DNA from: Dysgonomonas sp. Marseille-P4361 | Lineage (GTDB): Bacteria > Bacteroidota > Bacteroidia > Bacteroidales > Dysgonomonadaceae | Assembly: GCF_900343125.1 (NCBI RefSeq) | Contig: NZ_OPYL01000001.1 | Coordinates: 682,001-746,000 of the forward strand | Length of the DNA: 64,000 bases | Reading direction: 5' to 3' | Part shown: positions 1 to 64,000 of the stretch, piece by piece | How positions within the stretch are numbered: position 1 is the stretch's first letter | Layout: every line of letters begins with the position of its first letter | Notes under the pieces: generated by a model | Told to the model about the DNA's origin: nothing | Seen by the model: the letters and a program-made list of their open reading frames with translations, nothing else | Databases searched by the model: none | Program-made: the position numbers and the translations under genes

Positions 1-581
1 TTAGTAATATGAAATCTTTTGGACAGAATGTATTAGTAGTTTTGAACAAACACTACATTGATTCAGAAGAAGAAGTGGCTCTAATAAAAGACCATTGCAG
101 TAAGGTTAATGTAAGCTTTGCTGTGAACGAGTCTTTTGTGAAAGGAGGAGATGGGGCTATAGAGTCAGCAAGAGAAGTTGTACGCTTGGTAGAAGAGTCT
201 CCTTCCCAAAAGTTAGAGTTTACTTATGACGATACGGACTCAATTGAAGTGAAAATACAGAAGATAGCCCAGAAGATTTATGGAGCAGCCTCTGTAGAAT
301 TGAGTAATAAGGCGAAGAAGAAGATCGGGATGATAAATAAACTAAATATTAGTCATTACCCGGTTTGTATTGCAAAAACACAATATTCGTTCTCTGATAA
401 TGCTCATGAATATGGTACGCCTAGTGGGTTCTCTATAACAGTGAATGATATTGTGATTAACAATGGAGCTGAATTTATAGTTGCTATAGCAGGAGATATT
501 ATGCGTATGCCTGGTTTACCTGCTGTTCCTCAAGCAAATTATATTGATATTGTAGATGGCTTCATTGAGGGATTAAGCTAA
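1..581 (+). CDS. fhs: Formate--tetrahydrofolate ligase, C-terminal part (cut by window start)
   Basis: The reading frame is open from base 3, so the gene begins before the window and only about the last 192 residues are present; the family is usually about 555 residues. The visible part has the family's ...MKSFGQNVLVVLNKH... stretch after the nucleotide-binding core and the conserved ending with TPSGFSITV, GDIMRMPGLP and a final IDIVDGFIEGLS. The enzyme joins formate to tetrahydrofolate using ATP and feeds one-carbon units to purine and formyl-Met synthesis in the cytoplasm. The ATG at base 9 is internal, not the start. The next gene begins 8 bases after the stop. Confidence 0.93.
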   Translation, partial: SNMKSFGQNVLVVLNKHYIDSEEEVALIKDHCSKVNVSFAVNESFVKGGDGAIESAREVVRLVEESPSQKLEFTYDDTDSIEVKIQKIAQKIYGAASVELSNKAKKKIGMINKLNISHYPVCIAKTQYSFSDNAHEYGTPSGFSITVNDIVINNGAEFIVAIAGDIMRMPGLPAVPQANYIDIVDGFIEGLS

Positions 582-589
582 TTTGTATT

Positions 590-1435
590 TTGAAGAAGAT
601 TTGTATTACTGTAATCTGTTACTTTATATTTATCCCCTTTCTGAAAGGGCAGATAGCATATGAAAAGGAGGATTCATTGATATATGAATCTTACATGGAA
701 GAATTTGTGTCTAAAAAAAATCTTTCAAATTCAGAACTATTGGCAAATACAGCCCTATTCTTCTTAGATAAACCGTATGTAGCTTCTACTTTAGATCAGA
801 ACAAGACTGAATCTTTAGTTGTTAATTTACGAGAGTTTGATTGTGTTACATTTGTTGAAAGTTGTCTGGCACTGGTCTTAACTCTGAAAGCTGAAAATCC
901 ATCTTTTGAGAAATTCTGTCATACGTTACAAACTATACGTTATCGTAATGGAATTATAAAAGGTTATACTTCCCGTTTGCACTATACGAGTGATTGGATT
1001 TATGAGAATGAAAGAAATGGTTTTTTTGAAGATGTTAGTGGAAAGTGTGGGGGAGTAAAGATGATCAAGGGAGTAAGCTTTATGACAAAAAACGCTCATT
1101 TATATAAGCACTTGGCAAATGATTCTAGCTGTATTTCAGAAATGAAAGAGATAGAGAAGAATCTAAATAAACGTCATCGCTATGTGGTTTTACTCTCTTC
1201 TTATATATCAGATGCACAAGAAAATATTAAAAGTGGGAATGTTATAGCTTTTGCAACTAAGATAGATGGCTTGGATTATTCACATATTGGAATTGCATAC
1301 TGGCGAGAAGGAGAACTATGTCTTATTCATGCTTCTAGTAAGGAAAAGAAAGTGATTGTTGATGAAAAACCTCTGCCGTTATATTGTAAGCAGTCAAAGA
1401 CGTGTTTAGGAATAAGTGTTTTGAACGTTAAATAA
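590..1435 (+). CDS. DUF1460 family secreted amidase-like protein
   Basis: 281 residues with a hydrophobic N-terminal signal peptide ending near residue 20. The start is a TTG; it is the only start giving a proper signal sequence (MKKICITVICYFIF). The motif EFDCVTFVE puts a likely nucleophile Cys at about residue 85, and a later His lies in DYSHIGIAYW, the order expected of the NlpC/P60-like fold of DUF1460 proteins, which are common in Bacteroides and regarded as N-acetylmuramoyl-L-alanine amidase-like enzymes. It probably acts on cell-wall peptides in the periplasm. It sits 8 bases after fhs and 9 before the CPBP gene, so the three may be cotranscribed. The exact substrate cannot be read from sequence. 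Confidence 0.82.
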   Translation: MKKICITVICYFIFIPFLKGQIAYEKEDSLIYESYMEEFVSKKNLSNSELLANTALFFLDKPYVASTLDQNKTESLVVNLREFDCVTFVESCLALVLTLKAENPSFEKFCHTLQTIRYRNGIIKGYTSRLHYTSDWIYENERNGFFEDVSGKCGGVKMIKGVSFMTKNAHLYKHLANDSSCISEMKEIEKNLNKRHRYVVLLSSYISDAQENIKSGNVIAFATKIDGLDYSHIGIAYWREGELCLIHASSKEKKVIVDEKPLPLYCKQSKTCLGISVLNVK

Positions 1436-1444
1436 TGAATATAT

Positions 1445-2326
1445 ATGTTGAAAAGAGATTTGTTGTATGGTATGGGCGGATGGTCCCAACTTTTCTTTTT
1501 TCTTTTTCTTTTTTCGTCTAGCTATATTTTAGCTTTTCTGCTGATATTTTCGTTTGTAGATATAGAGCTTATGCAGTCTTCTTCTACAGAAATGAGAATG
1601 GCAATGGTTATTCAATCAATATGCCTTTTCCTTGTGCCATCTTTGGCCTTTGTGGCTTTATGTGAGAGAAGTTCCCAATCCTACCTAATTCCTAACAAAG
1701 AAAAGAATATATACTTTTTATTATTAGCTGTTCTTTTGATTATTGTCATACAACCGTTGGTTGGCTCTATCGGTTATTATAATCAACAAATGACATTGCC
1801 CGAATCCATGTCATCTATTGAAAGGTGGATGAAACAGAGTGAATCTAGTGCAGAGGAGTCTTTAAAGTTGCTTTTGGGGGATAAAACAGTTCTCAGTCTA
1901 TTGCTTAATGTCTTAGTACTCGGAGTTGTTGCAGGGATTACAGAGGAAATATTTTTTAGAGGATGCTTGCAGCAAATTATAGGAAAGATTGTTTCTAATA
2001 AACATTTTATGGTTTGGATAACTGCATTTATCTTTAGTACAATACATTTTCAATTTTATGGTTTTTTCCCAAGGTTATTGCTTGGGGCACTTTTAGGTTA
2101 TTTGTTTGTCTGGAGCGGGAATATTCTAATTCCTATAGTTGTGCATGTATTGCATAATGCAATGACTGTTATTTTCACTTATTTATATATAGATACTGCA
2201 ACTTATGAAACAATCAATAACTTAAATTTTGAGAATAATTCATTAGTGATCTTAGTGAGCCTGTCTTTGACAATCTTAATTTTAGTTCTTCTTCATAAAA
2301 AGAGATGCACTAAAATAACACTTTGA
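1445..2326 (+). CDS. CPBP family intramembrane glutamic protease
   Basis: 293 residues with about seven or eight hydrophobic segments. The CPBP (CAAX protease / bacteriocin-processing) signature is complete: EEIFFRG with the Glu pair at residues 167-168 and Arg172, then a His in FSTIHFQF near residue 200, then HVLHNAMT. These residues form the catalytic centre in Rce1-type glutamyl proteases. The substrate is unknown. It begins 9 bases after the DUF1460 gene and ends where the promoter of the next gene begins. Confidence 0.88.
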   Translation: MLKRDLLYGMGGWSQLFFFLFLFSSSYILAFLLIFSFVDIELMQSSSTEMRMAMVIQSICLFLVPSLAFVALCERSSQSYLIPNKEKNIYFLLLAVLLIIVIQPLVGSIGYYNQQMTLPESMSSIERWMKQSESSAEESLKLLLGDKTVLSLLLNVLVLGVVAGITEEIFFRGCLQQIIGKIVSNKHFMVWITAFIFSTIHFQFYGFFPRLLLGALLGYLFVWSGNILIPIVVHVLHNAMTVIFTYLYIDTATYETINNLNFENNSLVILVSLSLTILILVLLHKKRCTKITL

Positions 2327-2349
2327 TAAGATAATTAATATTAACTTTG
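2322..2349 (+). promoter_or_regulatory. Bacteroidetes-type promoter for the sugar transferase gene
   Basis: TAACTTTG at 2342-2349 matches the -7 consensus TAnnTTTG, and TTTG at 2322-2325 may be the -33 box. The 16-base spacing is shorter than the usual 19-21, so the -33 assignment is weaker. The start codon follows 20 bases downstream. Confidence 0.5.
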
Positions 2350-2368
2350 CATTTTACACTAAGTAGGT

Positions 2369-3772
2369 ATGGATACAGTTGGAAGAAAAGGAGGGCACGG
2401 ACATTTTATAGATTGGGTTATCCATTTTGGAGATCTTTTTTTGATAAATGTTTTCTTCTTCATAGTATTCTTTGGCCTTCATCTTGGGGACGAGTTGCCT
2501 TACAGAGAGAAGATAATAGCTTTTCTTTTGGTGAATCTAGGCTACTTTGTAGTATCAACTTTCATTCGTTTCCAGATATCATCAAATGTAATACATCTAG
2601 AGAAGATAGTTCAGAGGTCAACAGCCTTTATTACTATTTATGCAATATTTATTACGGCAGCATTCTCTATTTTCCATATTCTTTCCATTCCAATTATTCC
2701 TTGGATTATAGGATTCTTAATTCTAGGAGGAGTCTTTGTCGGATGGCATATCGTTTTTAGACTTATGTTGAAGGCTTATAGAAGGAAGGGATATAATTAT
2801 AGGCAGGTAGTAATTATAGGGGCAAACGCAAATGCTTTAATGGTTTATGATTCTCTTGTCTCTAGCGATTTTGGCTACAAAGTATTGGGTTTCTTTGATG
2901 ATGAAATTGCTCCAGGCATAGAACTACCTGCTAAGTATTTAGGTAACCTTTCTGATATAGCAGAATATGCGCAGATCCATAAAATTGATGATATATTTTG
3001 TACAATATATGGCGATAAAGATGAGTTGATATCGGAACTTGTTCTTTTTTCAGAAAAGAATATGATCCGTTTTCATATAGTTCCTCAATTTTATAAATTC
3101 TTTAGGCGAAAATTCTCATTGCAATTCATTGAGACTACTCCAGTACTGAGTTTGCGCTATGAACCTTTGCAGAACTTTTCGAATAGACTTTTGAAGAGAA
3201 GTTTTGATGTGTTATTCTCAGGAGTATTCCTTATAACGCTTTTTCCTATCATCTATATAATCTTAGGGGCGATAATAAAACTAACTTCGCCAGGACCTGT
3301 GTTTTTTACTCAAAAACGGACAGGGATAAAAGGGAAAGAGTTTAATTGCTATAAGTTTAGATCAATGAGACCTAACAAGGAAGCTAATAGCCGACAAGCA
3401 GTAAAGGATGATCCTCGAGTTACAAGAATAGGTGCATTTATGAGAAAGACAAGCCTTGATGAACTTCCTCAATTCATAAATGTGCTAAAAAATGACATGT
3501 CTGTAGTAGGTCCACGACCGCATATGCTTCAACATACTGAATTGTATTCTTCTATTATAGATAAATTTATGGTGCGTCATCTTGTTAAACCCGGAATAAC
3601 AGGGTGGGCACAGGTTACAGGATTTCGGGGAGAAACTAAGACGATAGAAGAAATGGAAGGCCGTGTAAAAAAAGATGTTTGGTACTTAGAAAACTGGACT
3701 TTCTTCTTAGATCTTAAAATTATATACTTGACCATAAAAAATGCAATAAGAGGAGAGAAGAAAGCTTATTGA
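2369..3772 (+). CDS. Undecaprenyl-phosphate sugar phosphotransferase (WcaJ-type)
   Basis: 467 residues. The N-terminal half has four or five membrane helices and a nucleotide-binding-like region (VVIIGANANALMVYDSL, DDIFCTIYGD). The C-terminal third is a bacterial sugar transferase domain: KRSFDVLFSG, a membrane segment, GPVFFTQKRTGIKGKEF, YKFRSM, TSLDELPQFINVL, SVVGPRP and VKPGITGWAQV. Such polyprenyl glycosylphosphotransferases load the first sugar phosphate (usually glucose-1-P or galactose-1-P) onto undecaprenyl phosphate for capsule or exopolysaccharide assembly at the inner membrane. No other polysaccharide gene is adjacent, so it looks like a stand-alone initiating enzyme. It converges with mltG 7 bases away. 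Confidence 0.9.
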   Translation: MDTVGRKGGHGHFIDWVIHFGDLFLINVFFFIVFFGLHLGDELPYREKIIAFLLVNLGYFVVSTFIRFQISSNVIHLEKIVQRSTAFITIYAIFITAAFSIFHILSIPIIPWIIGFLILGGVFVGWHIVFRLMLKAYRRKGYNYRQVVIIGANANALMVYDSLVSSDFGYKVLGFFDDEIAPGIELPAKYLGNLSDIAEYAQIHKIDDIFCTIYGDKDELISELVLFSEKNMIRFHIVPQFYKFFRRKFSLQFIETTPVLSLRYEPLQNFSNRLLKRSFDVLFSGVFLITLFPIIYIILGAIIKLTSPGPVFFTQKRTGIKGKEFNCYKFRSMRPNKEANSRQAVKDDPRVTRIGAFMRKTSLDELPQFINVLKNDMSVVGPRPHMLQHTELYSSIIDKFMVRHLVKPGITGWAQVTGFRGETKTIEEMEGRVKKDVWYLENWTFFLDLKIIYLTIKNAIRGEKKAY

Positions 3773-3779
3773 TCCTCTT

Positions 3780-4799
3780 TTATCTTATCCCTCTCTTGTC
3801 TAAAGCCTGTCTGTATCTTACAGCATTCCTTTGATGTTCACTGAACGTTTTTGCAAACTCGTGATATCCGGAGAAATCATCTTTGGCACACATGTATAAA
3901 TAGTCATGTTTTGCATAATTTAAAACGGCATCAATTCCTTTTATAGAGGGGATGCGTATTGGTCCGGGAGGTAACCCAGTGTGCTGATAGGTGTTATATG
4001 GGGAGTCTACCTCTAGGTGTTTATTTAAGATTCTTTTTAAACCGAAATCTCCAACAGCAAATTTAACAGTCGGATCTGCTTGCAAGGCTTGCCCTCTATT
4101 CAGACGATTTATATATAGTCCTGCCACAATAGGATACTCATCGCTATATGTACATTCTTCTTCTACTATGGAAGCTAATGTAGAAACCTCTATTGGAGTT
4201 AGGTTAATCTCTTTTGCTTTATTTTTTCTTTCCTCGTTCCAGAAAACGGTATATTCTTTTTTCATTCTTTGGATGAAGTTTTTTATGCTGATATCCCAAT
4301 ATATTTCATAGGTATTGGGGATAAACATAGCTGGTATATCTTGAGTGGAGAAGCCAAGTTCTTTACACGCTACGCTATCATTAAGAAGAACTAAAAGATC
4401 TTTTGAGTCGAACATCATCTGTTGTCCAACCCTGTCTGCAAGATCAACTTTCGTTCTAATATTGTTAAACTTCAATTTTATCGGGGCTTGATGTCCACTA
4501 CGAAGATCTTTTATAACCTCGTAAATAGTCATTTCTGGTTTTATGATATAGCGTCCAGTCTTGATATTTTCTTTATAAGAAAGTATTGTACATAGTTTGT
4601 CAAAATTAGCTATGTTTTCAACTTTAGCACTATCTCTAATATCGTTCTTTAAACGATTGTAATCTCGATTATCATCAATATAAATAGATATAGGTTTATC
4701 TATATTAAAACCTGTATTTATAATACTGTAGCCATATAGTGCAATACCCGAAAGTGTCACTATAAGGATTAATAAAATGTACAGAATTGCTTTTTTCAT
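3780..4799 (-). CDS. mltG: Endolytic murein transglycosylase MltG
   Basis: 339 residues: one N-terminal membrane helix, a LysM-like region, then the YceG/MltG catalytic domain. The stretch ASIVEEECTY (Glu at 213-215) matches the catalytic-Glu motif, followed by VAGLYINRL, LQADPTVKFAVG and the conserved SPYNTYQHTGLPPGPIRIPS block. It cleaves nascent glycan strands in the periplasm and sets peptidoglycan strand length. It lies 4 bases after queA on the same strand, so the two are very likely cotranscribed. Its length matches the family. Confidence 0.93.
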   Translation of the reverse strand: MKKAILYILLILIVTLSGIALYGYSIINTGFNIDKPISIYIDDNRDYNRLKNDIRDSAKVENIANFDKLCTILSYKENIKTGRYIIKPEMTIYEVIKDLRSGHQAPIKLKFNNIRTKVDLADRVGQQMMFDSKDLLVLLNDSVACKELGFSTQDIPAMFIPNTYEIYWDISIKNFIQRMKKEYTVFWNEERKNKAKEINLTPIEVSTLASIVEEECTYSDEYPIVAGLYINRLNRGQALQADPTVKFAVGDFGLKRILNKHLEVDSPYNTYQHTGLPPGPIRIPSIKGIDAVLNYAKHDYLYMCAKDDFSGYHEFAKTFSEHQRNAVRYRQALDKRGIR

Positions 4800-4803
4800 G
4801 AGG

Positions 4804-6027
4804 TTATGAGTTTAGTAATAGAGAACTATCGCCGTAACTAAGGAATCTGTAATTATTTTCTAAAGCATGGTTGTAAATAACTTTCCAATCTTTATCTCCG
4901 ATGAAAGCAGAAACAAGCAGCAATAAGGTGCTTTGTGGTTGGTGGAAATTAGTTACTATTCCTTCTACTATTTTGAATTGATATCCAGGTGCAATAATTA
5001 TTTGTGTATGTGCTATTAGTGTATCTAGTTTATGAGAATCAAGATAATTCAAGATAGATGTTAGTGCTTCTTGTTTTGAAAGTGCATTATTTTCTCTTTC
5101 GTAAGCTTCCCATTGAGTAACGTTCAGATCATTGTTTGGATCTTTTCCTATCTTCGATCCTATATAGTATAGACTCTCGAGAGTCCGAACAGATGTAGTT
5201 CCCACGGCTATAATAGCTCCATCGTGATCCAATAGGGTTTGAATAGTCCCTCTTTTTATTGAGATAAATTCAGAATGCATCGTATGCCCTTTAATTTGCT
5301 CAGATTTGACTGGTCGGAAAGTCCCTGCTCCAACATGAAGTGTGACTTCGGTTGTTTTTATTCCTTGTTGGCTAAAAGACTCAAATACCTTTGGAGTAAA
5401 ATGTAGTCCTGCTGTTGGTGCTGCAACAGAACCATCTATTTTTGAATAAACAGTTTGGTAAGTTTGTTTATCCTCTTCCTCTGTGTCCCGATTCAAATAG
5501 GGGGGTATTGGCAACTCTCCAATCGCTTCCAATAATTCGGAAAACGTATAATCCTGATTATCCCAGCTGAACTTTACAATATGAGAATCCCCTTTTGTTT
5601 CAATACGCTCTGCTGAAAAATGAATAATCTCGTTGTTGATAATGATCTCTTTGGAAAGAGTTCCTTCTTTCCATTTTTTTAGATTCCCAATTAGGCATAG
5701 CCAAGAACAAGTGCTTTTTTGCTGAAAGCTTAATAAATAATCGTTTGGCTCGTATGGCTCTAGGCAGAATATCTCTATCTGAGCCCCTGTCGTTTTTTGA
5801 AAATGTAGACGAGCTTGTATAACTTTCGTATTATTAAATATTAAGAGACTTTTTTGAGGTAAGAAGCTTGTCAGATCGTAGAAATTCGAGTCGGTGATTG
5901 CTCCGTTTCTGTATACAAGTAATTTGGAGGCATCACGTTCTTTTAAGGGATATTTTGCGATACGCTCATCCGGTAAATTATAGTTGAAGTCTTCGATTCG
6001 AATCTCCTTTGGATCAGATATTTTCAC
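4804..6027 (-). CDS. queA: S-adenosylmethionine:tRNA ribosyltransferase-isomerase
   Basis: 407 residues. Family signatures: DFNYNLPDERIAKYP near the start, FNNTKVIQARL, SVAAPTAGLHFT, TLHVGAGTFRPVKSEQI and NFHQPQSTLLLLVSAFIG. QueA transfers the ribosyl part of SAM to preQ1 in tRNA to make epoxyqueuosine. The protein is about 50 residues longer than classical QueA (about 350); extra sequence lies around residues 75-135 and in the YESLYYIGSKIG... region, and longer QueA-like forms occur in Bacteroidetes. The start is a GTG; no in-frame ATG lies nearby. Divergent from the Smr gene, cotranscribed with mltG. Confidence 0.88.
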   Translation of the reverse strand: MKISDPKEIRIEDFNYNLPDERIAKYPLKERDASKLLVYRNGAITDSNFYDLTSFLPQKSLLIFNNTKVIQARLHFQKTTGAQIEIFCLEPYEPNDYLLSFQQKSTCSWLCLIGNLKKWKEGTLSKEIIINNEIIHFSAERIETKGDSHIVKFSWDNQDYTFSELLEAIGELPIPPYLNRDTEEEDKQTYQTVYSKIDGSVAAPTAGLHFTPKVFESFSQQGIKTTEVTLHVGAGTFRPVKSEQIKGHTMHSEFISIKRGTIQTLLDHDGAIIAVGTTSVRTLESLYYIGSKIGKDPNNDLNVTQWEAYERENNALSKQEALTSILNYLDSHKLDTLIAHTQIIIAPGYQFKIVEGIVTNFHQPQSTLLLLVSAFIGDKDWKVIYNHALENNYRFLSYGDSSLLLNS

Positions 6028-6138
6028 TTTTCATTATTTTTTTTATCCGGCAAAAATAAGCAACTTTGCGGTAATAAAAAAGCATATCGGTATATAGACA
6101 AGATTAATTAAGAATGAATACCGATTAATAATAAAAAT

Positions 6139-7179
6139 ATGAAAATTGGAGATAAAGTTCGCTTTCTGAATACAATAGGGGGTGGAGTGGTAAAAGGCTT
6201 TCAGGGAAAGGATATTGTTCTTGTTGAAGACACAGACGGGTTTGATATTCCTGTTTTGATAAGAGAAGTAGTTGTTATAGAGCCAGCACACGATATTCAA
6301 GTTAGGCAAACTGTTGTTCCTACCCCTCAATTTCAACAAAATATCGTTTCCTCTGCTATAGAAGAGCCAGAAGAGGTTGTAGAAACAAGAGAAGGAGAGG
6401 TGTTGTCTGTTTATTTGGCTTATCTGCCTGTCGATATAAAAAGTTTAAGCACTACTTCATTTGAATGTTATTTGGTAAATGACAGTAACTATTACTTGTC
6501 TTTTAACTATATGAGCCGTTCGGAAGGAGGCTGGCTTAGTCGTAGTGTTGGGCAGATAGAACCTAATACGAAAATTTTTCTTGAAGAGTTTGGGAAAGAA
6601 GTGCTTAATGACATAGAGCAAGTTTGTTTACAATTTATAGCCTATAAACAAGGAAAGGCATTTCAACTTAAAAACTCATATTCTGTAGATTTACGAATAG
6701 ATACAGTGAAATTCTATAAATTGCATAGCTTCAAGGAAAATGACTATTTCGATGACGAGGCAATAATGTACACGGTTGTTAAACGAGATTTAGCAACTAA
6801 AGAATTGGCGGTTTCTTCTCAGGAGATTGAAATGGCGATGAAGGAGAAAACGACACAACGACCTCGTAAAGAGGCAATCGTAAAGAAACCGAAAAAAGAA
6901 ATTCTTGAAATAGATCTGCATATACATGAACTTCTTGATAATACGAACGGGTTGTCTCCTGCCGATATTCTTGAGTATCAAATCGGAAAATTTAAAGAAG
7001 TTATGGATGAGAATATTCGAAGTAAAGGGAAAAAGATTGTATTTATTCACGGAAAAGGTGATGGGATATTAAGAAATTCGATATTAAAAGAATTAAAAAC
7101 AAATTATAAATCGGTTTATTTTCAAGACGCTTCATTTCGCGAATACGGATATGGAGCAACAATGGTAACAATTAAATAA
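6139..7179 (+). CDS. DUF2027 and Smr domain protein
   Basis: 346 residues. Residues 1-60 (KIGDKVRFLNTIGGGVVKGFQGKD) form a small beta domain as in DUF2027 proteins, followed by a second beta-rich region. The C-terminal 85 residues are an Smr domain with DLHIHEL and the HGKGDG motif. Smr domains bind or cut nucleic acid (MutS2 C-terminus, SmrB); the HGKGxG motif is intact. The DUF2027-Smr pairing is a Bacteroidetes arrangement. A role in mRNA or DNA processing is likely, but the target is unknown. It shares a divergent intergenic region with queA. Confidence 0.85.
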   Translation: MKIGDKVRFLNTIGGGVVKGFQGKDIVLVEDTDGFDIPVLIREVVVIEPAHDIQVRQTVVPTPQFQQNIVSSAIEEPEEVVETREGEVLSVYLAYLPVDIKSLSTTSFECYLVNDSNYYLSFNYMSRSEGGWLSRSVGQIEPNTKIFLEEFGKEVLNDIEQVCLQFIAYKQGKAFQLKNSYSVDLRIDTVKFYKLHSFKENDYFDDEAIMYTVVKRDLATKELAVSSQEIEMAMKEKTTQRPRKEAIVKKPKKEILEIDLHIHELLDNTNGLSPADILEYQIGKFKEVMDENIRSKGKKIVFIHGKGDGILRNSILKELKTNYKSVYFQDASFREYGYGATMVTIK

Positions 7180-7202
7180 CTATTAGCACAGACTAAATTG
7201 GT

Positions 7203-7790
7203 ATGAAAAAAAGAATTCTTACTTTATTATTTGTAGCAGCAACATTGGTTAGCTGCGAAAGCCTTCAACAAGGTTTGATGAGTACTTACAATATGGTGAA
7301 TTGTGAGTATAACTATAGATCGATATCGGGATTAAGTATTGGTGGTGTCAATATGTCAAATGGGCTATCTTTGGCGGCTATACCAAAAGTTACATCTATT
7401 TTGACAGGTTCGGCTAAAAGCATTCCGCTGGATTTTACATTAAATCTTGATGTGAAGAACCCGAATCAGTCAAATGCACTGCTACATGGATTGCAATACA
7501 TTATTAGTATCGATGGCGTGCAATTTACAACAGGCTCACTAAATCAATCTCTGAATATTGCTGCCGGACAGACTCAGACTCTGCCGTTGACTATAGGTGT
7601 TGATCTTGCTTCGTTAATGAAAAACGAGTCGAAAGATGCGGTTGTAGACATAGCAAAAAACTTTTTAGGTATAGGCTCTAAAAAGTCACAAGTTAGCTTG
7701 CAGTTGAAGCCTTCGTTCAAAGTGGATAATACAATGGTAGCCTCGCCTATCTATATTCCGGTTAACTTTAGTTTCGGAGGGAACAAATAG
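7203..7790 (+). CDS. LEA14-like lipoprotein
   Basis: 195 residues with a lipoprotein signal (LFVAATLVSCES, Cys at about residue 18). The mature part resembles the LEA14/WHy fold: LPLDFTLNLDVKNPNQSNALL followed by a beta pattern ending in a basic tail. Such proteins are small beta-sandwiches of unclear role, here probably anchored in a membrane facing the periplasm. It begins 23 bases after the Smr gene on the same strand. Confidence 0.7.
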   Translation: MKKRILTLLFVAATLVSCESLQQGLMSTYNMVNCEYNYRSISGLSIGGVNMSNGLSLAAIPKVTSILTGSAKSIPLDFTLNLDVKNPNQSNALLHGLQYIISIDGVQFTTGSLNQSLNIAAGQTQTLPLTIGVDLASLMKNESKDAVVDIAKNFLGIGSKKSQVSLQLKPSFKVDNTMVASPIYIPVNFSFGGNK

Positions 7791-7831
7791 TTGCTATGAC
7801 TGTTATAATATAAACTATAACAGAGTGAGAT

Positions 7832-8110
7832 ATGGAATATAATGTAGTACACAATGAAGAGGAAAGTCGTTTCGAAACTACAGTAGATGGACTTTTGTCA
7901 GTAGTAGATTATCGCAAAAGAGACAACCTTTTGCTTGTAACTCATACGGGAGTCCCTACGCCGTTGGAAGGGAGAGGTATTGCTAGTGCTATAACAAAGG
8001 CATTATTGGACTATGTCCGTGCAAATGGGCTAAAGGTGCGACCTATTTGTCCATATACAAAAGCATATGTTAAGCGACATCCTGAATATGACGATATTAT
8101 AGAGAATTGA
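7832..8110 (+). CDS. Small GNAT-fold acetyltransferase (YjdJ-type)
   Basis: 92 residues. The middle has HTGVPTPLEGRGIASAITKALLDYVRANG, where the GRGIAS turn matches the acetyl-CoA binding loop of short GNAT proteins, followed by ICPYTKAYVKRHPEY, the typical ending of the YjdJ/GTLF1 type. The acyl acceptor is unknown. It is followed by a strong terminator. Confidence 0.85.
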   Translation: MEYNVVHNEEESRFETTVDGLLSVVDYRKRDNLLLVTHTGVPTPLEGRGIASAITKALLDYVRANGLKVRPICPYTKAYVKRHPEYDDIIEN

Positions 8111-8134
8111 AGTAATTAAAATTAGAGTAATATG

Positions 8135-8169
8135 ATCGGGAGTAAATTGTTTGCTCCCGATTTTTTTTG
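8135..8169 (+). terminator. Intrinsic terminator after the small acetyltransferase gene
   Basis: ATCGGGAG (8135-8142) and CTCCCGAT (8154-8161) form an 8-bp stem followed directly by a run of T on the + strand. Confidence 0.85.
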
Positions 8170-8209
8170 TATATATTTGAGAACTAATACTTTCTAAAAA
8201 CTACTTATT

Positions 8210-8578
8210 ATGAAAACACAACGATTAAAAAACGTTCTATCTTTTCTACCGGAAGCAATACTTTTGTCTATGACGTTATTTATGCTGATCGCAGATCTTT
8301 TGAAGTCTTCTTCGGTTAACTATATTGTGCTAGCATTGATAGGTTTAATCTCAGGAATGATATTCTTAAAGAATAAATATATTGCTATCTTAATTTCTTC
8401 CGTAATTGCACTAGGGAGTGCATATATGCTATTAGCTGTTTTGTCCGAATATTATGAATTCCCTGTAGGAGATACAGAGGGTATAAAGATGCTATTATTT
8501 GGCTCCCTACTTTTTGTCTCTGTTATTATACTCGCGGTTGTAATGCCGTTTAAATATTTTAGAAAGAAAGAGGAATAA
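8210..8578 (+). CDS. Small four-helix membrane protein, unknown
   Basis: 122 residues with four predicted membrane helices (about 14-30, 38-55, 58-78 and 95-115) and a basic tail (KYFRKKEE). I recognise no family motif. It is flanked by a terminator upstream and converges with the DUF3256 gene, so it is probably transcribed alone. Confidence 0.6.
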   Translation: MKTQRLKNVLSFLPEAILLSMTLFMLIADLLKSSSVNYIVLALIGLISGMIFLKNKYIAILISSVIALGSAYMLLAVLSEYYEFPVGDTEGIKMLLFGSLLFVSVIILAVVMPFKYFRKKEE

Positions 8579-8593
8579 AAAAGGAAGAGAATT

Positions 8594-9229
8594 TTATTCC
8601 TTGAAAGATACCTTATCCCATTCTAATATTTTTGGCTCTTCTGTTAAGAATGGCTGTATTTTTTTATAATCATCTTCAGATAAATAGCTCTTAATGTCAT
8701 AAAACACCTTTGCTTCTGTACTGCTTGGAGATAGTTCTATCTTTGTTGGGGTCATATCCAAAGCCGCGTACGCATTTTTGAAGTCCTGACCATCTCTGTC
8801 TGCATCAGCCTTAATAAACCAGTCTTTGTTTATTCTAGGGAAAAGGTTCTGCTCAATAGGAATCCATTTTGTAGTATAAAACTGCAATTGACTATCACAA
8901 ATTTTCCCACATACAGTTCTGACAACACAGATGATTTTTGACTCATTAATCAGGGGGAGGAGTTTTATCTGTATTGTTCCTGCTTCTGAAGTTTGCAAAG
9001 AAATATAATCCGGTGAAATAGCTAGTCTTTTTATATTCGACCCTTTGCTTCTGATAACTGAAATCTGAGTAGTGTCACTTGTATTTGCAGTTAGTTTATC
9101 TCTTTCGGTAGCCTCAAGTCCAAGAATGAGATTTTCGGGCATAGAAAGGAAAATGCTCTGTAATTCTTGAGCCGAAATATAAAGAGAGGTTGAGATAAGG
9201 GCTATAATTAATACTATTTTTTTCATCAC
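8594..9229 (-). CDS. DUF3256-like secreted protein
   Basis: 211 residues with a signal peptide (IVLIIALISTSLYISAQ). The early motif QSIFLSMPENLILGLEATERDKL resembles the Bacteroidales DUF3256 family. The rest is beta-rich without catalytic motifs, with a central pair of Cys residues (RTVCGKICDSQ). Probably periplasmic; function unknown. It follows the DMT transporter gene by 7 bases on the minus strand. The family name comes from memory of the motif and should be taken as likely rather than certain. Confidence 0.65.
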   Translation of the reverse strand: MMKKIVLIIALISTSLYISAQELQSIFLSMPENLILGLEATERDKLTANTSDTTQISVIRSKGSNIKRLAISPDYISLQTSEAGTIQIKLLPLINESKIICVVRTVCGKICDSQLQFYTTKWIPIEQNLFPRINKDWFIKADADRDGQDFKNAYAALDMTPTKIELSPSSTEAKVFYDIKSYLSEDDYKKIQPFLTEEPKILEWDKVSFKE

Positions 9230-9236
9230 ATGATTT

Positions 9237-10136
9237 TTATTTTGTTCCCAAATATAGGAAAAACATTGCTATAATTATTAAAGCAAGATCTATAGCCTTC
9301 CCTTTTAAGTTTTTTTCATGGAATAACAACACGCCTCCGGCAAACGAAACCAAAACGCTGCTACGTCTTACCATCGAAACGATAGAAATCATGGCATCAG
9401 GATCGGTAAGGGCATAGAAATAGACAAAGTCTGCAATAGTAAGAAAGACAGAAACAAGTATAATACTCCACCTCCATTCGAAAGGAGATGTGTTTTTCCG
9501 TTTTGGATACCATAATACGAGGAGGATGATCAGCATCAATAAACACTGGTAACTGTTGAACCAAAACTGTACTGCTGTCGAGCTAAATTGCTGCATCAGA
9601 AATTTATCATACAGACCACTGGCAGCCCCGGCGATAGAGGCGAAGATCATAAATAGGATCCACTTGTTTTTGTGAAAACTGATACCTTCTTTTTTGCCTG
9701 AAAGTGAGAGGAGAAAGAATGAAATAATTGTAATGATAACACCTATCCATTGATAGAGATTAAGTCGCTCACCAAAAATAAACAGAGCCCCTAAAAGTGT
9801 CATCACAGGACGAGTTGCATTTATTGGTCCGGTTATGGTGAGGGGCAGGTGCTTTATGGCAAAATAGCCAAAAATCCACGAAGTAAGTACAATTACTGAC
9901 TTTATAAAGATATATCCGTGCGTTTCTATCGATACCGAAGGTACATAGCCTACTGTTCCGTATAAAGTATCGGGAGAAAAGCGGGATATAAGAACCAATG
10001 GTAATAATAATAAAGAACAAAACAACGTATTTAAGAAGAGTACGGGTATAACAGCATTTTTATTTACCGATTTCTTCTTGCAAATATCATAGCACCCTAG
10101 AAAGAATGCCGAGACAAAAGCGAATATTAACCACAT
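9237..10136 (-). CDS. DMT-superfamily (EamA) transporter
   Basis: 299 residues, about ten membrane helices in two homologous halves. The first half carries the typical LPLTITGPINATRPVMTLLGALFIFGERL helix pair and the second MISIVSMVRRSSVLVSFAGGVLLFHEK, the usual EamA pattern. Metabolite exporter or permease in the inner membrane; substrate not deducible. Part of a minus-strand run truA, nhaA, DMT, DUF3256, but a hairpin separates it from nhaA. Confidence 0.85.
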   Translation of the reverse strand: MWLIFAFVSAFFLGCYDICKKKSVNKNAVIPVLFLNTLFCSLLLLPLVLISRFSPDTLYGTVGYVPSVSIETHGYIFIKSVIVLTSWIFGYFAIKHLPLTITGPINATRPVMTLLGALFIFGERLNLYQWIGVIITIISFFLLSLSGKKEGISFHKNKWILFMIFASIAGAASGLYDKFLMQQFSSTAVQFWFNSYQCLLMLIILLVLWYPKRKNTSPFEWRWSIILVSVFLTIADFVYFYALTDPDAMISIVSMVRRSSVLVSFAGGVLLFHEKNLKGKAIDLALIIIAMFFLYLGTK

Positions 10137-10150
10137 ATTGTAAAAGATAA

Positions 10151-10177
10151 AAGGCTACTTTAAGATAGCAGCCTTCA
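10151..10177 (-). terminator. Probable terminator between nhaA and the DMT gene
   Basis: On the minus strand AAGGCTGCT and AGTAGCCTT can form a 9-bp stem with one mismatch, followed by TTTAT. It lies directly downstream of nhaA. Confidence 0.5.
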
Positions 10178-10187
10178 TTTTAAATTT

Positions 10188-11372
10188 TTATTTTTCTGTT
10201 AATTCGTTACTCTTGCTCTTTCTTAGTATGTAATTCAACCAGGTGTAGCCTATGATTCCAGAGGCTAATGACGCTAGAAGTATCATTAGTTTCGATTCAT
10301 TTATATAATGCATATTCCCTTTGAAGGCTAGCAGGGTGATAAAAATAGACATTGTAAAACCAATCCCTCCGAGCATGCCGGCACCAAGCAGAGCTTTCCA
10401 GTTTACGCCTCTAGGCAATGCACATAAGCCAGACTTCACTGATAAAAAGCTAAAAAGGGTGATGCCTATAGGTTTGCCTACAATTAAACCTAAAATGATA
10501 CCCAGAGCAAAAGGTTCTCCTATCGACTGATCCCAATTCCCTTCTATTAGCATAGCCGTATTTGCCAGTGCAAATATTGGTAGAATAGCAAATGCTACAG
10601 GGTAGTGTAGGGCTGATTGCATTTTGTTAGATAAACAATTTGGGTCTTTCTTCTTAAAAGGAATTGTTATAGCCAATAAAACACCGGCTATTGTAGCGTG
10701 TACACCAGAGTGTAGCATGCAGTACCACATTACAATCCCTCCGACAATATAGATCGCTAGATTGTGAATCTTAAATTTCTTATTTAACAGAAGAAGTATA
10801 GCAAAAATACTTAAAGCGATAAGTAGATATACCCAAGCTAGATTTGATGTATAGAATATAGCTATAACAATGATAGCTCCGAGGTCGTCAATGACTGCAA
10901 GTGCTGTAAGGAATACTTTTAAAGATATTGGTACACGATTGCCTAACAGGGACAATACTCCTAGTGCAAAGGCTATATCGGTAGCCATAGGGATACCAAA
11001 ACCGGCATGTGTGTCGGTACCAAAGTTGAGTGACATGTATATCGCAGCAGGGATTAACATTCCTCCTAAAGCTGCAGATATAGGTAGCATTGCACGTTTT
11101 ACATTCGATAGCTCTCCTTCATAAATCTCTTGTATCAATTCTAGCCCGACCAAAAGGAAGAAGATGGCCATAAGCCCATCGTTAATCCAGTCGGCGATGG
11201 AATGACTGTCTAGGTCTGTCTCCCAGAAAGTTCTGTATTCATTGCCTATAAAAGCTGAATTTGCCAGTAGTATTGATATTAATGTACAAACAATAAGCGT
11301 TAGCCCTCCCGACTTTTCACTCTCCATGAATCCTCTCAGAGTTCTTCCGCTAAGGATATTACTTATCTTCAT
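10188..11372 (-). CDS. nhaA: Na+/H+ antiporter NhaA
   Basis: 394 residues and about twelve membrane helices. The ion-binding residues are intact: Asp132 in [13 protein letters not shown] and the Asp162-Asp163 pair in [14 protein letters not shown]. The N-terminus [13 protein letters not shown] and the [13 protein letters not shown] segment are also typical. NhaA exchanges Na+ or Li+ for protons and controls internal pH and sodium. Its start overlaps the end of truA by 14 bases, implying translational coupling. Confidence 0.95.
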
Positions 11373-12120
11373 TTTCTATAAAAATATTTTCGTTGTATTC
11401 AACATCTTCAAGGAAAAGAGCTTGAGCCGGGACTGATGTGCCCGCCTTTCCTCTGTCTTTCGCCTCTATGATTTTACGCATCCCGTTCACATCTATTTTA
11501 CCTCTGCCAGCCTCTAGCAATGTGCCGACGATGGAGCGAACCATATTACGAAGAAAGCGGTTAGCTTGTATTGTAAATATGTAGTCCTCTTCTTGTTTTT
11601 CCCAATACGCCTGCATTATCGTGCAATTATTGGTTTTTACGTCGGTGTGCAATTTGCTGAAGCTGGTAAAGTCTTCGTACTCGAACAGTACTTTTGCACA
11701 AGCATTCATATTGTCTATGTCCAGCGTACCGAAAACTTTATATTTGAGTAAATGTAAAAAAGGATCTTTTTGGGTTGTAATATAGTATTTATACAATCTT
11801 GTAGTAGCATCGAAACGAGCGTGAGCATCGTCTTTTACTCGTTTTATTTGATATATAACAATATCTTTTGGAAGGATACTATTTAGTCTGTTTGTCAGAG
11901 CTGTTGTATCCAGACTTTCTGTATCACAATCGAAATGGGCAGTCATCATTCGTGCATGCACTCCTGCATCTGTTCGTCCCGCTCCAACAATGGGTGTAGG
12001 AGTACGGAGTAGAGTATGCAAAGCTTTCTCTATAGTTTCCTGCACAGAAGCTCCATTTGGTTGTATTTGCCAACCACAATAGTCTTTTCCGTTATATGCC
12101 AAATAAATAAAATACCGCAC
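11359..12120 (-). CDS. truA: tRNA pseudouridine(38-40) synthase
   Basis: 253 residues. The catalytic motif [11 protein letters not shown] places the nucleophile Asp at residue 51; [15 protein letters not shown] near the start and [20 protein letters not shown] in the C-terminal half are diagnostic. TruA converts U38-U40 of the tRNA anticodon stem-loop to pseudouridine. First gene of the truA-nhaA pair. Confidence 0.95.
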
Positions 12121-12135
12121 CTCTTGATTTTTAGG

Positions 12136-12795
12136 TTATTGTACTGTTATATGAAAACAAGATTGCTTCCGTTCATGTTTAACGTAACATCTGTTACGCT
12201 GACGTAAATCATGTAAAACCTGTCCTAATACAGCTTTTAGTCTCCCGTCATCCAGAGTCCTTTCGTCAGCAGGATTCATCTTGTCGAAGCGAGTCCAAGC
12301 TATATCGAATGTTGTTCCATAACAATGAACAGAGTTTTCACTTGCATTTCTATTTCTTCTCGATAGACTTTTTACATCTTCGTCGGTACGCATTATACTT
12401 GTCACTATTGGTCTGTATAATGGCATATTTTTACTGATAAGAGAATCTCTGAAATTTAGACAAATATCTGATAGTAAGTTAGCAGCCTCTGGTACGAGAA
12501 AAGGGATAGAATGTGTAAGCTTATCTACTCTGTAAATCTCTAATTCTTGAGGAATGCGCACAATTTTATCTTCATATAAGGCAGTGTCGGCTCTTGATGT
12601 AAGGGGACCTACACCATAATTGGTTGCGCCTATGTTATGCAAGTCGGGAAGATCATTAAATGTAGTTGCATATCTTCCGTTGAATCGGGTATACTTTTTT
12701 GCTTCGACAGGTTTTGTCTCAATATCTTCTGCACTACTCGATACACACCCCAATAAAGAAAGAACACTTATAGAAAGCATCCAAATATATTTCAT
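12136..12795 (-). CDS. DUF5715 protein, M15-like peptidase fold
   Basis: 219 residues with a lipoprotein-like signal (LSISVLSLLGCVSS). The stretch NSVHCYGTTFDIAW fits the SxHxxGxAxD zinc motif of D-Ala-D-Ala carboxypeptidases (M15/VanY-like), and the C-terminal CFHITV could supply the last His. Bacteroidales DUF5715 proteins have this pattern. A wall-peptide hydrolase role in the periplasm is inferred. It lies 15 bases upstream of truA on the same strand. Confidence 0.72.
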   Translation of the reverse strand: MKYIWMLSISVLSLLGCVSSSAEDIETKPVEAKKYTRFNGRYATTFNDLPDLHNIGATNYGVGPLTSRADTALYEDKIVRIPQELEIYRVDKLTHSIPFLVPEAANLLSDICLNFRDSLISKNMPLYRPIVTSIMRTDEDVKSLSRRNRNASENSVHCYGTTFDIAWTRFDKMNPADERTLDDGRLKAVLGQVLHDLRQRNRCYVKHERKQSCFHITVQ

Positions 12796-12864
12796 ATACC
12801 TACTATATTTAAATTTTTAGCGACAAAGGTACAAAATAAGAAGCTTTTATCTATGATTAATCCT

Positions 12865-12872
12865 TATTTTTG
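12865..12872 (+). promoter_or_regulatory. -7 promoter box for the RNA methyltransferase gene
   Basis: TATTTTTG matches TAnnTTTG, 25 bases before the ATG at 12897. It supports that ATG over a possible upstream start at 12870, which would lie inside the promoter. No clear -33 box is seen. Confidence 0.5.
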
Positions 12873-12896
12873 CATTTTGATTTATATAGCTGTATT

Positions 12897-13688
12897 ATGG
12901 AGAAAATAGTAAGTTTGCAAAATTCGAGGATAAAAAACATTGTTAAATTATCAAAGAGTAAGGAGCGTAAGTCTCAGAATCTATTTATTATAGAGGGAGC
13001 TCGGGAACTGAGCCTTGCCTTATCAGCAAATTATGAAATAGACTCTGTTTTTGTCTGTCCTGAATTGTTTGCCAAAACTGATTATCCTACTGTTTTAGAC
13101 AATATTTCTCCTGATAAAATCTATGAAGTGTCAGAAGTCGTTTTTGAAAAAATGGCCTATAGGGAGGGTTCTGATGGTTTGTTGACCTTGTCGATACCCA
13201 AGAATCATACACTGGAAAATCTTGACCTTTCAGATAATCCTTTTGTCATTATTCTCGAAGCTGTGGAAAAGCCCGGTAATTTAGGTGCTATTCTTCGCAC
13301 CGCAGATGCAGCTCAAGTAGATGCAGTTATTATTTGTGATCCTTCTACAGACTTATATAATCCAAATGCAATCAGATCAAGTGTAGGTTGTATTTTTACG
13401 GTGAAAACGGCAGTTTGTTCATCTCAGGAAGCTTTAGAATTTCTTCATCAAAAGCAAATAAAATCGTTTGCAGCGGAATTGCAAGCCTCTCAGTGGTACC
13501 AAGAAACAGATTTTACCGAAGCTTCTGCAATAGTTATGGGAACAGAAGCTGATGGATTGACAGACTTCTGGCTCAACAACGCGGATGCTCGTATTAAAAT
13601 TCCGATGAGAGGAAAAATTGATTCTTTAAATGTATCTGTTTCTACAGCCGTACTTACATTTGAGGCAATGAGACAAAGAGGGTTTTAG
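12897..13688 (+). CDS. TrmH/SpoU family RNA 2'-O-methyltransferase
   Basis: 263 residues from the chosen ATG. N-terminal substrate-binding region SLQNSRIKNIVKLSKSKERK...FIIEGARE, then the three SPOUT motifs: EKPGNLGAILRTADAA, IVMGTEADGLTDFWL and IPMRGKIDSLNVSVSTAVLTFE. It methylates a ribose in rRNA or tRNA using SAM; the nucleotide target cannot be told. It converges with the transporter gene with only 13 bases between stops. Confidence 0.9.
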   Translation: MEKIVSLQNSRIKNIVKLSKSKERKSQNLFIIEGARELSLALSANYEIDSVFVCPELFAKTDYPTVLDNISPDKIYEVSEVVFEKMAYREGSDGLLTLSIPKNHTLENLDLSDNPFVIILEAVEKPGNLGAILRTADAAQVDAVIICDPSTDLYNPNAIRSSVGCIFTVKTAVCSSQEALEFLHQKQIKSFAAELQASQWYQETDFTEASAIVMGTEADGLTDFWLNNADARIKIPMRGKIDSLNVSVSTAVLTFEAMRQRGF

Positions 13689-13701
13689 TAAATCGAAATA
13701 C

Positions 13702-14592
13702 CTATAGGTTTTTCCGATTTCTCCATACCTGATACGAATTCACCAAGTTTTGCCACAATACATAAGCTCCTGGTCCAAGTGATGATATAGGATTTAAGTA
13801 TGTTTGAGCCATCCATATAGCGAGGATTGTGTTTTTCTGTCCTAACCCTTGTCCCCCTGCGATAGTATTGTTGCAAAGCTTTCCCAACTTTCTCCCGATC
13901 AGGAATTGAGATACACACACAATAAGGGCTATCAAGGCAATGGATAATTCTATTATGTAATTAGGGTTTTCTTGATCTATAATAAACTGGACAGTTTTTC
14001 CTGTTATAATGATCAAAGCAATAGACCACAGATAGAATGACAGACCTTTATTCTTCTTAATTTCAAAATGAACTCTAGGCAGAAACTTTTGTAAAAGTAG
14101 TGCTCCGAAGAATGGTAAGAAAAGTAGAACAGAAACCTTTTGGAATACAATCCAAAGAGAATCAGTAAAAGAATCAGCGTCAATCTCTCCCGTAAAGGAG
14201 AATAGGATAGGAGCTGCAATAATGACCATCATATTGCTCAAAAGACTATACGCTGTAAGACTTTCTACATTGCCGCCCAACATACCTGTGATAACCGGTG
14301 CGGAAGTTGCAGTAGGGGCAAAAACGCAGATCATAGCCGCTTGGGCGACAGTAACATTGAATGGAGATAGCGCCAGATAAATACCAATGCTGCCAATAAC
14401 CTGGATCAGTATGAGCCAAAGGTGCAATCGGCTAAAGCGGATATCTTTCAATGAAATGTTGCAATAGGTAATAAGAAGCATCGTTGCAATAAGGTAAGGT
14501 GTAAATATGTTTAGAGGGCTAACATATTGATGAAAACATCCGCCTATAATCATAGCGATAGGCATCATGTAAGATTTTACCTTATTCAGCAT
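13702..14592 (-). CDS. Bile acid:sodium symporter-fold transporter
   Basis: 296 residues, nine or ten membrane helices. The segment QAAMICVFAPTATSAPVITGMLGGN matches the crossover helix of the SBF/BASS family, and AGGQGLGQKNTILAIWMAQTYLNP matches the second conserved block (GLGQKN). Such proteins carry organic anions with sodium; the substrate is unknown. Single gene between convergent and same-strand neighbours. Confidence 0.82.
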   Translation of the reverse strand: MLNKVKSYMMPIAMIIGGCFHQYVSPLNIFTPYLIATMLLITYCNISLKDIRFSRLHLWLILIQVIGSIGIYLALSPFNVTVAQAAMICVFAPTATSAPVITGMLGGNVESLTAYSLLSNMMVIIAAPILFSFTGEIDADSFTDSLWIVFQKVSVLLFLPFFGALLLQKFLPRVHFEIKKNKGLSFYLWSIALIIITGKTVQFIIDQENPNYIIELSIALIALIVCVSQFLIGRKLGKLCNNTIAGGQGLGQKNTILAIWMAQTYLNPISSLGPGAYVLWQNLVNSYQVWRNRKNL

Positions 14593-14667
14593 AGCTTTAT
14601 TTTATCTTACAAATGTAGTAAATATTGAACTGCTCGTGTGGTGTTATGAGAAGAAGTTTAAAGAAAA

Positions 14668-14685
14668 AGGCCGCTGTTGCGGCCT
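14668..14685 (-). terminator. Terminator of the DUF4091 gene
   Basis: AGGCCGC (14668-14674) and GCGGCCT (14679-14685) form a perfect 7-bp stem with a 4-base loop, followed by TTTTTC on the minus strand. Confidence 0.85.
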
Positions 14686-14690
14686 CTCTT

Positions 14691-16481
14691 TTATTCAGAT
14701 AATTCTTTCAAAAGTTGCTTTGCTTGATTGAGCATTTTATGAGCAGGCTCGGAAGGATCCGTTGTGCCAAACTTCGCTACTTCATTGTTTAATGTTTTCA
14801 ACTTTCTCAATGCTTCTGCGCTTCCGTCTTTAGCGAACTCTTCACACAAAATACGGATTTTCTCAACATCTTGAATTCCTTCTAGTAAACGTTCGAATCG
14901 AATAGAGCTACGAGCTTCCGGATAGACTAAATAGGTGTCACCAGCAGGCCAAGTTCTGAATCTGGAATCAGTCAAAGGATTTTCTACCCATGAATTATAT
15001 GCCCAACGTAAACTGCCATCATAGCCAACAGCAGCAGCATACCATCCGCTATATGTAGCTTCTGCCGGAGCCGAAAAAGTGAATACATTGGGGAACTTAC
15101 TAGAGCAACATACATAGTATGTCGTATTTAATCCCTTTTCTCTACGCATTTCTATTTCTTCTAAAGAAGCTTTAGAATGTCTTGCACCTACACTTATATC
15201 TTTGATAAAAGGATACTTCTGGTAACTTTGATGGTTATCTGCCATAGAGATGCCTAGTCCCTTTCCGGCTTTTTGTATCATCGCTATGGCTATGTCCATG
15301 TCTTTAGGATTACGTTCGTCCATAGCAATGTTTGTAATTTCTAGCCATCCTTTTTCTTTTAGATGTTTTACAAAGTCTGAAAGAAACGGAGTCCACATCT
15401 CGTCAAATACTTTTGTTCCGGGATCTGCTTTTACTGTAACAATTTCTCCGGTTGCGCCATCTCTGTAGCAAAGTTCATTATTCCATGGAACAATAGAATA
15501 GCAGTTTATCATCTTTTTGATACCAATCTCACCCATCATAAATGTTACCCATTTATCGAAGATTGTATAATCATATGTCCATGAACCATCACTGTTTTTG
15601 GTCCATATGATCATATCTTCATACTTGTCAAAACATTGATTGTTCCAAGGATCTTTGTTCACATTTGCTGTGATCACCTTTTGTCCTGCATTTGCAAGCT
15701 TTTTGTATAAAGGCTTCATTGCTTCAAAGTGTTCGTCGCTCCATAGTTCTAGATTTTGTACACGGGCTACAGCAGAAGGGTGTTGCCAAAGATCGAGGTG
15801 ATAATTCCATTCAGATGCAGGGGGCAGGACTTTGTCTTGTACTGTTAATTCTATCTCCAGATCTCTATTTTTTTTGCCTTCTGAAAAAATGGATAGTTTT
15901 CCTTTATAGTCACCGGCAATAGCAGAGGCTGGGATATTAACAGTAACCCATATAGGACGAACTGTCTTTGCCTCGATGTTCATACATTCTATATTGTCCA
16001 GCATGTCAGCAGATAGGGATGCCGGATAATCTTCAGGCTTACGATGTCCACAGCCATCCTCAAAGGCATCTGTCATAACATAACGTACAAAACGGGCTTG
16101 AGCTATATTTGAATCAAGAATGCCTTTGTCTGATTTGAATTCAGAGAGTTCATATTCTATTTGTTTTGTGGCTTCACTGCTCCATACAACAACTTGGGCA
16201 GAAACAGTTTCTCCTTTCCATCCTGTCAGTTGAACTGTAGATTTATCTTCAATGTCAGGCGCTACAGATTTAGGGTGTTTGGTATCAATGTCGGTAAACG
16301 ATACATGTAGTCCTGGCTTTACGTTAGACCAATCGGATAATGTATCATTAGTAGGATCAGGTAGCTCTTTAAATGTGTCACATGTTTTTGGAGCTCTGCT
16401 TGGTGTACATTGAATAATAAAAAAAGAAACACAAAGAATGCAACAAGTAAGTAGTAGATTTTTCGAAATGGTCTTTTTCAT
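14691..16481 (-). CDS. DUF4091 glycoside-hydrolase-like lipoprotein
   Basis: 596 residues from the ATG at 16481, chosen because it begins a lipoprotein signal (MKKTISKNLLLTCC...FFIIQCTPS); the frame stays open upstream to 16658 but adds an implausible charged leader. An N-terminal beta-sandwich (about 40-250) precedes a DUF4091-type barrel: DLWQHPSAVARV, TANVNKDPWNN, DERNPKDMD and WAYNSWVENPLTDSRFRTWPAGDTYLVYPE, with SIRFERLLEGIQDVEKI near the end. DUF4091 proteins are thought to be glycosidases of Bacteroidetes; the Asp-Glu in MDERNPKD is a candidate catalytic site. Substrate unknown; no SusC/D pair lies near. Confidence 0.82.
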   Translation of the reverse strand: MKKTISKNLLLTCCILCVSFFIIQCTPSRAPKTCDTFKELPDPTNDTLSDWSNVKPGLHVSFTDIDTKHPKSVAPDIEDKSTVQLTGWKGETVSAQVVVWSSEATKQIEYELSEFKSDKGILDSNIAQARFVRYVMTDAFEDGCGHRKPEDYPASLSADMLDNIECMNIEAKTVRPIWVTVNIPASAIAGDYKGKLSIFSEGKKNRDLEIELTVQDKVLPPASEWNYHLDLWQHPSAVARVQNLELWSDEHFEAMKPLYKKLANAGQKVITANVNKDPWNNQCFDKYEDMIIWTKNSDGSWTYDYTIFDKWVTFMMGEIGIKKMINCYSIVPWNNELCYRDGATGEIVTVKADPGTKVFDEMWTPFLSDFVKHLKEKGWLEITNIAMDERNPKDMDIAIAMIQKAGKGLGISMADNHQSYQKYPFIKDISVGARHSKASLEEIEMRREKGLNTTYYVCCSSKFPNVFTFSAPAEATYSGWYAAAVGYDGSLRWAYNSWVENPLTDSRFRTWPAGDTYLVYPEARSSIRFERLLEGIQDVEKIRILCEEFAKDGSAEALRKLKTLNNEVAKFGTTDPSEPAHKMLNQAKQLLKELSE

Positions 16482-16691
16482 AGGGTGAATATTTGGTAAT
16501 TTATTGTTTCTATTCGATAGCTGCTTATTAAGCAGTAAAGGTAATGATTCCTTTTTTCTGTAGTAGTATTTTTTATTCAAGATTTCAACTTCGGCTCCAT
16601 CTTGTGCTTTTCTGACGCATATTGACTTCTTAAAATTAATGAAATAAGGGATTTCCATTCTTTCATCCCCTTAATTTTCAAAAACTTTGCG

Positions 16692-16699
16692 TACATTTG
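16692..16699 (+). promoter_or_regulatory. -7 promoter box for pnp
   Basis: TACATTTG matches TAnnTTTG, 30 bases before the pnp start at 16730. No convincing -33 box at the expected distance. Confidence 0.45.
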
Positions 16700-16729
16700 T
16701 TCGATTTTAAGAAGTTAAGAAAAATATTT

Positions 16730-18889
16730 ATGATGAATCCGATTACAAAGAGTATCGATTTAGGTGATGGAAGGACTATCACCCTTGAAACCGGAAAATT
16801 AGCAAAACAAGCCGATGGTTCAGTTATGTTACGCATGGGTAACACTATGATGTTAGCCACAGTTTGTGCGGCTAAAGATGCAAATCCGGGAGTTGATTTT
16901 ATGCCTTTACAGGTAGAGTACAAAGAAAAATTTGCAGCATATGGCCGTTTTCCCGGTGGATTTACTCGCCGAGAAGGTCGTGCTTCAGACTACGAAATAT
17001 TGATCTGCCGCTTGGTAGACCGTGCGCTTCGTCCGCTATTCCCAGACGATTATCACGCTGAAGTTTTTGTAAACATCATTCTTTTCTCTGCAGACGGAGA
17101 AGATATGCCAGATGCATTAGCCGGACTTGCTGCTTCTGCTGCTTTAGCGGTTTCAGATATACCATTCCATGGTCCTATCTCGGAAGTAAGAGTTGCCCGC
17201 ATTGATGGTAAATTCGTTGTTAACCCTACATTCCAACAGCTAGAGCAAGCAGATATGGATATCATGGTAGGTGCTACTATGGACAATATTATGATGGTAG
17301 AAGGTGAGTTTAAAGAGGTTTCGGAAGCAGAGATGCTTGAAGCTATCAAGGTTGCTCACGAAGCCATCAAAGTACAATGTCAGGCTCAAATCGAATTGAT
17401 GGAAATGGTAGGAACAACGGTAAAACGTGAATACTGCCATGAAGAAAATGACGAAGAGCTTCGTAAAGATGTTTGGGCTAAATGCTATGATAAAGCTTAT
17501 GCAGTAGCTGCATCTGGAAATACAAATAAACACGAGCGTGTTAATAATTTTGCGGCTATCGTAGAAGAATATAAGGCTAACCTTACAGAAGAAGAGCTTG
17601 CAGAAAAAGGGGCTTTGATTTCTCGTTATTATCACGATGTAGAGAAAGAGGCTATGCGTCGTTCTATCTTAGATGAAGGTAAACGCCTTGATGGTCGTAA
17701 AACAACAGAGATTCGTCCCATCTGGAGCGAAGTGGATTATCTTCCGGGAGCTCATGGTTCGGCAGTCTTCACTCGTGGAGAGACTCAATCATTAACAACT
17801 GTTACTTTAGGAACTAAACTGGATGAAAAAATCATCGATGATGTTCTTAACAATGGAAGAGAAAGATTCCTTCTTCATTATAATTTCCCTCCATTCTCAA
17901 CCGGAGATGCTCGCCCACAACGTGGCGTAGGTCGTCGCGAAATTGGACATGGAAATCTAGCACATCGTGCATTAAAACCAATGATACCTGCTAATTATCC
18001 TTATGTGATACGTGTGGTTTCTGATATTCTTGAATCAAATGGTTCATCGTCAATGGCAACTGTTTGTGCAGGAACATTGGCGTTGATGGATGCCGGAGTT
18101 CAAATCAAAAAACCGGTTACTGGTATTGCTATGGGGCTTATCTCTGAGAATAAAGGAACAAATTTTGCTGTTCTTTCTGATATTTTAGGAGATGAAGATC
18201 ACTTAGGAGATATGGACTTTAAAGTATGTGGTACTAAAGATGGTATCACTGCTACTCAGATGGATATAAAAGTAGACGGACTATCTTACGAAATTCTTGA
18301 AAAAGCATTGAATCAAGCTCGTGAAGGGCGTTTGCATATCATGGGTAAAATCCTTGAGACATTAGCAGAGCCACGTCAAGATTTGAAAGACAATGCTCCT
18401 CGAATTGAAGTATTGAATATCGCTAAAGACTTTATTGGTGCAGTAATCGGACCTGGAGGTAAGATTATCCAAGGAATTCAAGAAGAAACAGGAGCAACTG
18501 TTACTATTGAGGAAATTGATGGTCACGGAAGGGTTGAAATTTCTGCTACAAATAAACAGTCTATAGATGCTGCTCTTGCCAAGATTAAGGGAATTGTAAC
18601 AGTTCCTGAAGTTGGTGAAGTTTATATGGCAAAAGTTCGTTCAGTAATGCCTTATGGTGCATTTTGTGAAATTCTTCCGGGTAAAGATGGTTTACTACAC
18701 ATTTCCGAAATATCTTGGGAAAGAATAGAGGATATGGAAAAGGCTGGCGTAAAAGAAGGTGATGAGATAGAAGTTAAATTAATTGACATTGATCCTAAAA
18801 CAGGTAAACTAAAACTGTCAAGAAAGGTTCTACTTCCTCGTCCTCCTAGACCGGAAAGACCAAATAAAGAAGATAAGAAAGATGCTTAA
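16730..18889 (+). CDS. pnp: Polynucleotide phosphorylase
   Basis: 719 residues from the ATG at 16730 (a second ATG follows directly at 16733); an earlier in-frame ATG at 16697 overlaps the promoter box and is rejected. Domains in order: first RNase PH ([33 protein letters not shown]), alpha linker, second RNase PH ([32 protein letters not shown]), a KH domain ([21 protein letters not shown]) and an S1 domain ([23 protein letters not shown]). It degrades RNA 3' to 5' with phosphate. Followed by a strong terminator. Confidence 0.97.
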
Positions 18890-18907
18890 TCTTAATATAA
18901 TTTCTAT

Positions 18908-18940
18908 AAAACCCGATTCTAAAGAATCGGGTTTTATTTT
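18908..18940 (+). terminator. Terminator of pnp
   Basis: AAAACCCGATTCT (18908-18920) and AGAATCGGGTTTT (18923-18935) form a 13-bp stem with a 2-base gap, followed by ATTTTTG. Confidence 0.9.
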
Positions 18941-19033
18941 TGTTTTAAGGAGACCTTGGTATTTTGTTAATAATTATTTTTAGAGCGTCTATTATTGCAA
19001 TTTTGTTATTACCTTTACTTCTATATAAATACA

Positions 19034-19171
19034 ATGAAAAAATATAATGATATGACAAATAGAGTTTTAGCCGTAACCTTAGTGGCCGCTATAGCAAGTG
19101 TTACAGTATATGCGTATGTACAAAAGAAAAAGAAAGACAGACGTAAAAATTTATCTGTTAATTTCATCTAA
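19034..19171 (+). CDS. 45-residue small membrane protein
   Basis: Encodes 45 residues starting MKKYNDMTNRVLAVTLVA: one hydrophobic helix (about 11-29) and a very basic tail (KKKKDRRKN). It has an ATG and is bracketed by the pnp terminator and its own hairpin, which suggests an independent transcription unit rather than chance. Topology suggests a single-pass inner-membrane protein with a cytoplasmic basic tail. No homologue recognised. Confidence 0.5.
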   Translation: MKKYNDMTNRVLAVTLVAAIASVTVYAYVQKKKKDRRKNLSVNFI

Positions 19172-19197
19172 GAAGAATATCCGTAAAAAGAAATACA

Positions 19198-19240
19198 AAA
19201 ACAGGAGAGGTAATGGTTACTTCTCCTGTTTTATTTTATT
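19198..19240 (+). terminator. Terminator after the 45-residue ORF (possibly bidirectional)
   Basis: AAAACAGGAGA (19198-19208) and TCTCCTGTTTT (19222-19232) form an 11-bp stem followed by ATTTTATT. It can also serve trkH on the minus strand, which ends at 19264. Confidence 0.85.
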
Positions 19241-19263
19241 GTTATTGAAGATTTAAAAGCATG

Positions 19264-20724
19264 TCAGCGCTTCCAGAAAGCAGGCATAAATAGAGACAGA
19301 ACTGTGAATAGTTCAAGGCGTCCTGTTAACATAAGAAAACATAAATACCATTTAGCTGCTACAGGAACCTCATTGAAGTGACCGTTATATCCAATATCTC
19401 CTAGTCCCCCCCCGATATTACCCATGCAGGAAATTGCTGCACCAATAGATTCCTCAAATTCAAGACCAATTAATGAGAGGAGAAGAAAGCTTATTACAAG
19501 GATTCCTAAGTAAAGGAACATAAAGGCCAAAACTTTTGTAACAACCTCAATCGATACAACTTGTCCATTCAGACGAACAGGAAGTATTGCGTTGGGATGT
19601 ACTTGGCGTTTAAACTCGTTGATGGTATTTTTGAATAAGACAATAATCCGAACTATTTTCATCCCTCCTGATGTGGATCCGGCACAAGCGCAAAACAACA
19701 TTAATACAGATAGCATGAAAATGTAAAAAGCCCCCCACTCCAGAAAATTTACAGAGGTAAATCCCGTTGTTGTTATAACAGAAACCACATGGAAGAAAGA
19801 TGTTCTAAAGGATGATTCAATATTGCTGAATTCTCCAGAAATAAGTAAAGAAGTGGCTATTACTGTCGCAAAAAGTATACATATAATGGCATACCATCTG
19901 AATTCTTCATCTTTAATAAGTCTACTTGGAACGCCTTTTAGAAGAAAGAATATAAGAGAGAAGTTAACTCCACCTATAAACATAAAGAGGGTGAGAACGT
20001 ATTCTAAATAAGGCGAATTCCAGTATGCTATACTTGCCTGTTTTGTCGAATATCCCCCTGTTGACATCGTTGTAAGTGCATGGCAGGCCGAGTCGAAGGT
20101 ATTCATTGGTCCTAAGCATAAGAGGATGAATAGTATAGCTGTGACGACGATATACATTATCCACAAACGTTTAGCTACTTGGGTTATTCTTGGTCTGAAA
20201 CGTTCGTGTGTAATACCTGTTGCTTCCGCATCGTAGAGAACCGACGCATTACCTCCCAGCATAGGTAAAACAGCTAGAGCAAACACAATAATACCGATAC
20301 CGCCTATCCACTGAGTAATACTTCTCCAGAAGAGCAAGCCTTTAGACATAGAGTCTACATCTGTCAAAATAGTAGCTCCGGTAGTGGTAAATCCGGACAT
20401 TGTCTCAAAGTATGCATTGCTTATATCAGGGATGGCTCCACTAAGATAAAATGGAAGCATTCCGAAGGCGGAAAGAATAACCCAGATGAGAGAGACAGCT
20501 AAGAAACTTTCTCTCTTACCTATTGGTTTTTCGTAATCGTCTGTTCCTATGAGTCTGATCAAAACACCTGAAAGAAAAGTTATAGTTGAGCTGATTAACA
20601 TCGCATCTCCGGCGGCTTCTCTGAAGTAGAACGAAACAACCGTTGCCAGCATCATGAATAAAGATTCGATGATGAGCATAAAGCCGATTGTTTTGAAGAG
20701 AAAACGATAGTTAAAATTACTCAT
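19264..20724 (-). CDS. trkH: TrkH-type potassium transporter, membrane subunit
   Basis: 486 residues. Four pore-loop repeats of the TrkH/KtrB type are visible: ETMSGFTTTGATILTD, HALTTMSTGGYSTK, SVITTTGFTSVNF and AISCMGNIGGGLGDIG. It forms the K+ pore in the inner membrane, gated by TrkA. It follows trkA by 9 bases and is the last gene of a dxs-trkA-trkH run. Confidence 0.93.
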   Translation of the reverse strand: MSNFNYRFLFKTIGFMLIIESLFMMLATVVSFYFREAAGDAMLISSTITFLSGVLIRLIGTDDYEKPIGKRESFLAVSLIWVILSAFGMLPFYLSGAIPDISNAYFETMSGFTTTGATILTDVDSMSKGLLFWRSITQWIGGIGIIVFALAVLPMLGGNASVLYDAEATGITHERFRPRITQVAKRLWIMYIVVTAILFILLCLGPMNTFDSACHALTTMSTGGYSTKQASIAYWNSPYLEYVLTLFMFIGGVNFSLIFFLLKGVPSRLIKDEEFRWYAIICILFATVIATSLLISGEFSNIESSFRTSFFHVVSVITTTGFTSVNFLEWGAFYIFMLSVLMLFCACAGSTSGGMKIVRIIVLFKNTINEFKRQVHPNAILPVRLNGQVVSIEVVTKVLAFMFLYLGILVISFLLLSLIGLEFEESIGAAISCMGNIGGGLGDIGYNGHFNEVPVAAKWYLCFLMLTGRLELFTVLSLFMPAFWKR

Positions 20725-20733
20725 GATCAGGTC

Positions 20734-22071
20734 TTAATTGAAAAGCTTTTCTGCATCTCTAAGGGCATCGTCCAGACAGAATACTACTACGTGGTCGTAT
20801 GGCTCTATCAGGGTGTCTCCCTCTATCAGGATGGGCTCTCCGTTACGTATCAATCCCCCTAAGGTAACATTTTTAGGGAATGTTATCTTTTTTACTTCTT
20901 TCTTTGTTATTATAGAATTTGGTCTAGCTATAATTTCTGCAACATCTGCGTTCGCAATTGTTAGCGACTTAACATTGGATACATCGGCATTTAGAAGATA
21001 ACGATAGATGTTGTTTACGGTAATTAGCTTTTTGTTTATGATGGTCCCTATGTCCATGCTTTCGGCCATAGAGATGTAGTCCATATTTTCTACTTCGGCA
21101 ACAGTCTTTTTGACACCAAATCGTTTAGCTGCCAAGCAAGCTAAAATGTTAGCTTCAGAGTTTCCCGTCACAGCAATGAAAGCATCCATATCCTTGATGC
21201 CCTCTTCCAAAAGGAAGTCTGCATTTCTTCCATCATTATGAAAAACAGTGGCGTTTTTCGGAAGATTCTCCAATAGCTTGTATGATTTTTCTTTGTCAGC
21301 TTCCAGAAGTTTTATCTTGGTATTATCAGGCAGGTATTGGGATGTTCGTATAGCGATACGGCTTCCTCCCATTATCATGACGTTTTTTACATCAAAAATA
21401 AGTTTCCCTGCTAATTTAGGAAGTTCTTCTACATATTCTTTTGTGGTCGTGAAGAACACGATATCATCTGCTAATATTTGATCTTTCCCTGTAGGTATGA
21501 TTGTTATGCTGCGTCTTTTGATTGCTACAATGTGAAATTTCTTATTCGTAGAACCTAAGTCATACAAATACTTATTTACTAGCTCAGCATTGTCTCTGAT
21601 CTTGATTCCGACCAAAATAATAGAGCCTCCGCATAGTTCAATCCATTGTCGTGCCCAGGGACGTTTAAGGGCAGATACGATTTCTTTTGCTGCTAGCATT
21701 TCAGGATAAACCATTGAGCCGATTCCGAGTTTATCGAAAAACTCTTTATTCTTAGGTAGTAGGTATTCGTAATTGTCGATACGAGCAAATGTCCTTTTTG
21801 CCCCCATTTTAGAGGCAAGCATGCATGCGGTTATATTAATAGACTCTTCGGGTGTAACGGCTATGAACAGGTCAGCTTCTTTAGTTCCGATTTCGGTAAG
21901 GTCTCTTAAAGATGTACATGAGCCCACCATTGTTATCATCTCCAAGTTGCTTCTCGAAAAATTTAACTTTTCTTTATCAGGATCCATTAAGATGATATCC
22001 TGATTCTCGGCAGATAATAGTTTTGCCAGGTGAGTTCCAACAGCTCCAGCTCCTGCGATAACTACCTTCAT
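20734..22071 (-). CDS. trkA: Trk system potassium uptake regulatory protein TrkA
   Basis: 445 residues with two tandem RCK units. Each has a Rossmann nucleotide-binding start: VVIAGAGAVGTHLAKLLS at residue 2 and VMIMGGSRIAIRTSQYL in the middle, each followed by a TrkA_C segment. TrkA binds NAD(H)/ATP on the cytoplasmic face and gates TrkH. The downstream trkH confirms the pairing. Confidence 0.93.
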   Translation of the reverse strand: MKVVIAGAGAVGTHLAKLLSAENQDIILMDPDKEKLNFSRSNLEMITMVGSCTSLRDLTEIGTKEADLFIAVTPEESINITACMLASKMGAKRTFARIDNYEYLLPKNKEFFDKLGIGSMVYPEMLAAKEIVSALKRPWARQWIELCGGSIILVGIKIRDNAELVNKYLYDLGSTNKKFHIVAIKRRSITIIPTGKDQILADDIVFFTTTKEYVEELPKLAGKLIFDVKNVMIMGGSRIAIRTSQYLPDNTKIKLLEADKEKSYKLLENLPKNATVFHNDGRNADFLLEEGIKDMDAFIAVTGNSEANILACLAAKRFGVKKTVAEVENMDYISMAESMDIGTIINKKLITVNNIYRYLLNADVSNVKSLTIANADVAEIIARPNSIITKKEVKKITFPKNVTLGGLIRNGEPILIEGDTLIEPYDHVVVFCLDDALRDAEKLFN

Positions 22072-22081
22072 TCTTGGTCTG

Positions 22082-24028
22082 TTAATTTATTATTTTAGTT
22101 TGTTCTGGCTGCTTTATATTTGCATTGTTTAAAACAGCTTGTATTCTTTTGGTTAAACCTTGTATGTCTATTTCACAAAGCCTGTTTAGGTCTTTGATAG
22201 AACCATGAGTGATAAATTCGTCAGGAAGTCCGACTCTGGTAACGTCGATGTCGTTATAGTCTTTCTCTGAGAAATATTCTAAAACAGCACTTCCCAATCC
22301 TCCGGTAATTACCCCATTTTCAACAGTGATAACATGTTTGTAGTTTTTAGCTACTTCATCCAATAATTCTGTATCAATAGGTTTTAGGAATATCATGTCA
22401 TAGTGTGCAATGGAGAATCCCTGCTCTTCGACTATACTGATTGCATCGCGAACCGCATTGCCTATAGGGCCTATAGACAAAACTGCCAGATCTTTCCCTT
22501 CTTTAAGCTTACGCCCTTTTCCTATTTCTAAGGTTTGCATCTCGCATTCCCAATTTACTAAAACTCCTTGTCCTCGAGGATAACGAATAACGAAAGGCCC
22601 TTCGTTGCCATAGGTGGCTGTGTACATCAAATGACGTAAGTAATGCTCATCAAAAGGAGAAGCTATTGTTAGATTAGGCACACAACGCATGTATGCTAGG
22701 TCGAAGGCTCCATGGTGTGTAGGACCATCTTCGCCTACTAGCCCTGCACGATCAAGACATATTATAACATGAAGCTTTTGCAAAGCTACATCGTGTATAA
22801 CCTGATCGTAAGCGCGTTGCATAAAAGATGAATATATATTGCAGAAAGGAAGAAGTCCTTCTTTTGCCAACCCCGCAGAATATGTTACAGCATGTGCTTC
22901 AGCAATGCCTACGTCAAATGCTCTTCCCGGGAATTCTTTCATCATAAAAGACATCGAAGATCCGGTAGGCATAGCTGGTGTTATACCCACTATTCGCTGA
23001 TCTTTTCCTGCAAGCTCTACTAGTGTATGTCCAAATACATCTTGGAACAGTTGTGGTTGATCTTTCGATTTTGTGACAATGCGTTCGCCCGTTTCTTTGT
23101 CAAATTTTCCGGGAGCATGCCATACTGTAGCAGAAACCTCTGCCGGCTTGAAGCCTTTCCCTTTGATTGTGTGGATGTGGAGCATCTTAGGACCTTTCAT
23201 ATCCTTTATGTTTTGAAGAATACGAATAAGACCTTTTAGATCATGTCCATCTACCGGGCCGAAATATCTGATATTAAAACCTTCGAACAGATTCTGTTGC
23301 TTTGTTAATAACGACTTTAAGCTATTGTTGAATCTAAGGATGAAATTCTTCCCTTTGTCCGATATTAAATTGCCTTTCTTAAACTTCTGATATACATCAT
23401 TCCTTACTCTATTGTAGGTAGGGGATGTGGTCATTTTCACCAAATAGTCTCTTATACCACCAACATTGTCATCGATAGCCATATCGTTATCATTCAGAAT
23501 GATGAGCATGTCATTTGGCTGAGAATTGGCATTGTTTAAAGCTTCATACGCTAGTCCTCCGGTCATAGACCCGTCCCCGATAACGGCAACAACACGGCGG
23601 TTCTCTTTCTTAAGAGAAGAAGCTACAGCCATACCCAGAGCTGCAGAAATGGAGTTTGAGGCGTGTCCTGCGATAAAAGCGTCATATTCACTTTCCTCTG
23701 GATTGGGAAATCCTGTGAGACCTCCGAATTGTCTGTTGGTATGAAACTTCTCTTTTCTGCCCGTTAGTATTTTGTGGCTGTATGCCTGATGTCCTACGTC
23801 CCATACGATGCGGTCGTAAGGAGTATCGTATACATAGTGTAGAGCGACGGTAAGTTCTACTGTACCTAAGCTGGATCCGAAGTGTCCCGGATTGCAACTA
23901 AGCTGGTCTATAATGAAGTTGCGTAAATCAGCACAAAGAATCTCTAATTCCTCTATAGATAAGTTTTTGAGGTCTGAGGGATAATTTACTTTATCGAGTA
24001 TGGATATATTATTTTGTTGTTCGCTCAT
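22082..24028 (-). CDS. dxs: 1-deoxy-D-xylulose-5-phosphate synthase
   Basis: 648 residues from the ATG at 24028 (MSEQQNN); the frame is open to 24076 but the added leader has no homology character. Motifs: [21 protein letters not shown], the thiamine-diphosphate site [26 protein letters not shown], and in the transketolase half [20 protein letters not shown]. Makes DXP from pyruvate and glyceraldehyde-3-P, the first step of the MEP isoprenoid pathway. It is 10 bases upstream of trkA; the dxs-trkA-trkH order recurs in Bacteroidales. Confidence 0.96.
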
Positions 24029-24180
24029 AACTTTATTGTATAGGAAAAGTCTATTACGTGAGTAATAAACAAACAAATATATAAAACAAAAGCTGTTTTG
24101 AGAACGATATTTTGCTAAAAAAAGAGCTTTAACATAAAGCCAGCTTTTAGAACAGTGTCATTTTGTCTATTATGTTGCTC

Positions 24181-25035
24181 TTACAGTTGCGAATATGGGA
24201 TAGCAAAAGTGTCTCCATGGCTAACATCACCTGTCTCTAATCCTTTCTTTAGCCAGCGAGATCTTTGTGCGGAAGTACCGTGGTTGAAAGAGTCGGGAAC
24301 GGTGTATCCCTGAGATTTCATTTGCAGTCTGTCATCTCCAATCTGAGAAGCTGCATTTAGTCCCTCTTCGATGTCTCCCTCTTCTAGTGAAGCATAGTCT
24401 TTGTTGTCATGATATGCCCATATGCCGGCATAGAAATCGGCCTGTAGTTCTAGGCGGATATTGAGTTGATTGCTCTCTTTTTGACTCATCTTTTGCTGTG
24501 CCTGCTGAACCTTGCTTAATGTGCCTAGTAGATATTGTACATGATGCCCAACCTCGTGAGCAATAACGTAGGCATAAGCAAAGTCTCCTCCTGCATCTAG
24601 TTGAGTTTCCATTTCTTTGAAAAAAGAGAGGTCGATATAGACTGTTTGGTCGGCAGGACAATAGAAGGGACCTGTAGCTGAAGATGCATTTCCGCATCCT
24701 GAATAAGTGGCTCCGCTAAAAAGTACCATTTTAGGAGGAATGTATTTTAATCCTTTTTGCTCAAATATTTTAGTCCATGTTTCTTCAGTTCCTTTTAAGA
24801 CTTGTTTGGCAAATACGGTCATAGCTTCTTCTTCGTCCGTTGGAGTATAAGTCTGTTCTGAAGTTACTCCATTTGCTATCTGTTGAGAAAGGAAACTAGC
24901 AGGGTCTCCTCCCAATACCCAAATGATTATACCTAATATGATTGTTCCTCCAATTCCTAAAGACATTTTCCCGGAAGATCTTTTACCTCGACGATCTTCA
25001 ACATTATCACTCATTTTTCTGCCTCCAAGTCTCAT
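24181..25035 (-). CDS. Neutral zinc metallopeptidase (YpfJ family)
   Basis: 284 residues. A basic cytoplasmic leader is followed by one membrane helix (about 25-42), then an external zinc-peptidase domain. HEVGHHVQ gives the two His ligands (160 and 164) and catalytic Glu161; LELQADFYAGIWA supplies the third ligand region. The cysteines at about 114 and 126 (YSGCGNAS, FYCPADQ) are typical of YpfJ. Physiological substrate unknown. The start could instead be the internal Met8. Confidence 0.88.
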   Translation of the reverse strand: MRLGGRKMSDNVEDRRGKRSSGKMSLGIGGTIILGIIIWVLGGDPASFLSQQIANGVTSEQTYTPTDEEEAMTVFAKQVLKGTEETWTKIFEQKGLKYIPPKMVLFSGATYSGCGNASSATGPFYCPADQTVYIDLSFFKEMETQLDAGGDFAYAYVIAHEVGHHVQYLLGTLSKVQQAQQKMSQKESNQLNIRLELQADFYAGIWAYHDNKDYASLEEGDIEEGLNAASQIGDDRLQMKSQGYTVPDSFNHGTSAQRSRWLKKGLETGDVSHGDTFAIPYSQL

Positions 25036-25110
25036 AGTTTGTATTAATTAAGAATGAATAAATATAAGTTTTTGCAAACGTACAAAGAAATCGAATATGG
25101 AGAATAAAAG

Positions 25111-25146
25111 AAGCGAAATAATTCTACTTAGAGGATTATTTCGCTT
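25111..25146 (-). terminator. Terminator of the phosphotransferase gene
   Basis: AAGCGAAATAAT (25111-25122) and ATTATTTCGCTT (25135-25146) form a perfect 12-bp stem, followed on the minus strand by CTTTTATT. Confidence 0.85.
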
Positions 25147-25169
25147 TGTATTAATGTTGTAGTCCTACC

Positions 25170-26243
25170 TTACTTGGCTAATTTTTCTACCAAGGCTTTC
25201 ATTGTTTCATAATTTTCTTCCATCGAGTCGCAAAGTTTTATTTGAGCCCGAGTGCGAACAAGATTATGATCCTCATATTGAGTTTTATAATAGTTGTCTC
25301 CATCTATGTAATCCATAAGGAAACGTAAAACTTGTTCTACGGTAATATATATAGCCGAAAAAGCCAGGTATTCGATTTCGGATGGACTTAAAAATGCTTT
25401 TGCTTCGGATAGATAGCCTTTGGTAAAGCCTTCGAAAATATTCATTCTGACATAAACCTTGTCCAAATCTTTTTCGTCTTCTTTTCCTGCATTTGTATAA
25501 TAGCGGATGGCATCACCAAAGTCGTTTAGTATGGTGCTGCTTAATACCGTGTCTAAGTCGATGACACAAAGAACTTCTCCTTCTTTGGAGAATAAAATGT
25601 TGTTGATTTTCGTGTCATTATGTGTTACTCGTGTTGGGATTTCGCCTGATTCTACTTTTTCCCACACTTCCATTATCTTATTCCGCCTGTCTTCTACCCA
25701 TTTAATTTCTTCGGCAACAGCAGCTTTTCTGCCCACAGGGTCTTTTCCTAATATCTCGTCCCATTGTTGAAAACGGAATCTCATATCGTGAAATCCAGGA
25801 AGGATATTGGCTAAAGGGTCTTTCATATCAGCCAACATGGCTTGAAATTGACCAATGCCTTTTCCTCCTTGGAAAGCCAATTCTGGAGAATCGGCAGCTT
25901 GGTAAGCGATTGTGTCTTCGATGAATAGACATGCAGCCCAATAATCACCATTCTCGTCCTGATAGCATAGCTTATTGTCAGTAGTAGGAGTTACAGTAAG
26001 CGCTCTTCTTAGAGGGTCTTCCCCTTGAGCTATAATTTTGTTTTTAAGGTGGGTTGTCACTTTTTGGATGTTGTCCATCATGGCAGGAATATCTGTAAAT
26101 ATATTCTTGTTTTTTCTTTGCAAAATATAGTTCGGACTGTTGCCTTCAGTCTCTACAAAGAAAGTGTCATTAATTAACCCATCACCAAAAGGTCTAATTT
26201 CTTTCACAGTACCTTCGAAAGAAAAGTGTTTTCCAATATTCAT
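25170..26243 (-). CDS. Phosphotransferase of the APH / N-acetylhexosamine kinase type
   Basis: 357 residues. N-terminal lobe FGDGLINDTFFVE and YILQRKNKNIF; catalytic loop THNDTKINNILF (His208, Asp210, Asn214) and metal loop VIDLDTV (Asp229, Asp231), intact for the aminoglycoside phosphotransferase/choline kinase fold. Bacteroidetes homologues are often labelled mucin desulfatase or NahK-like sugar kinase. It probably phosphorylates a sugar or amino-sugar; drug resistance is unlikely from context. Single gene with its own terminator. Confidence 0.8.
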   Translation of the reverse strand: MNIGKHFSFEGTVKEIRPFGDGLINDTFFVETEGNSPNYILQRKNKNIFTDIPAMMDNIQKVTTHLKNKIIAQGEDPLRRALTVTPTTDNKLCYQDENGDYWAACLFIEDTIAYQAADSPELAFQGGKGIGQFQAMLADMKDPLANILPGFHDMRFRFQQWDEILGKDPVGRKAAVAEEIKWVEDRRNKIMEVWEKVESGEIPTRVTHNDTKINNILFSKEGEVLCVIDLDTVLSSTILNDFGDAIRYYTNAGKEDEKDLDKVYVRMNIFEGFTKGYLSEAKAFLSPSEIEYLAFSAIYITVEQVLRFLMDYIDGDNYYKTQYEDHNLVRTRAQIKLCDSMEENYETMKALVEKLAK

Positions 26244-26387
26244 CGATAGAAATTTTTAAAGATTATACTAATAGATCAAAAGTAGATAAATCATTTTAAA
26301 GAGTCTAGCTTTTCCGAATAAATAATTTTTTTGCGTTTTTTTACACACTTGTTTGTTTTTATAATTGCTGAGTTTTGTTTCAATTTC

Positions 26388-26451
26388 TAATTTTTTCTAA
26401 AAAAACACATTGCACAGAATGCTTGTGAGATTGTTTTTTTAGAAAAAATTA
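26388..26451. repeat. 20-bp perfect inverted repeat upstream of tRNA-Lys
   Basis: The arms 26388-26407 and 26432-26451 are perfect reverse complements (TAATTTTTTCTAAAAAAACA and its complement) around a 24-base spacer. It lies between the kinase gene start (26243) and the tRNA promoter (26480), so it is not the terminator of a neighbouring gene. Function unknown: possibly a protein-binding site, a MITE remnant or the end of a small RNA. Confidence 0.6.
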
Positions 26452-26479
26452 AATTTTTGTCATTTTTTTTGCTCCTAAA

Positions 26480-26510
26480 TTTGGAAACTAAAATTTTTCA
26501 ATTACCTTTG
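26480..26510 (+). promoter_or_regulatory. Consensus promoter for tRNA-Lys
   Basis: TTTG (26480-26483), 19 bases, then TACCTTTG (26503-26510): a full match to the Bacteroidetes housekeeping promoter. The tRNA begins 26 bases downstream. Confidence 0.8.
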
Positions 26511-26536
26511 CACTCGCTTTGATAAAGCAACAAGGA

Positions 26537-26609
26537 GATTCCGTAGCTCAGCAGGTAGAGCACATCACTTTTAATGATGGGGTCCTGGGTTCGAGCCCCA
26601 GCGGGATCA
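26537..26609 (+). tRNA. tRNA-Lys (anticodon UUU)
   Basis: A full cloverleaf can be drawn. Acceptor GATTCCG pairs with CGGGATC (one G-U), the D-arm is TAGCTCAGCAGGTAGAGC, the anticodon stem CATCA/TGATG carries loop CTTTTAA (anticodon TTT), and the T-arm is CTGGG-TTCGAGC-CCCAG. The 3' CCA is not encoded. The 3' end is the integration site of the downstream element. Confidence 0.97.
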
Positions 26610-26613
26610 CGAA
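26592..26613 (+). repeat. Left attachment site (attL) within the tRNA-Lys 3' end
   Basis: The T-arm 3' half and acceptor (GAGCCCCAGCGGGATCACGAA) recur at 42079-42099 as GAGTCCCAGCAGGATCACGAA, with two differences. The exact shared core GGATCACGAA covers the tRNA's 3' end plus flank. Insertion at this point keeps the tRNA intact on the left side. Confidence 0.75.
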
Positions 26614-26620
26614 GCAAATT

Positions 26621-26657
26621 AGCTAAGTAACTAGATAACAGTTATTTAGCTTTTTTG
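26621..26657 (+). terminator. Terminator downstream of tRNA-Lys (element-borne)
   Basis: AGCTAAGTAACT (26621-26632) pairs with AGTTATTTAGCT (26640-26651), 12 bp with one G-U, followed by TTTTTG. It lies just inside the element, so the insertion appears to supply the tRNA with a replacement terminator. Confidence 0.8.
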
Positions 26658-26667
26658 TTTTTAATGA

Positions 26668-26690
26668 TTTGTGGCTGTATTTGTGGCTGT
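26668..26690 (+). repeat. Left arm-type repeats (two copies of TTTGTGGCTGT)
   Basis: TTTGTGGCTGT at 26668-26678 and again at 26680-26690, 12-base period, about 60 bases inside the left end. The same word occurs near the integrase at the right end (41955-41965, with a variant at 41944). Probable integrase arm-binding sites. Confidence 0.6.
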
Positions 26691-27020
26691 TATGGCTTTA
26701 AATGGATTTTTGTTAAGTCAAAAGTAAGCACAAACGCACTATGAGTAGAGAATATAATAAGTACACTTACTATCTCTAAAGTAGTTTCAATCACAACTAT
26801 ATAGTTTTTCGTGCTAACTCTGATGCCAAAAATGATTAAATGAGCGTTTTTGCAGATTTTGAGACGAATACATCCTCTCTAGGCTTATATCTCTATTTTC
26901 CTATACCCTTATATCAAAAAAACAAAGAAAGCGTCTTAAATCGCTTTAAAATGCCTCATATCAAAAAAACCGCCTAAACTTAATTAGACGGCTATAATTA
27001 TTCAGTTATTATTATTTAGA
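26691..27020. other. Left-end non-coding stretch of the element
   Basis: About 330 bases without a convincing gene. AT-rich, with short repeats (CATATCAAAAAAACCGCC-like words near 26910-26975) but no clear promoter. A hairpin-like AGTTATTATTATTTAGATTATTTATTTG stretch precedes the minus-strand gene end. Confidence 0.4.
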
Positions 27021-27284
27021 TTATTTATTTGTTATTACTGCACCGCCAAAGAACGGCATATCTGGGTGTTTCTGCTTCCATTCGTTGATAAGGTCTAACC
27101 CTTCGTCAGTGCCTAAGAACTCTTCAAAAGAGCCTGCAATGCCTAAGGCTCGCACCATATCATCTGCATTGATGCGAATTTCGCCGGTAAGTTTGTTTTT
27201 TATGAACGTTACTGGATGCCCTTCGAAATGTGAGGTGTAATACTCGTTTATCCAGTCCTCTGAGTTTTTTGTTAAATCTGCCAT
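27021..27284 (-). CDS. 87-residue element protein, antirepressor-like N-terminus (tentative)
   Basis: 87 residues, acidic. The stretch VTFIKNKLTGEIRINADDMVRALGIAGSFEEFL resembles the start of Bro-N/KilA-N-type phage antirepressors, where a protein states the presence of a gene-control domain (FNAKDVCEALG-like pattern). The rest is not recognised. It begins 1 base after the stop of the upstream 59-residue gene, so it belongs to a three-gene minus-strand run facing away from the XRE repressor. The resemblance is by eye only. Confidence 0.5.
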   Translation of the reverse strand: MADLTKNSEDWINEYYTSHFEGHPVTFIKNKLTGEIRINADDMVRALGIAGSFEEFLGTDEGLDLINEWKQKHPDMPFFGGAVITNK

Positions 27285-27285
27285 G

Positions 27286-27465
27286 TTATTTAGTTGTTAT
27301 TTCATAAGTTGAATACTCGTACACGCTACCGATCTCTAGTATATTCGATACATCGTACGTATGTGCTACAGTTGCCTCTTTAATATCACTCAATTCGATA
27401 CCTAATATTTTTGCTATTTGCGAACGTGTTAGATTCTTATTTTTTGCTGTAAATTTCTGTTCCAT
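27286..27465 (-). CDS. 59-residue helix-turn-helix-like element protein
   Basis: Encodes 59 residues beginning MEQKFTAKNKNLTRSQIAKILG; NLTRSQIAKILGIELSDI reads as a short helix-turn-helix, followed by a beta-like tail ending SVYEYSTYEITTK. The stop is 1 base before the next gene and 2 bases separate it from the upstream 53-residue gene, indicating an operon. Function unknown; a small regulator is plausible. Confidence 0.5.
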   Translation of the reverse strand: MEQKFTAKNKNLTRSQIAKILGIELSDIKEATVAHTYDVSNILEIGSVYEYSTYEITTK

Positions 27466-27467
27466 AA

Positions 27468-27629
27468 TTATTTAATTTTAAAGTGTTTATTGATTAATCT
27501 ACTCGCATTGTATAGGTTAGCTCCGATAAAGCCGTAATATAGCAGCATAGTGCTGACCAATTCGCCTGTGTACTCTGCTGTCATTAACAGTAAGCACAGC
27601 ATAAAATAGATTGCTGATAGTGGTTTCAT
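27468..27629 (-). CDS. 53-residue small membrane protein
   Basis: Encodes 53 residues beginning MKPLSAIYFMLCLLLMTAEY, two hydrophobic helices with a basic C-terminus (NKHFKIK). First gene of the three-gene minus-strand run. The probable promoter is TATATTTG on the minus strand at 27667-27674. No family recognised. Confidence 0.45.
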   Translation of the reverse strand: MKPLSAIYFMLCLLLMTAEYTGELVSTMLLYYGFIGANLYNASRLINKHFKIK

Positions 27630-27666
27630 GTGATTGTTATTTGATCCGTGATGTTAAATAATGCCG

Positions 27667-27674
27667 CAAATATA
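27667..27674 (-). promoter_or_regulatory. -7 promoter box for the divergent three-gene run
   Basis: CAAATATA on the + strand, i.e. TATATTTG on the minus strand, 38 bases before the start at 27629. No good -33 box. Confidence 0.45.
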
Positions 27675-27743
27675 ACACTAGGAGTCACGTCTAACGAATT
27701 TTTCAGTACTTATTTTGACTTATCATGTTATTTTAATCTCAAA

Positions 27744-27799
27744 TTGTGATCCTTCGAGTTAATTATTATATCTTTGCATTGTAACATTATAGATCACAA
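27744..27799 (+). promoter_or_regulatory. Promoter and symmetric operator of the XRE repressor gene
   Basis: A -7 box TATCTTTG (27769-27776) sits between two halves of an inverted repeat, TTGTGATC (27744-27751) and GATCACAA (27792-27799). The second half ends 3 bases before the ATG. This layout suits autorepression by the XRE protein and perhaps control of the divergent genes. Confidence 0.55.
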
Positions 27800-27801
27800 A
27801 T

Positions 27802-28053
27802 ATGAATTATAGAATTAAAGACTTATGTAAGGAAAAAGGAATAACAATCGGGGAATTATCGGATAAGGTAGGAATTGCACGGGAAAGTATAAGCCGTATT
27901 ATCGGAGGTAACAATACCTCAACTGATACCCTCCAAAAGATAGCAACCGCCTTAAATGTACCCATATCGGCTCTATTCGATGAAGCACACCCCAGTAACA
28001 TAATTAAATGTCCTAATTGTGGTACTGAGTTGGAGGTTAAGAAAAAAGAATAA
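27802..28053 (+). CDS. XRE-family repressor with a C-terminal CPNCG knuckle
   Basis: 83 residues. Residues 1-58 form an XRE/cI-type helix-turn-helix (ITIGELSDKVGIARESISRIIGG, then TDTLQKIATALNVPISALF). The tail holds IIKCPNCGTELEVKKKE, half of a zinc ribbon, which may bind metal as a dimer. It is transcribed away from three small element genes, like the control region of a temperate phage or satellite. Probable master repressor of the element. Confidence 0.85.
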   Translation: MNYRIKDLCKEKGITIGELSDKVGIARESISRIIGGNNTSTDTLQKIATALNVPISALFDEAHPSNIIKCPNCGTELEVKKKE

Positions 28054-28133
28054 AAAAATCCAATACTGATATTTTGTATTGGATTATGGTATGGAAAAAA
28101 GTGTTTAGAAAAATTTCATTTTGTTGTTTCTAA

Positions 28134-28403
28134 AAACAGGGAATCATAACAATCAGCGAAAGCGGCAAAGTGAATATCCCAAGCGGTAATGTGTGGATGT
28201 TCGAAATGGAGTTGGTGGAGTTGTTCGGGGTGATAGCCCCGACACTCCGAGCCGTTATCAAAGCAATATACAAGAGTGGAACACTATCTGCTACTACAAC
28301 CCAACGATGTGATTTAGCCACTCCTAAGAGTTGGGCTACATTCTATAATCTTGAGATGATTATTGCCCTTGCGTTTAGGTTGAACACATACGAGGCAAGC
28401 TAG
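28134..28403 (+). pseudogene. Remnant of a small Bacteroides element protein
   Basis: The frame reads GIITISESGKVNIPSGNVWMFEMELVELFGVIAP, later FYNLEMIIALAFRLNTYEAS, a pattern I know from a family of about 110-residue proteins in Bacteroides mobile elements (WMxxxEIAELFGV... YNLEMIxALAFRI). Here no ATG precedes the homologous part and an in-frame stop lies at 28131, and the C-terminus is cut short at LNTYEAS. A GTG at 28170 could start a shortened product, but decay is more likely. Confidence 0.5.
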
Positions 28404-28660
28404 ATAAGGCAAAAGGTGGTGAAAAGTTTATGCCAGCGGGAAGAGAATGGGATTAGTCTGCTTATATCATTGCAAGGTATAGGACAGCAAATCTCACCTC
28501 AAATGAGTTGAATTTCAATCTATAAAGTCGAAGCTTTGCTATTCTCACGAACGGCAAAGCTTCTTAGCTAATGTTTTATGTGTATATATCTATCAAAGGG
28601 ATGATAGAATTTCATTATAGTTCTACAACCGAATAAAGGGTGTAGAACATAATAATTGCT
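28404..28660. other. Non-coding spacer with a 9-bp hairpin
   Basis: No gene seen. AAGCTTTGC (28531-28539) and GCAAAGCTT (28554-28562) form a perfect 9-bp stem. It lies downstream of the fimbrial operon on the minus strand and may terminate or stabilise that transcript, though no T-run follows. Confidence 0.4.
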
Positions 28661-31078
28661 TTAATAAACCTTTACACCATCAACTGTTACATTCAATCTT
28701 TCTGCTGGCATTGAATTTTTATTTCCCCAAAGAGTAGTTCCTGTATTGATACCCTCGTTATTAATCTCATAACCATTAACAGTTGTTCCAGAGACTATTA
28801 CATTGTATGTTGGAGTATTGCCATATGGAGCATCACCTATTTCAATAGCGGCTTTCTTGCTTGTCAAACCTCCCTTATCGTTGAAAATGCAACTTTTCAC
28901 AGTCAAATTGACAGTGTTAGCTCCTTCTTGGTAAAGAAGGAGTGCTTTACCATCTGAGTTAAATTTACATCTGTCAAATTCTATCTTTTTTGCTCCCCAA
29001 GTCCAAATATTGTAAACATCGCCAGACACATTAAAAGTACAGTTCTCAAACTTGCTGTCACCATAAAGTGTGTATGTACCATTGATAACACAATTCTTGT
29101 AAGTACCGTTGCAACGAGCATAGCCAATATAAGTTGAGCTGTTTGTTGTTATAGTAATGCTTTCGAAAGTGACTGTAGAACCATCCAAGCTGTAGTCACT
29201 ATTTTCATAACCAGAACCACCAGTTACAGCGACTTTTACATCTTCAGGATTACCTGTACCTATAAATGTCAGAGTCTTTCCTTTTGCTGATGATGGTATT
29301 ACATATTCACCTCGTGTCAATTTTATTTTAGTCGCTCCATCAGAAATTGCATTTGTAATACCTTCTTCGCTTGAAGCAATATAATTGCCATTGATAGTGA
29401 TTTTGCAATTTTTACCAAGTTCACCATTTTTTAGGTTGTATAGAATATTACCGCTTTCACTGCCTGCATCAAAGCCGCTTGCTGTACAGTTTTCAATGTT
29501 CACGTTGTAAGGATTCAAATTGGAATCAATTTCAATGGCAGCCTTACCTGTTACGGGTTCTGTTGCCTTGAATACACAATCTTTAAAGTTTACCGTATAC
29601 CATTCTGAACCATTTTCTTTGTATACCAAAACGGATCTACCTGCTGAATTGAACATGCAGTTTGTAAATGTGGCTGTTTTGGCTCCGTATGTCCATACGT
29701 TATAGTTATCGTTCGATTCTTGATTGAAGACGCAATTGGTGAATGTTTCTTCAATGCCATAAGCCCAATATACGTTTTCAAAAACGCAATCGGTGTAATT
29801 TAAGACATTTGCGTGCGGGAATCCAACGTAGTCTTCATTCTCTTTCATGATGGTAACATTTCTGAAATCAACAGATGTATTATGAAGAGCTACGCCATCT
29901 GACAAGTCAATCTTCGCATCTTTGTTTACACCAGAAATTTTCAAAGTCTTATCACTTACAGAAGGCATCTTCCACAAACCTGCAGCCAATTCGATTTCTG
30001 TTGCGCCCGCATTAATAGCAGCTTCTATCGTTTCGTAATATGTATTATTTGCTTTTACACCACCATTATTGTATTCACCATCATAAATCGGGTCGATTGT
30101 GATATTGAATGTAACATTACCTGTCAAAATCTTACCAATAATGTTAGTACGCCAGTTACGCTGAACGGGAACAGCGTTAAGACCTTCGCTAAAGTTGATA
30201 GAATTACCACTTTTAGGAGCAAAAGTGAAATCCAATTTTTCCAACGTAGCCTTGTCGTAACCTGTAGTTTTATCATTGGCCAGTATGTAACTCATTGAGA
30301 GGTAAACATAATTCTCCTTTGTGCCGTCCTTATCAAAATCAACATTCAATGTTTCAGGAGTTGCGAACTGTGCAGGAATAATATCAAAACCATACTCGAC
30401 ATTTTGTTCTCCTCCAACTTCACCTGTAAGCAAATTGATAGATGTTGCAGCATTTTTAATAGTTACCATTGATTTTTCTATCTCAATTCCTGAAGCCTTA
30501 GCTGCATCCCAATCTGTCTGGTAAACACCTACGTTAATCTGAGCAAAAGGACGTTTCAATACAACATCAATTTCAGTATTACCTGTAACAGTAAATGTTT
30601 CGGCTTTGAAGAATGCATCACGAGTTTCATCGTTATTAAGGCCGTTATAATCAATAGTTACATTTGTCAATTCTTCTGTGTCGTAAGCTGTACAGTTTGG
30701 ATTCTGAGCCCAAAATGCTACTGTATATTGCTGACCTTTAGCTAAGGTAATGGCTACTTTTTCAGTAAGACCATTTTCGAAAGCACTATTATTAACAATC
30801 TGTCCATTTACATCTGTATTTGCAATTGTTTCAATGAGTTCACCACTGGCATTATAAACTGCATATACCAACTTCTTTGCACCTGTACCGTCACTGATGG
30901 CACGGGTAGCGATACCACCACTGATGGCACGGGTAGCGAAACCACCTTCGGCTGCAAGCGAGAACGTCACCTGAGCCTCATTCCCTGACTGAACTACATC
31001 CTGTTCGTCATTCGAACACGATGTTGCGAACAGCATACCGGCTGCTGCGAACATACCTAACAATAATTTCTTGTTCAT
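28661..31078 (-). CDS. Fimbrillin-like lipoprotein fused to a duplicated beta-helix region
   Basis: 805 residues with a lipoprotein signal (GMFAAAGMLFATSCSND, Cys21). Residues about 30-340 look like a Bacteroidales fimbrillin-like (DUF6562-type) domain: EAQVTFSLAAEGGFATRAI, AKKLVYAVYNASGELIE, YTVAFWAQNP, DAFFKAETFTV, VLKRPFAQINVGV. Residues about 350-790 are a right-handed beta-helix made of two homologous modules (near 420-560 and 665-790), each with NVWTYGAK / NIWTWGAK, then a KAAIEI strand and asparagine-rich turns. Such a fusion suggests a surface adhesin with a carbohydrate-binding or spacer stalk. Last gene of the fimbrial run; 268 bases separate it from the preceding gene. Confidence 0.75.
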   Translation of the reverse strand: MNKKLLLGMFAAAGMLFATSCSNDEQDVVQSGNEAQVTFSLAAEGGFATRAISGGIATRAISDGTGAKKLVYAVYNASGELIETIANTDVNGQIVNNSAFENGLTEKVAITLAKGQQYTVAFWAQNPNCTAYDTEELTNVTIDYNGLNNDETRDAFFKAETFTVTGNTEIDVVLKRPFAQINVGVYQTDWDAAKASGIEIEKSMVTIKNAATSINLLTGEVGGEQNVEYGFDIIPAQFATPETLNVDFDKDGTKENYVYLSMSYILANDKTTGYDKATLEKLDFTFAPKSGNSINFSEGLNAVPVQRNWRTNIIGKILTGNVTFNITIDPIYDGEYNNGGVKANNTYYETIEAAINAGATEIELAAGLWKMPSVSDKTLKISGVNKDAKIDLSDGVALHNTSVDFRNVTIMKENEDYVGFPHANVLNYTDCVFENVYWAYGIEETFTNCVFNQESNDNYNVWTYGAKTATFTNCMFNSAGRSVLVYKENGSEWYTVNFKDCVFKATEPVTGKAAIEIDSNLNPYNVNIENCTASGFDAGSESGNILYNLKNGELGKNCKITINGNYIASSEEGITNAISDGATKIKLTRGEYVIPSSAKGKTLTFIGTGNPEDVKVAVTGGSGYENSDYSLDGSTVTFESITITTNSSTYIGYARCNGTYKNCVINGTYTLYGDSKFENCTFNVSGDVYNIWTWGAKKIEFDRCKFNSDGKALLLYQEGANTVNLTVKSCIFNDKGGLTSKKAAIEIGDAPYGNTPTYNVIVSGTTVNGYEINNEGINTGTTLWGNKNSMPAERLNVTVDGVKVY
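30892..30945. repeat. 27-bp tandem repeat in the fimbrillin-like gene
   Basis: CACTGATGGCACGGGTAGCGA occurs at 30892-30912 and again at 30919-30939, a 27-bp period that keeps frame and encodes repeated (A)TRAIS(G/D)G after the lipidation site. In-frame units could vary linker length. Confidence 0.7.
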
Positions 31079-31346
31079 TTCTGAAAATTTTAATTATTAT
31101 ACAAAATAGTTTTACTTTAATTTCTTGTTTTTAATGTTTTCCGCATTCACTCGGATTGCCGAAACCATTGTCGAGGGCTGTTCCACTTATTCAGAACGGG
31201 GATTCATCATCAATCTGTCGTATCCTGCGAGTTGCAGAATGAAAGGTCTTGGAATAGCTCCATCCCTTTGTGACTGTTAGTTGGTTTTCTGTCTCTTGTT
31301 CGGCTTTTTAACTTGTTATTAGGGTTATACATATTTTGAAATTCTC
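31079..31346. other. 268-bp spacer between the two fimbrillin-like genes
   Basis: No gene is seen. The last 65 bases before the downstream start are AT-rich, while the middle is of more even composition and resembles decayed coding sequence (minus-strand reading ...TMVSAIRVNAENIKNK). It may hold the promoter or an mRNA leader of the 805-residue gene. Confidence 0.35.
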
Positions 31347-32168
31347 TTATTCCACTGTAAATCCTCCTGCTATGTTGCTTCGTTGGTTGGCTTCAATCTC
31401 AACCTGTGGGAACACCACTGTCTTTGATGTTTGTTCATCATCGGTCAATGTCAATTCCGCTACAATCTGCATCGCTGTTGTCGAAGCAAACAGATAGCCC
31501 ATAGCGAGATAATTATATGCTGTACCATCAGCCGAGAATGTTTCGGTGGTGGTGTTGCTGAAATTCCAAGTGAAATCAACTGTTCCGCTTACAGTATTGG
31601 TAAATGGGTGGAATGTGTCGGGAGCGGACTTTGCCGTAAATGATGCCTGCATCACTTTTCCCATAGTTCCCACATTGATTTGAGCCAACGGGCGGACAAG
31701 TTCAATGGAGTAACTGCTGCTTCCTGTTATGATAATATCTTCTTTTGTCGCAAAGAATGCATCTGATGCTTCTGCCTTGGAGAATGTTATCGGATTTGGC
31801 AGAGTGTTCATCTTGATAGCGGTCAGATCATCTATGTCGTAGATGTTCCGATTGCTGTTATACGCCCAAAAGATAAAACTGTATGTCTGATTCTGAGCCA
31901 ATGCAAGGGTGATATTTACAGAAGTGCCGTTAATGGCAAACTCCTTTCTCTCAAGTTCCTCCTTTTGGGTGTTGAACACACCCACCACAAGGGTATTCAC
32001 CTGTTCTGCCTTGCCGAAAGAGCGTGTACGGGTGTCAGTCGGCAGCGTTGCGGTAAAGTTTACTTCTACATCGCCCGTTTCCTGTAAGTCATCGGAACAG
32101 GACTGTATGCCCACCACCGTAAGGGCAAGCATCATCAATATCTGTATGTTATGCAGTAGATTCTTCAT
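31347..32168 (-). CDS. Fimbrillin-like lipoprotein
   Basis: 273 residues with a lipoprotein signal (LALTVVGIQSCSDD, Cys24). The domain has the same outline as the N-terminal part of the 805-residue protein: VNFTATLPTDTRTRS, VNTLVVGVFNTQKEELE, YSFIFWAYNSN, ASDAFFATKEDI and VRPLAQINVGT. It is therefore a DUF6562/Mfa-type fimbrial or surface subunit. It lies 12 bases after the DUF5119 gene. GC content is visibly higher than in the core genome. Confidence 0.75.
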   Translation of the reverse strand: MKNLLHNIQILMMLALTVVGIQSCSDDLQETGDVEVNFTATLPTDTRTRSFGKAEQVNTLVVGVFNTQKEELERKEFAINGTSVNITLALAQNQTYSFIFWAYNSNRNIYDIDDLTAIKMNTLPNPITFSKAEASDAFFATKEDIIITGSSSYSIELVRPLAQINVGTMGKVMQASFTAKSAPDTFHPFTNTVSGTVDFTWNFSNTTTETFSADGTAYNYLAMGYLFASTTAMQIVAELTLTDDEQTSKTVVFPQVEIEANQRSNIAGGFTVE

Positions 32169-32180
32169 TGTTCTTTGCTG

Positions 32181-33242
32181 TTAGGGGAAAATCAGGTTAT
32201 GGTCTCCGTCAAAGTCGGGATTGATGGTTACACCTCCCGATGCTTCCGACATCAGGAACATACCCGTCATGATGGTATGGTGGCTTCGCTTCAACGGCAC
32301 TTCTATCGGCTCGGTCAGGGAGAGCTGTGTTCCCTCATTGTCGTAAATGCCAATCTGTACCGTCACAGCCGACTTCTTGCCGTTCACAAACACATAGTCA
32401 AAACCTATCGAGGTTTCCGTATCGGAAAGTCTCTGCAAGGTGGACTCGAACATCACTCCCGTAGATGAATCCACGGGCTTGTCAGTGTACATACTGTATG
32501 CGTGTGGCATAAATCCTACATAGTAGAACACCACCTTGTAATCCTCGATATTTACGGCTCTTGTCGGGGTGTCATCTGCCGATGCCGACTTGTTGGCGTT
32601 GGCTTTGGAGGCAATACGGGTTGCTTCCTTGTCGATGAACTCCACCACATCGTTAGTGACGAATTCGAACTTGGCAAGAGGTCGTTGCATCGCAACACTG
32701 AGCGTGTCGGGCAGACGCTCTATATCATCCGCTACGAGTTCAATGCTGTTCGTGCCTCTGAAAGCGTCACGATGGTCAGTATTTCCCTTGTGGTCGCCCT
32801 GCAACATAATCTCAGCGAAATTGTCGGCATTGTGGAAATGGGTATCACCGCTTGTCTTCACCAAGTCAGAACACACCATCACATTGTAGTTACCCGGCAG
32901 TACATCAAGCGTCACTTCGTGGTCGTAACCTTCGGCAATGTTCTTTGTGAACACGAACTCCTGCGTATAGTCCTGCATCGTGCGTTGTTTATCCGATACG
33001 GGATAGGTGCGGACGATGTAGCGTATCTTACCGTAGTCCTGATGGTTGTCGTATGTGTCACCCAAGCCTTGCTCGATGACCGATGTGCCATCGTAGATAT
33101 GCTCCCATTCGGTCATATCCGTTTCATAATTGAGGCGAAGATGCATTTTCACAAACTCCGGTGTTTCTGGCCATTCGTGGACATCACAGGCTGAGAACAG
33201 CAACAGAGGCATACATATAATAAGGTATAGAATCTTTCTCAT
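32181..33242 (-). CDS. DUF5119 fimbrial-locus lipoprotein
   Basis: 353 residues with a lipoprotein signal (IICMPLLLFSACDVHEWPE, Cys19). The mature start VHEWPETPEFVKMHLRLNYETDMTEWEHIYDG is characteristic of DUF5119 proteins, which accompany DUF3575 and fimbrillin genes in Bacteroides. A role as anchor or accessory subunit (Mfa2/FimB-like) is inferred from context. Its start overlaps the end of the DUF3575 gene by 4 bases, so translation is coupled. Confidence 0.78.
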   Translation of the reverse strand: MRKILYLIICMPLLLFSACDVHEWPETPEFVKMHLRLNYETDMTEWEHIYDGTSVIEQGLGDTYDNHQDYGKIRYIVRTYPVSDKQRTMQDYTQEFVFTKNIAEGYDHEVTLDVLPGNYNVMVCSDLVKTSGDTHFHNADNFAEIMLQGDHKGNTDHRDAFRGTNSIELVADDIERLPDTLSVAMQRPLAKFEFVTNDVVEFIDKEATRIASKANANKSASADDTPTRAVNIEDYKVVFYYVGFMPHAYSMYTDKPVDSSTGVMFESTLQRLSDTETSIGFDYVFVNGKKSAVTVQIGIYDNEGTQLSLTEPIEVPLKRSHHTIMTGMFLMSEASGGVTINPDFDGDHNLIFP

Positions 33243-34507
33243 CGCTTGCCTCCTTTCTTCTTTAGGTCAAACGAATATGAGAACGATACCGCAGCTTGGT
33301 CTATACCCCAATAGGTCTTCTTGATGCTCTCAATCATCAATCCGTCCTTTGTAATAGGTGTATTGTGGAACTTGTCATAATGACGGGAATAGACACCTGC
33401 ACCGAATGAGAACTCCATCCACCAACGGTTGTTCCTGCTGACAGGCAAGCGATAGCCGACACTCACACCACCTCCGATGGACGGTGTCTTACGGTTGTGG
33501 TCCTGGTAGCGGTAGTCGCCGTCAAAGGAGAAATTGTAAGATGCCAGTCCGAAATGTGCTCCTGCAAAGAAGCCGTCGTTGTTTTCCGATAGCCAATAGC
33601 GGAACTCGGGCTGTACGCTGAATGTTCTGAACTTGATGGTGGTCTTGAAATAGTCCCAAGCCGAATAATAAACGGGCAATGTGAACGACCAGTGCTTTGC
33701 CAAGTCGATTTCTGCTGCAACATTGGCAATGCCCATTCCCAAGCCGATGGCATTGGTCTTGATATGTAGTTTATGAGTCCATTCCTCCACATCGGGAACA
33801 ACGGGGGCCACAATTGACGTTGTGTCTGGTTTGATTTCAACGACTTCAACAATTGGCTCCTCCTTAATGGTATCGGGTACAATCACAGGCTCCTGAACGG
33901 GTGGAAGTTCCTGCTTGTATGTTACGAATACGGCACAGGCATTTCGCATACGCCCGAAGAAGAGTTTGTTCATCTGCTGCCACACCTTACCGTTATCCAA
34001 CTGCTTCAACTTTACGATGCGGTTGTCAATATGGGTATTCGGATGATGATAATCCACCAATAGGGATTCTTCCTCCAATATGGAGATTACTTCATCCTTA
34101 TGTATCAATCCCGAATCCTCAATCTGTGATTTCAGATAATCCCACGGAATGTAGCTGTCATTACGGGTAATGAGGCTGTCGGGAATATCCACCTCCTTGC
34201 GGACAAGTCTTTCGAGTGCGGTAAGGCGACCTCGTGCCAGCTTGCGGTTGAGTTGGTCACTGCCTTCGGGGGATGCCGCTCCACAGAAGGATATTTCCAC
34301 GATGTTGATTGTACTGTCCTGACGGATATTCCGTAGGAACTCGATGATTTCCTGCATACGGGCGGCATTGTCCGAGTATGCGGAATCTATGACAGTACTG
34401 TTCACACGGAAATCGACACAGATTTCCGTGCGGCTCTCTTGCGAATGTGCAACACCCACACCAAACAGTAAGAGAATCAGTGTTATACAATATTTCTTAA
34501 TGTGCAT
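33239..34507 (-). CDS. OmpA-like / DUF3575 outer-membrane protein
   Basis: 422 residues with a cleavable signal (ITLILLLFGVGVAHSQE). Residues 25-115 carry an OmpA-like segment (SFCGAASPEGSDQLNRKLARGRLTALERLV), then a proline/valine/glutamate-rich linker near 205-240. The C-terminal 180 residues (KLHIKTNAIGLGMGIANVAAEIDLAKHWSFTLPVYYSAWDY split by short turns) match DUF3575, a predicted beta-barrel in Bacteroidetes fimbrial loci. Probably forms or scaffolds the outer-membrane platform. First intact gene of the cargo operon; GC-rich relative to the core. Confidence 0.78.
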   Translation of the reverse strand: MHIKKYCITLILLLFGVGVAHSQESRTEICVDFRVNSTVIDSAYSDNAARMQEIIEFLRNIRQDSTINIVEISFCGAASPEGSDQLNRKLARGRLTALERLVRKEVDIPDSLITRNDSYIPWDYLKSQIEDSGLIHKDEVISILEEESLLVDYHHPNTHIDNRIVKLKQLDNGKVWQQMNKLFFGRMRNACAVFVTYKQELPPVQEPVIVPDTIKEEPIVEVVEIKPDTTSIVAPVVPDVEEWTHKLHIKTNAIGLGMGIANVAAEIDLAKHWSFTLPVYYSAWDYFKTTIKFRTFSVQPEFRYWLSENNDGFFAGAHFGLASYNFSFDGDYRYQDHNRKTPSIGGGVSVGYRLPVSRNNRWWMEFSFGAGVYSRHYDKFHNTPITKDGLMIESIKKTYWGIDQAAVSFSYSFDLKKKGGKR

Positions 34508-34523
34508 AATTGTTATTTTGAGG

Positions 34524-35080
34524 TCACTTCTCTTTGGAAGAGAACAGGGAACATAGTTTATTTATTTTATCAGAGGCTTTTTTACTTATTGTAAAATCAA
34601 TATATCCATCAGTTGTATGTATTCTCATATCAGTAATAATCTTATCTTTAAGAGCTGAAACGTCACCTGTCATATAGATATCTAATCCATATATCGCTGA
34701 CCCAACAAAACCGATAGTTCCTTCTCCTTTTCCTGCCATGGTATATTCCGTATTTTTAAATGTGTATGTATTTCCTTCTTCATCTAAAAAAATAATATCT
34801 GCATTGCTTGATAAAGACAAAATCTTATTAGTGCTCCATTTTATTCTTAGGAGATCGATATCACCGACCTTACGAAAAGCGAGCCAAATATTCTTATGCA
34901 ACTGCCCACTATTAGCTCCACTCATTTTATTTAGAACATTCTTGTCTGATACTATCTTTTCAAAAGAAGTCTCGACTATTCTTTCTTTTGTAAATTTATC
35001 AACCTCATCTATTTTATTTTTTGAGCATTAATAGACAAATATCCAAGAAAAAGGAACGCTAAGAGAATTAATTTTTTCAT
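34524..35080 (-). pseudogene. Secreted protein gene split by a one-base deletion in a poly-A run
   Basis: From the ATG at 35080 a signal peptide is read (MKKLILLAFLFLGYLSINAQ) and then a stop after KIK. The -1 frame continues without break as NKIDEVDKFTKERIVETSFE, then VSDKNVL and on into the 133-residue ORF ending at 34524. Adding one A to the A6 run (T6 at 35017-35022) joins both into one protein of about 185 residues. No family recognised; the mature part is beta-rich. It precedes the fimbrial operon by 16 bases. Slippage, decay or sequencing error are all possible; translation might also restart at an internal ATG (34925), without a signal peptide. Confidence 0.65.
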
Positions 35081-35143
35081 AATTTAGAGTTTTAGTTATA
35101 ACACCCTGAAATTAAATAGAATATTTATCATAAAAAAATAATC

Positions 35144-35236
35144 ATGGATAAATTATTAGCAGCATTCCTCAAAGGAGCATGGAAAGGACTTGTAATCATT
35201 GTTCTTTTAGTATTGATCATTAAAGCGTGTGTATAG
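35144..35236 (+). CDS. 30-residue single-helix membrane peptide
   Basis: Encodes MDKLLAAFLKGAWKGLVIIV followed by a short hydrophobic tail ending IIKACV. It runs opposite to all neighbours and is followed by a hairpin. One amphipathic/hydrophobic helix resembles small membrane peptides or type I toxins, but nothing proves expression. Confidence 0.35.
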   Translation: MDKLLAAFLKGAWKGLVIIVLLVLIIKACV

Positions 35237-35239
35237 CAA

Positions 35240-35268
35240 AAAAGGTGCTACCTATTACAGATAGCACC
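35240..35268 (-). terminator. Terminator of the minus-strand element operon
   Basis: GGTGCTA (35244-35250) and TAGCACC (35262-35268) form a 7-bp stem; on the minus strand it is followed by a run of T (TTTTTTG). It lies downstream of the 121-residue gene. Confidence 0.7.
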
Positions 35269-35290
35269 TACAAACTAAAAACGCTAAGGT

Positions 35291-35656
35291 CTAGACTGTT
35301 GCTACTTTTCGCCAAATAGGGTTAAGATCATCCATATTTTCGCAAATCTGGACTCCTCCTCCATAGGCATAAGTAAGTGCGTCTAGTGATTTTAAGGGAA
35401 TACCATCTTCCGAAAGTCTTTCTACTCTGACACCTACAGAACCGTCCTCATTTTCTACTAGCCACTTACACTCCTCGCAAGGACAATCTGCTATCTTTCT
35501 CTGAGCAATGAAAGAACTTCTCAATACTACAGGCTGCCTTATTTCGGATAAGGTTTCTTTTTGCTCACCATTAATCAATAAAACTATAGTGCTGTCGTCA
35601 AGTTCTGAGACTTCCATCTTAAGGCCATGATATATTTTTTCGTCTAATATTCTCAT
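35291..35656 (-). CDS. 121-residue element protein, unknown
   Basis: 121 residues, no signal peptide. The centre holds a cysteine cluster (IADCPCEECKWLV), which may bind metal. The N-terminal half is beta-like. No family recognised. It follows the 54-residue gene by 1 base and closes the minus-strand replication run before a terminator. Confidence 0.55.
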   Translation of the reverse strand: MRILDEKIYHGLKMEVSELDDSTIVLLINGEQKETLSEIRQPVVLRSSFIAQRKIADCPCEECKWLVENEDGSVGVRVERLSEDGIPLKSLDALTYAYGGGVQICENMDDLNPIWRKVATV

Positions 35657-35657
35657 A

Positions 35658-35822
35658 TTATTTTTCTGTTTTAGTTTTTTCGGATTCTACTATGTGTTTT
35701 ATAAATTGATTTAACTGCCTACGTGTAAACCATATCATCTCTATTTCTTCGTTTTCCCAATATTTAACCGGCTTATAATCCTCTGAAAAGTCCAGAGCTG
35801 CTTCAAAATAGTTCTTACTCAT
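35658..35822 (-). CDS. 54-residue element protein, unknown
   Basis: 54 residues beginning MSKNYFEAALDFSEDYKPVK, with a basic and charged C-terminus (TRRQLNQFIKH...EKTKTEK). Its start overlaps the stop of the terminase-small-subunit-like gene in an ATGA, so it is translationally coupled. No function recognised. Confidence 0.5.
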   Translation of the reverse strand: MSKNYFEAALDFSEDYKPVKYWENEEIEMIWFTRRQLNQFIKHIVESEKTKTEK

Positions 35823-36292
35823 TTCTTTTTATTTAATTCGTTTTTAGCTTTTTGATATAGTACACACTCACTGCATTTTAGCGGTCTGTAGAAGCTGACT
35901 TTAGATTCTTCTGTTTCTTCATCTTGCTTTTTCATCTGCTGAAGGTCTGCAAGTTTCATCAATATCTCTGACTTCCTTCTAGGCTCAGTTTCTTGATTAG
36001 CTAATAGATTCAACTCTCGAATAACATCATCCTTGCTGCGTGTATCTGATTCAGCCGTACTTTGTTCTATAGCTGTGAACCTTCTTGCTCTTTCTACGTC
36101 TAAAAAAGCTTGAACATCAGGGCTATTGATCCACCTACTAGACTGCACATTTAGACTGCTTTTGTTGGCTGTGAGTTTTTTGCCTCTACTGGCTAGGTAC
36201 GCATTAAGTCGATCATTGGTATAGATATAGCCTATCAAGGCAAACTTCTCTAAGTCGGATAGTTTAGATATAAGTGTTTCTTTTTCGGTCAT
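35819..36292 (-). CDS. Terminase-small-subunit-like protein (tentative)
   Basis: 157 residues. The N-terminal part DLEKFALIGYIYTNDRLNAY followed by LASRGK, then SSLNVQSSRWINSPDVQAFLDVERARR, matches the layout of phage small terminase subunits: a helix-turn-helix-like start with repeated chain members (NASxAYxxAG) and a 'SRWxxxPDVQxxL' block. The C-terminus continues DDVIRELNLLANQETEPRRKSEILMKLADLQ, also typical of TerS, and ends with Cys residues (CSECVLYQKAK). Known phage satellites use their own TerS to redirect packaging. The match is by eye and needs profile search. It is coupled to the next gene by ATGA. Confidence 0.5.
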   Translation of the reverse strand: MTEKETLISKLSDLEKFALIGYIYTNDRLNAYLASRGKKLTANKSSLNVQSSRWINSPDVQAFLDVERARRFTAIEQSTAESDTRSKDDVIRELNLLANQETEPRRKSEILMKLADLQQMKKQDEETEESKVSFYRPLKCSECVLYQKAKNELNKKK

Positions 36293-36345
36293 GTCGTGTT
36301 AATATAGGTTTTAGTAAAAAATCTATTTCTCAGTAGAAATGGCGA

Positions 36346-36383
36346 TATAGGAGGAGGTGAAAATGGGATCACCCCCACCTATA
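36346..36383. repeat. Imperfect hairpin upstream of the terminase-like gene
   Basis: TATAGGAGGAGGTG (36346-36359) pairs with CACCCCCACCTATA (36370-36383), 12 of 14 positions, around a 10-base loop. It lies in the gap between the terS-like gene (start 36292) and the 239-residue gene (end 36390). It could end transcription, or be a recognition site; no T-run follows. Confidence 0.45.
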
Positions 36384-36389
36384 CGATTG

Positions 36390-37109
36390 CTATTGATCTA
36401 CTAATATGCGGTGTGTATTATTTATGATATACTGCAAGTTCACAATTCCCTGTTTCGAGTCTGTACTCAATCCGCAAGCAACAAACAGAGGTTCGATTCC
36501 ATTCATTAAGCTAGGGATAACATGCTGTGCTTTAGTACTGTATTCTGCAAAGCCGTTTTCGATCTCAAAGTTTCTGACCTTTACAAGTGTTTCTGTTGCT
36601 TCATTCAATAGCTTCACATACTCTCTATCTGTGTCTGTGAAGGTTCTGATTCCGATAGTTTCGATATGTTGTTCTACTTCTTTTAAATCGAATATTATAC
36701 GATTTTTAACCTCAACCAATCTAATCGGGATAGACTGTAATTGATTAAACAGCCAGATATTGATATTTTCTAGTCTGTTGGCTATATCATCAAATGATTG
36801 CTTTACTCGTTGCATTTCTGCTTTTGGAATAAACTTCAAAGTCTTAGTATAATCAAGATAAGCCTTATTCATTTCGACTCTAATAGCGTCCTTTGAGCCT
36901 CTAATCTTATTTACAAGGGTTAAGCTAAATTCAAGTCCTTCAGTCTCTATCTGTTCCTTTACGTCGTTATTTAGCTTAGTTTCAATATCTGTAAGCCTCT
37001 CTCTGTAAGATGACCTCTTTGCTTCATCTATCCATTGTTGTGGTAATTCAACTCTTTTAAATGTGATCTTGTTTTTCATTTTCTCTGCGTTTTTTTTGTT
37101 TGTATTCAT
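36390..37109 (-). CDS. 239-residue coiled-coil element protein, unknown
   Basis: 239 residues, mostly helical and rich in Lys, Glu and Asn, with heptad-like stretches (AEMQRVKQSFDDIANRLENI, VEQHIETIG). The ATG at 37109 has a good AAAGGAA ribosome-binding site 6 bases upstream; an alternative ATG lies at 37079. No recognised domain. It overlaps the preceding 57-residue ORF by 53 bases. Probably a structural or nucleic-acid-handling accessory of the replication module. Confidence 0.6.
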   Translation of the reverse strand: MNTNKKNAEKMKNKITFKRVELPQQWIDEAKRSSYRERLTDIETKLNNDVKEQIETEGLEFSLTLVNKIRGSKDAIRVEMNKAYLDYTKTLKFIPKAEMQRVKQSFDDIANRLENINIWLFNQLQSIPIRLVEVKNRIIFDLKEVEQHIETIGIRTFTDTDREYVKLLNEATETLVKVRNFEIENGFAEYSTKAQHVIPSLMNGIEPLFVACGLSTDSKQGIVNLQYIINNTHRILVDQ

Positions 37110-37230
37110 TGTATTTCCTTTTAACTATTTCTTCTGGTGACAATTCAGCATCATTGATCATTGGTAGTTTGCCTTCTCTTTGTTTGCGCTCCTTATATTC
37201 AGCGAAAGTGTTATTGCTATTCATCATCAT
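37057..37230 (-). CDS. 57-residue basic ORF overlapping its neighbours
   Basis: 57 residues starting with three consecutive ATG codons (37230, 37227, 37224), reading NSNNTFAEYKERKQREGKLP then INDAELSPEEIVKRKYNEYKQKKRR. Strongly basic. Its start overlaps the end of the 83-residue gene and its end overlaps the 239-residue gene. The dense packing fits element genes; expression is unproven. Confidence 0.4.
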   Translation of the reverse strand: MMMNSNNTFAEYKERKQREGKLPMINDAELSPEEIVKRKYNEYKQKKRRENEKQDHI

Positions 37231-37468
37231 TTATATTTTTATCTTTTTCAAATTCAAATATCTTTTTTCGTCTATTGTAGTATTTAGAAATAAATGCTTC
37301 CCTTTTCTGTTTGTTGCCGAAATAGAACATAGTTTGGCTATCTATTTTCAACTTATACATCTTAGAAATATCAGGTGATTTGATGCCTAATTCATCTAAT
37401 CGCTCTCGATCTCGCTGGGCTTCTAAGACCGCAGACGATTCAACATCTTTGAGGTAGACTGTACTCAT
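37217..37468 (-). CDS. 83-residue element protein, unknown
   Basis: 83 residues, highly charged (LEAQRDRERLDELGIKSPDI, NKQKREAFISKYYNRRKKIFEF). No recognised fold; the basic central helix suggests nucleic-acid contact. It overlaps the end of the upstream helix-turn-helix gene in an ATGA and the following small ORF, implying coupled translation. Confidence 0.55.
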   Translation of the reverse strand: MSTVYLKDVESSAVLEAQRDRERLDELGIKSPDISKMYKLKIDSQTMFYFGNKQKREAFISKYYNRRKKIFEFEKDKNINDDE

Positions 37469-37623
37469 GCGGGTTGTATTAAGCTGTTCACATCCTCAAC
37501 TCGATATAAAGACCTATTACCCGCCTTATACCTCTTAATCTTGCCATTATTAACCCACGTGTAAAGGGTTCGTTTTGTGATTTTTAGTCTTTTACAGACC
37601 TCTTTTGTAGTTAAGTATTCCAT
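37465..37623 (-). CDS. Small excisionase-type helix-turn-helix protein
   Basis: 52 residues from the ATG at 37623, beginning MEYLTTKEVCKRLKITKRTL and continuing through TWVNNGKIKRYKAGNRSLYR, a complete MerR/excisionase-type winged helix (HTH_17). The frame is open upstream but the added residues are not part of the fold. Such proteins act as recombination directionality factors or local regulators. It is 125 bases downstream of the primase-like gene. Confidence 0.8.
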   Translation of the reverse strand: MEYLTTKEVCKRLKITKRTLYTWVNNGKIKRYKAGNRSLYRVEDVNSLIQPA

Positions 37624-37748
37624 GTTATTTGTGTTAAAGAGAAACCCGACATACAACAGATTAACTGCTATACATCGGGTTTAATACCTCTATGATTATA
37701 CTTAAATATACCTTATTTCCTTAAATTGCACAATAGAGGATTTTAGTA

Positions 37749-38768
37749 CTAAACTAAGGTTAAGTCAAATGTTTTTATCAGTTCAGTTAATGCAGGGTTA
37801 AGTTGTTCCATTGCTTGCAAATCCTTTTCTTTTTGAGTAAGCACCTTAGGAGGTTGTTCTATCTCTCTCTGCTCACTTCTTCTGCGTTCTTTCACCTCAT
37901 CTGCATAAGTTATTCCATAATCGCCAAAGTGCGTGAAAAGCCACTCAAAAGCCGTTTTCCCATGCCTTAAACAATAATCATACTTACTGTCTGTTTCACT
38001 CTGTTTGTAGTTAGGATATAACGCACTAAGTCTGTGAAAATATGATCTACCAGATTCGCCCATTTCACTAGCCAACGCACTAGCGATTTTATACCAGTCT
38101 CCCTCATCACTTGTGATGTCGATGCCTTGTTTTTCGCATTTCTCAACACATATCTCCAGAGGCAAATAATCTTCACTAAAGGTGTGATTGATGCCTGTTT
38201 TATACTCCCTTATAGGCTCATTATAAAGCCTTGTGTACACTTTTGCGTTCTCATTAATGTAAGGGCTAGCATCATAGGAGTAATACCGCAAACGGTCTGT
38301 GTTCGAGCATTTTTCATCTACAAAAATATCGTACCTTTTAAAATATTGTGCAAATGCTTTATAGTGCTCTTTGTGCTTACTCGGGTATTTAATTGGAACT
38401 ATACAGAATACTCCGTTGCCACTCACAGATAGTGAGCAATAAAGAACCTCCGAAAACTTAGCTACTAATTTTTTGAAATACTCCCAATCCGTTATATGTG
38501 GATTGTCCGAGCCGTCCACATCTATGCAGATTAGACCGCTATGCTCTATTAGTTTGTTTGATGCACGCTCGCTGAATCTTCCCGATATAGTTATAGCGGG
38601 TAACGTTTCTTTTAATTTGGTGCGTTCTTCTTTGCTGTCGGCTTGTCTGATCTTTTCTACTGTCTCTTTATGTTTGACTGATTGTAAAAAAGCTCTGATC
38701 GAAGCATCTACACCTTTCGTATCTTTACAATTCCAATAAACGGAAACTATCTTATCTAAATATCTCAT
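37749..38768 (-). CDS. VirE_N / PriCT-2 primase-like replication protein
   Basis: 339 residues. Residues 1-180 match the BT4734/VirE N-terminal domain: SIRAFLQSVKHKETVEKIRQ, LPAITISGRFSERASNKLI, HSGLICIDVDGSDNP, SLSVSGNGVFCIVPI, TDRLRYYSYD. The LICIDVDG and SGNGVF motifs are those of archaeo-eukaryotic-primase-like palms. Residues about 210-290 match PriCT-2 (GDWYKIASALASEMGESGRSYF, KHGKTAFEWLF-like). It probably initiates element DNA replication with the ATPase encoded 102 bases upstream. This pair is common in Bacteroides genomic islands. Confidence 0.82.
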   Translation of the reverse strand: MRYLDKIVSVYWNCKDTKGVDASIRAFLQSVKHKETVEKIRQADSKEERTKLKETLPAITISGRFSERASNKLIEHSGLICIDVDGSDNPHITDWEYFKKLVAKFSEVLYCSLSVSGNGVFCIVPIKYPSKHKEHYKAFAQYFKRYDIFVDEKCSNTDRLRYYSYDASPYINENAKVYTRLYNEPIREYKTGINHTFSEDYLPLEICVEKCEKQGIDITSDEGDWYKIASALASEMGESGRSYFHRLSALYPNYKQSETDSKYDYCLRHGKTAFEWLFTHFGDYGITYADEVKERRRSEQREIEQPPKVLTQKEKDLQAMEQLNPALTELIKTFDLTLV

Positions 38769-38785
38769 ATAAATCTACTTTTTTA

Positions 38786-38872
38786 AAGTGTTTCCTCGTT
38801 TCCTGACACTAGGGTCAGGAAACAGGGAAACATAGTTATACTTTCAGAGTATCAACATGTTAAGTGTTTCCT
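38786..38872. repeat. GTTTCC repeats and palindrome between the ATPase and primase genes: candidate origin
   Basis: AAGTGTTTCCT occurs at 38786-38796 and 38862-38872. Between them GTTTCCTGAC (38798-38807) and GTCAGGAAAC (38814-38823) form a perfect 10-bp palindrome with a 6-base loop, and a further GGGAAACA follows at 38825. Six GTTTCC/GGAAAC words in 90 bases flanking replication genes suggest iterons or an origin; the palindrome could also act as a terminator. Confidence 0.5.
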
Positions 38873-39998
38873 AAGCACTCTCTTTTGTTTCCATCCTCTG
38901 AATCAATTTAGAAACACTACCAGCACTCTTGTACCCAATTATTTCAGCTATCTCTCTTGTAGATTTGCCGTCCGTCTGTAATTGCTTTACTAGTTCATAT
39001 TTCTGCCTGTCAGAGTCGTCGTCATCATTCTTTTTTAGATGCCCAAATGGAACTCTTTCGCCGGTATATTCAAAGGTGAGGTCTTCGGTAAATTTTAACT
39101 TGTAAGATTCATTTTTGGAGTCAGCAGGAAGATAGTTACCTTTTACGCAACATAGATGTTTGTAATTTGTATCAGCCAAATCATTACGCAATTCCAAAAC
39201 TAGTCGCATTTTCCCTTCAAATCCTTGTGAACCGATAAGATTGTGCTTACTTGGTATCTTATCGTCTGTGTGTTTCCCGCAATGATGTAGGAACATTACC
39301 AAACACTTGTATTTATTTGCTAACCGATAGTAGGTATCTAAAAAACATCGCACTTGGTTAACGTCGTTTATTCCTCCGTCGTAAATATCACTAAAGGCAT
39401 CTATAACGATAATGTCCGCTCTTTTATCAGATAGCATAGCCTCAAGCTTGCTGATAAGATTATAGCTATCAAATACAAATCGTAAATTATCCGCTTTTTC
39501 AGGGCTTATTCCTAATCTTTTGTTTTGTTTCTTTGGAGATATAGCCGTGGCATAGCCGTCATCCTCTGTGCTTACATATATTGCAGATTTATGCTCTGTA
39601 TTTAATTTAAAGCCTAGAAACTCATCATTGCCCGCACATACATTTAAACATAGATTTCTAAGGAATGTACTTTTTCCAGTGTCAGAACTCCCCGCAATAG
39701 CTGCTAAGCCTACTTTGTGTATCAATCCATCAACCAACATGGGTATTTCGGTTATTCCCATGTTAAGAAGTTCAGATGCGGTGTAAAACTCCTTATTAAG
39801 AGTAAGCACATCACCTTTATCGTTAGGCTCTTCATCGGTTATGTTATTTGGGGCATTTTCCAGATCAAACAAACCTTTCATCACTTGCCTATCTGCCTCA
39901 AAATCACTACATTTATTCATACTCAATAACATATCCCCATCTACATTAATTACCTTTTGCCCTGCAATCCCTGCGGGGCTTGTTGTGTTTTGCATCAT
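38871..39998 (-). CDS. RepA-like hexameric ATPase/helicase
   Basis: 375 residues. Walker A GSSDTGKS at 103-110, Walker B ADIIVIDAFSDI with Asp200, then MFLHHCGKH with an invariant-type His pair, and GSQGFEGKMRLVLELR, as in RecA-fold RepA helicases (AAA_25). The C-terminal 60 residues form a helix-turn-helix (STREIAEIIGYKSAGSVSKLI), perhaps for origin binding. It overlaps the preceding HTH gene by 4 bases (ATGA). Confidence 0.85.
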   Translation of the reverse strand: MMQNTTSPAGIAGQKVINVDGDMLLSMNKCSDFEADRQVMKGLFDLENAPNNITDEEPNDKGDVLTLNKEFYTASELLNMGITEIPMLVDGLIHKVGLAAIAGSSDTGKSTFLRNLCLNVCAGNDEFLGFKLNTEHKSAIYVSTEDDGYATAISPKKQNKRLGISPEKADNLRFVFDSYNLISKLEAMLSDKRADIIVIDAFSDIYDGGINDVNQVRCFLDTYYRLANKYKCLVMFLHHCGKHTDDKIPSKHNLIGSQGFEGKMRLVLELRNDLADTNYKHLCCVKGNYLPADSKNESYKLKFTEDLTFEYTGERVPFGHLKKNDDDDSDRQKYELVKQLQTDGKSTREIAEIIGYKSAGSVSKLIQRMETKESA

Positions 39999-40258
39999 GC
40001 TGTTTGTGTTTGTGTTTTTCCTGTTAATACTTCAATCTCCCTCGCTAATGTTTCTTCATTGAAACGAATGTGTTTTCCACCCCATAAGTGGATAGCTGTA
40101 ACTTTACCGCTCTTTCGGTATTCGGATAAAGTTGTTCTACTAATGCGATAGATCGCACATACTTCTTTGACTGTAAGTAGTTTTTTTCTGCCATATTCAT
40201 TTTTTTTAAGCAGTGAATAAAAAGCAGCTTCAGAGAGGTTTTGAAAATAAAAAGACAC
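39995..40258 (-). CDS. Excisionase-type helix-turn-helix protein
   Basis: 87 residues. LLTVKEVCAIYRISRTTLSE followed by YRKSGKVTAIHLWGGKHIRF is an excisionase/MerR-type winged helix. It lies between the integrase and the ATPase gene, the usual place for a recombination directionality factor. A leader of about 25 residues precedes the domain; Met at residue 1 is the only good start. It overlaps the ATPase gene by 4 bases. Confidence 0.82.
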   Translation of the reverse strand: MSFYFQNLSEAAFYSLLKKNEYGRKKLLTVKEVCAIYRISRTTLSEYRKSGKVTAIHLWGGKHIRFNEETLAREIEVLTGKTQTQTA

Positions 40259-40608
40259 TACTTATCAGTATATTACAACTTATACATATAAGATTTAACA
40301 CTTTTTATATTGCAGATTAAAATATAGGTTGTATATTTGTTTCTGAAATAGAAGTGTTAGTGATAGCATTCTTTTTGTATCCGTTTTTTTGCCTTTACTA
40401 AAGCGGATATATTTCAAGATAGCCTCTCTTGGCTACACGTTAATTAATGAAACAACGAAGAAGAGCAAAACTTTGGTAGAGTGGTGCCCTTTTTCGCATG
40501 TCCACATAAGTACAAGTATAATAAAAATTTCCATACTGTGCAATACTTGTCAAATAAAGTTTTCAACATTTTTGAATTTTTCCCATTTACTCCCATAACT
40601 ATCTTATT
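40259..40608. other. 350-bp spacer between excisionase and integrase genes
   Basis: No gene found. Composition is AT-rich. Short inverted words (TATCCG...CGGATA around 40378-40409, CAAGATAGCC/GGCTA near 40418-40436) occur. It probably holds the promoter of the replication operon on the minus strand; no full consensus is seen. Confidence 0.4.
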
Positions 40609-41886
40609 TTAAAGTTTTTCCGAAATCATTATTGCTTGCTCATTATCCGAAAGACAAATATACCTCCTGAATGTTTTCTCGCTCGTATGTCCCGAATAGT
40701 ACATCAGCTCGCTTGTTGTAAATTTCCCTGTACGATATAATATAGTCAATGCCGATCTTCTTGCCGTGTGTGTTGTTATGAGATTGCATTTCTCTGTAGT
40801 TTCTTTAATAATTTTACCCCCTCTCACGGTTTCAGTTGTAAATGGCTCTACTATGCCAGCCATACGGCAAATGGTCTTAATGTGTCTATTTATAAGAACA
40901 TCGGAATTGCTCCCTAGTTTTGGTAGATCATAATTCCATCGCTCTAATATTGCAGTAGCTTTATCCCCGTCTATAAATGGAACTTCAACTTCTTTTTTGG
41001 TCTTTTGCTGATAAATCCATAGTGCTAATTTCCCATTCTTCAATGTAACAATATCCTCTTTGGTTATTCGGTTATAATCTGAGACACGTTGTGCCGTATA
41101 ACAGCCGATCAAGAATATATCACGCACTTTTAATAACATATCATCGGATAACTCTAAATTATATAAGGCATCCAATTCCTGCCTATCTAAATACGGTCTT
41201 TTACCTTTTGCAGTTGGAAAGTTCTTCGAAAATTTGATAAAGTCTCTATTGTCATGCACCTTGTCTTCACATGCATAGTTTAAGAATGCTTTAAGTGTAG
41301 ATATACGTGTTTTCAATGTCTCTGAGGTGAAATTTTTCTCAATCGTGAGATAGTCTACAAATCGGCTGTAAACATCATTATCCACCTCCGTAAAGGTTAA
41401 TTTTCTATTATATACTTCTTCTTGAAACTCGTTCCAATTACCTGAAAATGATTTCCAATTCTTTAACGTGCCATGACTATAGTTTGTCCCTCGATCGGTC
41501 TTTCTTATTCCTGTTTTCATTTGCTCCATGAGAAAGGGCAGATATTCGTGCATCCGTGTTGGGATATTGGCTTTTGATACTTTTTTAGTTTTAGCCTGCG
41601 ATATTATTATTCTAACATCTTCATCCTCTATTTTTCCGTATTTAGCTAAGTGTAATTCTATGTTATTTTTTATTTCCTCTAATTGGCTTTTCAATATGTC
41701 ATATCTGACCGTCTCGGCTTGTGGTTTATTGTAGTATGAAGTAAACCAACCTTTTTTGGTGTTCCATATATCGGTAGGAATTTTTACACCGGTGGAAAGC
41801 CTGACACGCCAATTACTGCCTAATATATTTACATTTATAGAGGCTTCTTTTTTTGTTGATCTTAATAAAAAATTAACTGTTGCCAT
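40609..41886 (-). CDS. Tyrosine-type integrase of the tRNA-Lys element
   Basis: 425 residues from the ATG at 41886 (MATVNFLLRSTKKE); the frame opens at 41925 but the shorter start matches Bacteroidetes integrases. N-terminal arm-binding region (1-45), core-binding domain about 110-215, catalytic domain about 230-425 with Arg267 (TAQRVSDYNR), Lys295 (QQKTKKEVEVP), His373-x-x-Arg376 (THTARR), His400 (YYSGHTSEKTF) and Tyr409. All catalytic residues are intact. It sits 190 bases from the right att site and points inward. Confidence 0.92.
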   Translation of the reverse strand: MATVNFLLRSTKKEASINVNILGSNWRVRLSTGVKIPTDIWNTKKGWFTSYYNKPQAETVRYDILKSQLEEIKNNIELHLAKYGKIEDEDVRIIISQAKTKKVSKANIPTRMHEYLPFLMEQMKTGIRKTDRGTNYSHGTLKNWKSFSGNWNEFQEEVYNRKLTFTEVDNDVYSRFVDYLTIEKNFTSETLKTRISTLKAFLNYACEDKVHDNRDFIKFSKNFPTAKGKRPYLDRQELDALYNLELSDDMLLKVRDIFLIGCYTAQRVSDYNRITKEDIVTLKNGKLALWIYQQKTKKEVEVPFIDGDKATAILERWNYDLPKLGSNSDVLINRHIKTICRMAGIVEPFTTETVRGGKIIKETTEKCNLITTHTARRSALTILYRTGKFTTSELMYYSGHTSEKTFRRYICLSDNEQAIMISEKL

Positions 41887-41943
41887 AACAAGGAAAATTT
41901 TAATATGAATTAATTGATATGACAAAGATAATGTAATATTTTG

Positions 41944-41965
41944 TTTGTGGTTATTTTGTGGCTGT
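41944..41965 (+). repeat. Right arm-type repeats
   Basis: TTTGTGGTTAT (41944-41954) and TTTGTGGCTGT (41955-41965) are adjacent. The second is identical to the two left-end words. They are in the same orientation on the + strand and about 115 bases inside attR. Confidence 0.6.
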
Positions 41966-42078
41966 AAAATTTTACATAGGTTTACAATAATTTACGCATT
42001 ATTCTTATATTTGTGGGTTATAAGTCATTTACACGTACATAGGTGGACGAAGGTTTACAATACAAAACAATATAGTTT

Positions 42079-42099
42079 GAGTCCCAGCAGGATCACGAA
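42079..42099 (+). repeat. Right attachment site (attR), degenerate
   Basis: GAGTCCCAGCAGGATCACGAA matches the tRNA-Lys 3' end (GAGCCCCAGCGGGATCACGAA) at 19 of 21 positions. It marks the right end of the element inserted at 26613. Confidence 0.75.
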
Positions 42100-42103
42100 A
42101 TGT

Positions 42104-42141
42104 GACTGACTTTCAGAAATGGAAGTCAGTCGTTTTATTTT
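42104..42141. terminator. Original tRNA-Lys terminator, displaced by the insertion
   Basis: GACTGACTT (42104-42112) and AAGTCAGTC (42123-42131) form a 9-bp stem followed by GTTTTATTTT on the + strand. It directly follows the displaced tRNA 3' end, as expected for the original downstream flank. The recombinase remnant's C-terminal codons run through it in antisense. Confidence 0.7.
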
Positions 42142-43525
42142 CTCCCTGTATCCCGCATTGTCACAAAGGATTGTATTTACAAATTCATTGATTTTCGTGG
42201 TTTGATATTTATTTTCTTGAAATTGCAGTTTTTCAGGAAATATCAAACCAATCAAATAATATTTAGTTTCAATATCCATTAAATCAAAGAACTTGTCAAG
42301 GTTTGACAGTAGATTCAACCCCAAAATCTAATTTACTATCAAAGTTGGTATCTATGGATAGTATTTGTTCTTGTTCAAGCTTTAATTCTAGCATCTGTTT
42401 TTCTATACGTTCTTTCATTGCATGGTAATCTCCATCGTTTGTTTTTCCCTCAAGCCATTTATCTTGCAATGTGATGAGTTTAGTTTCTAGATTTTCTATT
42501 TGCGGTGATATGGACTTTGCTTTTACTTTAAAACCACCTTTACGTTCCTTTGATACATCCTTCAATATCTCTGCATACAAATCTGCAACCTGTTGTTTAG
42601 GCTTAAATGTGCATAACATCTTTATAAACTCATTATGTGCTTCTTCTGCTCTGATTGAAATATGCCCTGCACTTTGGCAATAGTAGTAGTGATACACTCC
42701 ACCATTTCCTTTACATGCACTTCCTGATAGTTTGTTGCCACAAATAGGACACTTAAGAAAATCTCTAAGATATAGTTCATTTCGCTTTTTACTATATTTG
42801 GGATTAGTTTTTACTATTCTTTTATCTAGAACATCTTGCACTCTATAAAATGTGGCTTCATCTATAAGCGGTTCATGCAGTCCCTTTACCCAATATTCAG
42901 GTGTGTTTTCATATTCAGGCACTTTAACCTGACCTATATAGACTTTATTTCTAAGTATCCTTTGGCATGTAGAAGTACTTTCTTTTATTTTTAGATATTC
43001 TTTTACCTGTTTTACTGACTTTGTTCCTGTAGTCATTTCTTTGAATAGCATTTTTATCTCGTCAGCTCTTTCATTTGGTTGCAATACTGCATTCTCTAAT
43101 AAATCACGACCATTTGTATATCCAATGGGACTTGACCCCATATAACATCCCTGTTGTGCTGCTGTGACCATTCCATCTTTTACTCGTTTTGATATTTTCT
43201 TATTCTCTATCTCAGGAAATGCAAGATATGTTGCAAGAATAGCCAAATTTTCGGGGACACTTAAATCTAATGGTTGTTCCATACATTCCACTTCAATATC
43301 CAATGATGCTAAAGACCGCATTTCAGTCAAAGCAAACTCTAGATTTCTTGAAAATCTATCCCACTTCACAAATAGTAAAGCATCAATCTTCTTGTGATTA
43401 GTTTTTATATATTGCTTCATTTCTTGATACACCTTTCTTTTAACAAAGGTCTTAGCTGAGTAGTCTTACTCATAATGTTTTAGAATATTATAATTCTTAA
43501 ACCCACAATATTTTTCATAGCTTAT

Positions 43526-43632
43526 TAATTTATTTTCTCTTATATTTAATTCTATATGTGCCAACTCATATAGTTTTTCTCTTATTTCTTTAATTTCTTC
43601 ATTTGAAAAATAATGAATTAAATTAAGAAAAT
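43526..43632. other. Head-to-head junction between two recombinase remnants
   Basis: The minus-strand frame of the left recombinase stays open here and reads FLNLIHYFSNEEIKEIREKL followed by YELAHIELNIRENK, protein-like sequence resembling a small ORF often placed before such recombinases. No ATG starts it; upstream it runs into the N-terminus of the right recombinase in antisense. This suggests a deletion or rearrangement joined two copies. Confidence 0.45.
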
Positions 43633-45185
43633 ATGAATGTAGTAATATATTGTAGAGTTAGTAGTGATGAACAAGCTAAAGGTGGAAGTTTAGACTTTCA
43701 AGAAAAACATTAAGAGAATACTGTAGGAAAAACGGTTATAATATTGTTGATGTTTATAGAGAAGATGCAAGTGGTAAGGATTTTAAGCACCGCCCCAAAA
43801 TCAATGAAGTAATGAAATACTGTAAATCTAATAAGCGAAAAGTTGATTTAATAATGGTATTGAGGTGGGACAGATACTCTCGATGTCAGAGATTGGCCTA
43901 TACGAATCTTGATTATTTTAAGAGCCTAGATATTGAGGTGAATGCAGCAGAGCAATATGTGGACTATTCTGTACCTGAGTCAAAAATGCTTTTGGCGATG
44001 TATTTGGCGATGGCAGAAGTAGATAATGATAAAAGGAGTATTGGAACAAGGGATGGTATCAATCAAGCTTTGTCAGAAGGTAAATGCTCAAATAAAGCAT
44101 CACGAGGGTATAAGAATATAAAAATTGATGACTATAATAAGTACGTAGAAATAGACAATGAAAAAGCACCAATAATACAATGGGTGTTTTCAGAAGTTGC
44201 AAAAGGAACTCAAACCCCAAACTATATAAGAAAGTTGGTCGAAAGAAAGCATAATTGGAAAATCAATAAAAACTCATTCATGGATATGCTAAGAAACCAA
44301 TTCTATATGGGAAAGGTACGTGTTCCTGAATACAAAGGTGTTCCTGAATATTATGTAGATGGAAGACATGATGCAATCATAGATAAAATAACTTTCGAGA
44401 AGGTACAAGAGGTTATAGATGGTAAAAGAAAGGGTCTCCAAAGCTATCTAAAAAAAAATCCTGATTTATTCCTAAGAAAATATATATGTTGTCCTATTTG
44501 CGGTAAATCAATTACAGGAGCAATAAGTTCAGGCAATGGTGGCAAATATACTTATTACAACTGTAGTAGTGATGCTAAACATTTTAGATGTAGAGCAGAA
44601 GAAGCAAATGAATTGTTTGCTAAATACCTATCCTCTTTAAAACCAAACGAGCCTATTTTAAGGCTATATAAAGAGGTTTTAAAGGATATTAGACAAGACG
44701 GCAAGCAAGATATCCAAAAACAAATAGAAGGGCATGAAGGTGAGAAGATAAAGATAAAAGAACGTTTGTATAATCTCGAAGATAAATATTTAGATGGTGA
44801 AATAGATAAGGAAACCTACCATAATGCAAAAGAAAGGTACAACAAAAACATATCTACACTTGAAGAAAAGATAGATATTCTTGAAAACCCTAACCGTGCA
44901 AATATCGAACCTAAACTAACATACTCTATTGACCTGATAAACAATATGGATTACTATATTCGAGATGCTAAAGTAGAGGTGAAATGTAAGCTGATAAGTT
45001 CAATTTTTCCCGAAAAAGTTGTATTTGATGGAAAAGCATATCGAACCAATTCTTTGAATAAAGTTTTAGATTTAATATATCAGCAAACCAACGAATTGCG
45101 GGGAAATAAAAATGGGAAAAACTCAAATAATTCGAGTTTTTCCCACTTAGTACCCAGAGCCGGGATCGAACCGGCATGGAAGTGA
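43633..45185 (+). pseudogene. Large serine recombinase, frameshifted, converging on tRNA-Leu
   Basis: From the ATG at 43633: MNVVIYCRVSSDEQAKGGSL with the catalytic Ser in RVSSDEQ, then a stop after QEKH. Adding one A to the A5 run at 43703-43707 restores TLREYCRKNGYNIV, DASGKDF and the rest. Next come RWDRYSR, a recombinase domain, a zinc ribbon (CPICGKSITGAISSGNGGKYTYYNC) and a coiled coil. An ATG at 43812 begins the longest open part. The last codons read antisense through the tRNA-Leu terminator hairpin and tRNA 3' end (LVPRAGIEPAWK). Otherwise near complete, so a homopolymer read error would make it functional. Confidence 0.78.
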
Positions 45186-45234
45186 ATCCACTGGTGTTTG
45201 AGACCAGCGCGTCTACCGATTCCGCCATCTGGGC
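45151..45234 (-). tRNA. tRNA-Leu (anticodon CAA)
   Basis: 84 bases on the minus strand. Acceptor GCCCAGA pairs with TCTGGGT (one G-U), anticodon stem CTGGT/ACCAG with loop CTCAAAC (anticodon CAA), a long variable arm typical of leucine tRNAs, T-arm CCGG-TTCGATC-CCGG type. No encoded CCA. A terminator-like hairpin (ACTCAAATAATTCGAGT, about 45121-45137) follows its 3' end. Confidence 0.95.
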
Positions 45235-45244
45235 TTGTGAGGTG

Positions 45245-45274
45245 CAAAAGTACACATATTTTTTATATATCAAA
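45245..45274 (-). promoter_or_regulatory. Promoter of tRNA-Leu
   Basis: On the minus strand TTTG (45271-45274), 18 bases, TACTTTTG (45245-45252), then the tRNA 10 bases downstream. Matches the Bacteroidetes consensus. Confidence 0.75.
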
Positions 45275-45338
45275 AAGACTTGCTTAATTTTTTCAAAAAA
45301 AGCGATACTTATTTCTTATTGCTATTGTCTGTTTTTTT

Positions 45339-45369
45339 TTTGTTTGTATATTAGTATGATGTAACTTTG
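45339..45369 (+). promoter_or_regulatory. Promoter of the mannose-1-phosphate guanylyltransferase gene
   Basis: TTTG (45339-45342), 19 bases, TAACTTTG (45362-45369), then the ATG 16 bases later. Confidence 0.7.
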
Positions 45370-45385
45370 CATAAAATAAATAGAT

Positions 45386-46471
45386 ATGGATAATACAAAC
45401 AACAATTATTGTGTGATAATGAGTGGCGGTATAGGTAGCCGCTTTTGGCCTTTTAGTCGTGAAGCTCGTCCAAAGCAATTCTTAGACTTCTTCGGAACAG
45501 GTCGTTCTCTTTTGCAGATGACTGTTGATCGATTTAAGAAGATCTTACCAGTTGAAAATATATTTATTGTCACAAATAATGAATATGCTGGAATGGTGGC
45601 TGAGGCTTTGCCTGAATTGTCTCCAAACCAAATTTTATTGGAGCCGATGCGTAGAAATACAGCGCCATGTATTGCATTTGCTACATATCACATAAATTCG
45701 TTCAACCCGAATGCGAATATTGTTGTTGCTCCTTCCGATCATTTGATATTGAAAGAAAATGAGTTTTTGTCTATCATAGAGAAATCTTTGGCTTTTGTAG
45801 AGAAGCATGACACCTTATTAACTCTTGGTATCCGTCCTAGCCGACCTGAAACAGGCTATGGATATATTCAGATGAGTGAAGAAAAACTAGATGGAATAAC
45901 TAAGGTTAAAGTCTTTACCGAAAAACCAAATATTGAACTGGCAAAGGTGTTTTATGAAAGCGAAGAGTTCTTGTGGAACTCAGGAATCTTCATTTGGAAT
46001 AATAAAACAATCCTTAAAGCTTTTCGTGATCATCTTCCTGAGATCACAAATCGTTTCGATATTGGCAAAGATGCTTTTGGAACGGATAAAGAAAAAGCCT
46101 TTATTGACGAAAATTTCCCATTCTGTCCTAATATCTCTATTGATTATGGCATAATGGAAAAAGCTTCGAATGTATATGTGCAGGCAGCAGATTTTGGCTG
46201 GTCAGACTTAGGAACTTGGGGGTCTTTGTATGAAATATCAGATAAAGATCAAGATGCAAATGCTTCCCTCATTTCAGAATCTATGTTTTTTGATAGTTCA
46301 GAAAATATAGTAACACTTCCTACCGGAAAGCTAGCTGTTATACAGGGGTTGGAAGGTTATATCGTCGCAGAGGCAGACGGAGTTCTTCTTGTTTGTAAGA
46401 AGGATGAAGAGCAACGTATTAAACAGTTTGTCACAGACGTGAAACTGAAATACGGAGAAAAATATATTTAA
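45386..46471 (+). CDS. manC: Mannose-1-phosphate guanylyltransferase
   Basis: 361 residues. The pyrophosphorylase signature [21 protein letters not shown] is at residues 13-33, followed by [43 protein letters not shown] and DYGIMEKA, and near the end [20 protein letters not shown]. It makes GDP-mannose from mannose-1-P and GTP for surface glycans and GDP-fucose. It lacks the phosphomannose isomerase domain of bifunctional enzymes. Own promoter; ahcY begins 17 bases after its stop. Confidence 0.9.
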
Positions 46472-46488
46472 ATAGAAATAATAATAAA

Positions 46489-47910
46489 TTGATGTCAAAA
46501 GAATTAAAACCCAATCTACCTTATTTGGTAGCAGATATAAGTTTAGCTGATTTTGGTAGAAAAGAGATCGAAATAGCAGAACACGAAATGCCAGGACTAA
46601 TGGCACTTCGTGAAAAATACGGAAATTCGAAACCGTTGAAGGGTGCTCGTATAATGGGGTCTTTACATATGACGATCCAGACAGCAGTATTGATAGAAAC
46701 ACTGAAAGAACTAGGAGCAGATATACGTTGGTGTAGCTGTAATATTTTTTCTACGCAAGATCATGCAGCAGCAGCTATTGCCGCTTCGGGTATTCCTGTT
46801 TTCGCGTGGAAGGGCGAAACCCTGGAAGAATATTGGTGGTGTACAGAGCAAGCTCTTTCTTTTCCTGGGGGAAAAGGTCCAAATCTGATTGTAGATGATG
46901 GTGGAGATGCTACTTTGCTTATTCATTGGGGGTATAAAGCAGAAGAGGATGCCAATTTCTTAGATAAGAAAGCTTCTAGTCACGAAGAGCAAGTGATATT
47001 AGATACCATTTCTCGTATCTTGAAAGAAGATAATAATCGCTGGCATCGTACAGTAGCAGAGTGGAAGGGAGTTTCGGAAGAGACAACTACAGGTGTTCAT
47101 CGTTTGTATCAGATGATGGAACGTGGAGAATTGTTAATCCCTGCCATAAATGTAAATGATTCGGTTACTAAATCTAAGTTTGATAACTTGTATGGTTGTC
47201 GCGAGTCTTTGGCTGATGGAATCAAACGTGCAACCGATGTGATGATTGCAGGTAAAGTTGCAGTTATTGCCGGATACGGAGACGTGGGTAAGGGTTGTGC
47301 ACATTCGATGCGTTCGTACGGAGCAAGAGTAATTGTTACGGAAATAGACCCAATCTGTGCTTTGCAAGCAGCGATGGAAGGTTTTGAAGTAACAACAATG
47401 GAAGAAGCTGTTAAGGAAGGAAATATTTTCGTTACTACTACAGGTAATAAAGATATTATCACAATAGAGCATATGGCCCGGATGAAAGATCAAGCGATCG
47501 TGTGTAATATTGGTCACTTTGATAATGAGATTCAGGTTGAAAAACTGGTAAATTTCCCAAGTATTCAACATGTGAACATCAAGCCTCAGGTAGATAAATA
47601 TATCTTCCCTGATGGGCATGCTATCTTCTTGTTGGCAGAAGGTCGTTTAGTAAATCTAGGATGCGCGACAGGTCACCCTTCATTTGTGATGAGTAATTCA
47701 TTTACAAATCAGACATTGGCTCAGATAGAGTTATGGGAACGCGATTATGCTGTTGGTGTATACCGTTTGCCTAAGCATTTAGATGAAGAAGTTGCTCGTC
47801 TGCATCTAGAGAGAATAGGTGTGAAGTTGAGTAAGTTGACTCAAGAGCAAGCCGATTATTTAGGAGTGCCGGTAGAGGGGCCTTTCAAACCAGAACATTA
47901 CAGATATTAA
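46489..47910 (+). CDS. ahcY: Adenosylhomocysteinase
   Basis: 473 residues (the start may be the second of two consecutive ATG-like codons). [21 protein letters not shown], the NAD site [25 protein letters not shown] split across two strands, DNEIQ, and the invariant ending KPEHYRY are present. It splits S-adenosylhomocysteine to homocysteine and adenosine and so keeps methylation reactions going. Long helical insertions near residue 150-180 are usual in this class. Confidence 0.96.
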
Positions 47911-47933
47911 TGTCTTTCTTTATATAGGGGTAA

Positions 47934-47959
47934 AAGGGCAGAGATCGATCTCTGCCCTT
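47934..47959. terminator. Bidirectional terminator between ahcY and the beta-helix gene
   Basis: A perfect 26-base palindrome (two 13-base arms, AAGGGCAGAGATC and its complement), flanked by T-rich sequence on both sides, between two convergent genes. Confidence 0.85.
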
Positions 47960-47965
47960 CTTGTA

Positions 47966-49096
47966 TTATAGCTTAGTTGATATTTTCTCAAGAAGAACAA
48001 CTCGACTCCAATCATTGGTGCTAAAAGAATTGAAATCATATCCGATATAAGAGACAACTGGATGACAGAGTCCTATGACGATTTTTGCAGGATAATAATA
48101 TTCTCCCTTAAAGGTTATATCTTGTTTGATTTTAAACCACTTATCTTCAGTAAAGTGTTCGGTGTTATAATTAGCTACAAAAAGATTGTGCCCAGCATCA
48201 AAGACAATCGGATAATTACAACATTCTATTTCTAGAGTTTGAATTGAACTGCTGTGGTGGCAAGATTCTGATAACATCCCTATGTGGCAACCCACAACTT
48301 GGACGTCTTTTCCTACAAAATGTTCACTGAACTTTATACCGCACGCATACCCGGATACCCTGACTAACCCAATGGAAATTAATGCATGGTTATTGACTCT
48401 AGGGGTAATAAGACCAATGCTCTTTGCAGGTTCAGGGTTGATTGAAACGCTTAGGGGGCAGTTGGTATCAATAAGAACATTGTCTAAAAGACATTTTGTC
48501 GCTAGACTTAAATTAATAGCGTTTAAGCTATTTATGAGAGGAATTGAATCTGTCATAGTGCAAGTTCTAATGCCAATATCTTTAAAACTTGGGGTTAAAT
48601 AATTCCATTGAGTCCAATCTCCTTCAGGTCCTTTTTGCATAGCAATAACAGCATGTTGAGGATTATCGGAAATGAGAGATGAATAAAGAATTGCCCCATT
48701 TCGAGAAGGATTCATATAGGTAATAGCTTGCATTTCAAACTCAGGAGCAAATTCTCCTCTGAAAATGATATTCTTGGAGTTGTCTATTGCTACATGAGGA
48801 ATGTATAGTTGAGACATACACTCATATCCGTTCACCGAATCAATTATGGGACCTGAGATGTTGTATATGCCCTTTGGGAAAAATACAGTTCCTCCGTCCT
48901 TTGCTGCTACATTTATTGCTTTTTGTATGGCTTGAGTATCGTCGGTAAAACCATCCCCTTTTGCTCCATATTTTTTCACATTGAAATAAAAGGCTTCTAT
49001 TTTATCTTCTATAGTTGGTGTAGAAGAATTGAAACAGCCAGTTGAAAGGATGGCGGATATGAATACAAATATTGTTTTTAATATTTTCATATTCAA
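47966..49096 (-). CDS. Pectate-lyase-3-type beta-helix lipoprotein
   Basis: 376 residues with a lipoprotein signal (FVFISAILSTGCFNSS, Cys21). The start of the mature domain, FNVKKYGAKGDGFTDDTQAIQKAINVAAKDGGTVFFPKG split across the first turns, is the classic Pectate_lyase_3 motif. Later turns are a right-handed beta-helix with NNHALISIGLVRVSGY and NIGMLSESCHHSS-like turns. It probably binds or cleaves a polysaccharide in the periplasm or at the surface; substrate unknown. Converges with ahcY. Confidence 0.8.
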   Translation of the reverse strand: MNMKILKTIFVFISAILSTGCFNSSTPTIEDKIEAFYFNVKKYGAKGDGFTDDTQAIQKAINVAAKDGGTVFFPKGIYNISGPIIDSVNGYECMSQLYIPHVAIDNSKNIIFRGEFAPEFEMQAITYMNPSRNGAILYSSLISDNPQHAVIAMQKGPEGDWTQWNYLTPSFKDIGIRTCTMTDSIPLINSLNAINLSLATKCLLDNVLIDTNCPLSVSINPEPAKSIGLITPRVNNHALISIGLVRVSGYACGIKFSEHFVGKDVQVVGCHIGMLSESCHHSSSIQTLEIECCNYPIVFDAGHNLFVANYNTEHFTEDKWFKIKQDITFKGEYYYPAKIVIGLCHPVVSYIGYDFNSFSTNDWSRVVLLEKISTKL

Positions 49097-49350
49097 TTAG
49101 ATTTAATAATACTTGATTATACAATTATATATCCAAATATACTGATGGAAGATGTTTTTTTTAAACATCTTCCATTTTATTGGCTTTGTAAAATCATATA
49201 ATTAAATCATTTTAGCATAAATCAAAGCCGACATCTCTATTGTACCAAAATAAAATTTCTTATTTAAGTCTCTTCTTATTTATCATTGAGGATAATGACT
49301 TATCTTTATTTTCTATATTTAACTCAAAAAACAATAAAATAAGATTAAGT
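49097..49350. other. Divergent intergenic region with a 13-bp hairpin
   Basis: 254 bases between two divergent genes. ATGGAAGATGTTT (49145-49157) and AAACATCTTCCAT (49163-49175) form a perfect 13-bp stem followed by TTTATT on the + strand. Neither flanking gene ends here, so it could end a small RNA or serve as a regulator site. Confidence 0.55.
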
Positions 49351-52300
49351 ATGAAAAAAGTGGTTCTGTTTTTTCTTGCTTTGGCAGGAGCTTTTTCAGG
49401 AATAAAAGCACAGCAGGAAGCTCGGCTATTGCGTTTCCCTTCTGTCAATGGGCAGGAGATTGTTTTTGCTTATGCTGGCGACTTATACAAAATCTCTATT
49501 AATGGGGGTGAGGCTAAGCGATTGACTTCGCATGTAGGATATGAGATGTTCCCTAAATTTTCACCAGATGGTAAAACTATAGCTTTCACCGGACAATATG
49601 ATGGAAATACGGAGGTTTATACTATCCCCTCCAGCGGAGGAGAACCTCTTCGTATAACCTATACTCCAACCAACAGCCGTGATGATATTGGCGATCGTAT
49701 GGGACCAAACAATATTGTTATGGGGTGGACTCCCGATGGTAATGATATTGTATACCGTAACCGTATAGGTGATGGCTTTACAGGAAAACTGTATTTGGTT
49801 AATAATGAGGGAGGTTTGTCTAAAGTTATTCCATTGCCTGAAGGTGGATTTTGTAGTTATTCGCCAGATGGGAAAAAGCTTGCATATAATAGGGTGATGC
49901 GTGAGTTCCGTACATGGAAATACTATAAAGGAGGAATGGCTGATGACGTTTGGATATACGACTCAAGTGCGCAGAAGGTAGAAAATATTACGTATAACGA
50001 TGCTCAGGACATTATGCCAATGTGGATTGGTGATGAAATTTATTTTATCTCAGACCGCGATCGTACAATGAATATCTTTGTTTACGATACCAAGACAAAA
50101 CAGACAAGTAAAGTAACGAATTTTACCGATTATGATGTGAAGTTTCCTAGTCATAATGGCAATACGATTGTTTTCGAAAAAGGAGGATATATCTATAAAT
50201 TAGATGCAGCAACCAAGCAAGCTGTAAAGGTATCCATTAGTCTATCTTCGGACAATATTTATGCACGTAGCGAGATTAAAGATGGGAATAAATATGTTTC
50301 TGCCGCTAGCTTATCTCCTGATGGAGAACGCCTAGCTATAACAACACGCGGGGAAGTTTTTAATATACCAGCAGATAAAGGTGTGACTAAAAATATAACC
50401 CGTTCGCCAGGAGCGCATGATCGTGAAGCATCGTGGTCTCCTAATGGAAAATATATTGCTTATATTTCTGATGTAACAGGAGAGACCGAGCTTTATATGC
50501 AAGATGCAACAGGAGGAGAGCCTATTCAATTAACAAAGAATAACGATACTTATATCCGTTCTTTCGAATGGAGCCCCAATTCTAAATCAATAGTTTATAC
50601 CGATAGAGAGAATAGGATAAATTTGCTTGATGTTGCCTCTAAGTCTAAAACAACTTTGCTGCAAGATCCGGCAGGAGAACCACGTGGAGTAACTTTTTCT
50701 CCCGATAGCAAATGGTTGACTTATAGCCGTATGGAGTCGAATGAATTTAATGTAGTATATGTATTTGATATTGCAGCAAAGAAAGAATATGCTGTAACAG
50801 ACAAATGGTACGAATCATATAGTCCGGCTTTCAGCAAGGATGGGAAATATTTGATCTTTACTTCTGCACGTGACTTTAATCCAATGTACGGATCGAAAGA
50901 ATGGAATCATATCTATCAGGCATCAAACGGCGTTTACCTGGCCTTGTTGTCTAAAGACACTCCATCTCCGTTTTTGGAAGAGGATGCTGAGGTAAAAGTA
51001 GAGGATGCGGACAAAAAAGAAGAGCCTAAAAAGGAAGGTGAGAAGAAAAAAGAAGAAGGCAACACGGTTAAAATAGATTTCGACGGTATAGCAGATCGTA
51101 TTGTTAAACTTCCTCTTCCTGCTTCTTATTATTGGAACTTTTATTCTGATGGTTCAAAAGTCTATTACAATAGATCAGGCTCTACTTTTGTGTACGACTT
51201 AAAAGCTCAAAAAGAAGAGACTGTTGCCGAAGGGGCTTCTATGTTTGTGGGATTCCATTACAAGAAAGCATTATTCTCTAAAGGCAGACAGTTATTTGTA
51301 ACGAATATCCCTACAGGAAAAGCAGATCTTAGCAAGGAAGTAAACCTTTCTAATATGAAGATAACGACTGATTATCCTCAAGAATGGGCGCAGATATTTA
51401 ATGAAGCATGGCGTGTCTATCGCGATGGTTTCTATGTAGAAAATATGCATGGAGTAGATTGGAATGCAGTCAAAACAAAATATGAAGCTTTTCTTCCTTA
51501 TGTGAAAAACCGTTTGGACCTTAATTACATAATAGGAGAGATGATTGGCGAATTGAATTGTGGTCATGCCTATGTTAATCCGGGAGAAGTAGATCGAGCG
51601 AAGCGCATTAATACAGGTTTATTAGGGGCAGAGATTTCTCGCGATAAAAGTGGATTCTTCCGTATAGAGAAAATTCTTCAAGGCGCTTCATGGAATAAAA
51701 AACTACGTTCGCCACTAACAGAGCCTGGTATTGAAGCAAAAGTTGGAGAATTCATTGTTGCTATCGACGGTGTGCCTACCAATAGTGTAAAAGATATGTA
51801 TTCTCTTTTAGTAGGAAAGGCTGAAGTCCCTACCGAGATTATGCTAAACAGTAAGGCTGATCTTTCGGGAGCGCGCAAGATTGTGATTAGTCCTATAGTT
51901 GAAGAATATTCACTTTATCATAACGAATGGGTTCAGAATAATATCAAGAAAGTGGACGAGGCTTCTAATGGCAAGATCGGTTATATTTATATACCTGATA
52001 TGGGACCTGATGGGTTGAATGAATTTGCTCGTCTTTTCTATCCTCAGTTAGATAAAGAAGGTCTTATTGTAGACGATCGCGCAAATGGAGGCGGAAATGT
52101 TTCTCCTATGATTTTGGAACGCCTTGCTCGCGAACCTTATCGCCTGACAATGAGACGTGGATCTAACCGTATAGGAACAGTCCCGGATGCAGTGCAAGTT
52201 GGTCCGAAAGTATGTCTGATAAATAAATATTCTGCTTCGGACGGAGATTTATTCCCTTGGGGATTCCGTGCATTAGGCTTAGGAAAGTTGATCGGGACAC

Positions 52301-52578
52301 GGACTTGGGGAGGTATTGTTGGTATTTCGGGGTCGATGCCATTTATCGACGGAACTGATATTCGTGTGCCTTTCTTTACTAGCTATGATGCTAAAACGGG
52401 ACAATGGATAGTTGAAAATCATGGAGTAGATCCGGACATTGTAGTCGATAATGACCCGATAAAAGAATGGAATGGGGAGGATCAACAGCTAGATCGCGCT
52501 ATAGAAGAAGTGATGAAAGATCTAAAAAATCGAGAGCCTCTTAAACCAGTTCCTGCTCCTCGAGTATGGAATAAATAG
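49351..52578 (+). CDS. Tricorn-like S41 family protease
   Basis: 1075 residues from the ATG at 49351, which begins a signal peptide (MKKVVLFFLALAGAFSGIKAQ); the longer frame from 49240 is rejected. Two beta-propeller-like halves carry repeats of the PD40/WD40 type (KRLTSHVGYEMFPKFSPDGK, ITRSPGAHDREASWSPNGKYIAY, SWSPNGK). A Lys/Glu-rich insert near 545-575 precedes a PDZ-like region, then the tail-specific core with RANGGGNVS and SASDGDLFP, where Ser963 falls close to the catalytic Ser965 of archaeal tricorn. Periplasmic protein or peptide degradation is likely. Followed by a terminator. Confidence 0.87.
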   Translation: MKKVVLFFLALAGAFSGIKAQQEARLLRFPSVNGQEIVFAYAGDLYKISINGGEAKRLTSHVGYEMFPKFSPDGKTIAFTGQYDGNTEVYTIPSSGGEPLRITYTPTNSRDDIGDRMGPNNIVMGWTPDGNDIVYRNRIGDGFTGKLYLVNNEGGLSKVIPLPEGGFCSYSPDGKKLAYNRVMREFRTWKYYKGGMADDVWIYDSSAQKVENITYNDAQDIMPMWIGDEIYFISDRDRTMNIFVYDTKTKQTSKVTNFTDYDVKFPSHNGNTIVFEKGGYIYKLDAATKQAVKVSISLSSDNIYARSEIKDGNKYVSAASLSPDGERLAITTRGEVFNIPADKGVTKNITRSPGAHDREASWSPNGKYIAYISDVTGETELYMQDATGGEPIQLTKNNDTYIRSFEWSPNSKSIVYTDRENRINLLDVASKSKTTLLQDPAGEPRGVTFSPDSKWLTYSRMESNEFNVVYVFDIAAKKEYAVTDKWYESYSPAFSKDGKYLIFTSARDFNPMYGSKEWNHIYQASNGVYLALLSKDTPSPFLEEDAEVKVEDADKKEEPKKEGEKKKEEGNTVKIDFDGIADRIVKLPLPASYYWNFYSDGSKVYYNRSGSTFVYDLKAQKEETVAEGASMFVGFHYKKALFSKGRQLFVTNIPTGKADLSKEVNLSNMKITTDYPQEWAQIFNEAWRVYRDGFYVENMHGVDWNAVKTKYEAFLPYVKNRLDLNYIIGEMIGELNCGHAYVNPGEVDRAKRINTGLLGAEISRDKSGFFRIEKILQGASWNKKLRSPLTEPGIEAKVGEFIVAIDGVPTNSVKDMYSLLVGKAEVPTEIMLNSKADLSGARKIVISPIVEEYSLYHNEWVQNNIKKVDEASNGKIGYIYIPDMGPDGLNEFARLFYPQLDKEGLIVDDRANGGGNVSPMILERLAREPYRLTMRRGSNRIGTVPDAVQVGPKVCLINKYSASDGDLFPWGFRALGLGKLIGTRTWGGIVGISGSMPFIDGTDIRVPFFTSYDAKTGQWIVENHGVDPDIVVDNDPIKEWNGEDQQLDRAIEEVMKDLKNREPLKPVPAPRVWNK

Positions 52579-52603
52579 AATAGACGAATTAACTCAAATA
52601 TAG

Positions 52604-52648
52604 AAAGGAGGGTTGCTTAGTTCTTAAATAGAGTGACTCTCCTTTTGT
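52604..52648 (+). terminator. Terminator of the tricorn-like gene
   Basis: AAAGGAGGGT (52604-52613) pairs with ACTCTCCTTT (52636-52645), one G-U, followed by TGTTT. The loop is 22 bases, so it is a moderate candidate. Confidence 0.55.
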
Positions 52649-52665
52649 TTAAACACAACTTGATT

Positions 52666-53212
52666 ATGAAGAAACTACACAACCTAACACTTATTGCAGG
52701 AAGCATTTTGCTAATCTGTCTGTCAGTTTCATGTAAGAAACAGCCGGATAAAATTCTAAATTACGAAGGAATATCTTTCAGTTATGCATCCTATTGGAAG
52801 GCTGAAACAGAACAGTTAGATGAAACTCATTTCTATTCAGTGTCAGGAACGATTCGACAAGGAAACCATTTTTCTTGTTTCTTTCTATAGCGAAGAGGTC
52901 GCTCCAGAAGTTTTACTGGATAGTTATTTTAATAATTTAGAAGACTTTGAACTAGCTAAAGAAGATAGAGCGTATGGGAAGTTTGGTCGGTATGAGTGTG
53001 TAGGACACAAATACCAATTGTCTAAACGCCTGAGTAAATTCTATGGGGAAACTTATGCTTTCAATGCCGGAGGAAAAAGTGTACTTGTGATTAAGCAAAG
53101 CGAGAAAGATTATGATCTAAAGCACGATAAGTATAAAACAATAGAGGATACCTTTAGCGTAATGGAAGCCGAAATGCCGGTGCAAGCAGAAGGTGCAGTC
53201 GCAAGTTTATAG
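52666..53212 (+). pseudogene. Small lipoprotein gene with a one-base frameshift
   Basis: From the ATG at 52666: signal and lipobox (LIAGSILLICLSVSCKKQPD), then EGISFSYASYWKAETEQLDE and THFYSVSGT, after which the first frame ends in 15 residues at 52890. The +1 frame continues as FDKETIFLVSFYSEEVAPEVLLDSYF to 53212 (AEGAVASL). Removing one base near 52851-52853 gives one protein of about 180 residues. The domain resembles small DUF-type lipoproteins (PsbP-like folds); name not known. Disrupted gene or read error. Confidence 0.65.
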
Positions 53213-53275
53213 CCTCTTTTTGGCGATTATATGCGCTTTTTTCTCGTTTTTATATCTATTATTGCACATTTTTGC

Positions 53276-53283
53276 TAATTTTG
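53276..53283 (+). promoter_or_regulatory. -7 promoter box for fabI
   Basis: TAATTTTG fits TAnnTTTG, 71 bases before the fabI start. The -33 box is not clear. Confidence 0.45.
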
Positions 53284-53353
53284 TGCGGTAGACAAGCTTT
53301 ACAAAATGTGCTTGTTCCTTTATAGTGCTAATAATCATTTAAATAATGAAAAT

Positions 53354-54172
53354 ATGAGTAACAATTTATTAAAAGGTAAAAGAGGTATTGTATTCGGTGC
53401 TTTGAACGATAAATCAATTGCCTGGAAAGTAGCAGAAAAAGCAGTAGAACAAGGAGCTATAATTACACTGTCAAATACTCCTATGGCTGTAAGAATGGGA
53501 GAAACAAATGCTTTGAGCGAAAAACTAAACACTAAGGTTATTGCTGCAGATGCAACAAGTGTAGAAGATCTTGAGCAAGTATTTACTCAATCGATGGAAA
53601 TCTTGGGTGGTAAAATTGATTTCGTTCTTCACTCTATTGGTATGTCTCCAAACGTGCGCAAAGGAAAACCATATGATGGCCTTGATTACGGATTTTATGA
53701 CAAAACATTAGACGTTTCTGCTCTATCTTTTCATAAGATGATGCAAGTTGCAAAGAAACTTGATGCTATTGCTGAAGGTGGTTCTATTCTTGCTCTGACT
53801 CATATTGCAGCACAACGTACATTTACAGGTTACAACGATATGGCAGATGCTAAAGCATTGCTTGAGTCTATTGGTCGTAGCTTTGGATACGTTTACGGAC
53901 GTGACAAGAAAGTGCGTGTAAATACAATTTCTCAATCTCCTACATTGACTACAGCGGGACAAGGTATTGGGGGAATGGATGCATTCTTCGATTTTGCAGA
54001 AAAAATGTCTCCTCTAGGAAACGCAAGTGCTGAATCTTGTGCAGACTACTGTATCGTAATGTTCTCAGACCTTACGCGTATGGTAACGATGCAAAACCTA
54101 TTCCACGATGGAGGTTTCTCCAATATGGGACTGACTCAAGCCGTTGTTGAAGATTATATTCAGAAGAAATAA
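53354..54172 (+). CDS. fabI: Enoyl-[acyl-carrier-protein] reductase (NADH)
   Basis: 272 residues from the ATG at 53354 (MSNNLLKGKRGIVFGALND); the frame opens at 53306 but the leader is not part of the fold. Rossmann start GIVFGALNDKSIAWKVAEKA, VLHSIGMSP, ALTHIAAQRTFTGYNDMADAKALLE with the catalytic Tyr and Lys in the YxxMxxAKA pattern, and DGGFSNMG at the end. It reduces enoyl-ACP in the last step of each fatty acid elongation cycle. Followed by a terminator. Confidence 0.95.
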   Translation: MSNNLLKGKRGIVFGALNDKSIAWKVAEKAVEQGAIITLSNTPMAVRMGETNALSEKLNTKVIAADATSVEDLEQVFTQSMEILGGKIDFVLHSIGMSPNVRKGKPYDGLDYGFYDKTLDVSALSFHKMMQVAKKLDAIAEGGSILALTHIAAQRTFTGYNDMADAKALLESIGRSFGYVYGRDKKVRVNTISQSPTLTTAGQGIGGMDAFFDFAEKMSPLGNASAESCADYCIVMFSDLTRMVTMQNLFHDGGFSNMGLTQAVVEDYIQKK

Positions 54173-54199
54173 GATAAATCTTACAATAATTTAAAGGAG

Positions 54200-54233
54200 C
54201 GGCTCATAATTAATTATTTATGAGCCGTTCTTT
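54200..54233 (+). terminator. Terminator of fabI
   Basis: CGGCTCATAA (54200-54209) and TTATGAGCCG (54218-54227) form a 10-bp stem, followed by TTCTTTC. Confidence 0.8.
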
Positions 54234-54285
54234 CATTTAAATCATTAATTTTGATTTTCTAAAAGAATAAGCTAAAACAGAAAGT

Positions 54286-54894
54286 ATGCTTATAAAACTA
54301 TACGAAGAAAATCCGAATCCCAAGGAAATCGACAAGCTTGTAAATATTTTGCAGGATGGGGGACTTATCATATATCCAACCGATACGGTATATGCTATAG
54401 GTTGTGATGCCTTAAACGTACGTGCAGTAGAATCAATATGCCGGATGAAGGATATTAATCCGGCCAAAAGCAATCTGTCCATTATATGTTACGATCTGAG
54501 TAATATCAGCGAATATGCGAGAGTAGACAATGCGACGTTTAAGCTGATGAAGAAGAACTTGCCGGGACCATTTACTTTTATTCTGAATACAACATCGTCT
54601 CTGCCAAAAATATATAAGAACAAGAAGACTGTAGGTATTCGTGTTCCTGACAATAATATAATCAGAGAACTTGTTCATCGTTTGGGTAATCCTATATTAA
54701 CTACCTCGGTGAAAGATGATGATGAGGTAATAGAATATACTACCGACCCGGAATTGATCTATGAAAAATACAGAGATGTCGTAGACGTTGTAATAGATGG
54801 TGGTTATGGCGGTGTAGAGGGTTCGACCGTTGTGGATTGTACCGGAGATGAACCAGAAATAGTAAGACAAGGAAAAGGAGAACTGGTTTTATAA
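54286..54894 (+). CDS. L-threonylcarbamoyladenylate synthase (Sua5/YrdC family)
   Basis: 202 residues. DKLVNILQDGGLIIYPTDTVYAIGC, the KxR-type pocket KDINPAKSNLSIICYD, FKLMKKNLPGPFTFIL, GIRVPDN, LGNPILTTSVKDDD and the ending GGVEGSTVVDCTGDEPEIVRQGKG are all family signatures. It makes threonylcarbamoyl-AMP for t6A37 in ANN-decoding tRNAs. The exact orthologue (tsaC or sua5) is not separable; the short length fits TsaC. Single gene. Confidence 0.88.
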   Translation: MLIKLYEENPNPKEIDKLVNILQDGGLIIYPTDTVYAIGCDALNVRAVESICRMKDINPAKSNLSIICYDLSNISEYARVDNATFKLMKKNLPGPFTFILNTTSSLPKIYKNKKTVGIRVPDNNIIRELVHRLGNPILTTSVKDDDEVIEYTTDPELIYEKYRDVVDVVIDGGYGGVEGSTVVDCTGDEPEIVRQGKGELVL

Positions 54895-54984
54895 AAACCA
54901 ATTAATATATATATTTGTATACCGCTTAATAAGATATCAATAGCCAATCTTTTGATATAATATGCACTCTAATAAATAAACATA

Positions 54985-56529
54985 ATGAATATAAAATCTT
55001 TACTTTATCTATTGATACTTGTGTTTTCAGTCTCATTTATATTTACAGCATGTGAAGATAAAGAAGATGTTGAAGTAATAATACCGGAGGATAAGACTGA
55101 TACCCAGATAACGAATGAATGGATATACGATCAGATGAAAAGAGTTTATCTATGGAATGATAAGCTAAATCCTTCACCAGATTATACTGATAACCCAGAG
55201 GACTTTTTCAAAAGTATATTGTTTGACTATGGTAAAGTTGAAGGAGATCAGTTTTCTTGGATAGAGGAAGATAAATCAAAGAATACGAAGAGTGAAGCTT
55301 CTGGATATCTAGGTTTTACATATATTCCGGGTATGTATTTCGCCACTATGGATGTAGAATATTCATCTGTAGGTCTTTTTGTGACATCGGTAAAGGAAGG
55401 CTCGGATGCAGAAGCAAAAGGCTTAAAGAGAGGGCAGATAATTTATCGAGTAAATGAAATTGCAATTACAGGTAAAAACTATTTAAATATATTGGACGAG
55501 AATCCTTTGATTTTCTCTATCTATGACAATGAATCAGGAGAACGAAGAAAACTGAAAGAGATAGCTGCTAACGCATCGGATAATTCACCAGTGATATTAA
55601 GTAAACTACTTACCGAAAATGGAGTAAACATCGGATATTTGGTTTACAATGCCTTTGAGAGAGGAATTGAGGATGCAACAACTCTTAAAGAGCAATTCAA
55701 ATATGATATAGAATTACTTCAAAGTATTCAAGATTTGAAGAATAAAGGAGCTAGTGAATTTATCCTTGATCTGAGGTATAATCCAGGAGGATATTTATCA
55801 TCTGCAATCGCTTTAGCAAGTGCTTTGGTTCCTCAGAGAACGACGAGAAAGGTGTTTCTAAAAGAAGAGTACAATCCTTATTTTCAAGATTCTCTTGTAA
55901 ATAAATATGGACAAGATGGGTTTAACGAGTATTTCATAAATAAACTTTATGAAACAAATATTGATATCCCAAGTTTGGATTTGCAGCGTTTATATGTAAT
56001 AGCTACAGAAAATAGTGCTTCGGCGAGTGAGGCTGTCATTCATGGGCTAAGACCTTATATAAAAGATCTGTATCATATTGGGTTGACTACAGTCGGAAAA
56101 GATAAAGCTTCGATAACTGTGAAGTCGGATGATAAACGTATCTTATGGCAGCTTCAGCCATTAGTTTCCCGATTGACAAACTCTAAAGGAGAAGGGAACT
56201 ATATCCATGGTCTAGAGCCTCAATATGAAATCTCTGAATGGGAAGAGTCTTTTGAGATGGTCACAGGGACGAATACTACAACAGGAGAAAGGGTAAGTGT
56301 GCCATTAGCCTCTCCTTGGAAAGGGGGCTTCAAACCATTGGGTGATAAATCTGAACCATTGTTGGCTGCGGCCATTAGTCATATTTCAACAGGAGCATTC
56401 CCTGAGAAACGAACTCGTATTAAAACAACTCAATCTGTAACTAAACAAGTACCTGATATTAAATGGGACGAAAGTCGCTTTAAGACTATAATAGATAGTG
56501 ATAAGTTTGACAGATTGAGACAGAAATAA
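54985..56529 (+). CDS. S41 family C-terminal-processing-like lipoprotein protease
   Basis: 514 residues with a lipoprotein signal (FSVSFIFTACEDKED, Cys23). Residues about 125-200 form a PDZ domain (VGLFVTSVKEGSDAEAKGLKRGQIIYRVNE), and about 240-380 the tail-specific protease core (FILDLRYNPGGYLSSAIALASALV), with catalytic Ser in ENSASASEAVIHGL. It probably processes or degrades proteins in the periplasm, anchored to the membrane. It precedes thrA by 21 bases, maybe cotranscribed. Confidence 0.87.
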   Translation: MNIKSLLYLLILVFSVSFIFTACEDKEDVEVIIPEDKTDTQITNEWIYDQMKRVYLWNDKLNPSPDYTDNPEDFFKSILFDYGKVEGDQFSWIEEDKSKNTKSEASGYLGFTYIPGMYFATMDVEYSSVGLFVTSVKEGSDAEAKGLKRGQIIYRVNEIAITGKNYLNILDENPLIFSIYDNESGERRKLKEIAANASDNSPVILSKLLTENGVNIGYLVYNAFERGIEDATTLKEQFKYDIELLQSIQDLKNKGASEFILDLRYNPGGYLSSAIALASALVPQRTTRKVFLKEEYNPYFQDSLVNKYGQDGFNEYFINKLYETNIDIPSLDLQRLYVIATENSASASEAVIHGLRPYIKDLYHIGLTTVGKDKASITVKSDDKRILWQLQPLVSRLTNSKGEGNYIHGLEPQYEISEWEESFEMVTGTNTTTGERVSVPLASPWKGGFKPLGDKSEPLLAAAISHISTGAFPEKRTRIKTTQSVTKQVPDIKWDESRFKTIIDSDKFDRLRQK

Positions 56530-56550
56530 AAAGAAAGGATAATAACACGA

Positions 56551-58992
56551 ATGAAAGTAATGAAATTTGGCGGAACTTCAGTCGGTTCCGCTACTAACAT
56601 AGCCAATGTAAATAAAATAATAGGTTCCGTTGAGGAACCTACTGTTGTTGTAGTTTCAGCCTTTAAAGGGATAACCGACAAGCTTCTACTGACCTCTCAG
56701 ATGGCAGCATCAGGTGATTACTCTTACGAACGGGAATTTAATGAGATTGTGGAGCAGCACGAAACGGTTGTTGCTAAGCTTGATATTCCTGAGCCTAAAC
56801 GCGAAGAGCTGAGTAAGGAGGTAAACCGATTGTTAGACGAGTTAAGAAACATCTTTAAGGGTGTTTTCCTAATCAATGATCTTTCTCCTAAAACGTCTGA
56901 TAAAATAGTTAGCTATGGAGAGCGCTTGTCATTACTGATTATTAGTTATGCATTATCTGATTTCGAAGTATTGAATGCTACCCAACTGATAAAGACTGAT
57001 TCTGCTTTCGGAAAACACACTCCGGACATGGATCTATCCCATAAACTTATTGCAGAAGCCTTTGCCAATTCATCGCGAAAAGTGTTGGTTGCAGGGTTTA
57101 TTTCTACATGTAAGACAACAGGCGAGATAACTAATCTTGGTCGTGGAGGATCAGACTATACAGCGGCTATTTTTGCTTCGGCATTGGATGCCAATATCCT
57201 CGAAATATGGTCTGACGTGGATGGTTTTATGTCAGCAGATCCTAAGGTGATCAATAATGCTCACGTGATAGAGAATATGAGTTTTACGGAGGCAACAGAG
57301 CTTTGTAACTTCGGTGCTAAAGTAATTTATCCACCAACAATATTTCCTGTCTATCACAAGAATATTCCAATTCGGATAAAGAACACATTCAAACCCGATG
57401 CTCCGGGTACTTTTATTTCGCATAACGGAAACCCTAAAAAGAGTAAAGCTCTAATCAAGGGTATATCGTCTATTTCCGATTCGTGTTTGATAACAGTGCA
57501 AGGACTTGGAATGGTTGGCGTCATTGGTGTCAATTTCCGTATTTTTAAAACACTGGCAAAGAATGGCATTAGTGTATTCTTAGTATCTCAGGCTTCATCC
57601 GAAAATAGTACTTCTATTGGTATTCGTACCGTAGATGCGGATTTGGCAGTACAGGTACTTGAGGAAGAGTTTGAAAAAGAAATTGCACTGGGAAGTATCA
57701 ATCGTGTTCTTTTAGAAACAGACTTGGCTACAGTCGCTATCGTTGGCGAAAACATGAAATATACTCCGGGTATTGCCGGAAAACTATTTGAGACATTGGG
57801 TAAGAGTGGTATTAGTGTGATCGCTTGTGCTCAAGGTGCTTCGGAGGTAAATATCTCATTTGTAATTAAGAATAAATACTTACGTAAGGCACTAAACTCT
57901 ATACACGACTCATTCTTCTTGTCCGATTATAAGGTATTGAATCTTTTCATTGTTGGTATAGGGACAGTGGGTAGTAACCTAATAGAGCAAATCAGGCAAC
58001 AACAACCGAAGTTGATGGAACAATATGCTCTGAAGTTAAATGTAGTAGGTATTGCCAGAGGATGCAAAGCCTTATTGACAAGGGAAGGGATCAATCTGGA
58101 TAACTATAGAGATGAATTGGAAGAAAACGGAATTGATAGCTCTCCTGAAATACTGAAAGAAGCTATAATTAATATGAATATCTTTAACGCTGTATTTGTA
58201 GACTGTACTGCAAGTGAGTCTATTGCAACTATCTATGAAGATATTTTATCTAAGAATATATCTGTCGTTACGGCAAATAAGATTGCGGCATCTTCCAGCT
58301 ATGATAAGTATATAAAATTGAAGAATACAGCTCGAGAACGTAATATAAAATTCTTGTTCGAAACAAATGTTGGGGCAGGATTGCCGGTTATCAATACGAT
58401 GAATTCTCTGGTTAACTCGGGAGATAAGATTGTGAAGATAGAGGCTGTATTGTCAGGAACTCTGAACTTTATATTCAATACAATCAACGCAGAAATACCT
58501 TTCAGTAAAGCGATTCATTTAGCTAAAGAAAATGGCTTTGCGGAACCCGATCCTCGTATCGACCTGAGTGGGATGGATGTAGTGCGTAAACTTGTTATTC
58601 TTACGCGTGAAGCTGGTTATGAAGTAGAGCAGTCTGATGTGAAGAAAAACCTATTTGTTCCTCAGAAATATTTTGATGGAACAATCGAAGAGTTTTGGGC
58701 AAATATAGATAAGCTTGATGCAGGATTTGAGGCTCAACGTACAAAATTAGAACAAGAGCATAAGCATCTGCGTTTTGTGGCTAAATACGAAAACGGGCAA
58801 TGTGAAGTCGGACTTCAGGAAGTTGGTCAAAGCCATCCGTTTTATGACTTGGAAGGGAGCAATAATATAATACAAATAACAACAGAGAGATACAATGAAT
58901 ATCCGATGATTATAAAAGGATATGGTGCAGGAGCTAGTGTAACGGCTGCAGGAGTATTCTCTGATATTATAAGTATTGCAAACGTTAGATAA
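56551..58992 (+). CDS. thrA: Bifunctional aspartate kinase / homoserine dehydrogenase I
   Basis: 813 residues. The N-terminal kinase domain starts MKVMKFGGTSVGSATNIANV; SDKIVSYGERLS and GRGGSDYTAAI follow. Two ACT-like regulatory segments lie about residues 310-460 (SISDSCLITVQGLGMVGV, NMKYTPGIAGKLFETLGKSGISV). The dehydrogenase domain starts NLFIVGIGTVGSNLIEQI and has VTANKIAA, LFETNVGAGLPVI and the KEAGYEVE-type region. It makes aspartyl phosphate and reduces aspartate semialdehyde to homoserine for threonine and methionine. Feedback sensitivity is likely. Next is the apgM-like gene. Confidence 0.95.
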   Translation: MKVMKFGGTSVGSATNIANVNKIIGSVEEPTVVVVSAFKGITDKLLLTSQMAASGDYSYEREFNEIVEQHETVVAKLDIPEPKREELSKEVNRLLDELRNIFKGVFLINDLSPKTSDKIVSYGERLSLLIISYALSDFEVLNATQLIKTDSAFGKHTPDMDLSHKLIAEAFANSSRKVLVAGFISTCKTTGEITNLGRGGSDYTAAIFASALDANILEIWSDVDGFMSADPKVINNAHVIENMSFTEATELCNFGAKVIYPPTIFPVYHKNIPIRIKNTFKPDAPGTFISHNGNPKKSKALIKGISSISDSCLITVQGLGMVGVIGVNFRIFKTLAKNGISVFLVSQASSENSTSIGIRTVDADLAVQVLEEEFEKEIALGSINRVLLETDLATVAIVGENMKYTPGIAGKLFETLGKSGISVIACAQGASEVNISFVIKNKYLRKALNSIHDSFFLSDYKVLNLFIVGIGTVGSNLIEQIRQQQPKLMEQYALKLNVVGIARGCKALLTREGINLDNYRDELEENGIDSSPEILKEAIINMNIFNAVFVDCTASESIATIYEDILSKNISVVTANKIAASSSYDKYIKLKNTARERNIKFLFETNVGAGLPVINTMNSLVNSGDKIVKIEAVLSGTLNFIFNTINAEIPFSKAIHLAKENGFAEPDPRIDLSGMDVVRKLVILTREAGYEVEQSDVKKNLFVPQKYFDGTIEEFWANIDKLDAGFEAQRTKLEQEHKHLRFVAKYENGQCEVGLQEVGQSHPFYDLEGSNNIIQITTERYNEYPMIIKGYGAGASVTAAGVFSDIISIANVR

Positions 58993-59043
58993 TCCTTTAT
59001 TATAGGAGAGGATTATACTAAGCAGAGATAAAAACAAAACAAA

Positions 59044-60255
59044 ATGAAAACAATAGTAATTCTTGCCGATGGGGCTGCAGACGAACCTATTGCTGCATTA
59101 GGGAATAAAACACCTTTGCAGGCAGCAAAGAAGCCTTATATAGATATGTTGGCTGCTAAAGGTAAAAGCGGAGAATTAGATACGATCCCTGTTGGTTTCA
59201 AGCCCGGAAGCGAAATCGCTAACTTATCGGTTTTGGGCTATGATGTGCCAAAAGTATTTGAGGGCAGGGGAGCTTTAGAAGCGGCTAGTATGGGAGTTGA
59301 TATTTTACCTGACGAAATGGCGATGAGGTGTAACCTTATCTGTATCGAAGATGGTAAAATAAAAAATCACTCGGCTGGGCATATTTCTAATGAAGAGGCG
59401 GCTGAACTGATTCTTTTCTTGGATAAGGAATTGAATGATGGAAAAGTAAGTTTCTATCCCGGTGTATCCTATCGACATTTGTTAAAATTAAAAAATGGCG
59501 ATAAACGCCTCGACTGCACAGCTCCGCATGATGTTGTGGGGACTCCTTTTAAGGACGTGATGATTAAGGCTGAGCTTGGTGAGGCAGAGGAAACTGCTAA
59601 CTATTTAAATGCACTGATCTTAAAGTCTCAGGAATTATTAAAAGATCATCCCGTAAACAAGAAGCGCATAACAGAGGGGAAAGATCCTGCTAATAGTATT
59701 TGGCCTTGGTCTCCGGGCTATCGTCCTCAGATGGATACTCTGCAAACGCTATTTGGAATAAAAAGTGGATCGGTAATTTCAGCAGTTGACTTGATTATGG
59801 GGATAGGTGTTTATGCAGGGCTTAAACTTATCCATGTAGAGGGAGCAACAGGTCTTTACGATACCAACTATGAAGGAAAAGCCGAGGCTGCTATAGAAGC
59901 TCTAAGGAATGATGATTTTGTCTACTTGCATATTGAAGCTAGTGACGAGGCTGGGCATGAAGGCGACTACGAATTGAAAACAAAAACAATAGAATATTTG
60001 GATAATCGTGTAGTAAGATACATTTACGAAGCAACAAAAGATTGGGAAGAACCAGTAACGATTGCAATTCTGCCCGATCATCCAACACCTTGTGCTATAC
60101 GAACTCATACAAATAAACCTATCCCTTTCTTGATTTATCGTTCGAATGGAGAGGCTGATACTGTAAAGGTATATGATGAATTTGAGTCTCCAAAGGGGGC
60201 GTATGGACTGTTGAAAGGAAAAGAGTTTATGGAAGTCTTATTTAGTGGGGAATGA
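59044..60255 (+). CDS. ApgM-type phosphoglycerate mutase, possibly a homoserine kinase
   Basis: 403 residues in the alkaline-phosphatase superfamily. IVILADGAADEPIAALGNKTPLQAA, the nucleophile region PGSEIANLSVLGYD (Ser), SAGHISNEEA, the metal site HIEASDEAGHEGDYELKTKTI and ILPDHPTPC fit archaeal-type cofactor-independent mutases. In Bacteroidetes this gene regularly lies beside thrA and thrC, and is proposed to act as a non-orthologous homoserine kinase (TIGR02535). Here thrA precedes it by 51 bases, but thrC does not follow. The substrate is therefore open between 3-phosphoglycerate and homoserine. Confidence 0.82.
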   Translation: MKTIVILADGAADEPIAALGNKTPLQAAKKPYIDMLAAKGKSGELDTIPVGFKPGSEIANLSVLGYDVPKVFEGRGALEAASMGVDILPDEMAMRCNLICIEDGKIKNHSAGHISNEEAAELILFLDKELNDGKVSFYPGVSYRHLLKLKNGDKRLDCTAPHDVVGTPFKDVMIKAELGEAEETANYLNALILKSQELLKDHPVNKKRITEGKDPANSIWPWSPGYRPQMDTLQTLFGIKSGSVISAVDLIMGIGVYAGLKLIHVEGATGLYDTNYEGKAEAAIEALRNDDFVYLHIEASDEAGHEGDYELKTKTIEYLDNRVVRYIYEATKDWEEPVTIAILPDHPTPCAIRTHTNKPIPFLIYRSNGEADTVKVYDEFESPKGAYGLLKGKEFMEVLFSGE

Positions 60256-60274
60256 TCCCCTTTCATATAAAGAA

Positions 60275-60310
60275 AAAACCTTAGCATTTTAGCTGAGGTT
60301 TTATTTTTTA
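60275..60310. terminator. Bidirectional terminator between the apgM and cdaA genes
   Basis: AAAACCTTAGC (60275-60285) pairs with GCTGAGGTTTT (60292-60302), one G-U pair, with flanking T runs on both strands (TTATTTTTT on the + side). Confidence 0.75.
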
Positions 60311-61074
60311 TTATTCATTGACTTTGTCAGTAGCTCTTGCAATCTTTCGGGAGTAATGTTTGCTTCAATATTTCCATCGCTAACAAAAGATATTTTACCT
60401 CTTTCTTCGGATACTACAATCACTTTTGCATCTGTTTCTTGAGAGACTCCTAATGCTGCTCTGTGTCTCAAACCAAAAAATTTGGGAAGGTCTTGGTTCT
60501 GAGATATGGGAAGAATACATCCGGCTGCTTTTATTTTCTTATTTCCGATGATCATCGCCCCATCGTGTAGAGGGGAATTCTTGAAGAATATATTTTCTAT
60601 TAATCGAGTGCTGATATCAGCATCGATAATATCTCCGGTATCCATAAACTGCCCGAGCTTCATTTCTTGTTCGATAACGATAAGTGCACCTGTGTGGGTT
60701 TTAGCCATATTCATACATGCTAAAACAACAGAGGTAACATCTGCATCGGTTAAATCTCGAGTGTCTTTTGATTTGAAAAGCCGGGCAAAGAAACGAAAAG
60801 TCTGGTTTGACCCTAATGAAATCAAAAAACGTTTTATGTCATCCTGAAAGATAATGATAAGAACGAAGATGCCAAAGCTGGCAAATTTGTCTAATATAGC
60901 TCCCATCAAACGCATTTGAAGTACCTGCGAAATAAGAACCCATAAAATAATGAAAGCTAAGACCCCGTTGAAAATAACAGCAGTTCCTGATTTAGACACC
61001 ATTCGATAGATCTTATACATCACTGCCGCAACGAGCAGGATGTCAATGATATCTTTTATTGTGAAATTTTCCAT
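60301..61074 (-). CDS. cdaA: Diadenylate cyclase CdaA
   Basis: 257 residues: three membrane helices (about 8-70) followed by a DisA_N cyclase domain. The catalytic motifs are intact, DGA at 171-173 and RHR at 203-205, with EEQEMKLGQF-type lead-in IVIEQEMKLGQF. It joins two ATP to c-di-AMP, a signal that controls potassium uptake and osmotic balance; trkA/trkH lie elsewhere in this window and are plausible targets. No glmM or CdaR partner is adjacent. The neighbouring gene is a GNAT-type protein. Confidence 0.93.
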   Translation of the reverse strand: MENFTIKDIIDILLVAAVMYKIYRMVSKSGTAVIFNGVLAFIILWVLISQVLQMRLMGAILDKFASFGIFVLIIIFQDDIKRFLISLGSNQTFRFFARLFKSKDTRDLTDADVTSVVLACMNMAKTHTGALIVIEQEMKLGQFMDTGDIIDADISTRLIENIFFKNSPLHDGAMIIGNKKIKAAGCILPISQNQDLPKFFGLRHRAALGVSQETDAKVIVVSEERGKISFVSDGNIEANITPERLQELLTKSMNNKK

Positions 61075-61162
61075 ACTAGAAGCTAAATCAGAAAATTAAT
61101 AGCCAAAGATAATTTATTTTTAGAGTTACTCAAAGAATATAGTTCTTGTATTTACGAGAACT

Positions 61163-62032
61163 TTACTCTAGCATTAGGTTCATTATAGGGTGATGCTTAT
61201 CGAAGAAATAAGAAAAAGATGGATCTAGTTCGTCTATCTTGAATCCAAAAAGGAGGCGACATAATAAAAGAGAGTCCACTTCAATATCAGCTTCTTTATC
61301 CGAAGTTAGTATTAGTTCAACATTTCCTCTACAAATGTCGTAGGTTTCTGCCTTATTGTTTTCTTTATCTATTACCTTAATTCTGAACTCTTTTTGCAGA
61401 TTGTCTTTGGCATAGATATTTAGTAATAACCACGGATCGGTGATACGAGCCATGCCCGACAGATTTGTCTTATCAGGGAAGTTGTCTAATTTATAATCTT
61501 CGATGATTGCTCTGAAATCGGTCTTGCTTTTTTGAACACAAAAATCTTTATAACGAAATAATGAGTCAAAAGCAACATAAGCATCGTCCTCATTTTCGTA
61601 GGTATCTACAATCTCTTTCAAGGGAATGATGTAATCGTCTTTTTCGAAGACCTGCTCATAATTGAACCTTCTATAATAATCATATAGAGAGTCTTCTGCC
61701 GGAATGAGAATTGCAAGAGGAATATTCCTTTCTTCCAATACCTTATGTGCTTCATGGATGAGCTGAGTCATATAGCCTCTGTTTCTATACTCAGGCAATG
61801 TACATAAGCCGGCTAAATATGCAAATGGAATTTGCGTTCTATAAAAATTGACAGTATAGGGCAGCATTTGCAACGAAGCGACAGCCTTGTCTCCTTCAAA
61901 ATAAATTAAAGTATTCTCATTTTCATATTTATAGGAGAAAAGAATATCTAGATACTCATCAGTATCACCAAATGAGATTTTCCACATCTGGCGGACTAAT
62001 GAAGCTGTGTTTTCGTTGGCAAATTGGATCAT
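61163..62032 (-). CDS. Eis-like GNAT acetyltransferase
   Basis: 289 residues. The first 140 residues are a GNAT fold: FAYLAGLCTLPEYRNRGYMTQLIHEA carries the acetyl-CoA loop RNRGYM, followed by AILIPAEDSLYDYYRRFNYEQVF. The second half is a SCP2/Eis-type C-terminal domain (YDICRGNVELILTSDKEADIEVDSLLLCRLLFGF), as in Eis-family enzymes. The acceptor could be an amine or a protein; unknown. It begins 5 bases after the DUF2156 gene on the minus strand. Confidence 0.85.
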   Translation of the reverse strand: MIQFANENTASLVRQMWKISFGDTDEYLDILFSYKYENENTLIYFEGDKAVASLQMLPYTVNFYRTQIPFAYLAGLCTLPEYRNRGYMTQLIHEAHKVLEERNIPLAILIPAEDSLYDYYRRFNYEQVFEKDDYIIPLKEIVDTYENEDDAYVAFDSLFRYKDFCVQKSKTDFRAIIEDYKLDNFPDKTNLSGMARITDPWLLLNIYAKDNLQKEFRIKVIDKENNKAETYDICRGNVELILTSDKEADIEVDSLLLCRLLFGFKIDELDPSFSYFFDKHHPIMNLMLE

Positions 62033-62037
62033 ATTTA

Positions 62038-62937
62038 TTATTTCATTGGGATTAAAATACCTTCCTCTAATAAAATATCAGGATAGTAAGACATTTTCGC
62101 TTTTCTCAGGTTTTCAATACCCATATCTTCTTCTCGATTGATATAGGTAAATTCAGAGGCAGTATGTTCAATAAACTGCTGATTGATTATTGTATAAGCT
62201 CCATTTATTTCGCCAAAGGCTTTCTCAACGTGTACAACGAATGTATCTTCGGTAAGAGGTTCGCCTATTGTAAATGCTACAATTTGTCCATTTACTCTTA
62301 TGGCTCCTCCTTGCAACTGGAGTTCTTCAAACTGCTCCAACATCATTTTCGTAGCTATATAGTCATACCTTTTCGAGAAGTCAACTTTTGATATGCTTAC
62401 TTCTTCCCATTCGTCAAGCATTCTGGAACATTCATCCAGATCTGCGCGTGATGTAAGAGGAAAGTATACCCAATCGGGATTGTCTGCTTTGAAGCGGTTG
62501 ATATGATTACGTTTGCTTTGGAGTTTTTTACCCGATAGTTTTATTAGCTTTTCGGAAGTGTATATATATTCGTAATTGTTCTTATCTGGCAGATAACGGA
62601 ATTTTCCCGGCATTTCAGCTTGTATATACTCCCACATGCTTGTGGTGATACACTTCATCTGAAAAGGAGTTTTATTCTCGACGGCATCTTGCATGATAAG
62701 GTCAAAAGCGTTTTTTAAAGGCATTTTTCCAATAGGCATCATGTAATAAAGCTGTCCGTCTATATCCTGAAAGCGTAGAAAGATGGTTCTATGTTCTATT
62801 GCATACATGGTTTTGAAACGGGCATTCCATGTGTAAAGGTTTGCAAACGAAAAATCGCAGGCTCGGTATGTATTACCTGCTAAAGCAGCATCAATCTCTT
62901 TTTTGTCAGATAATGTTATTTGCTTAAAGTTTATCAT
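62038..62937 (-). CDS. DUF2156 (phosphatidylglycerol lysyltransferase-like) GNAT-fold protein
   Basis: 299 residues from the ATG at 62937 (MINFKQITLSDKKEID); the frame starts at 62961 but the shorter start is family-like. Features: FSFANLYTWNARFKTM, the KLSGKKLQSKRNHINRF segment, GQIVAFTIGEPLTEDTFVVHVEKAF and INREEDMGIENLRKAKMSYYPD, typical of DUF2156/MprF C-terminal-like acyltransferases. It may transfer aminoacyl groups or modify a lipid, but without the membrane half its role is open. Cotranscribed with the GNAT gene. Confidence 0.83.
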   Translation of the reverse strand: MINFKQITLSDKKEIDAALAGNTYRACDFSFANLYTWNARFKTMYAIEHRTIFLRFQDIDGQLYYMMPIGKMPLKNAFDLIMQDAVENKTPFQMKCITTSMWEYIQAEMPGKFRYLPDKNNYEYIYTSEKLIKLSGKKLQSKRNHINRFKADNPDWVYFPLTSRADLDECSRMLDEWEEVSISKVDFSKRYDYIATKMMLEQFEELQLQGGAIRVNGQIVAFTIGEPLTEDTFVVHVEKAFGEINGAYTIINQQFIEHTASEFTYINREEDMGIENLRKAKMSYYPDILLEEGILIPMK

Positions 62938-63041
62938 AAAAGATGGTTTGAAGTATGTCAAAGATAAACAAAGTTGCTGTGATTATGTTTAAATGCGTAT
63001 TCAGAAAAGGGTTAATAATTGTTTATCAGCCCCGAAATGAA

Positions 63042-63073
63042 AACGAGCAGCGAAACTTATTCCGCTGCTCGTT
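63042..63073 (-). terminator. Terminator of the M48-like gene
   Basis: AACGAGCAGCG (63042-63052) and CGCTGCTCGTT (63063-63073) form an 11-bp stem, followed on the minus strand by TTC. Confidence 0.7.
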
Positions 63074-63095
63074 CCTATAATAAGTTAATCTAAAT

Positions 63096-63899
63096 TTAAT
63101 ATTTAGAAGAGATAAGAGATGCACGCATAGAGTTGTTTGAATTAACTCCGATGAATTTTGCAGCTGCACTAACTTCTCCGTCGGCTTCAGCAGCCTCAGC
63201 ATCTGTAGATTCTAATTCAGCAAACTTTCTTAAAGCAGATACTAATCCTTCTGAATCCGCTCCATTTTGTTTTAATAGTTCGTAAGCATAAAGGTCTGCT
63301 TTCTTATTTTGATCATCTGTGTATGGTACTTGCAATAGTTCGTTAATAACAGAGCCTATTTTATCTCCAGAGAAAGATAATAATTTCTCAAGTTGAGCTC
63401 CGCCTGCTTTTGTAGCATTGTCTTCAGAAGCTACTTTCATCAAAGCATCGCGAACATCTTTATTTGCAATATGTCCTATTTGAGTAGCAATAACAGCAAC
63501 TAGCTCTTCGTCGCTAAGTAGATCCATCATTCCTGAGTAAATACGGATACTTCCGTCAGCAGTTGCAATAATGTTAGCTTCTGGATTTTCATACACTTTG
63601 TAGTTCAGGTTTAGTCCATCAACAGAAATATAATCTGTTCCTACTAGTCCGGCTAATCTTGTGTAATATTCAGAATCTTCGCCAGCGATAGTGTTGTTTT
63701 TATCCATAAACTCAACGATCTTTACAGATACTTTGTTAGCAGCAACATCTGCAGCCATATCTCCAGCAGCATCACCAACCGATTTTGCGACAGATTTACC
63801 TACTTTTTTTAATGCTTTTCCGAATTGTGCGTTTGCAGGAAGTGAAAATGCGCACATGATTGCTACCAATGCCGTAGCAAAGAATAATTTTTTAGTCAT
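63096..63899 (-). CDS. M48-like secreted protein lacking the zinc motif (probable pseudoenzyme)
   Basis: 267 residues with a signal peptide (ATALVAIMCAFSLPANAQ). Residues about 95-210 match the M48 peptidase core: NIIATADGSIRIYSGMMDLLSDEELVAVIA then TQIGHIANKDVRDAL, where HExxH is replaced by TQIGH (139-143; only His143 kept). The third ligand region reads DDQNKKAD (195-202) with Asn at the Glu position. Three of four active-site residues are missing, so catalysis is not expected; the fold and the conserved SGMMDLLSDEEL suggest a binding role. Secretion to the periplasm. Confidence 0.82.
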   Translation of the reverse strand: MTKKLFFATALVAIMCAFSLPANAQFGKALKKVGKSVAKSVGDAAGDMAADVAANKVSVKIVEFMDKNNTIAGEDSEYYTRLAGLVGTDYISVDGLNLNYKVYENPEANIIATADGSIRIYSGMMDLLSDEELVAVIATQIGHIANKDVRDALMKVASEDNATKAGGAQLEKLLSFSGDKIGSVINELLQVPYTDDQNKKADLYAYELLKQNGADSEGLVSALRKFAELESTDAEAAEADGEVSAAAKFIGVNSNNSMRASLISSKY

Positions 63900-63987
63900 G
63901 ATTATAATTTTTGTAGTTATGAAATAAATTTGTATTTAAATAATGTGTATTTGAAAGTTTTTTCTTCCTTTTGATTTCATTTAGGCG

Positions 63988-63995
63988 CAAATATA
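63988..63995 (-). promoter_or_regulatory. -7 promoter box for the M48-like gene
   Basis: CAAATATA on the + strand, TATATTTG on the minus strand, about 89 bases before the start codon. The -33 box would lie beyond the window. Confidence 0.45.
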
Positions 63996-64000
63996 CATAA

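Follow-up and report, generated by a model that had tools for sequence, protein, structure and literature searches.

A tRNA-Lys island of Dysgonomonas with a TerS-like gene, and a family of related elements that suggest a phage satellite

Conjugation is generally credited with most of the gene transfer in gut Bacteroidales, and the mobilizable NBU-type elements of Bacteroides combine a front of integrase and primase-type genes with a tRNA target, as does the island described here. For PICIs we follow those sections of PMC6092414 on which this comparison draws: a specific att site, an integrase carried by the element itself, a size of about 15 kb, an AlpA/MerR-type regulator, a replication module of their own, the absence of structural and lytic genes, and terS, which is present in a subset of them; exclusive genes with orthologues in known PICIs, and induction, interference and packaging in infectious particles that depend on a phage, complete the list. 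The same sections state that PLEs lack an identifiable packaging module. Chimeric tails have been reported for PLEs, and cfPICIs with putative tmp genes are mentioned, in PMC12987554, in whose main text Bacteroides and Parabacteroides do not appear.

The island lies in a window of 64,000 nucleotides, the whole stretch of DNA that was analysed (C11:682001-746000 of the 3.30-Mb host genome of Dysgonomonas sp. Marseille-P4361, G000). Its bounded insertion, its gene set, the recurrence of that set in a family and the phage context of its TerS-like gene make it probably a TerS-redirecting phage satellite in its integrated state. If this is true, a satellite family that can be recognised by its core would add a phage-driven route of gene transfer, account for orphan tRNA islands, provide strains for tests, and extend TerS-redirecting satellites to a bacterial group where little is known of them. 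Among the literature matches listed, no title or abstract described a PICI-type satellite in Bacteroidales; since most subscription papers and preprints fall outside the scope of that search and its matches are listed only in part, this is not proof of novelty.

Precise insertion at a tRNA-Lys gene

The integration target is a tRNA-Lys (TTT) gene on the plus strand (26537-26610; ARAGORN, Rfam RF00005). An att copy of 25 nt, GTTCGAGCCCCAGCGGGATCACGAA, overlaps its 3' end (26589-26613, +), and an imperfect copy of this tRNA end, identical at 22 of 25 positions (three mismatches), forms the distal boundary (42075-42099, +); measured from one att to the other, the insert is 15,486 bp long. The pair is missing from the window repeat search at the settings used; it stands above chance because genome G010 carries the empty site, in which window positions 26480-26613 and 42075-42279 align to one continuous stretch of 314 bp. 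On this stretch, which includes the tRNA-side att copy, the two window flanks overlap by the 25 att bases, and the flank in common extends for ~180 bp past the distal att; the whole of G010 holds no nucleotide match to the island. The att-like repeats that the earlier note had placed at both ends are thus confirmed, and the island has a specific att site, an integrase of its own and a size of about 15 kb.

Near the tRNA end lies a conserved non-coding site of about 135 bp (26741-26876), a candidate cis-acting site that is 76-83% identical in G004:C3, G002:C11 and G002:C19 and contains the near-palindrome ATAATAAGTNNACTTACTA. Its relatives sit near tRNA-Phe in G004:C3 and near tRNA-Cys in G002:C11, and it may be an origin, a pac site or an integrase arm site. 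Outside the island, an inverted repeat whose two 20-nt arms match perfectly and stand 24 nt apart is found upstream of tRNA-Lys (26388-26451), and two serine recombinase genes lie just past the distal end (42296-43432, - strand; 43812-45185, + strand), the second of which runs into a tRNA-Leu gene (45150-45234); neither occurs as an intact copy in the 20 kb of G010 that surround the empty site.

Gene content of the island and its TerS-like protein

Profile searches covered 17 island ORFs and the two recombinases outside with Pfam, ten of the 17 ORFs with PHROGs and ten proteins with NCBIfam, and the latter two libraries agree with Pfam on the broad calls. From the distal end inward, on one strand, the order opens with a tyrosine integrase (40609-41925, -; Phage_integrase 1.2e-13, SAM_5 8e-10), of which a partial copy at a contig end of G002 is 91% identical over residues 1-226. 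It is followed by an excisionase-like HTH_17 protein (39995-40258, -; HTH_17 7e-11, phrog_66 1.7e-7, and TIGR01764 at 5.6e-6, below its cut-off), a RepA-like AAA_25 ATPase (38871-39998, -; AAA_25 5e-20, phrog_239 primase/helicase 1.5e-13) and a primase-like protein with BT4734-like_N and PriCT_2 domains (37749-38768, -; 7e-16 and 2e-7), the last two giving the island a replication module of its own. Beyond the primase come a second HTH_17/MerR-type protein (37465-37656, -; 4e-14, and MerR_1 at 23.9 bits against a cut-off of 21.6), o83 (37217-37468, -), o239 (36390-37109, -; a helical model with mean pLDDT 74), the TerS-like gene and then the cargo. The order closes with a divergent Xre-type regulator (27802-28053, +; HTH_3 4e-12), 85% identical in the second element of this genome (C5, below) and 67% in G004, and with o87 (27021-27284, -), common to C5 and P. 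gordonii. We take the divergent repressor gene to resemble the stl arrangement of SaPIs. These matches uphold what the earlier note had read from the letters, namely the integrase beside one end, an excisionase-like HTH, a RepA-like ATPase, a divergent XRE gene and a VirE_N/PriCT-2 primase, the last in the form of BT4734-like_N plus PriCT_2.

The cargo (28661-34925, -) encodes o133, a DUF3575 protein (1e-33), a DUF6562 protein (8e-86) and fimbrial-like proteins of 273 and 805 aa; the DUF6562 and DUF3575 proteins are presumably cargo of fimbrial type. A tandem 27-bp repeat lies inside the 805-aa gene (30886-30939). Beside the cargo, a 77-aa ORF (28170-28403, +) matches the PADLOC candidate family PDC-S05 (2e-10), and o121 (35291-35656, -) has no family match. 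The curated Pfam cut-off is reached by none of o83, o239, o121, o133, o87, the TerS-like and the 273-aa proteins.

By Pfam, the 17 ORFs include no relaxase, coupling protein, capsid, portal or TerL, and no tail gene was recognised among the island ORFs (PHROGs on ten of 17). The earlier note had likewise seen no relaxase, coupling protein, capsid, portal or tail genes, as this coverage confirms. Structural and lytic genes, the TerL, portal and capsid genes of a prophage and the relaxase of an integrative mobilizable element are therefore all lacking from the ORFs tested.

The 157-aa protein encoded at 35819-36292 (-) decides how this gene set is read, and the TerS-like call on it is the weakest point of the satellite reading. 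The earlier note had staked that call on a terminase match, and Pfam, PHROGs and NCBIfam gave none; the call stands on context, because homologues lie inside the phage packaging module in three of seven viral contigs, where the family adjoins TerL and portal, and because the N-domain of the 157-aa protein, as modelled, is similar to TerS DNA-binding domains of solved structure. In L035:3652-6402, a TerL-like ORF of 916 aa has its best packaging match beginning at residue 421 and contains an intein-like stretch by eye.

A second element in the host and relatives in other genomes

The host genome contains a second element, C5, of 9.7 kb, flanked by two copies of GAGGTTCCTGGCG, one of them in the 3' end of tRNA-Cys. 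Identity to the window proteins is 85-98% for its o83, o239, TerS-like, Xre and o87, and only 30% for its integrase. At the DNA level, C5 and the window have four blocks in common (27006-27298, 27455-28059, 35137-35287 and 35654-37469), the third of which comprises an intrinsic-terminator-like hairpin, read from the alignment (35238-35269, -), and, by sequence comparison, a 30-aa hydrophobic ORF (35144-35236, +), both conserved in C5. The spaces between the common blocks are filled by o121 and the fimbrial-like block in the window, whereas those of C5, which is without this cargo, contain a gene for 94 aa and one for a 272-aa tail-tip/host-specificity-like protein, both in the place of o121, and a third for a DUF6169 protein; because these contents differ, the fimbrial genes are best seen as cargo in a variable slot. 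The 272-aa protein matches phrog_9413 at 4e-5, with two better matches to families of unknown function.

Integrase, HTH, o239-type and TerS-like genes recur in all of six elements from at least three genera, with weak o239-type or HTH matches in some; ATPase and primase genes are seen in four of the six and two att copies were mapped in three. The element of Parabacteroides sp. An277 (L081), 11.5 kb long with 17-nt repeats at 2539 and 14011 and situated beside tRNA-Arg, encodes an integrase, a 253-aa protein, HTH, a 102-aa protein, a DUF3987 protein and a primase 40% identical to that of the window, then an endonuclease-type 177-aa protein, o83, a 74-aa protein, o239, an 88-aa protein and TerS-like. 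The member carried by P. gordonii DSM 23371 (L080, L095) reads integrase, 262 aa, HTH_17, 99 aa, a weak ATPase-like and a primase-like gene (phrog_47 9e-5), followed by 158 aa, 83 aa, o87, a 1512-aa tape-measure-like protein (phrog_9959 1e-77), o83, o239, TerS-like and Xre; o83 is thus common to the window, C5, L080 and L081. A Porphyromonadaceae MAG (L085/G081) has integrase, HTH_17, AAA_25 ATPase, DUF6371 primase-type, a weakly matching o239-type (2e-4), a 1371-aa and a TerS-like gene with tRNA-Arg. The 1371-aa protein is tape-measure-like (phrog_20660 7e-9, behind stronger matches to families of unknown function) and aligns with its P. gordonii counterpart in two stretches, at 34% and 25% identity. 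G299 has an integrase, an HTH_17-like (0.003), an o239-type (1e-12) and the N part of a TerS-like protein (profile E 2e-12 in a two-sequence search).

Partial relatives exist as well. At tRNA-Phe, G004:C3 carries Xre, HTH, ATPase- and primase-type genes on a contig that ends before the TerS region, and the integrase-TerS pairs of G002 and G029 have no other core gene within 5 kb on either side. By eye, the L076 (G059) element encodes integrase-like, HTH-like and primase-like proteins; it also has an o239-type gene, a weak match, next to a gene that resembles the one at window 45386-46471, and a TerS-like gene was not seen in it.

Competing readings and comparison with known systems

From this gene set we infer induction, excision, replication and the packaging of island DNA into helper heads. 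A helper phage, incoming or induced, would relieve the control by the Xre and HTH proteins; Int and the HTH excisionase would excise the element and its own ATPase and primase would replicate it; and the TerS-like protein would bind a site on the element DNA and hand it to the TerL of the helper, whose heads would fill with island DNA. Our guess for o83 and o239 is that they may help, as satellite-specific factors, with packaging, with redirecting capsids or with interference against the phage, and the fimbrial-like block would be cargo. In the host genome a phrog_64 portal was not found and phrog_979 gave only a weak, stop-containing match; according to the sections of PMC11389934 used here, there are genomes in which satellites or other hitchers occur although no possible helper is present.

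An ICE could instead move the island by conjugation through an unrecognised oriT, in the manner of NBU elements, with the TerS-like protein as a DNA-binding regulator and the integrase, HTH, ATPase and primase serving excision and replication. A search for PF03432 relaxases gave 13 matches in three of four genomes, five of them elsewhere in the host genome, which could support such transfer; yet none lies in the island ORFs or inside five elements of four genomes (G299 left out), the nearest being in P. gordonii, ~19 kb past the integrase of an element without located ends, and the relaxase in full-length relatives that the earlier note had named as telling against a satellite did not appear. 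The island is absent from the plasmid records, among which a single near match covers 7% of it, at the fimbrial end. Parts of window 28142-29301 are in common with OY726017 (L090), a 35-kb circle from Phocaeicola massiliensis. This record has fimbrial-like genes and an integrase-like gene, beside which lies the homologue of the 77-aa ORF, and its ORFs at L090:24658-26519 resemble Mob genes by eye; PLSDB, however, types it as non-mobilizable. As the TerS-like family also adjoins TerL and portal in phages, we consider conjugative mobilization unlikely.

The phage-type genes (TerS-like, tail-tip-like and tape-measure-like), along with a phage replisome-organiser-like protein of C5 (0.005, below cut-off), could mean that each element is a prophage left after the loss of head and tail genes. 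However, the same short set with open reading frames recurs in six elements from at least three genera, with att pairs in three, and decay is not expected to retain integrase, o239 and TerS yet drop TerL, portal and capsid each time; nor was o239 found in the phage collections, although two pattern scans among those searches can miss relatives. Prophage decay is accordingly an improbable origin. Still more improbable, in our view, is a rarely moving phage-defence island whose TerS-like protein serves as a decoy that blocks the TerL of an invader. A weak match to the candidate family PDC-S15 and type III restriction enzyme-like genes (by eye) near the integrase-TerS pair of G029 speak for it, but precise att sites combined with an integrase, HTH proteins and replication genes indicate that the element is mobile, and interference and packaging are compatible in satellites.

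The PICI-like reading of the earlier note is hence supported in the sense of an element that would work like a PICI; this does not place it in any named PICI family. Compared by description, the Gram-negative PICIs EcCICFT073 and PmCI172 resemble the island in that they measure about 15 kb and have a specific att site, an int gene, a small HTH regulator and replication genes, with terS in some, and no structural genes were found in the island (PMC6092414, sections used here). The island differs in its Bacteroidales host, its BT4734-like_N primase, its o83/o239 core and its HTH proteins, which match HTH_17 and MerR_1 without a Phage_AlpA match; the HTH protein of P. gordonii reaches 19.2 bits against Phage_AlpA, below the cut-off of 21. 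Unlike NBU-type elements, which are cited in the part of PMC11389934 drawn on above, the island has no mobilization gene or relaxase that could be found. In some SaPIs and other Gram-positive PICIs, again by description, the satellite TerS directs packaging (PMC6092414, same sections), as is proposed here. As for the PLEs of Vibrio cholerae, whose gene set includes tmp and tac, the profile libraries recognised no tail gene in the window ORFs. It is possible, if doubtful, that the integrase-HTH-o239-TerS core marks an undescribed Bacteroidales satellite lineage, some members of which would use a tape-measure or tail-tip protein of their own to redirect helper packaging and tail assembly into chimeric particles, independently of PLEs, and which would move fimbrial cargo by transduction. 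The likeness to PLEs, and to the cfPICIs with putative tmp genes (PMC12987554, portion covered), lies in the relatives: the tape-measure-like genes of L080 and L085 and the tail-tip-like gene of C5 may recall the chimeric tails of PLEs.
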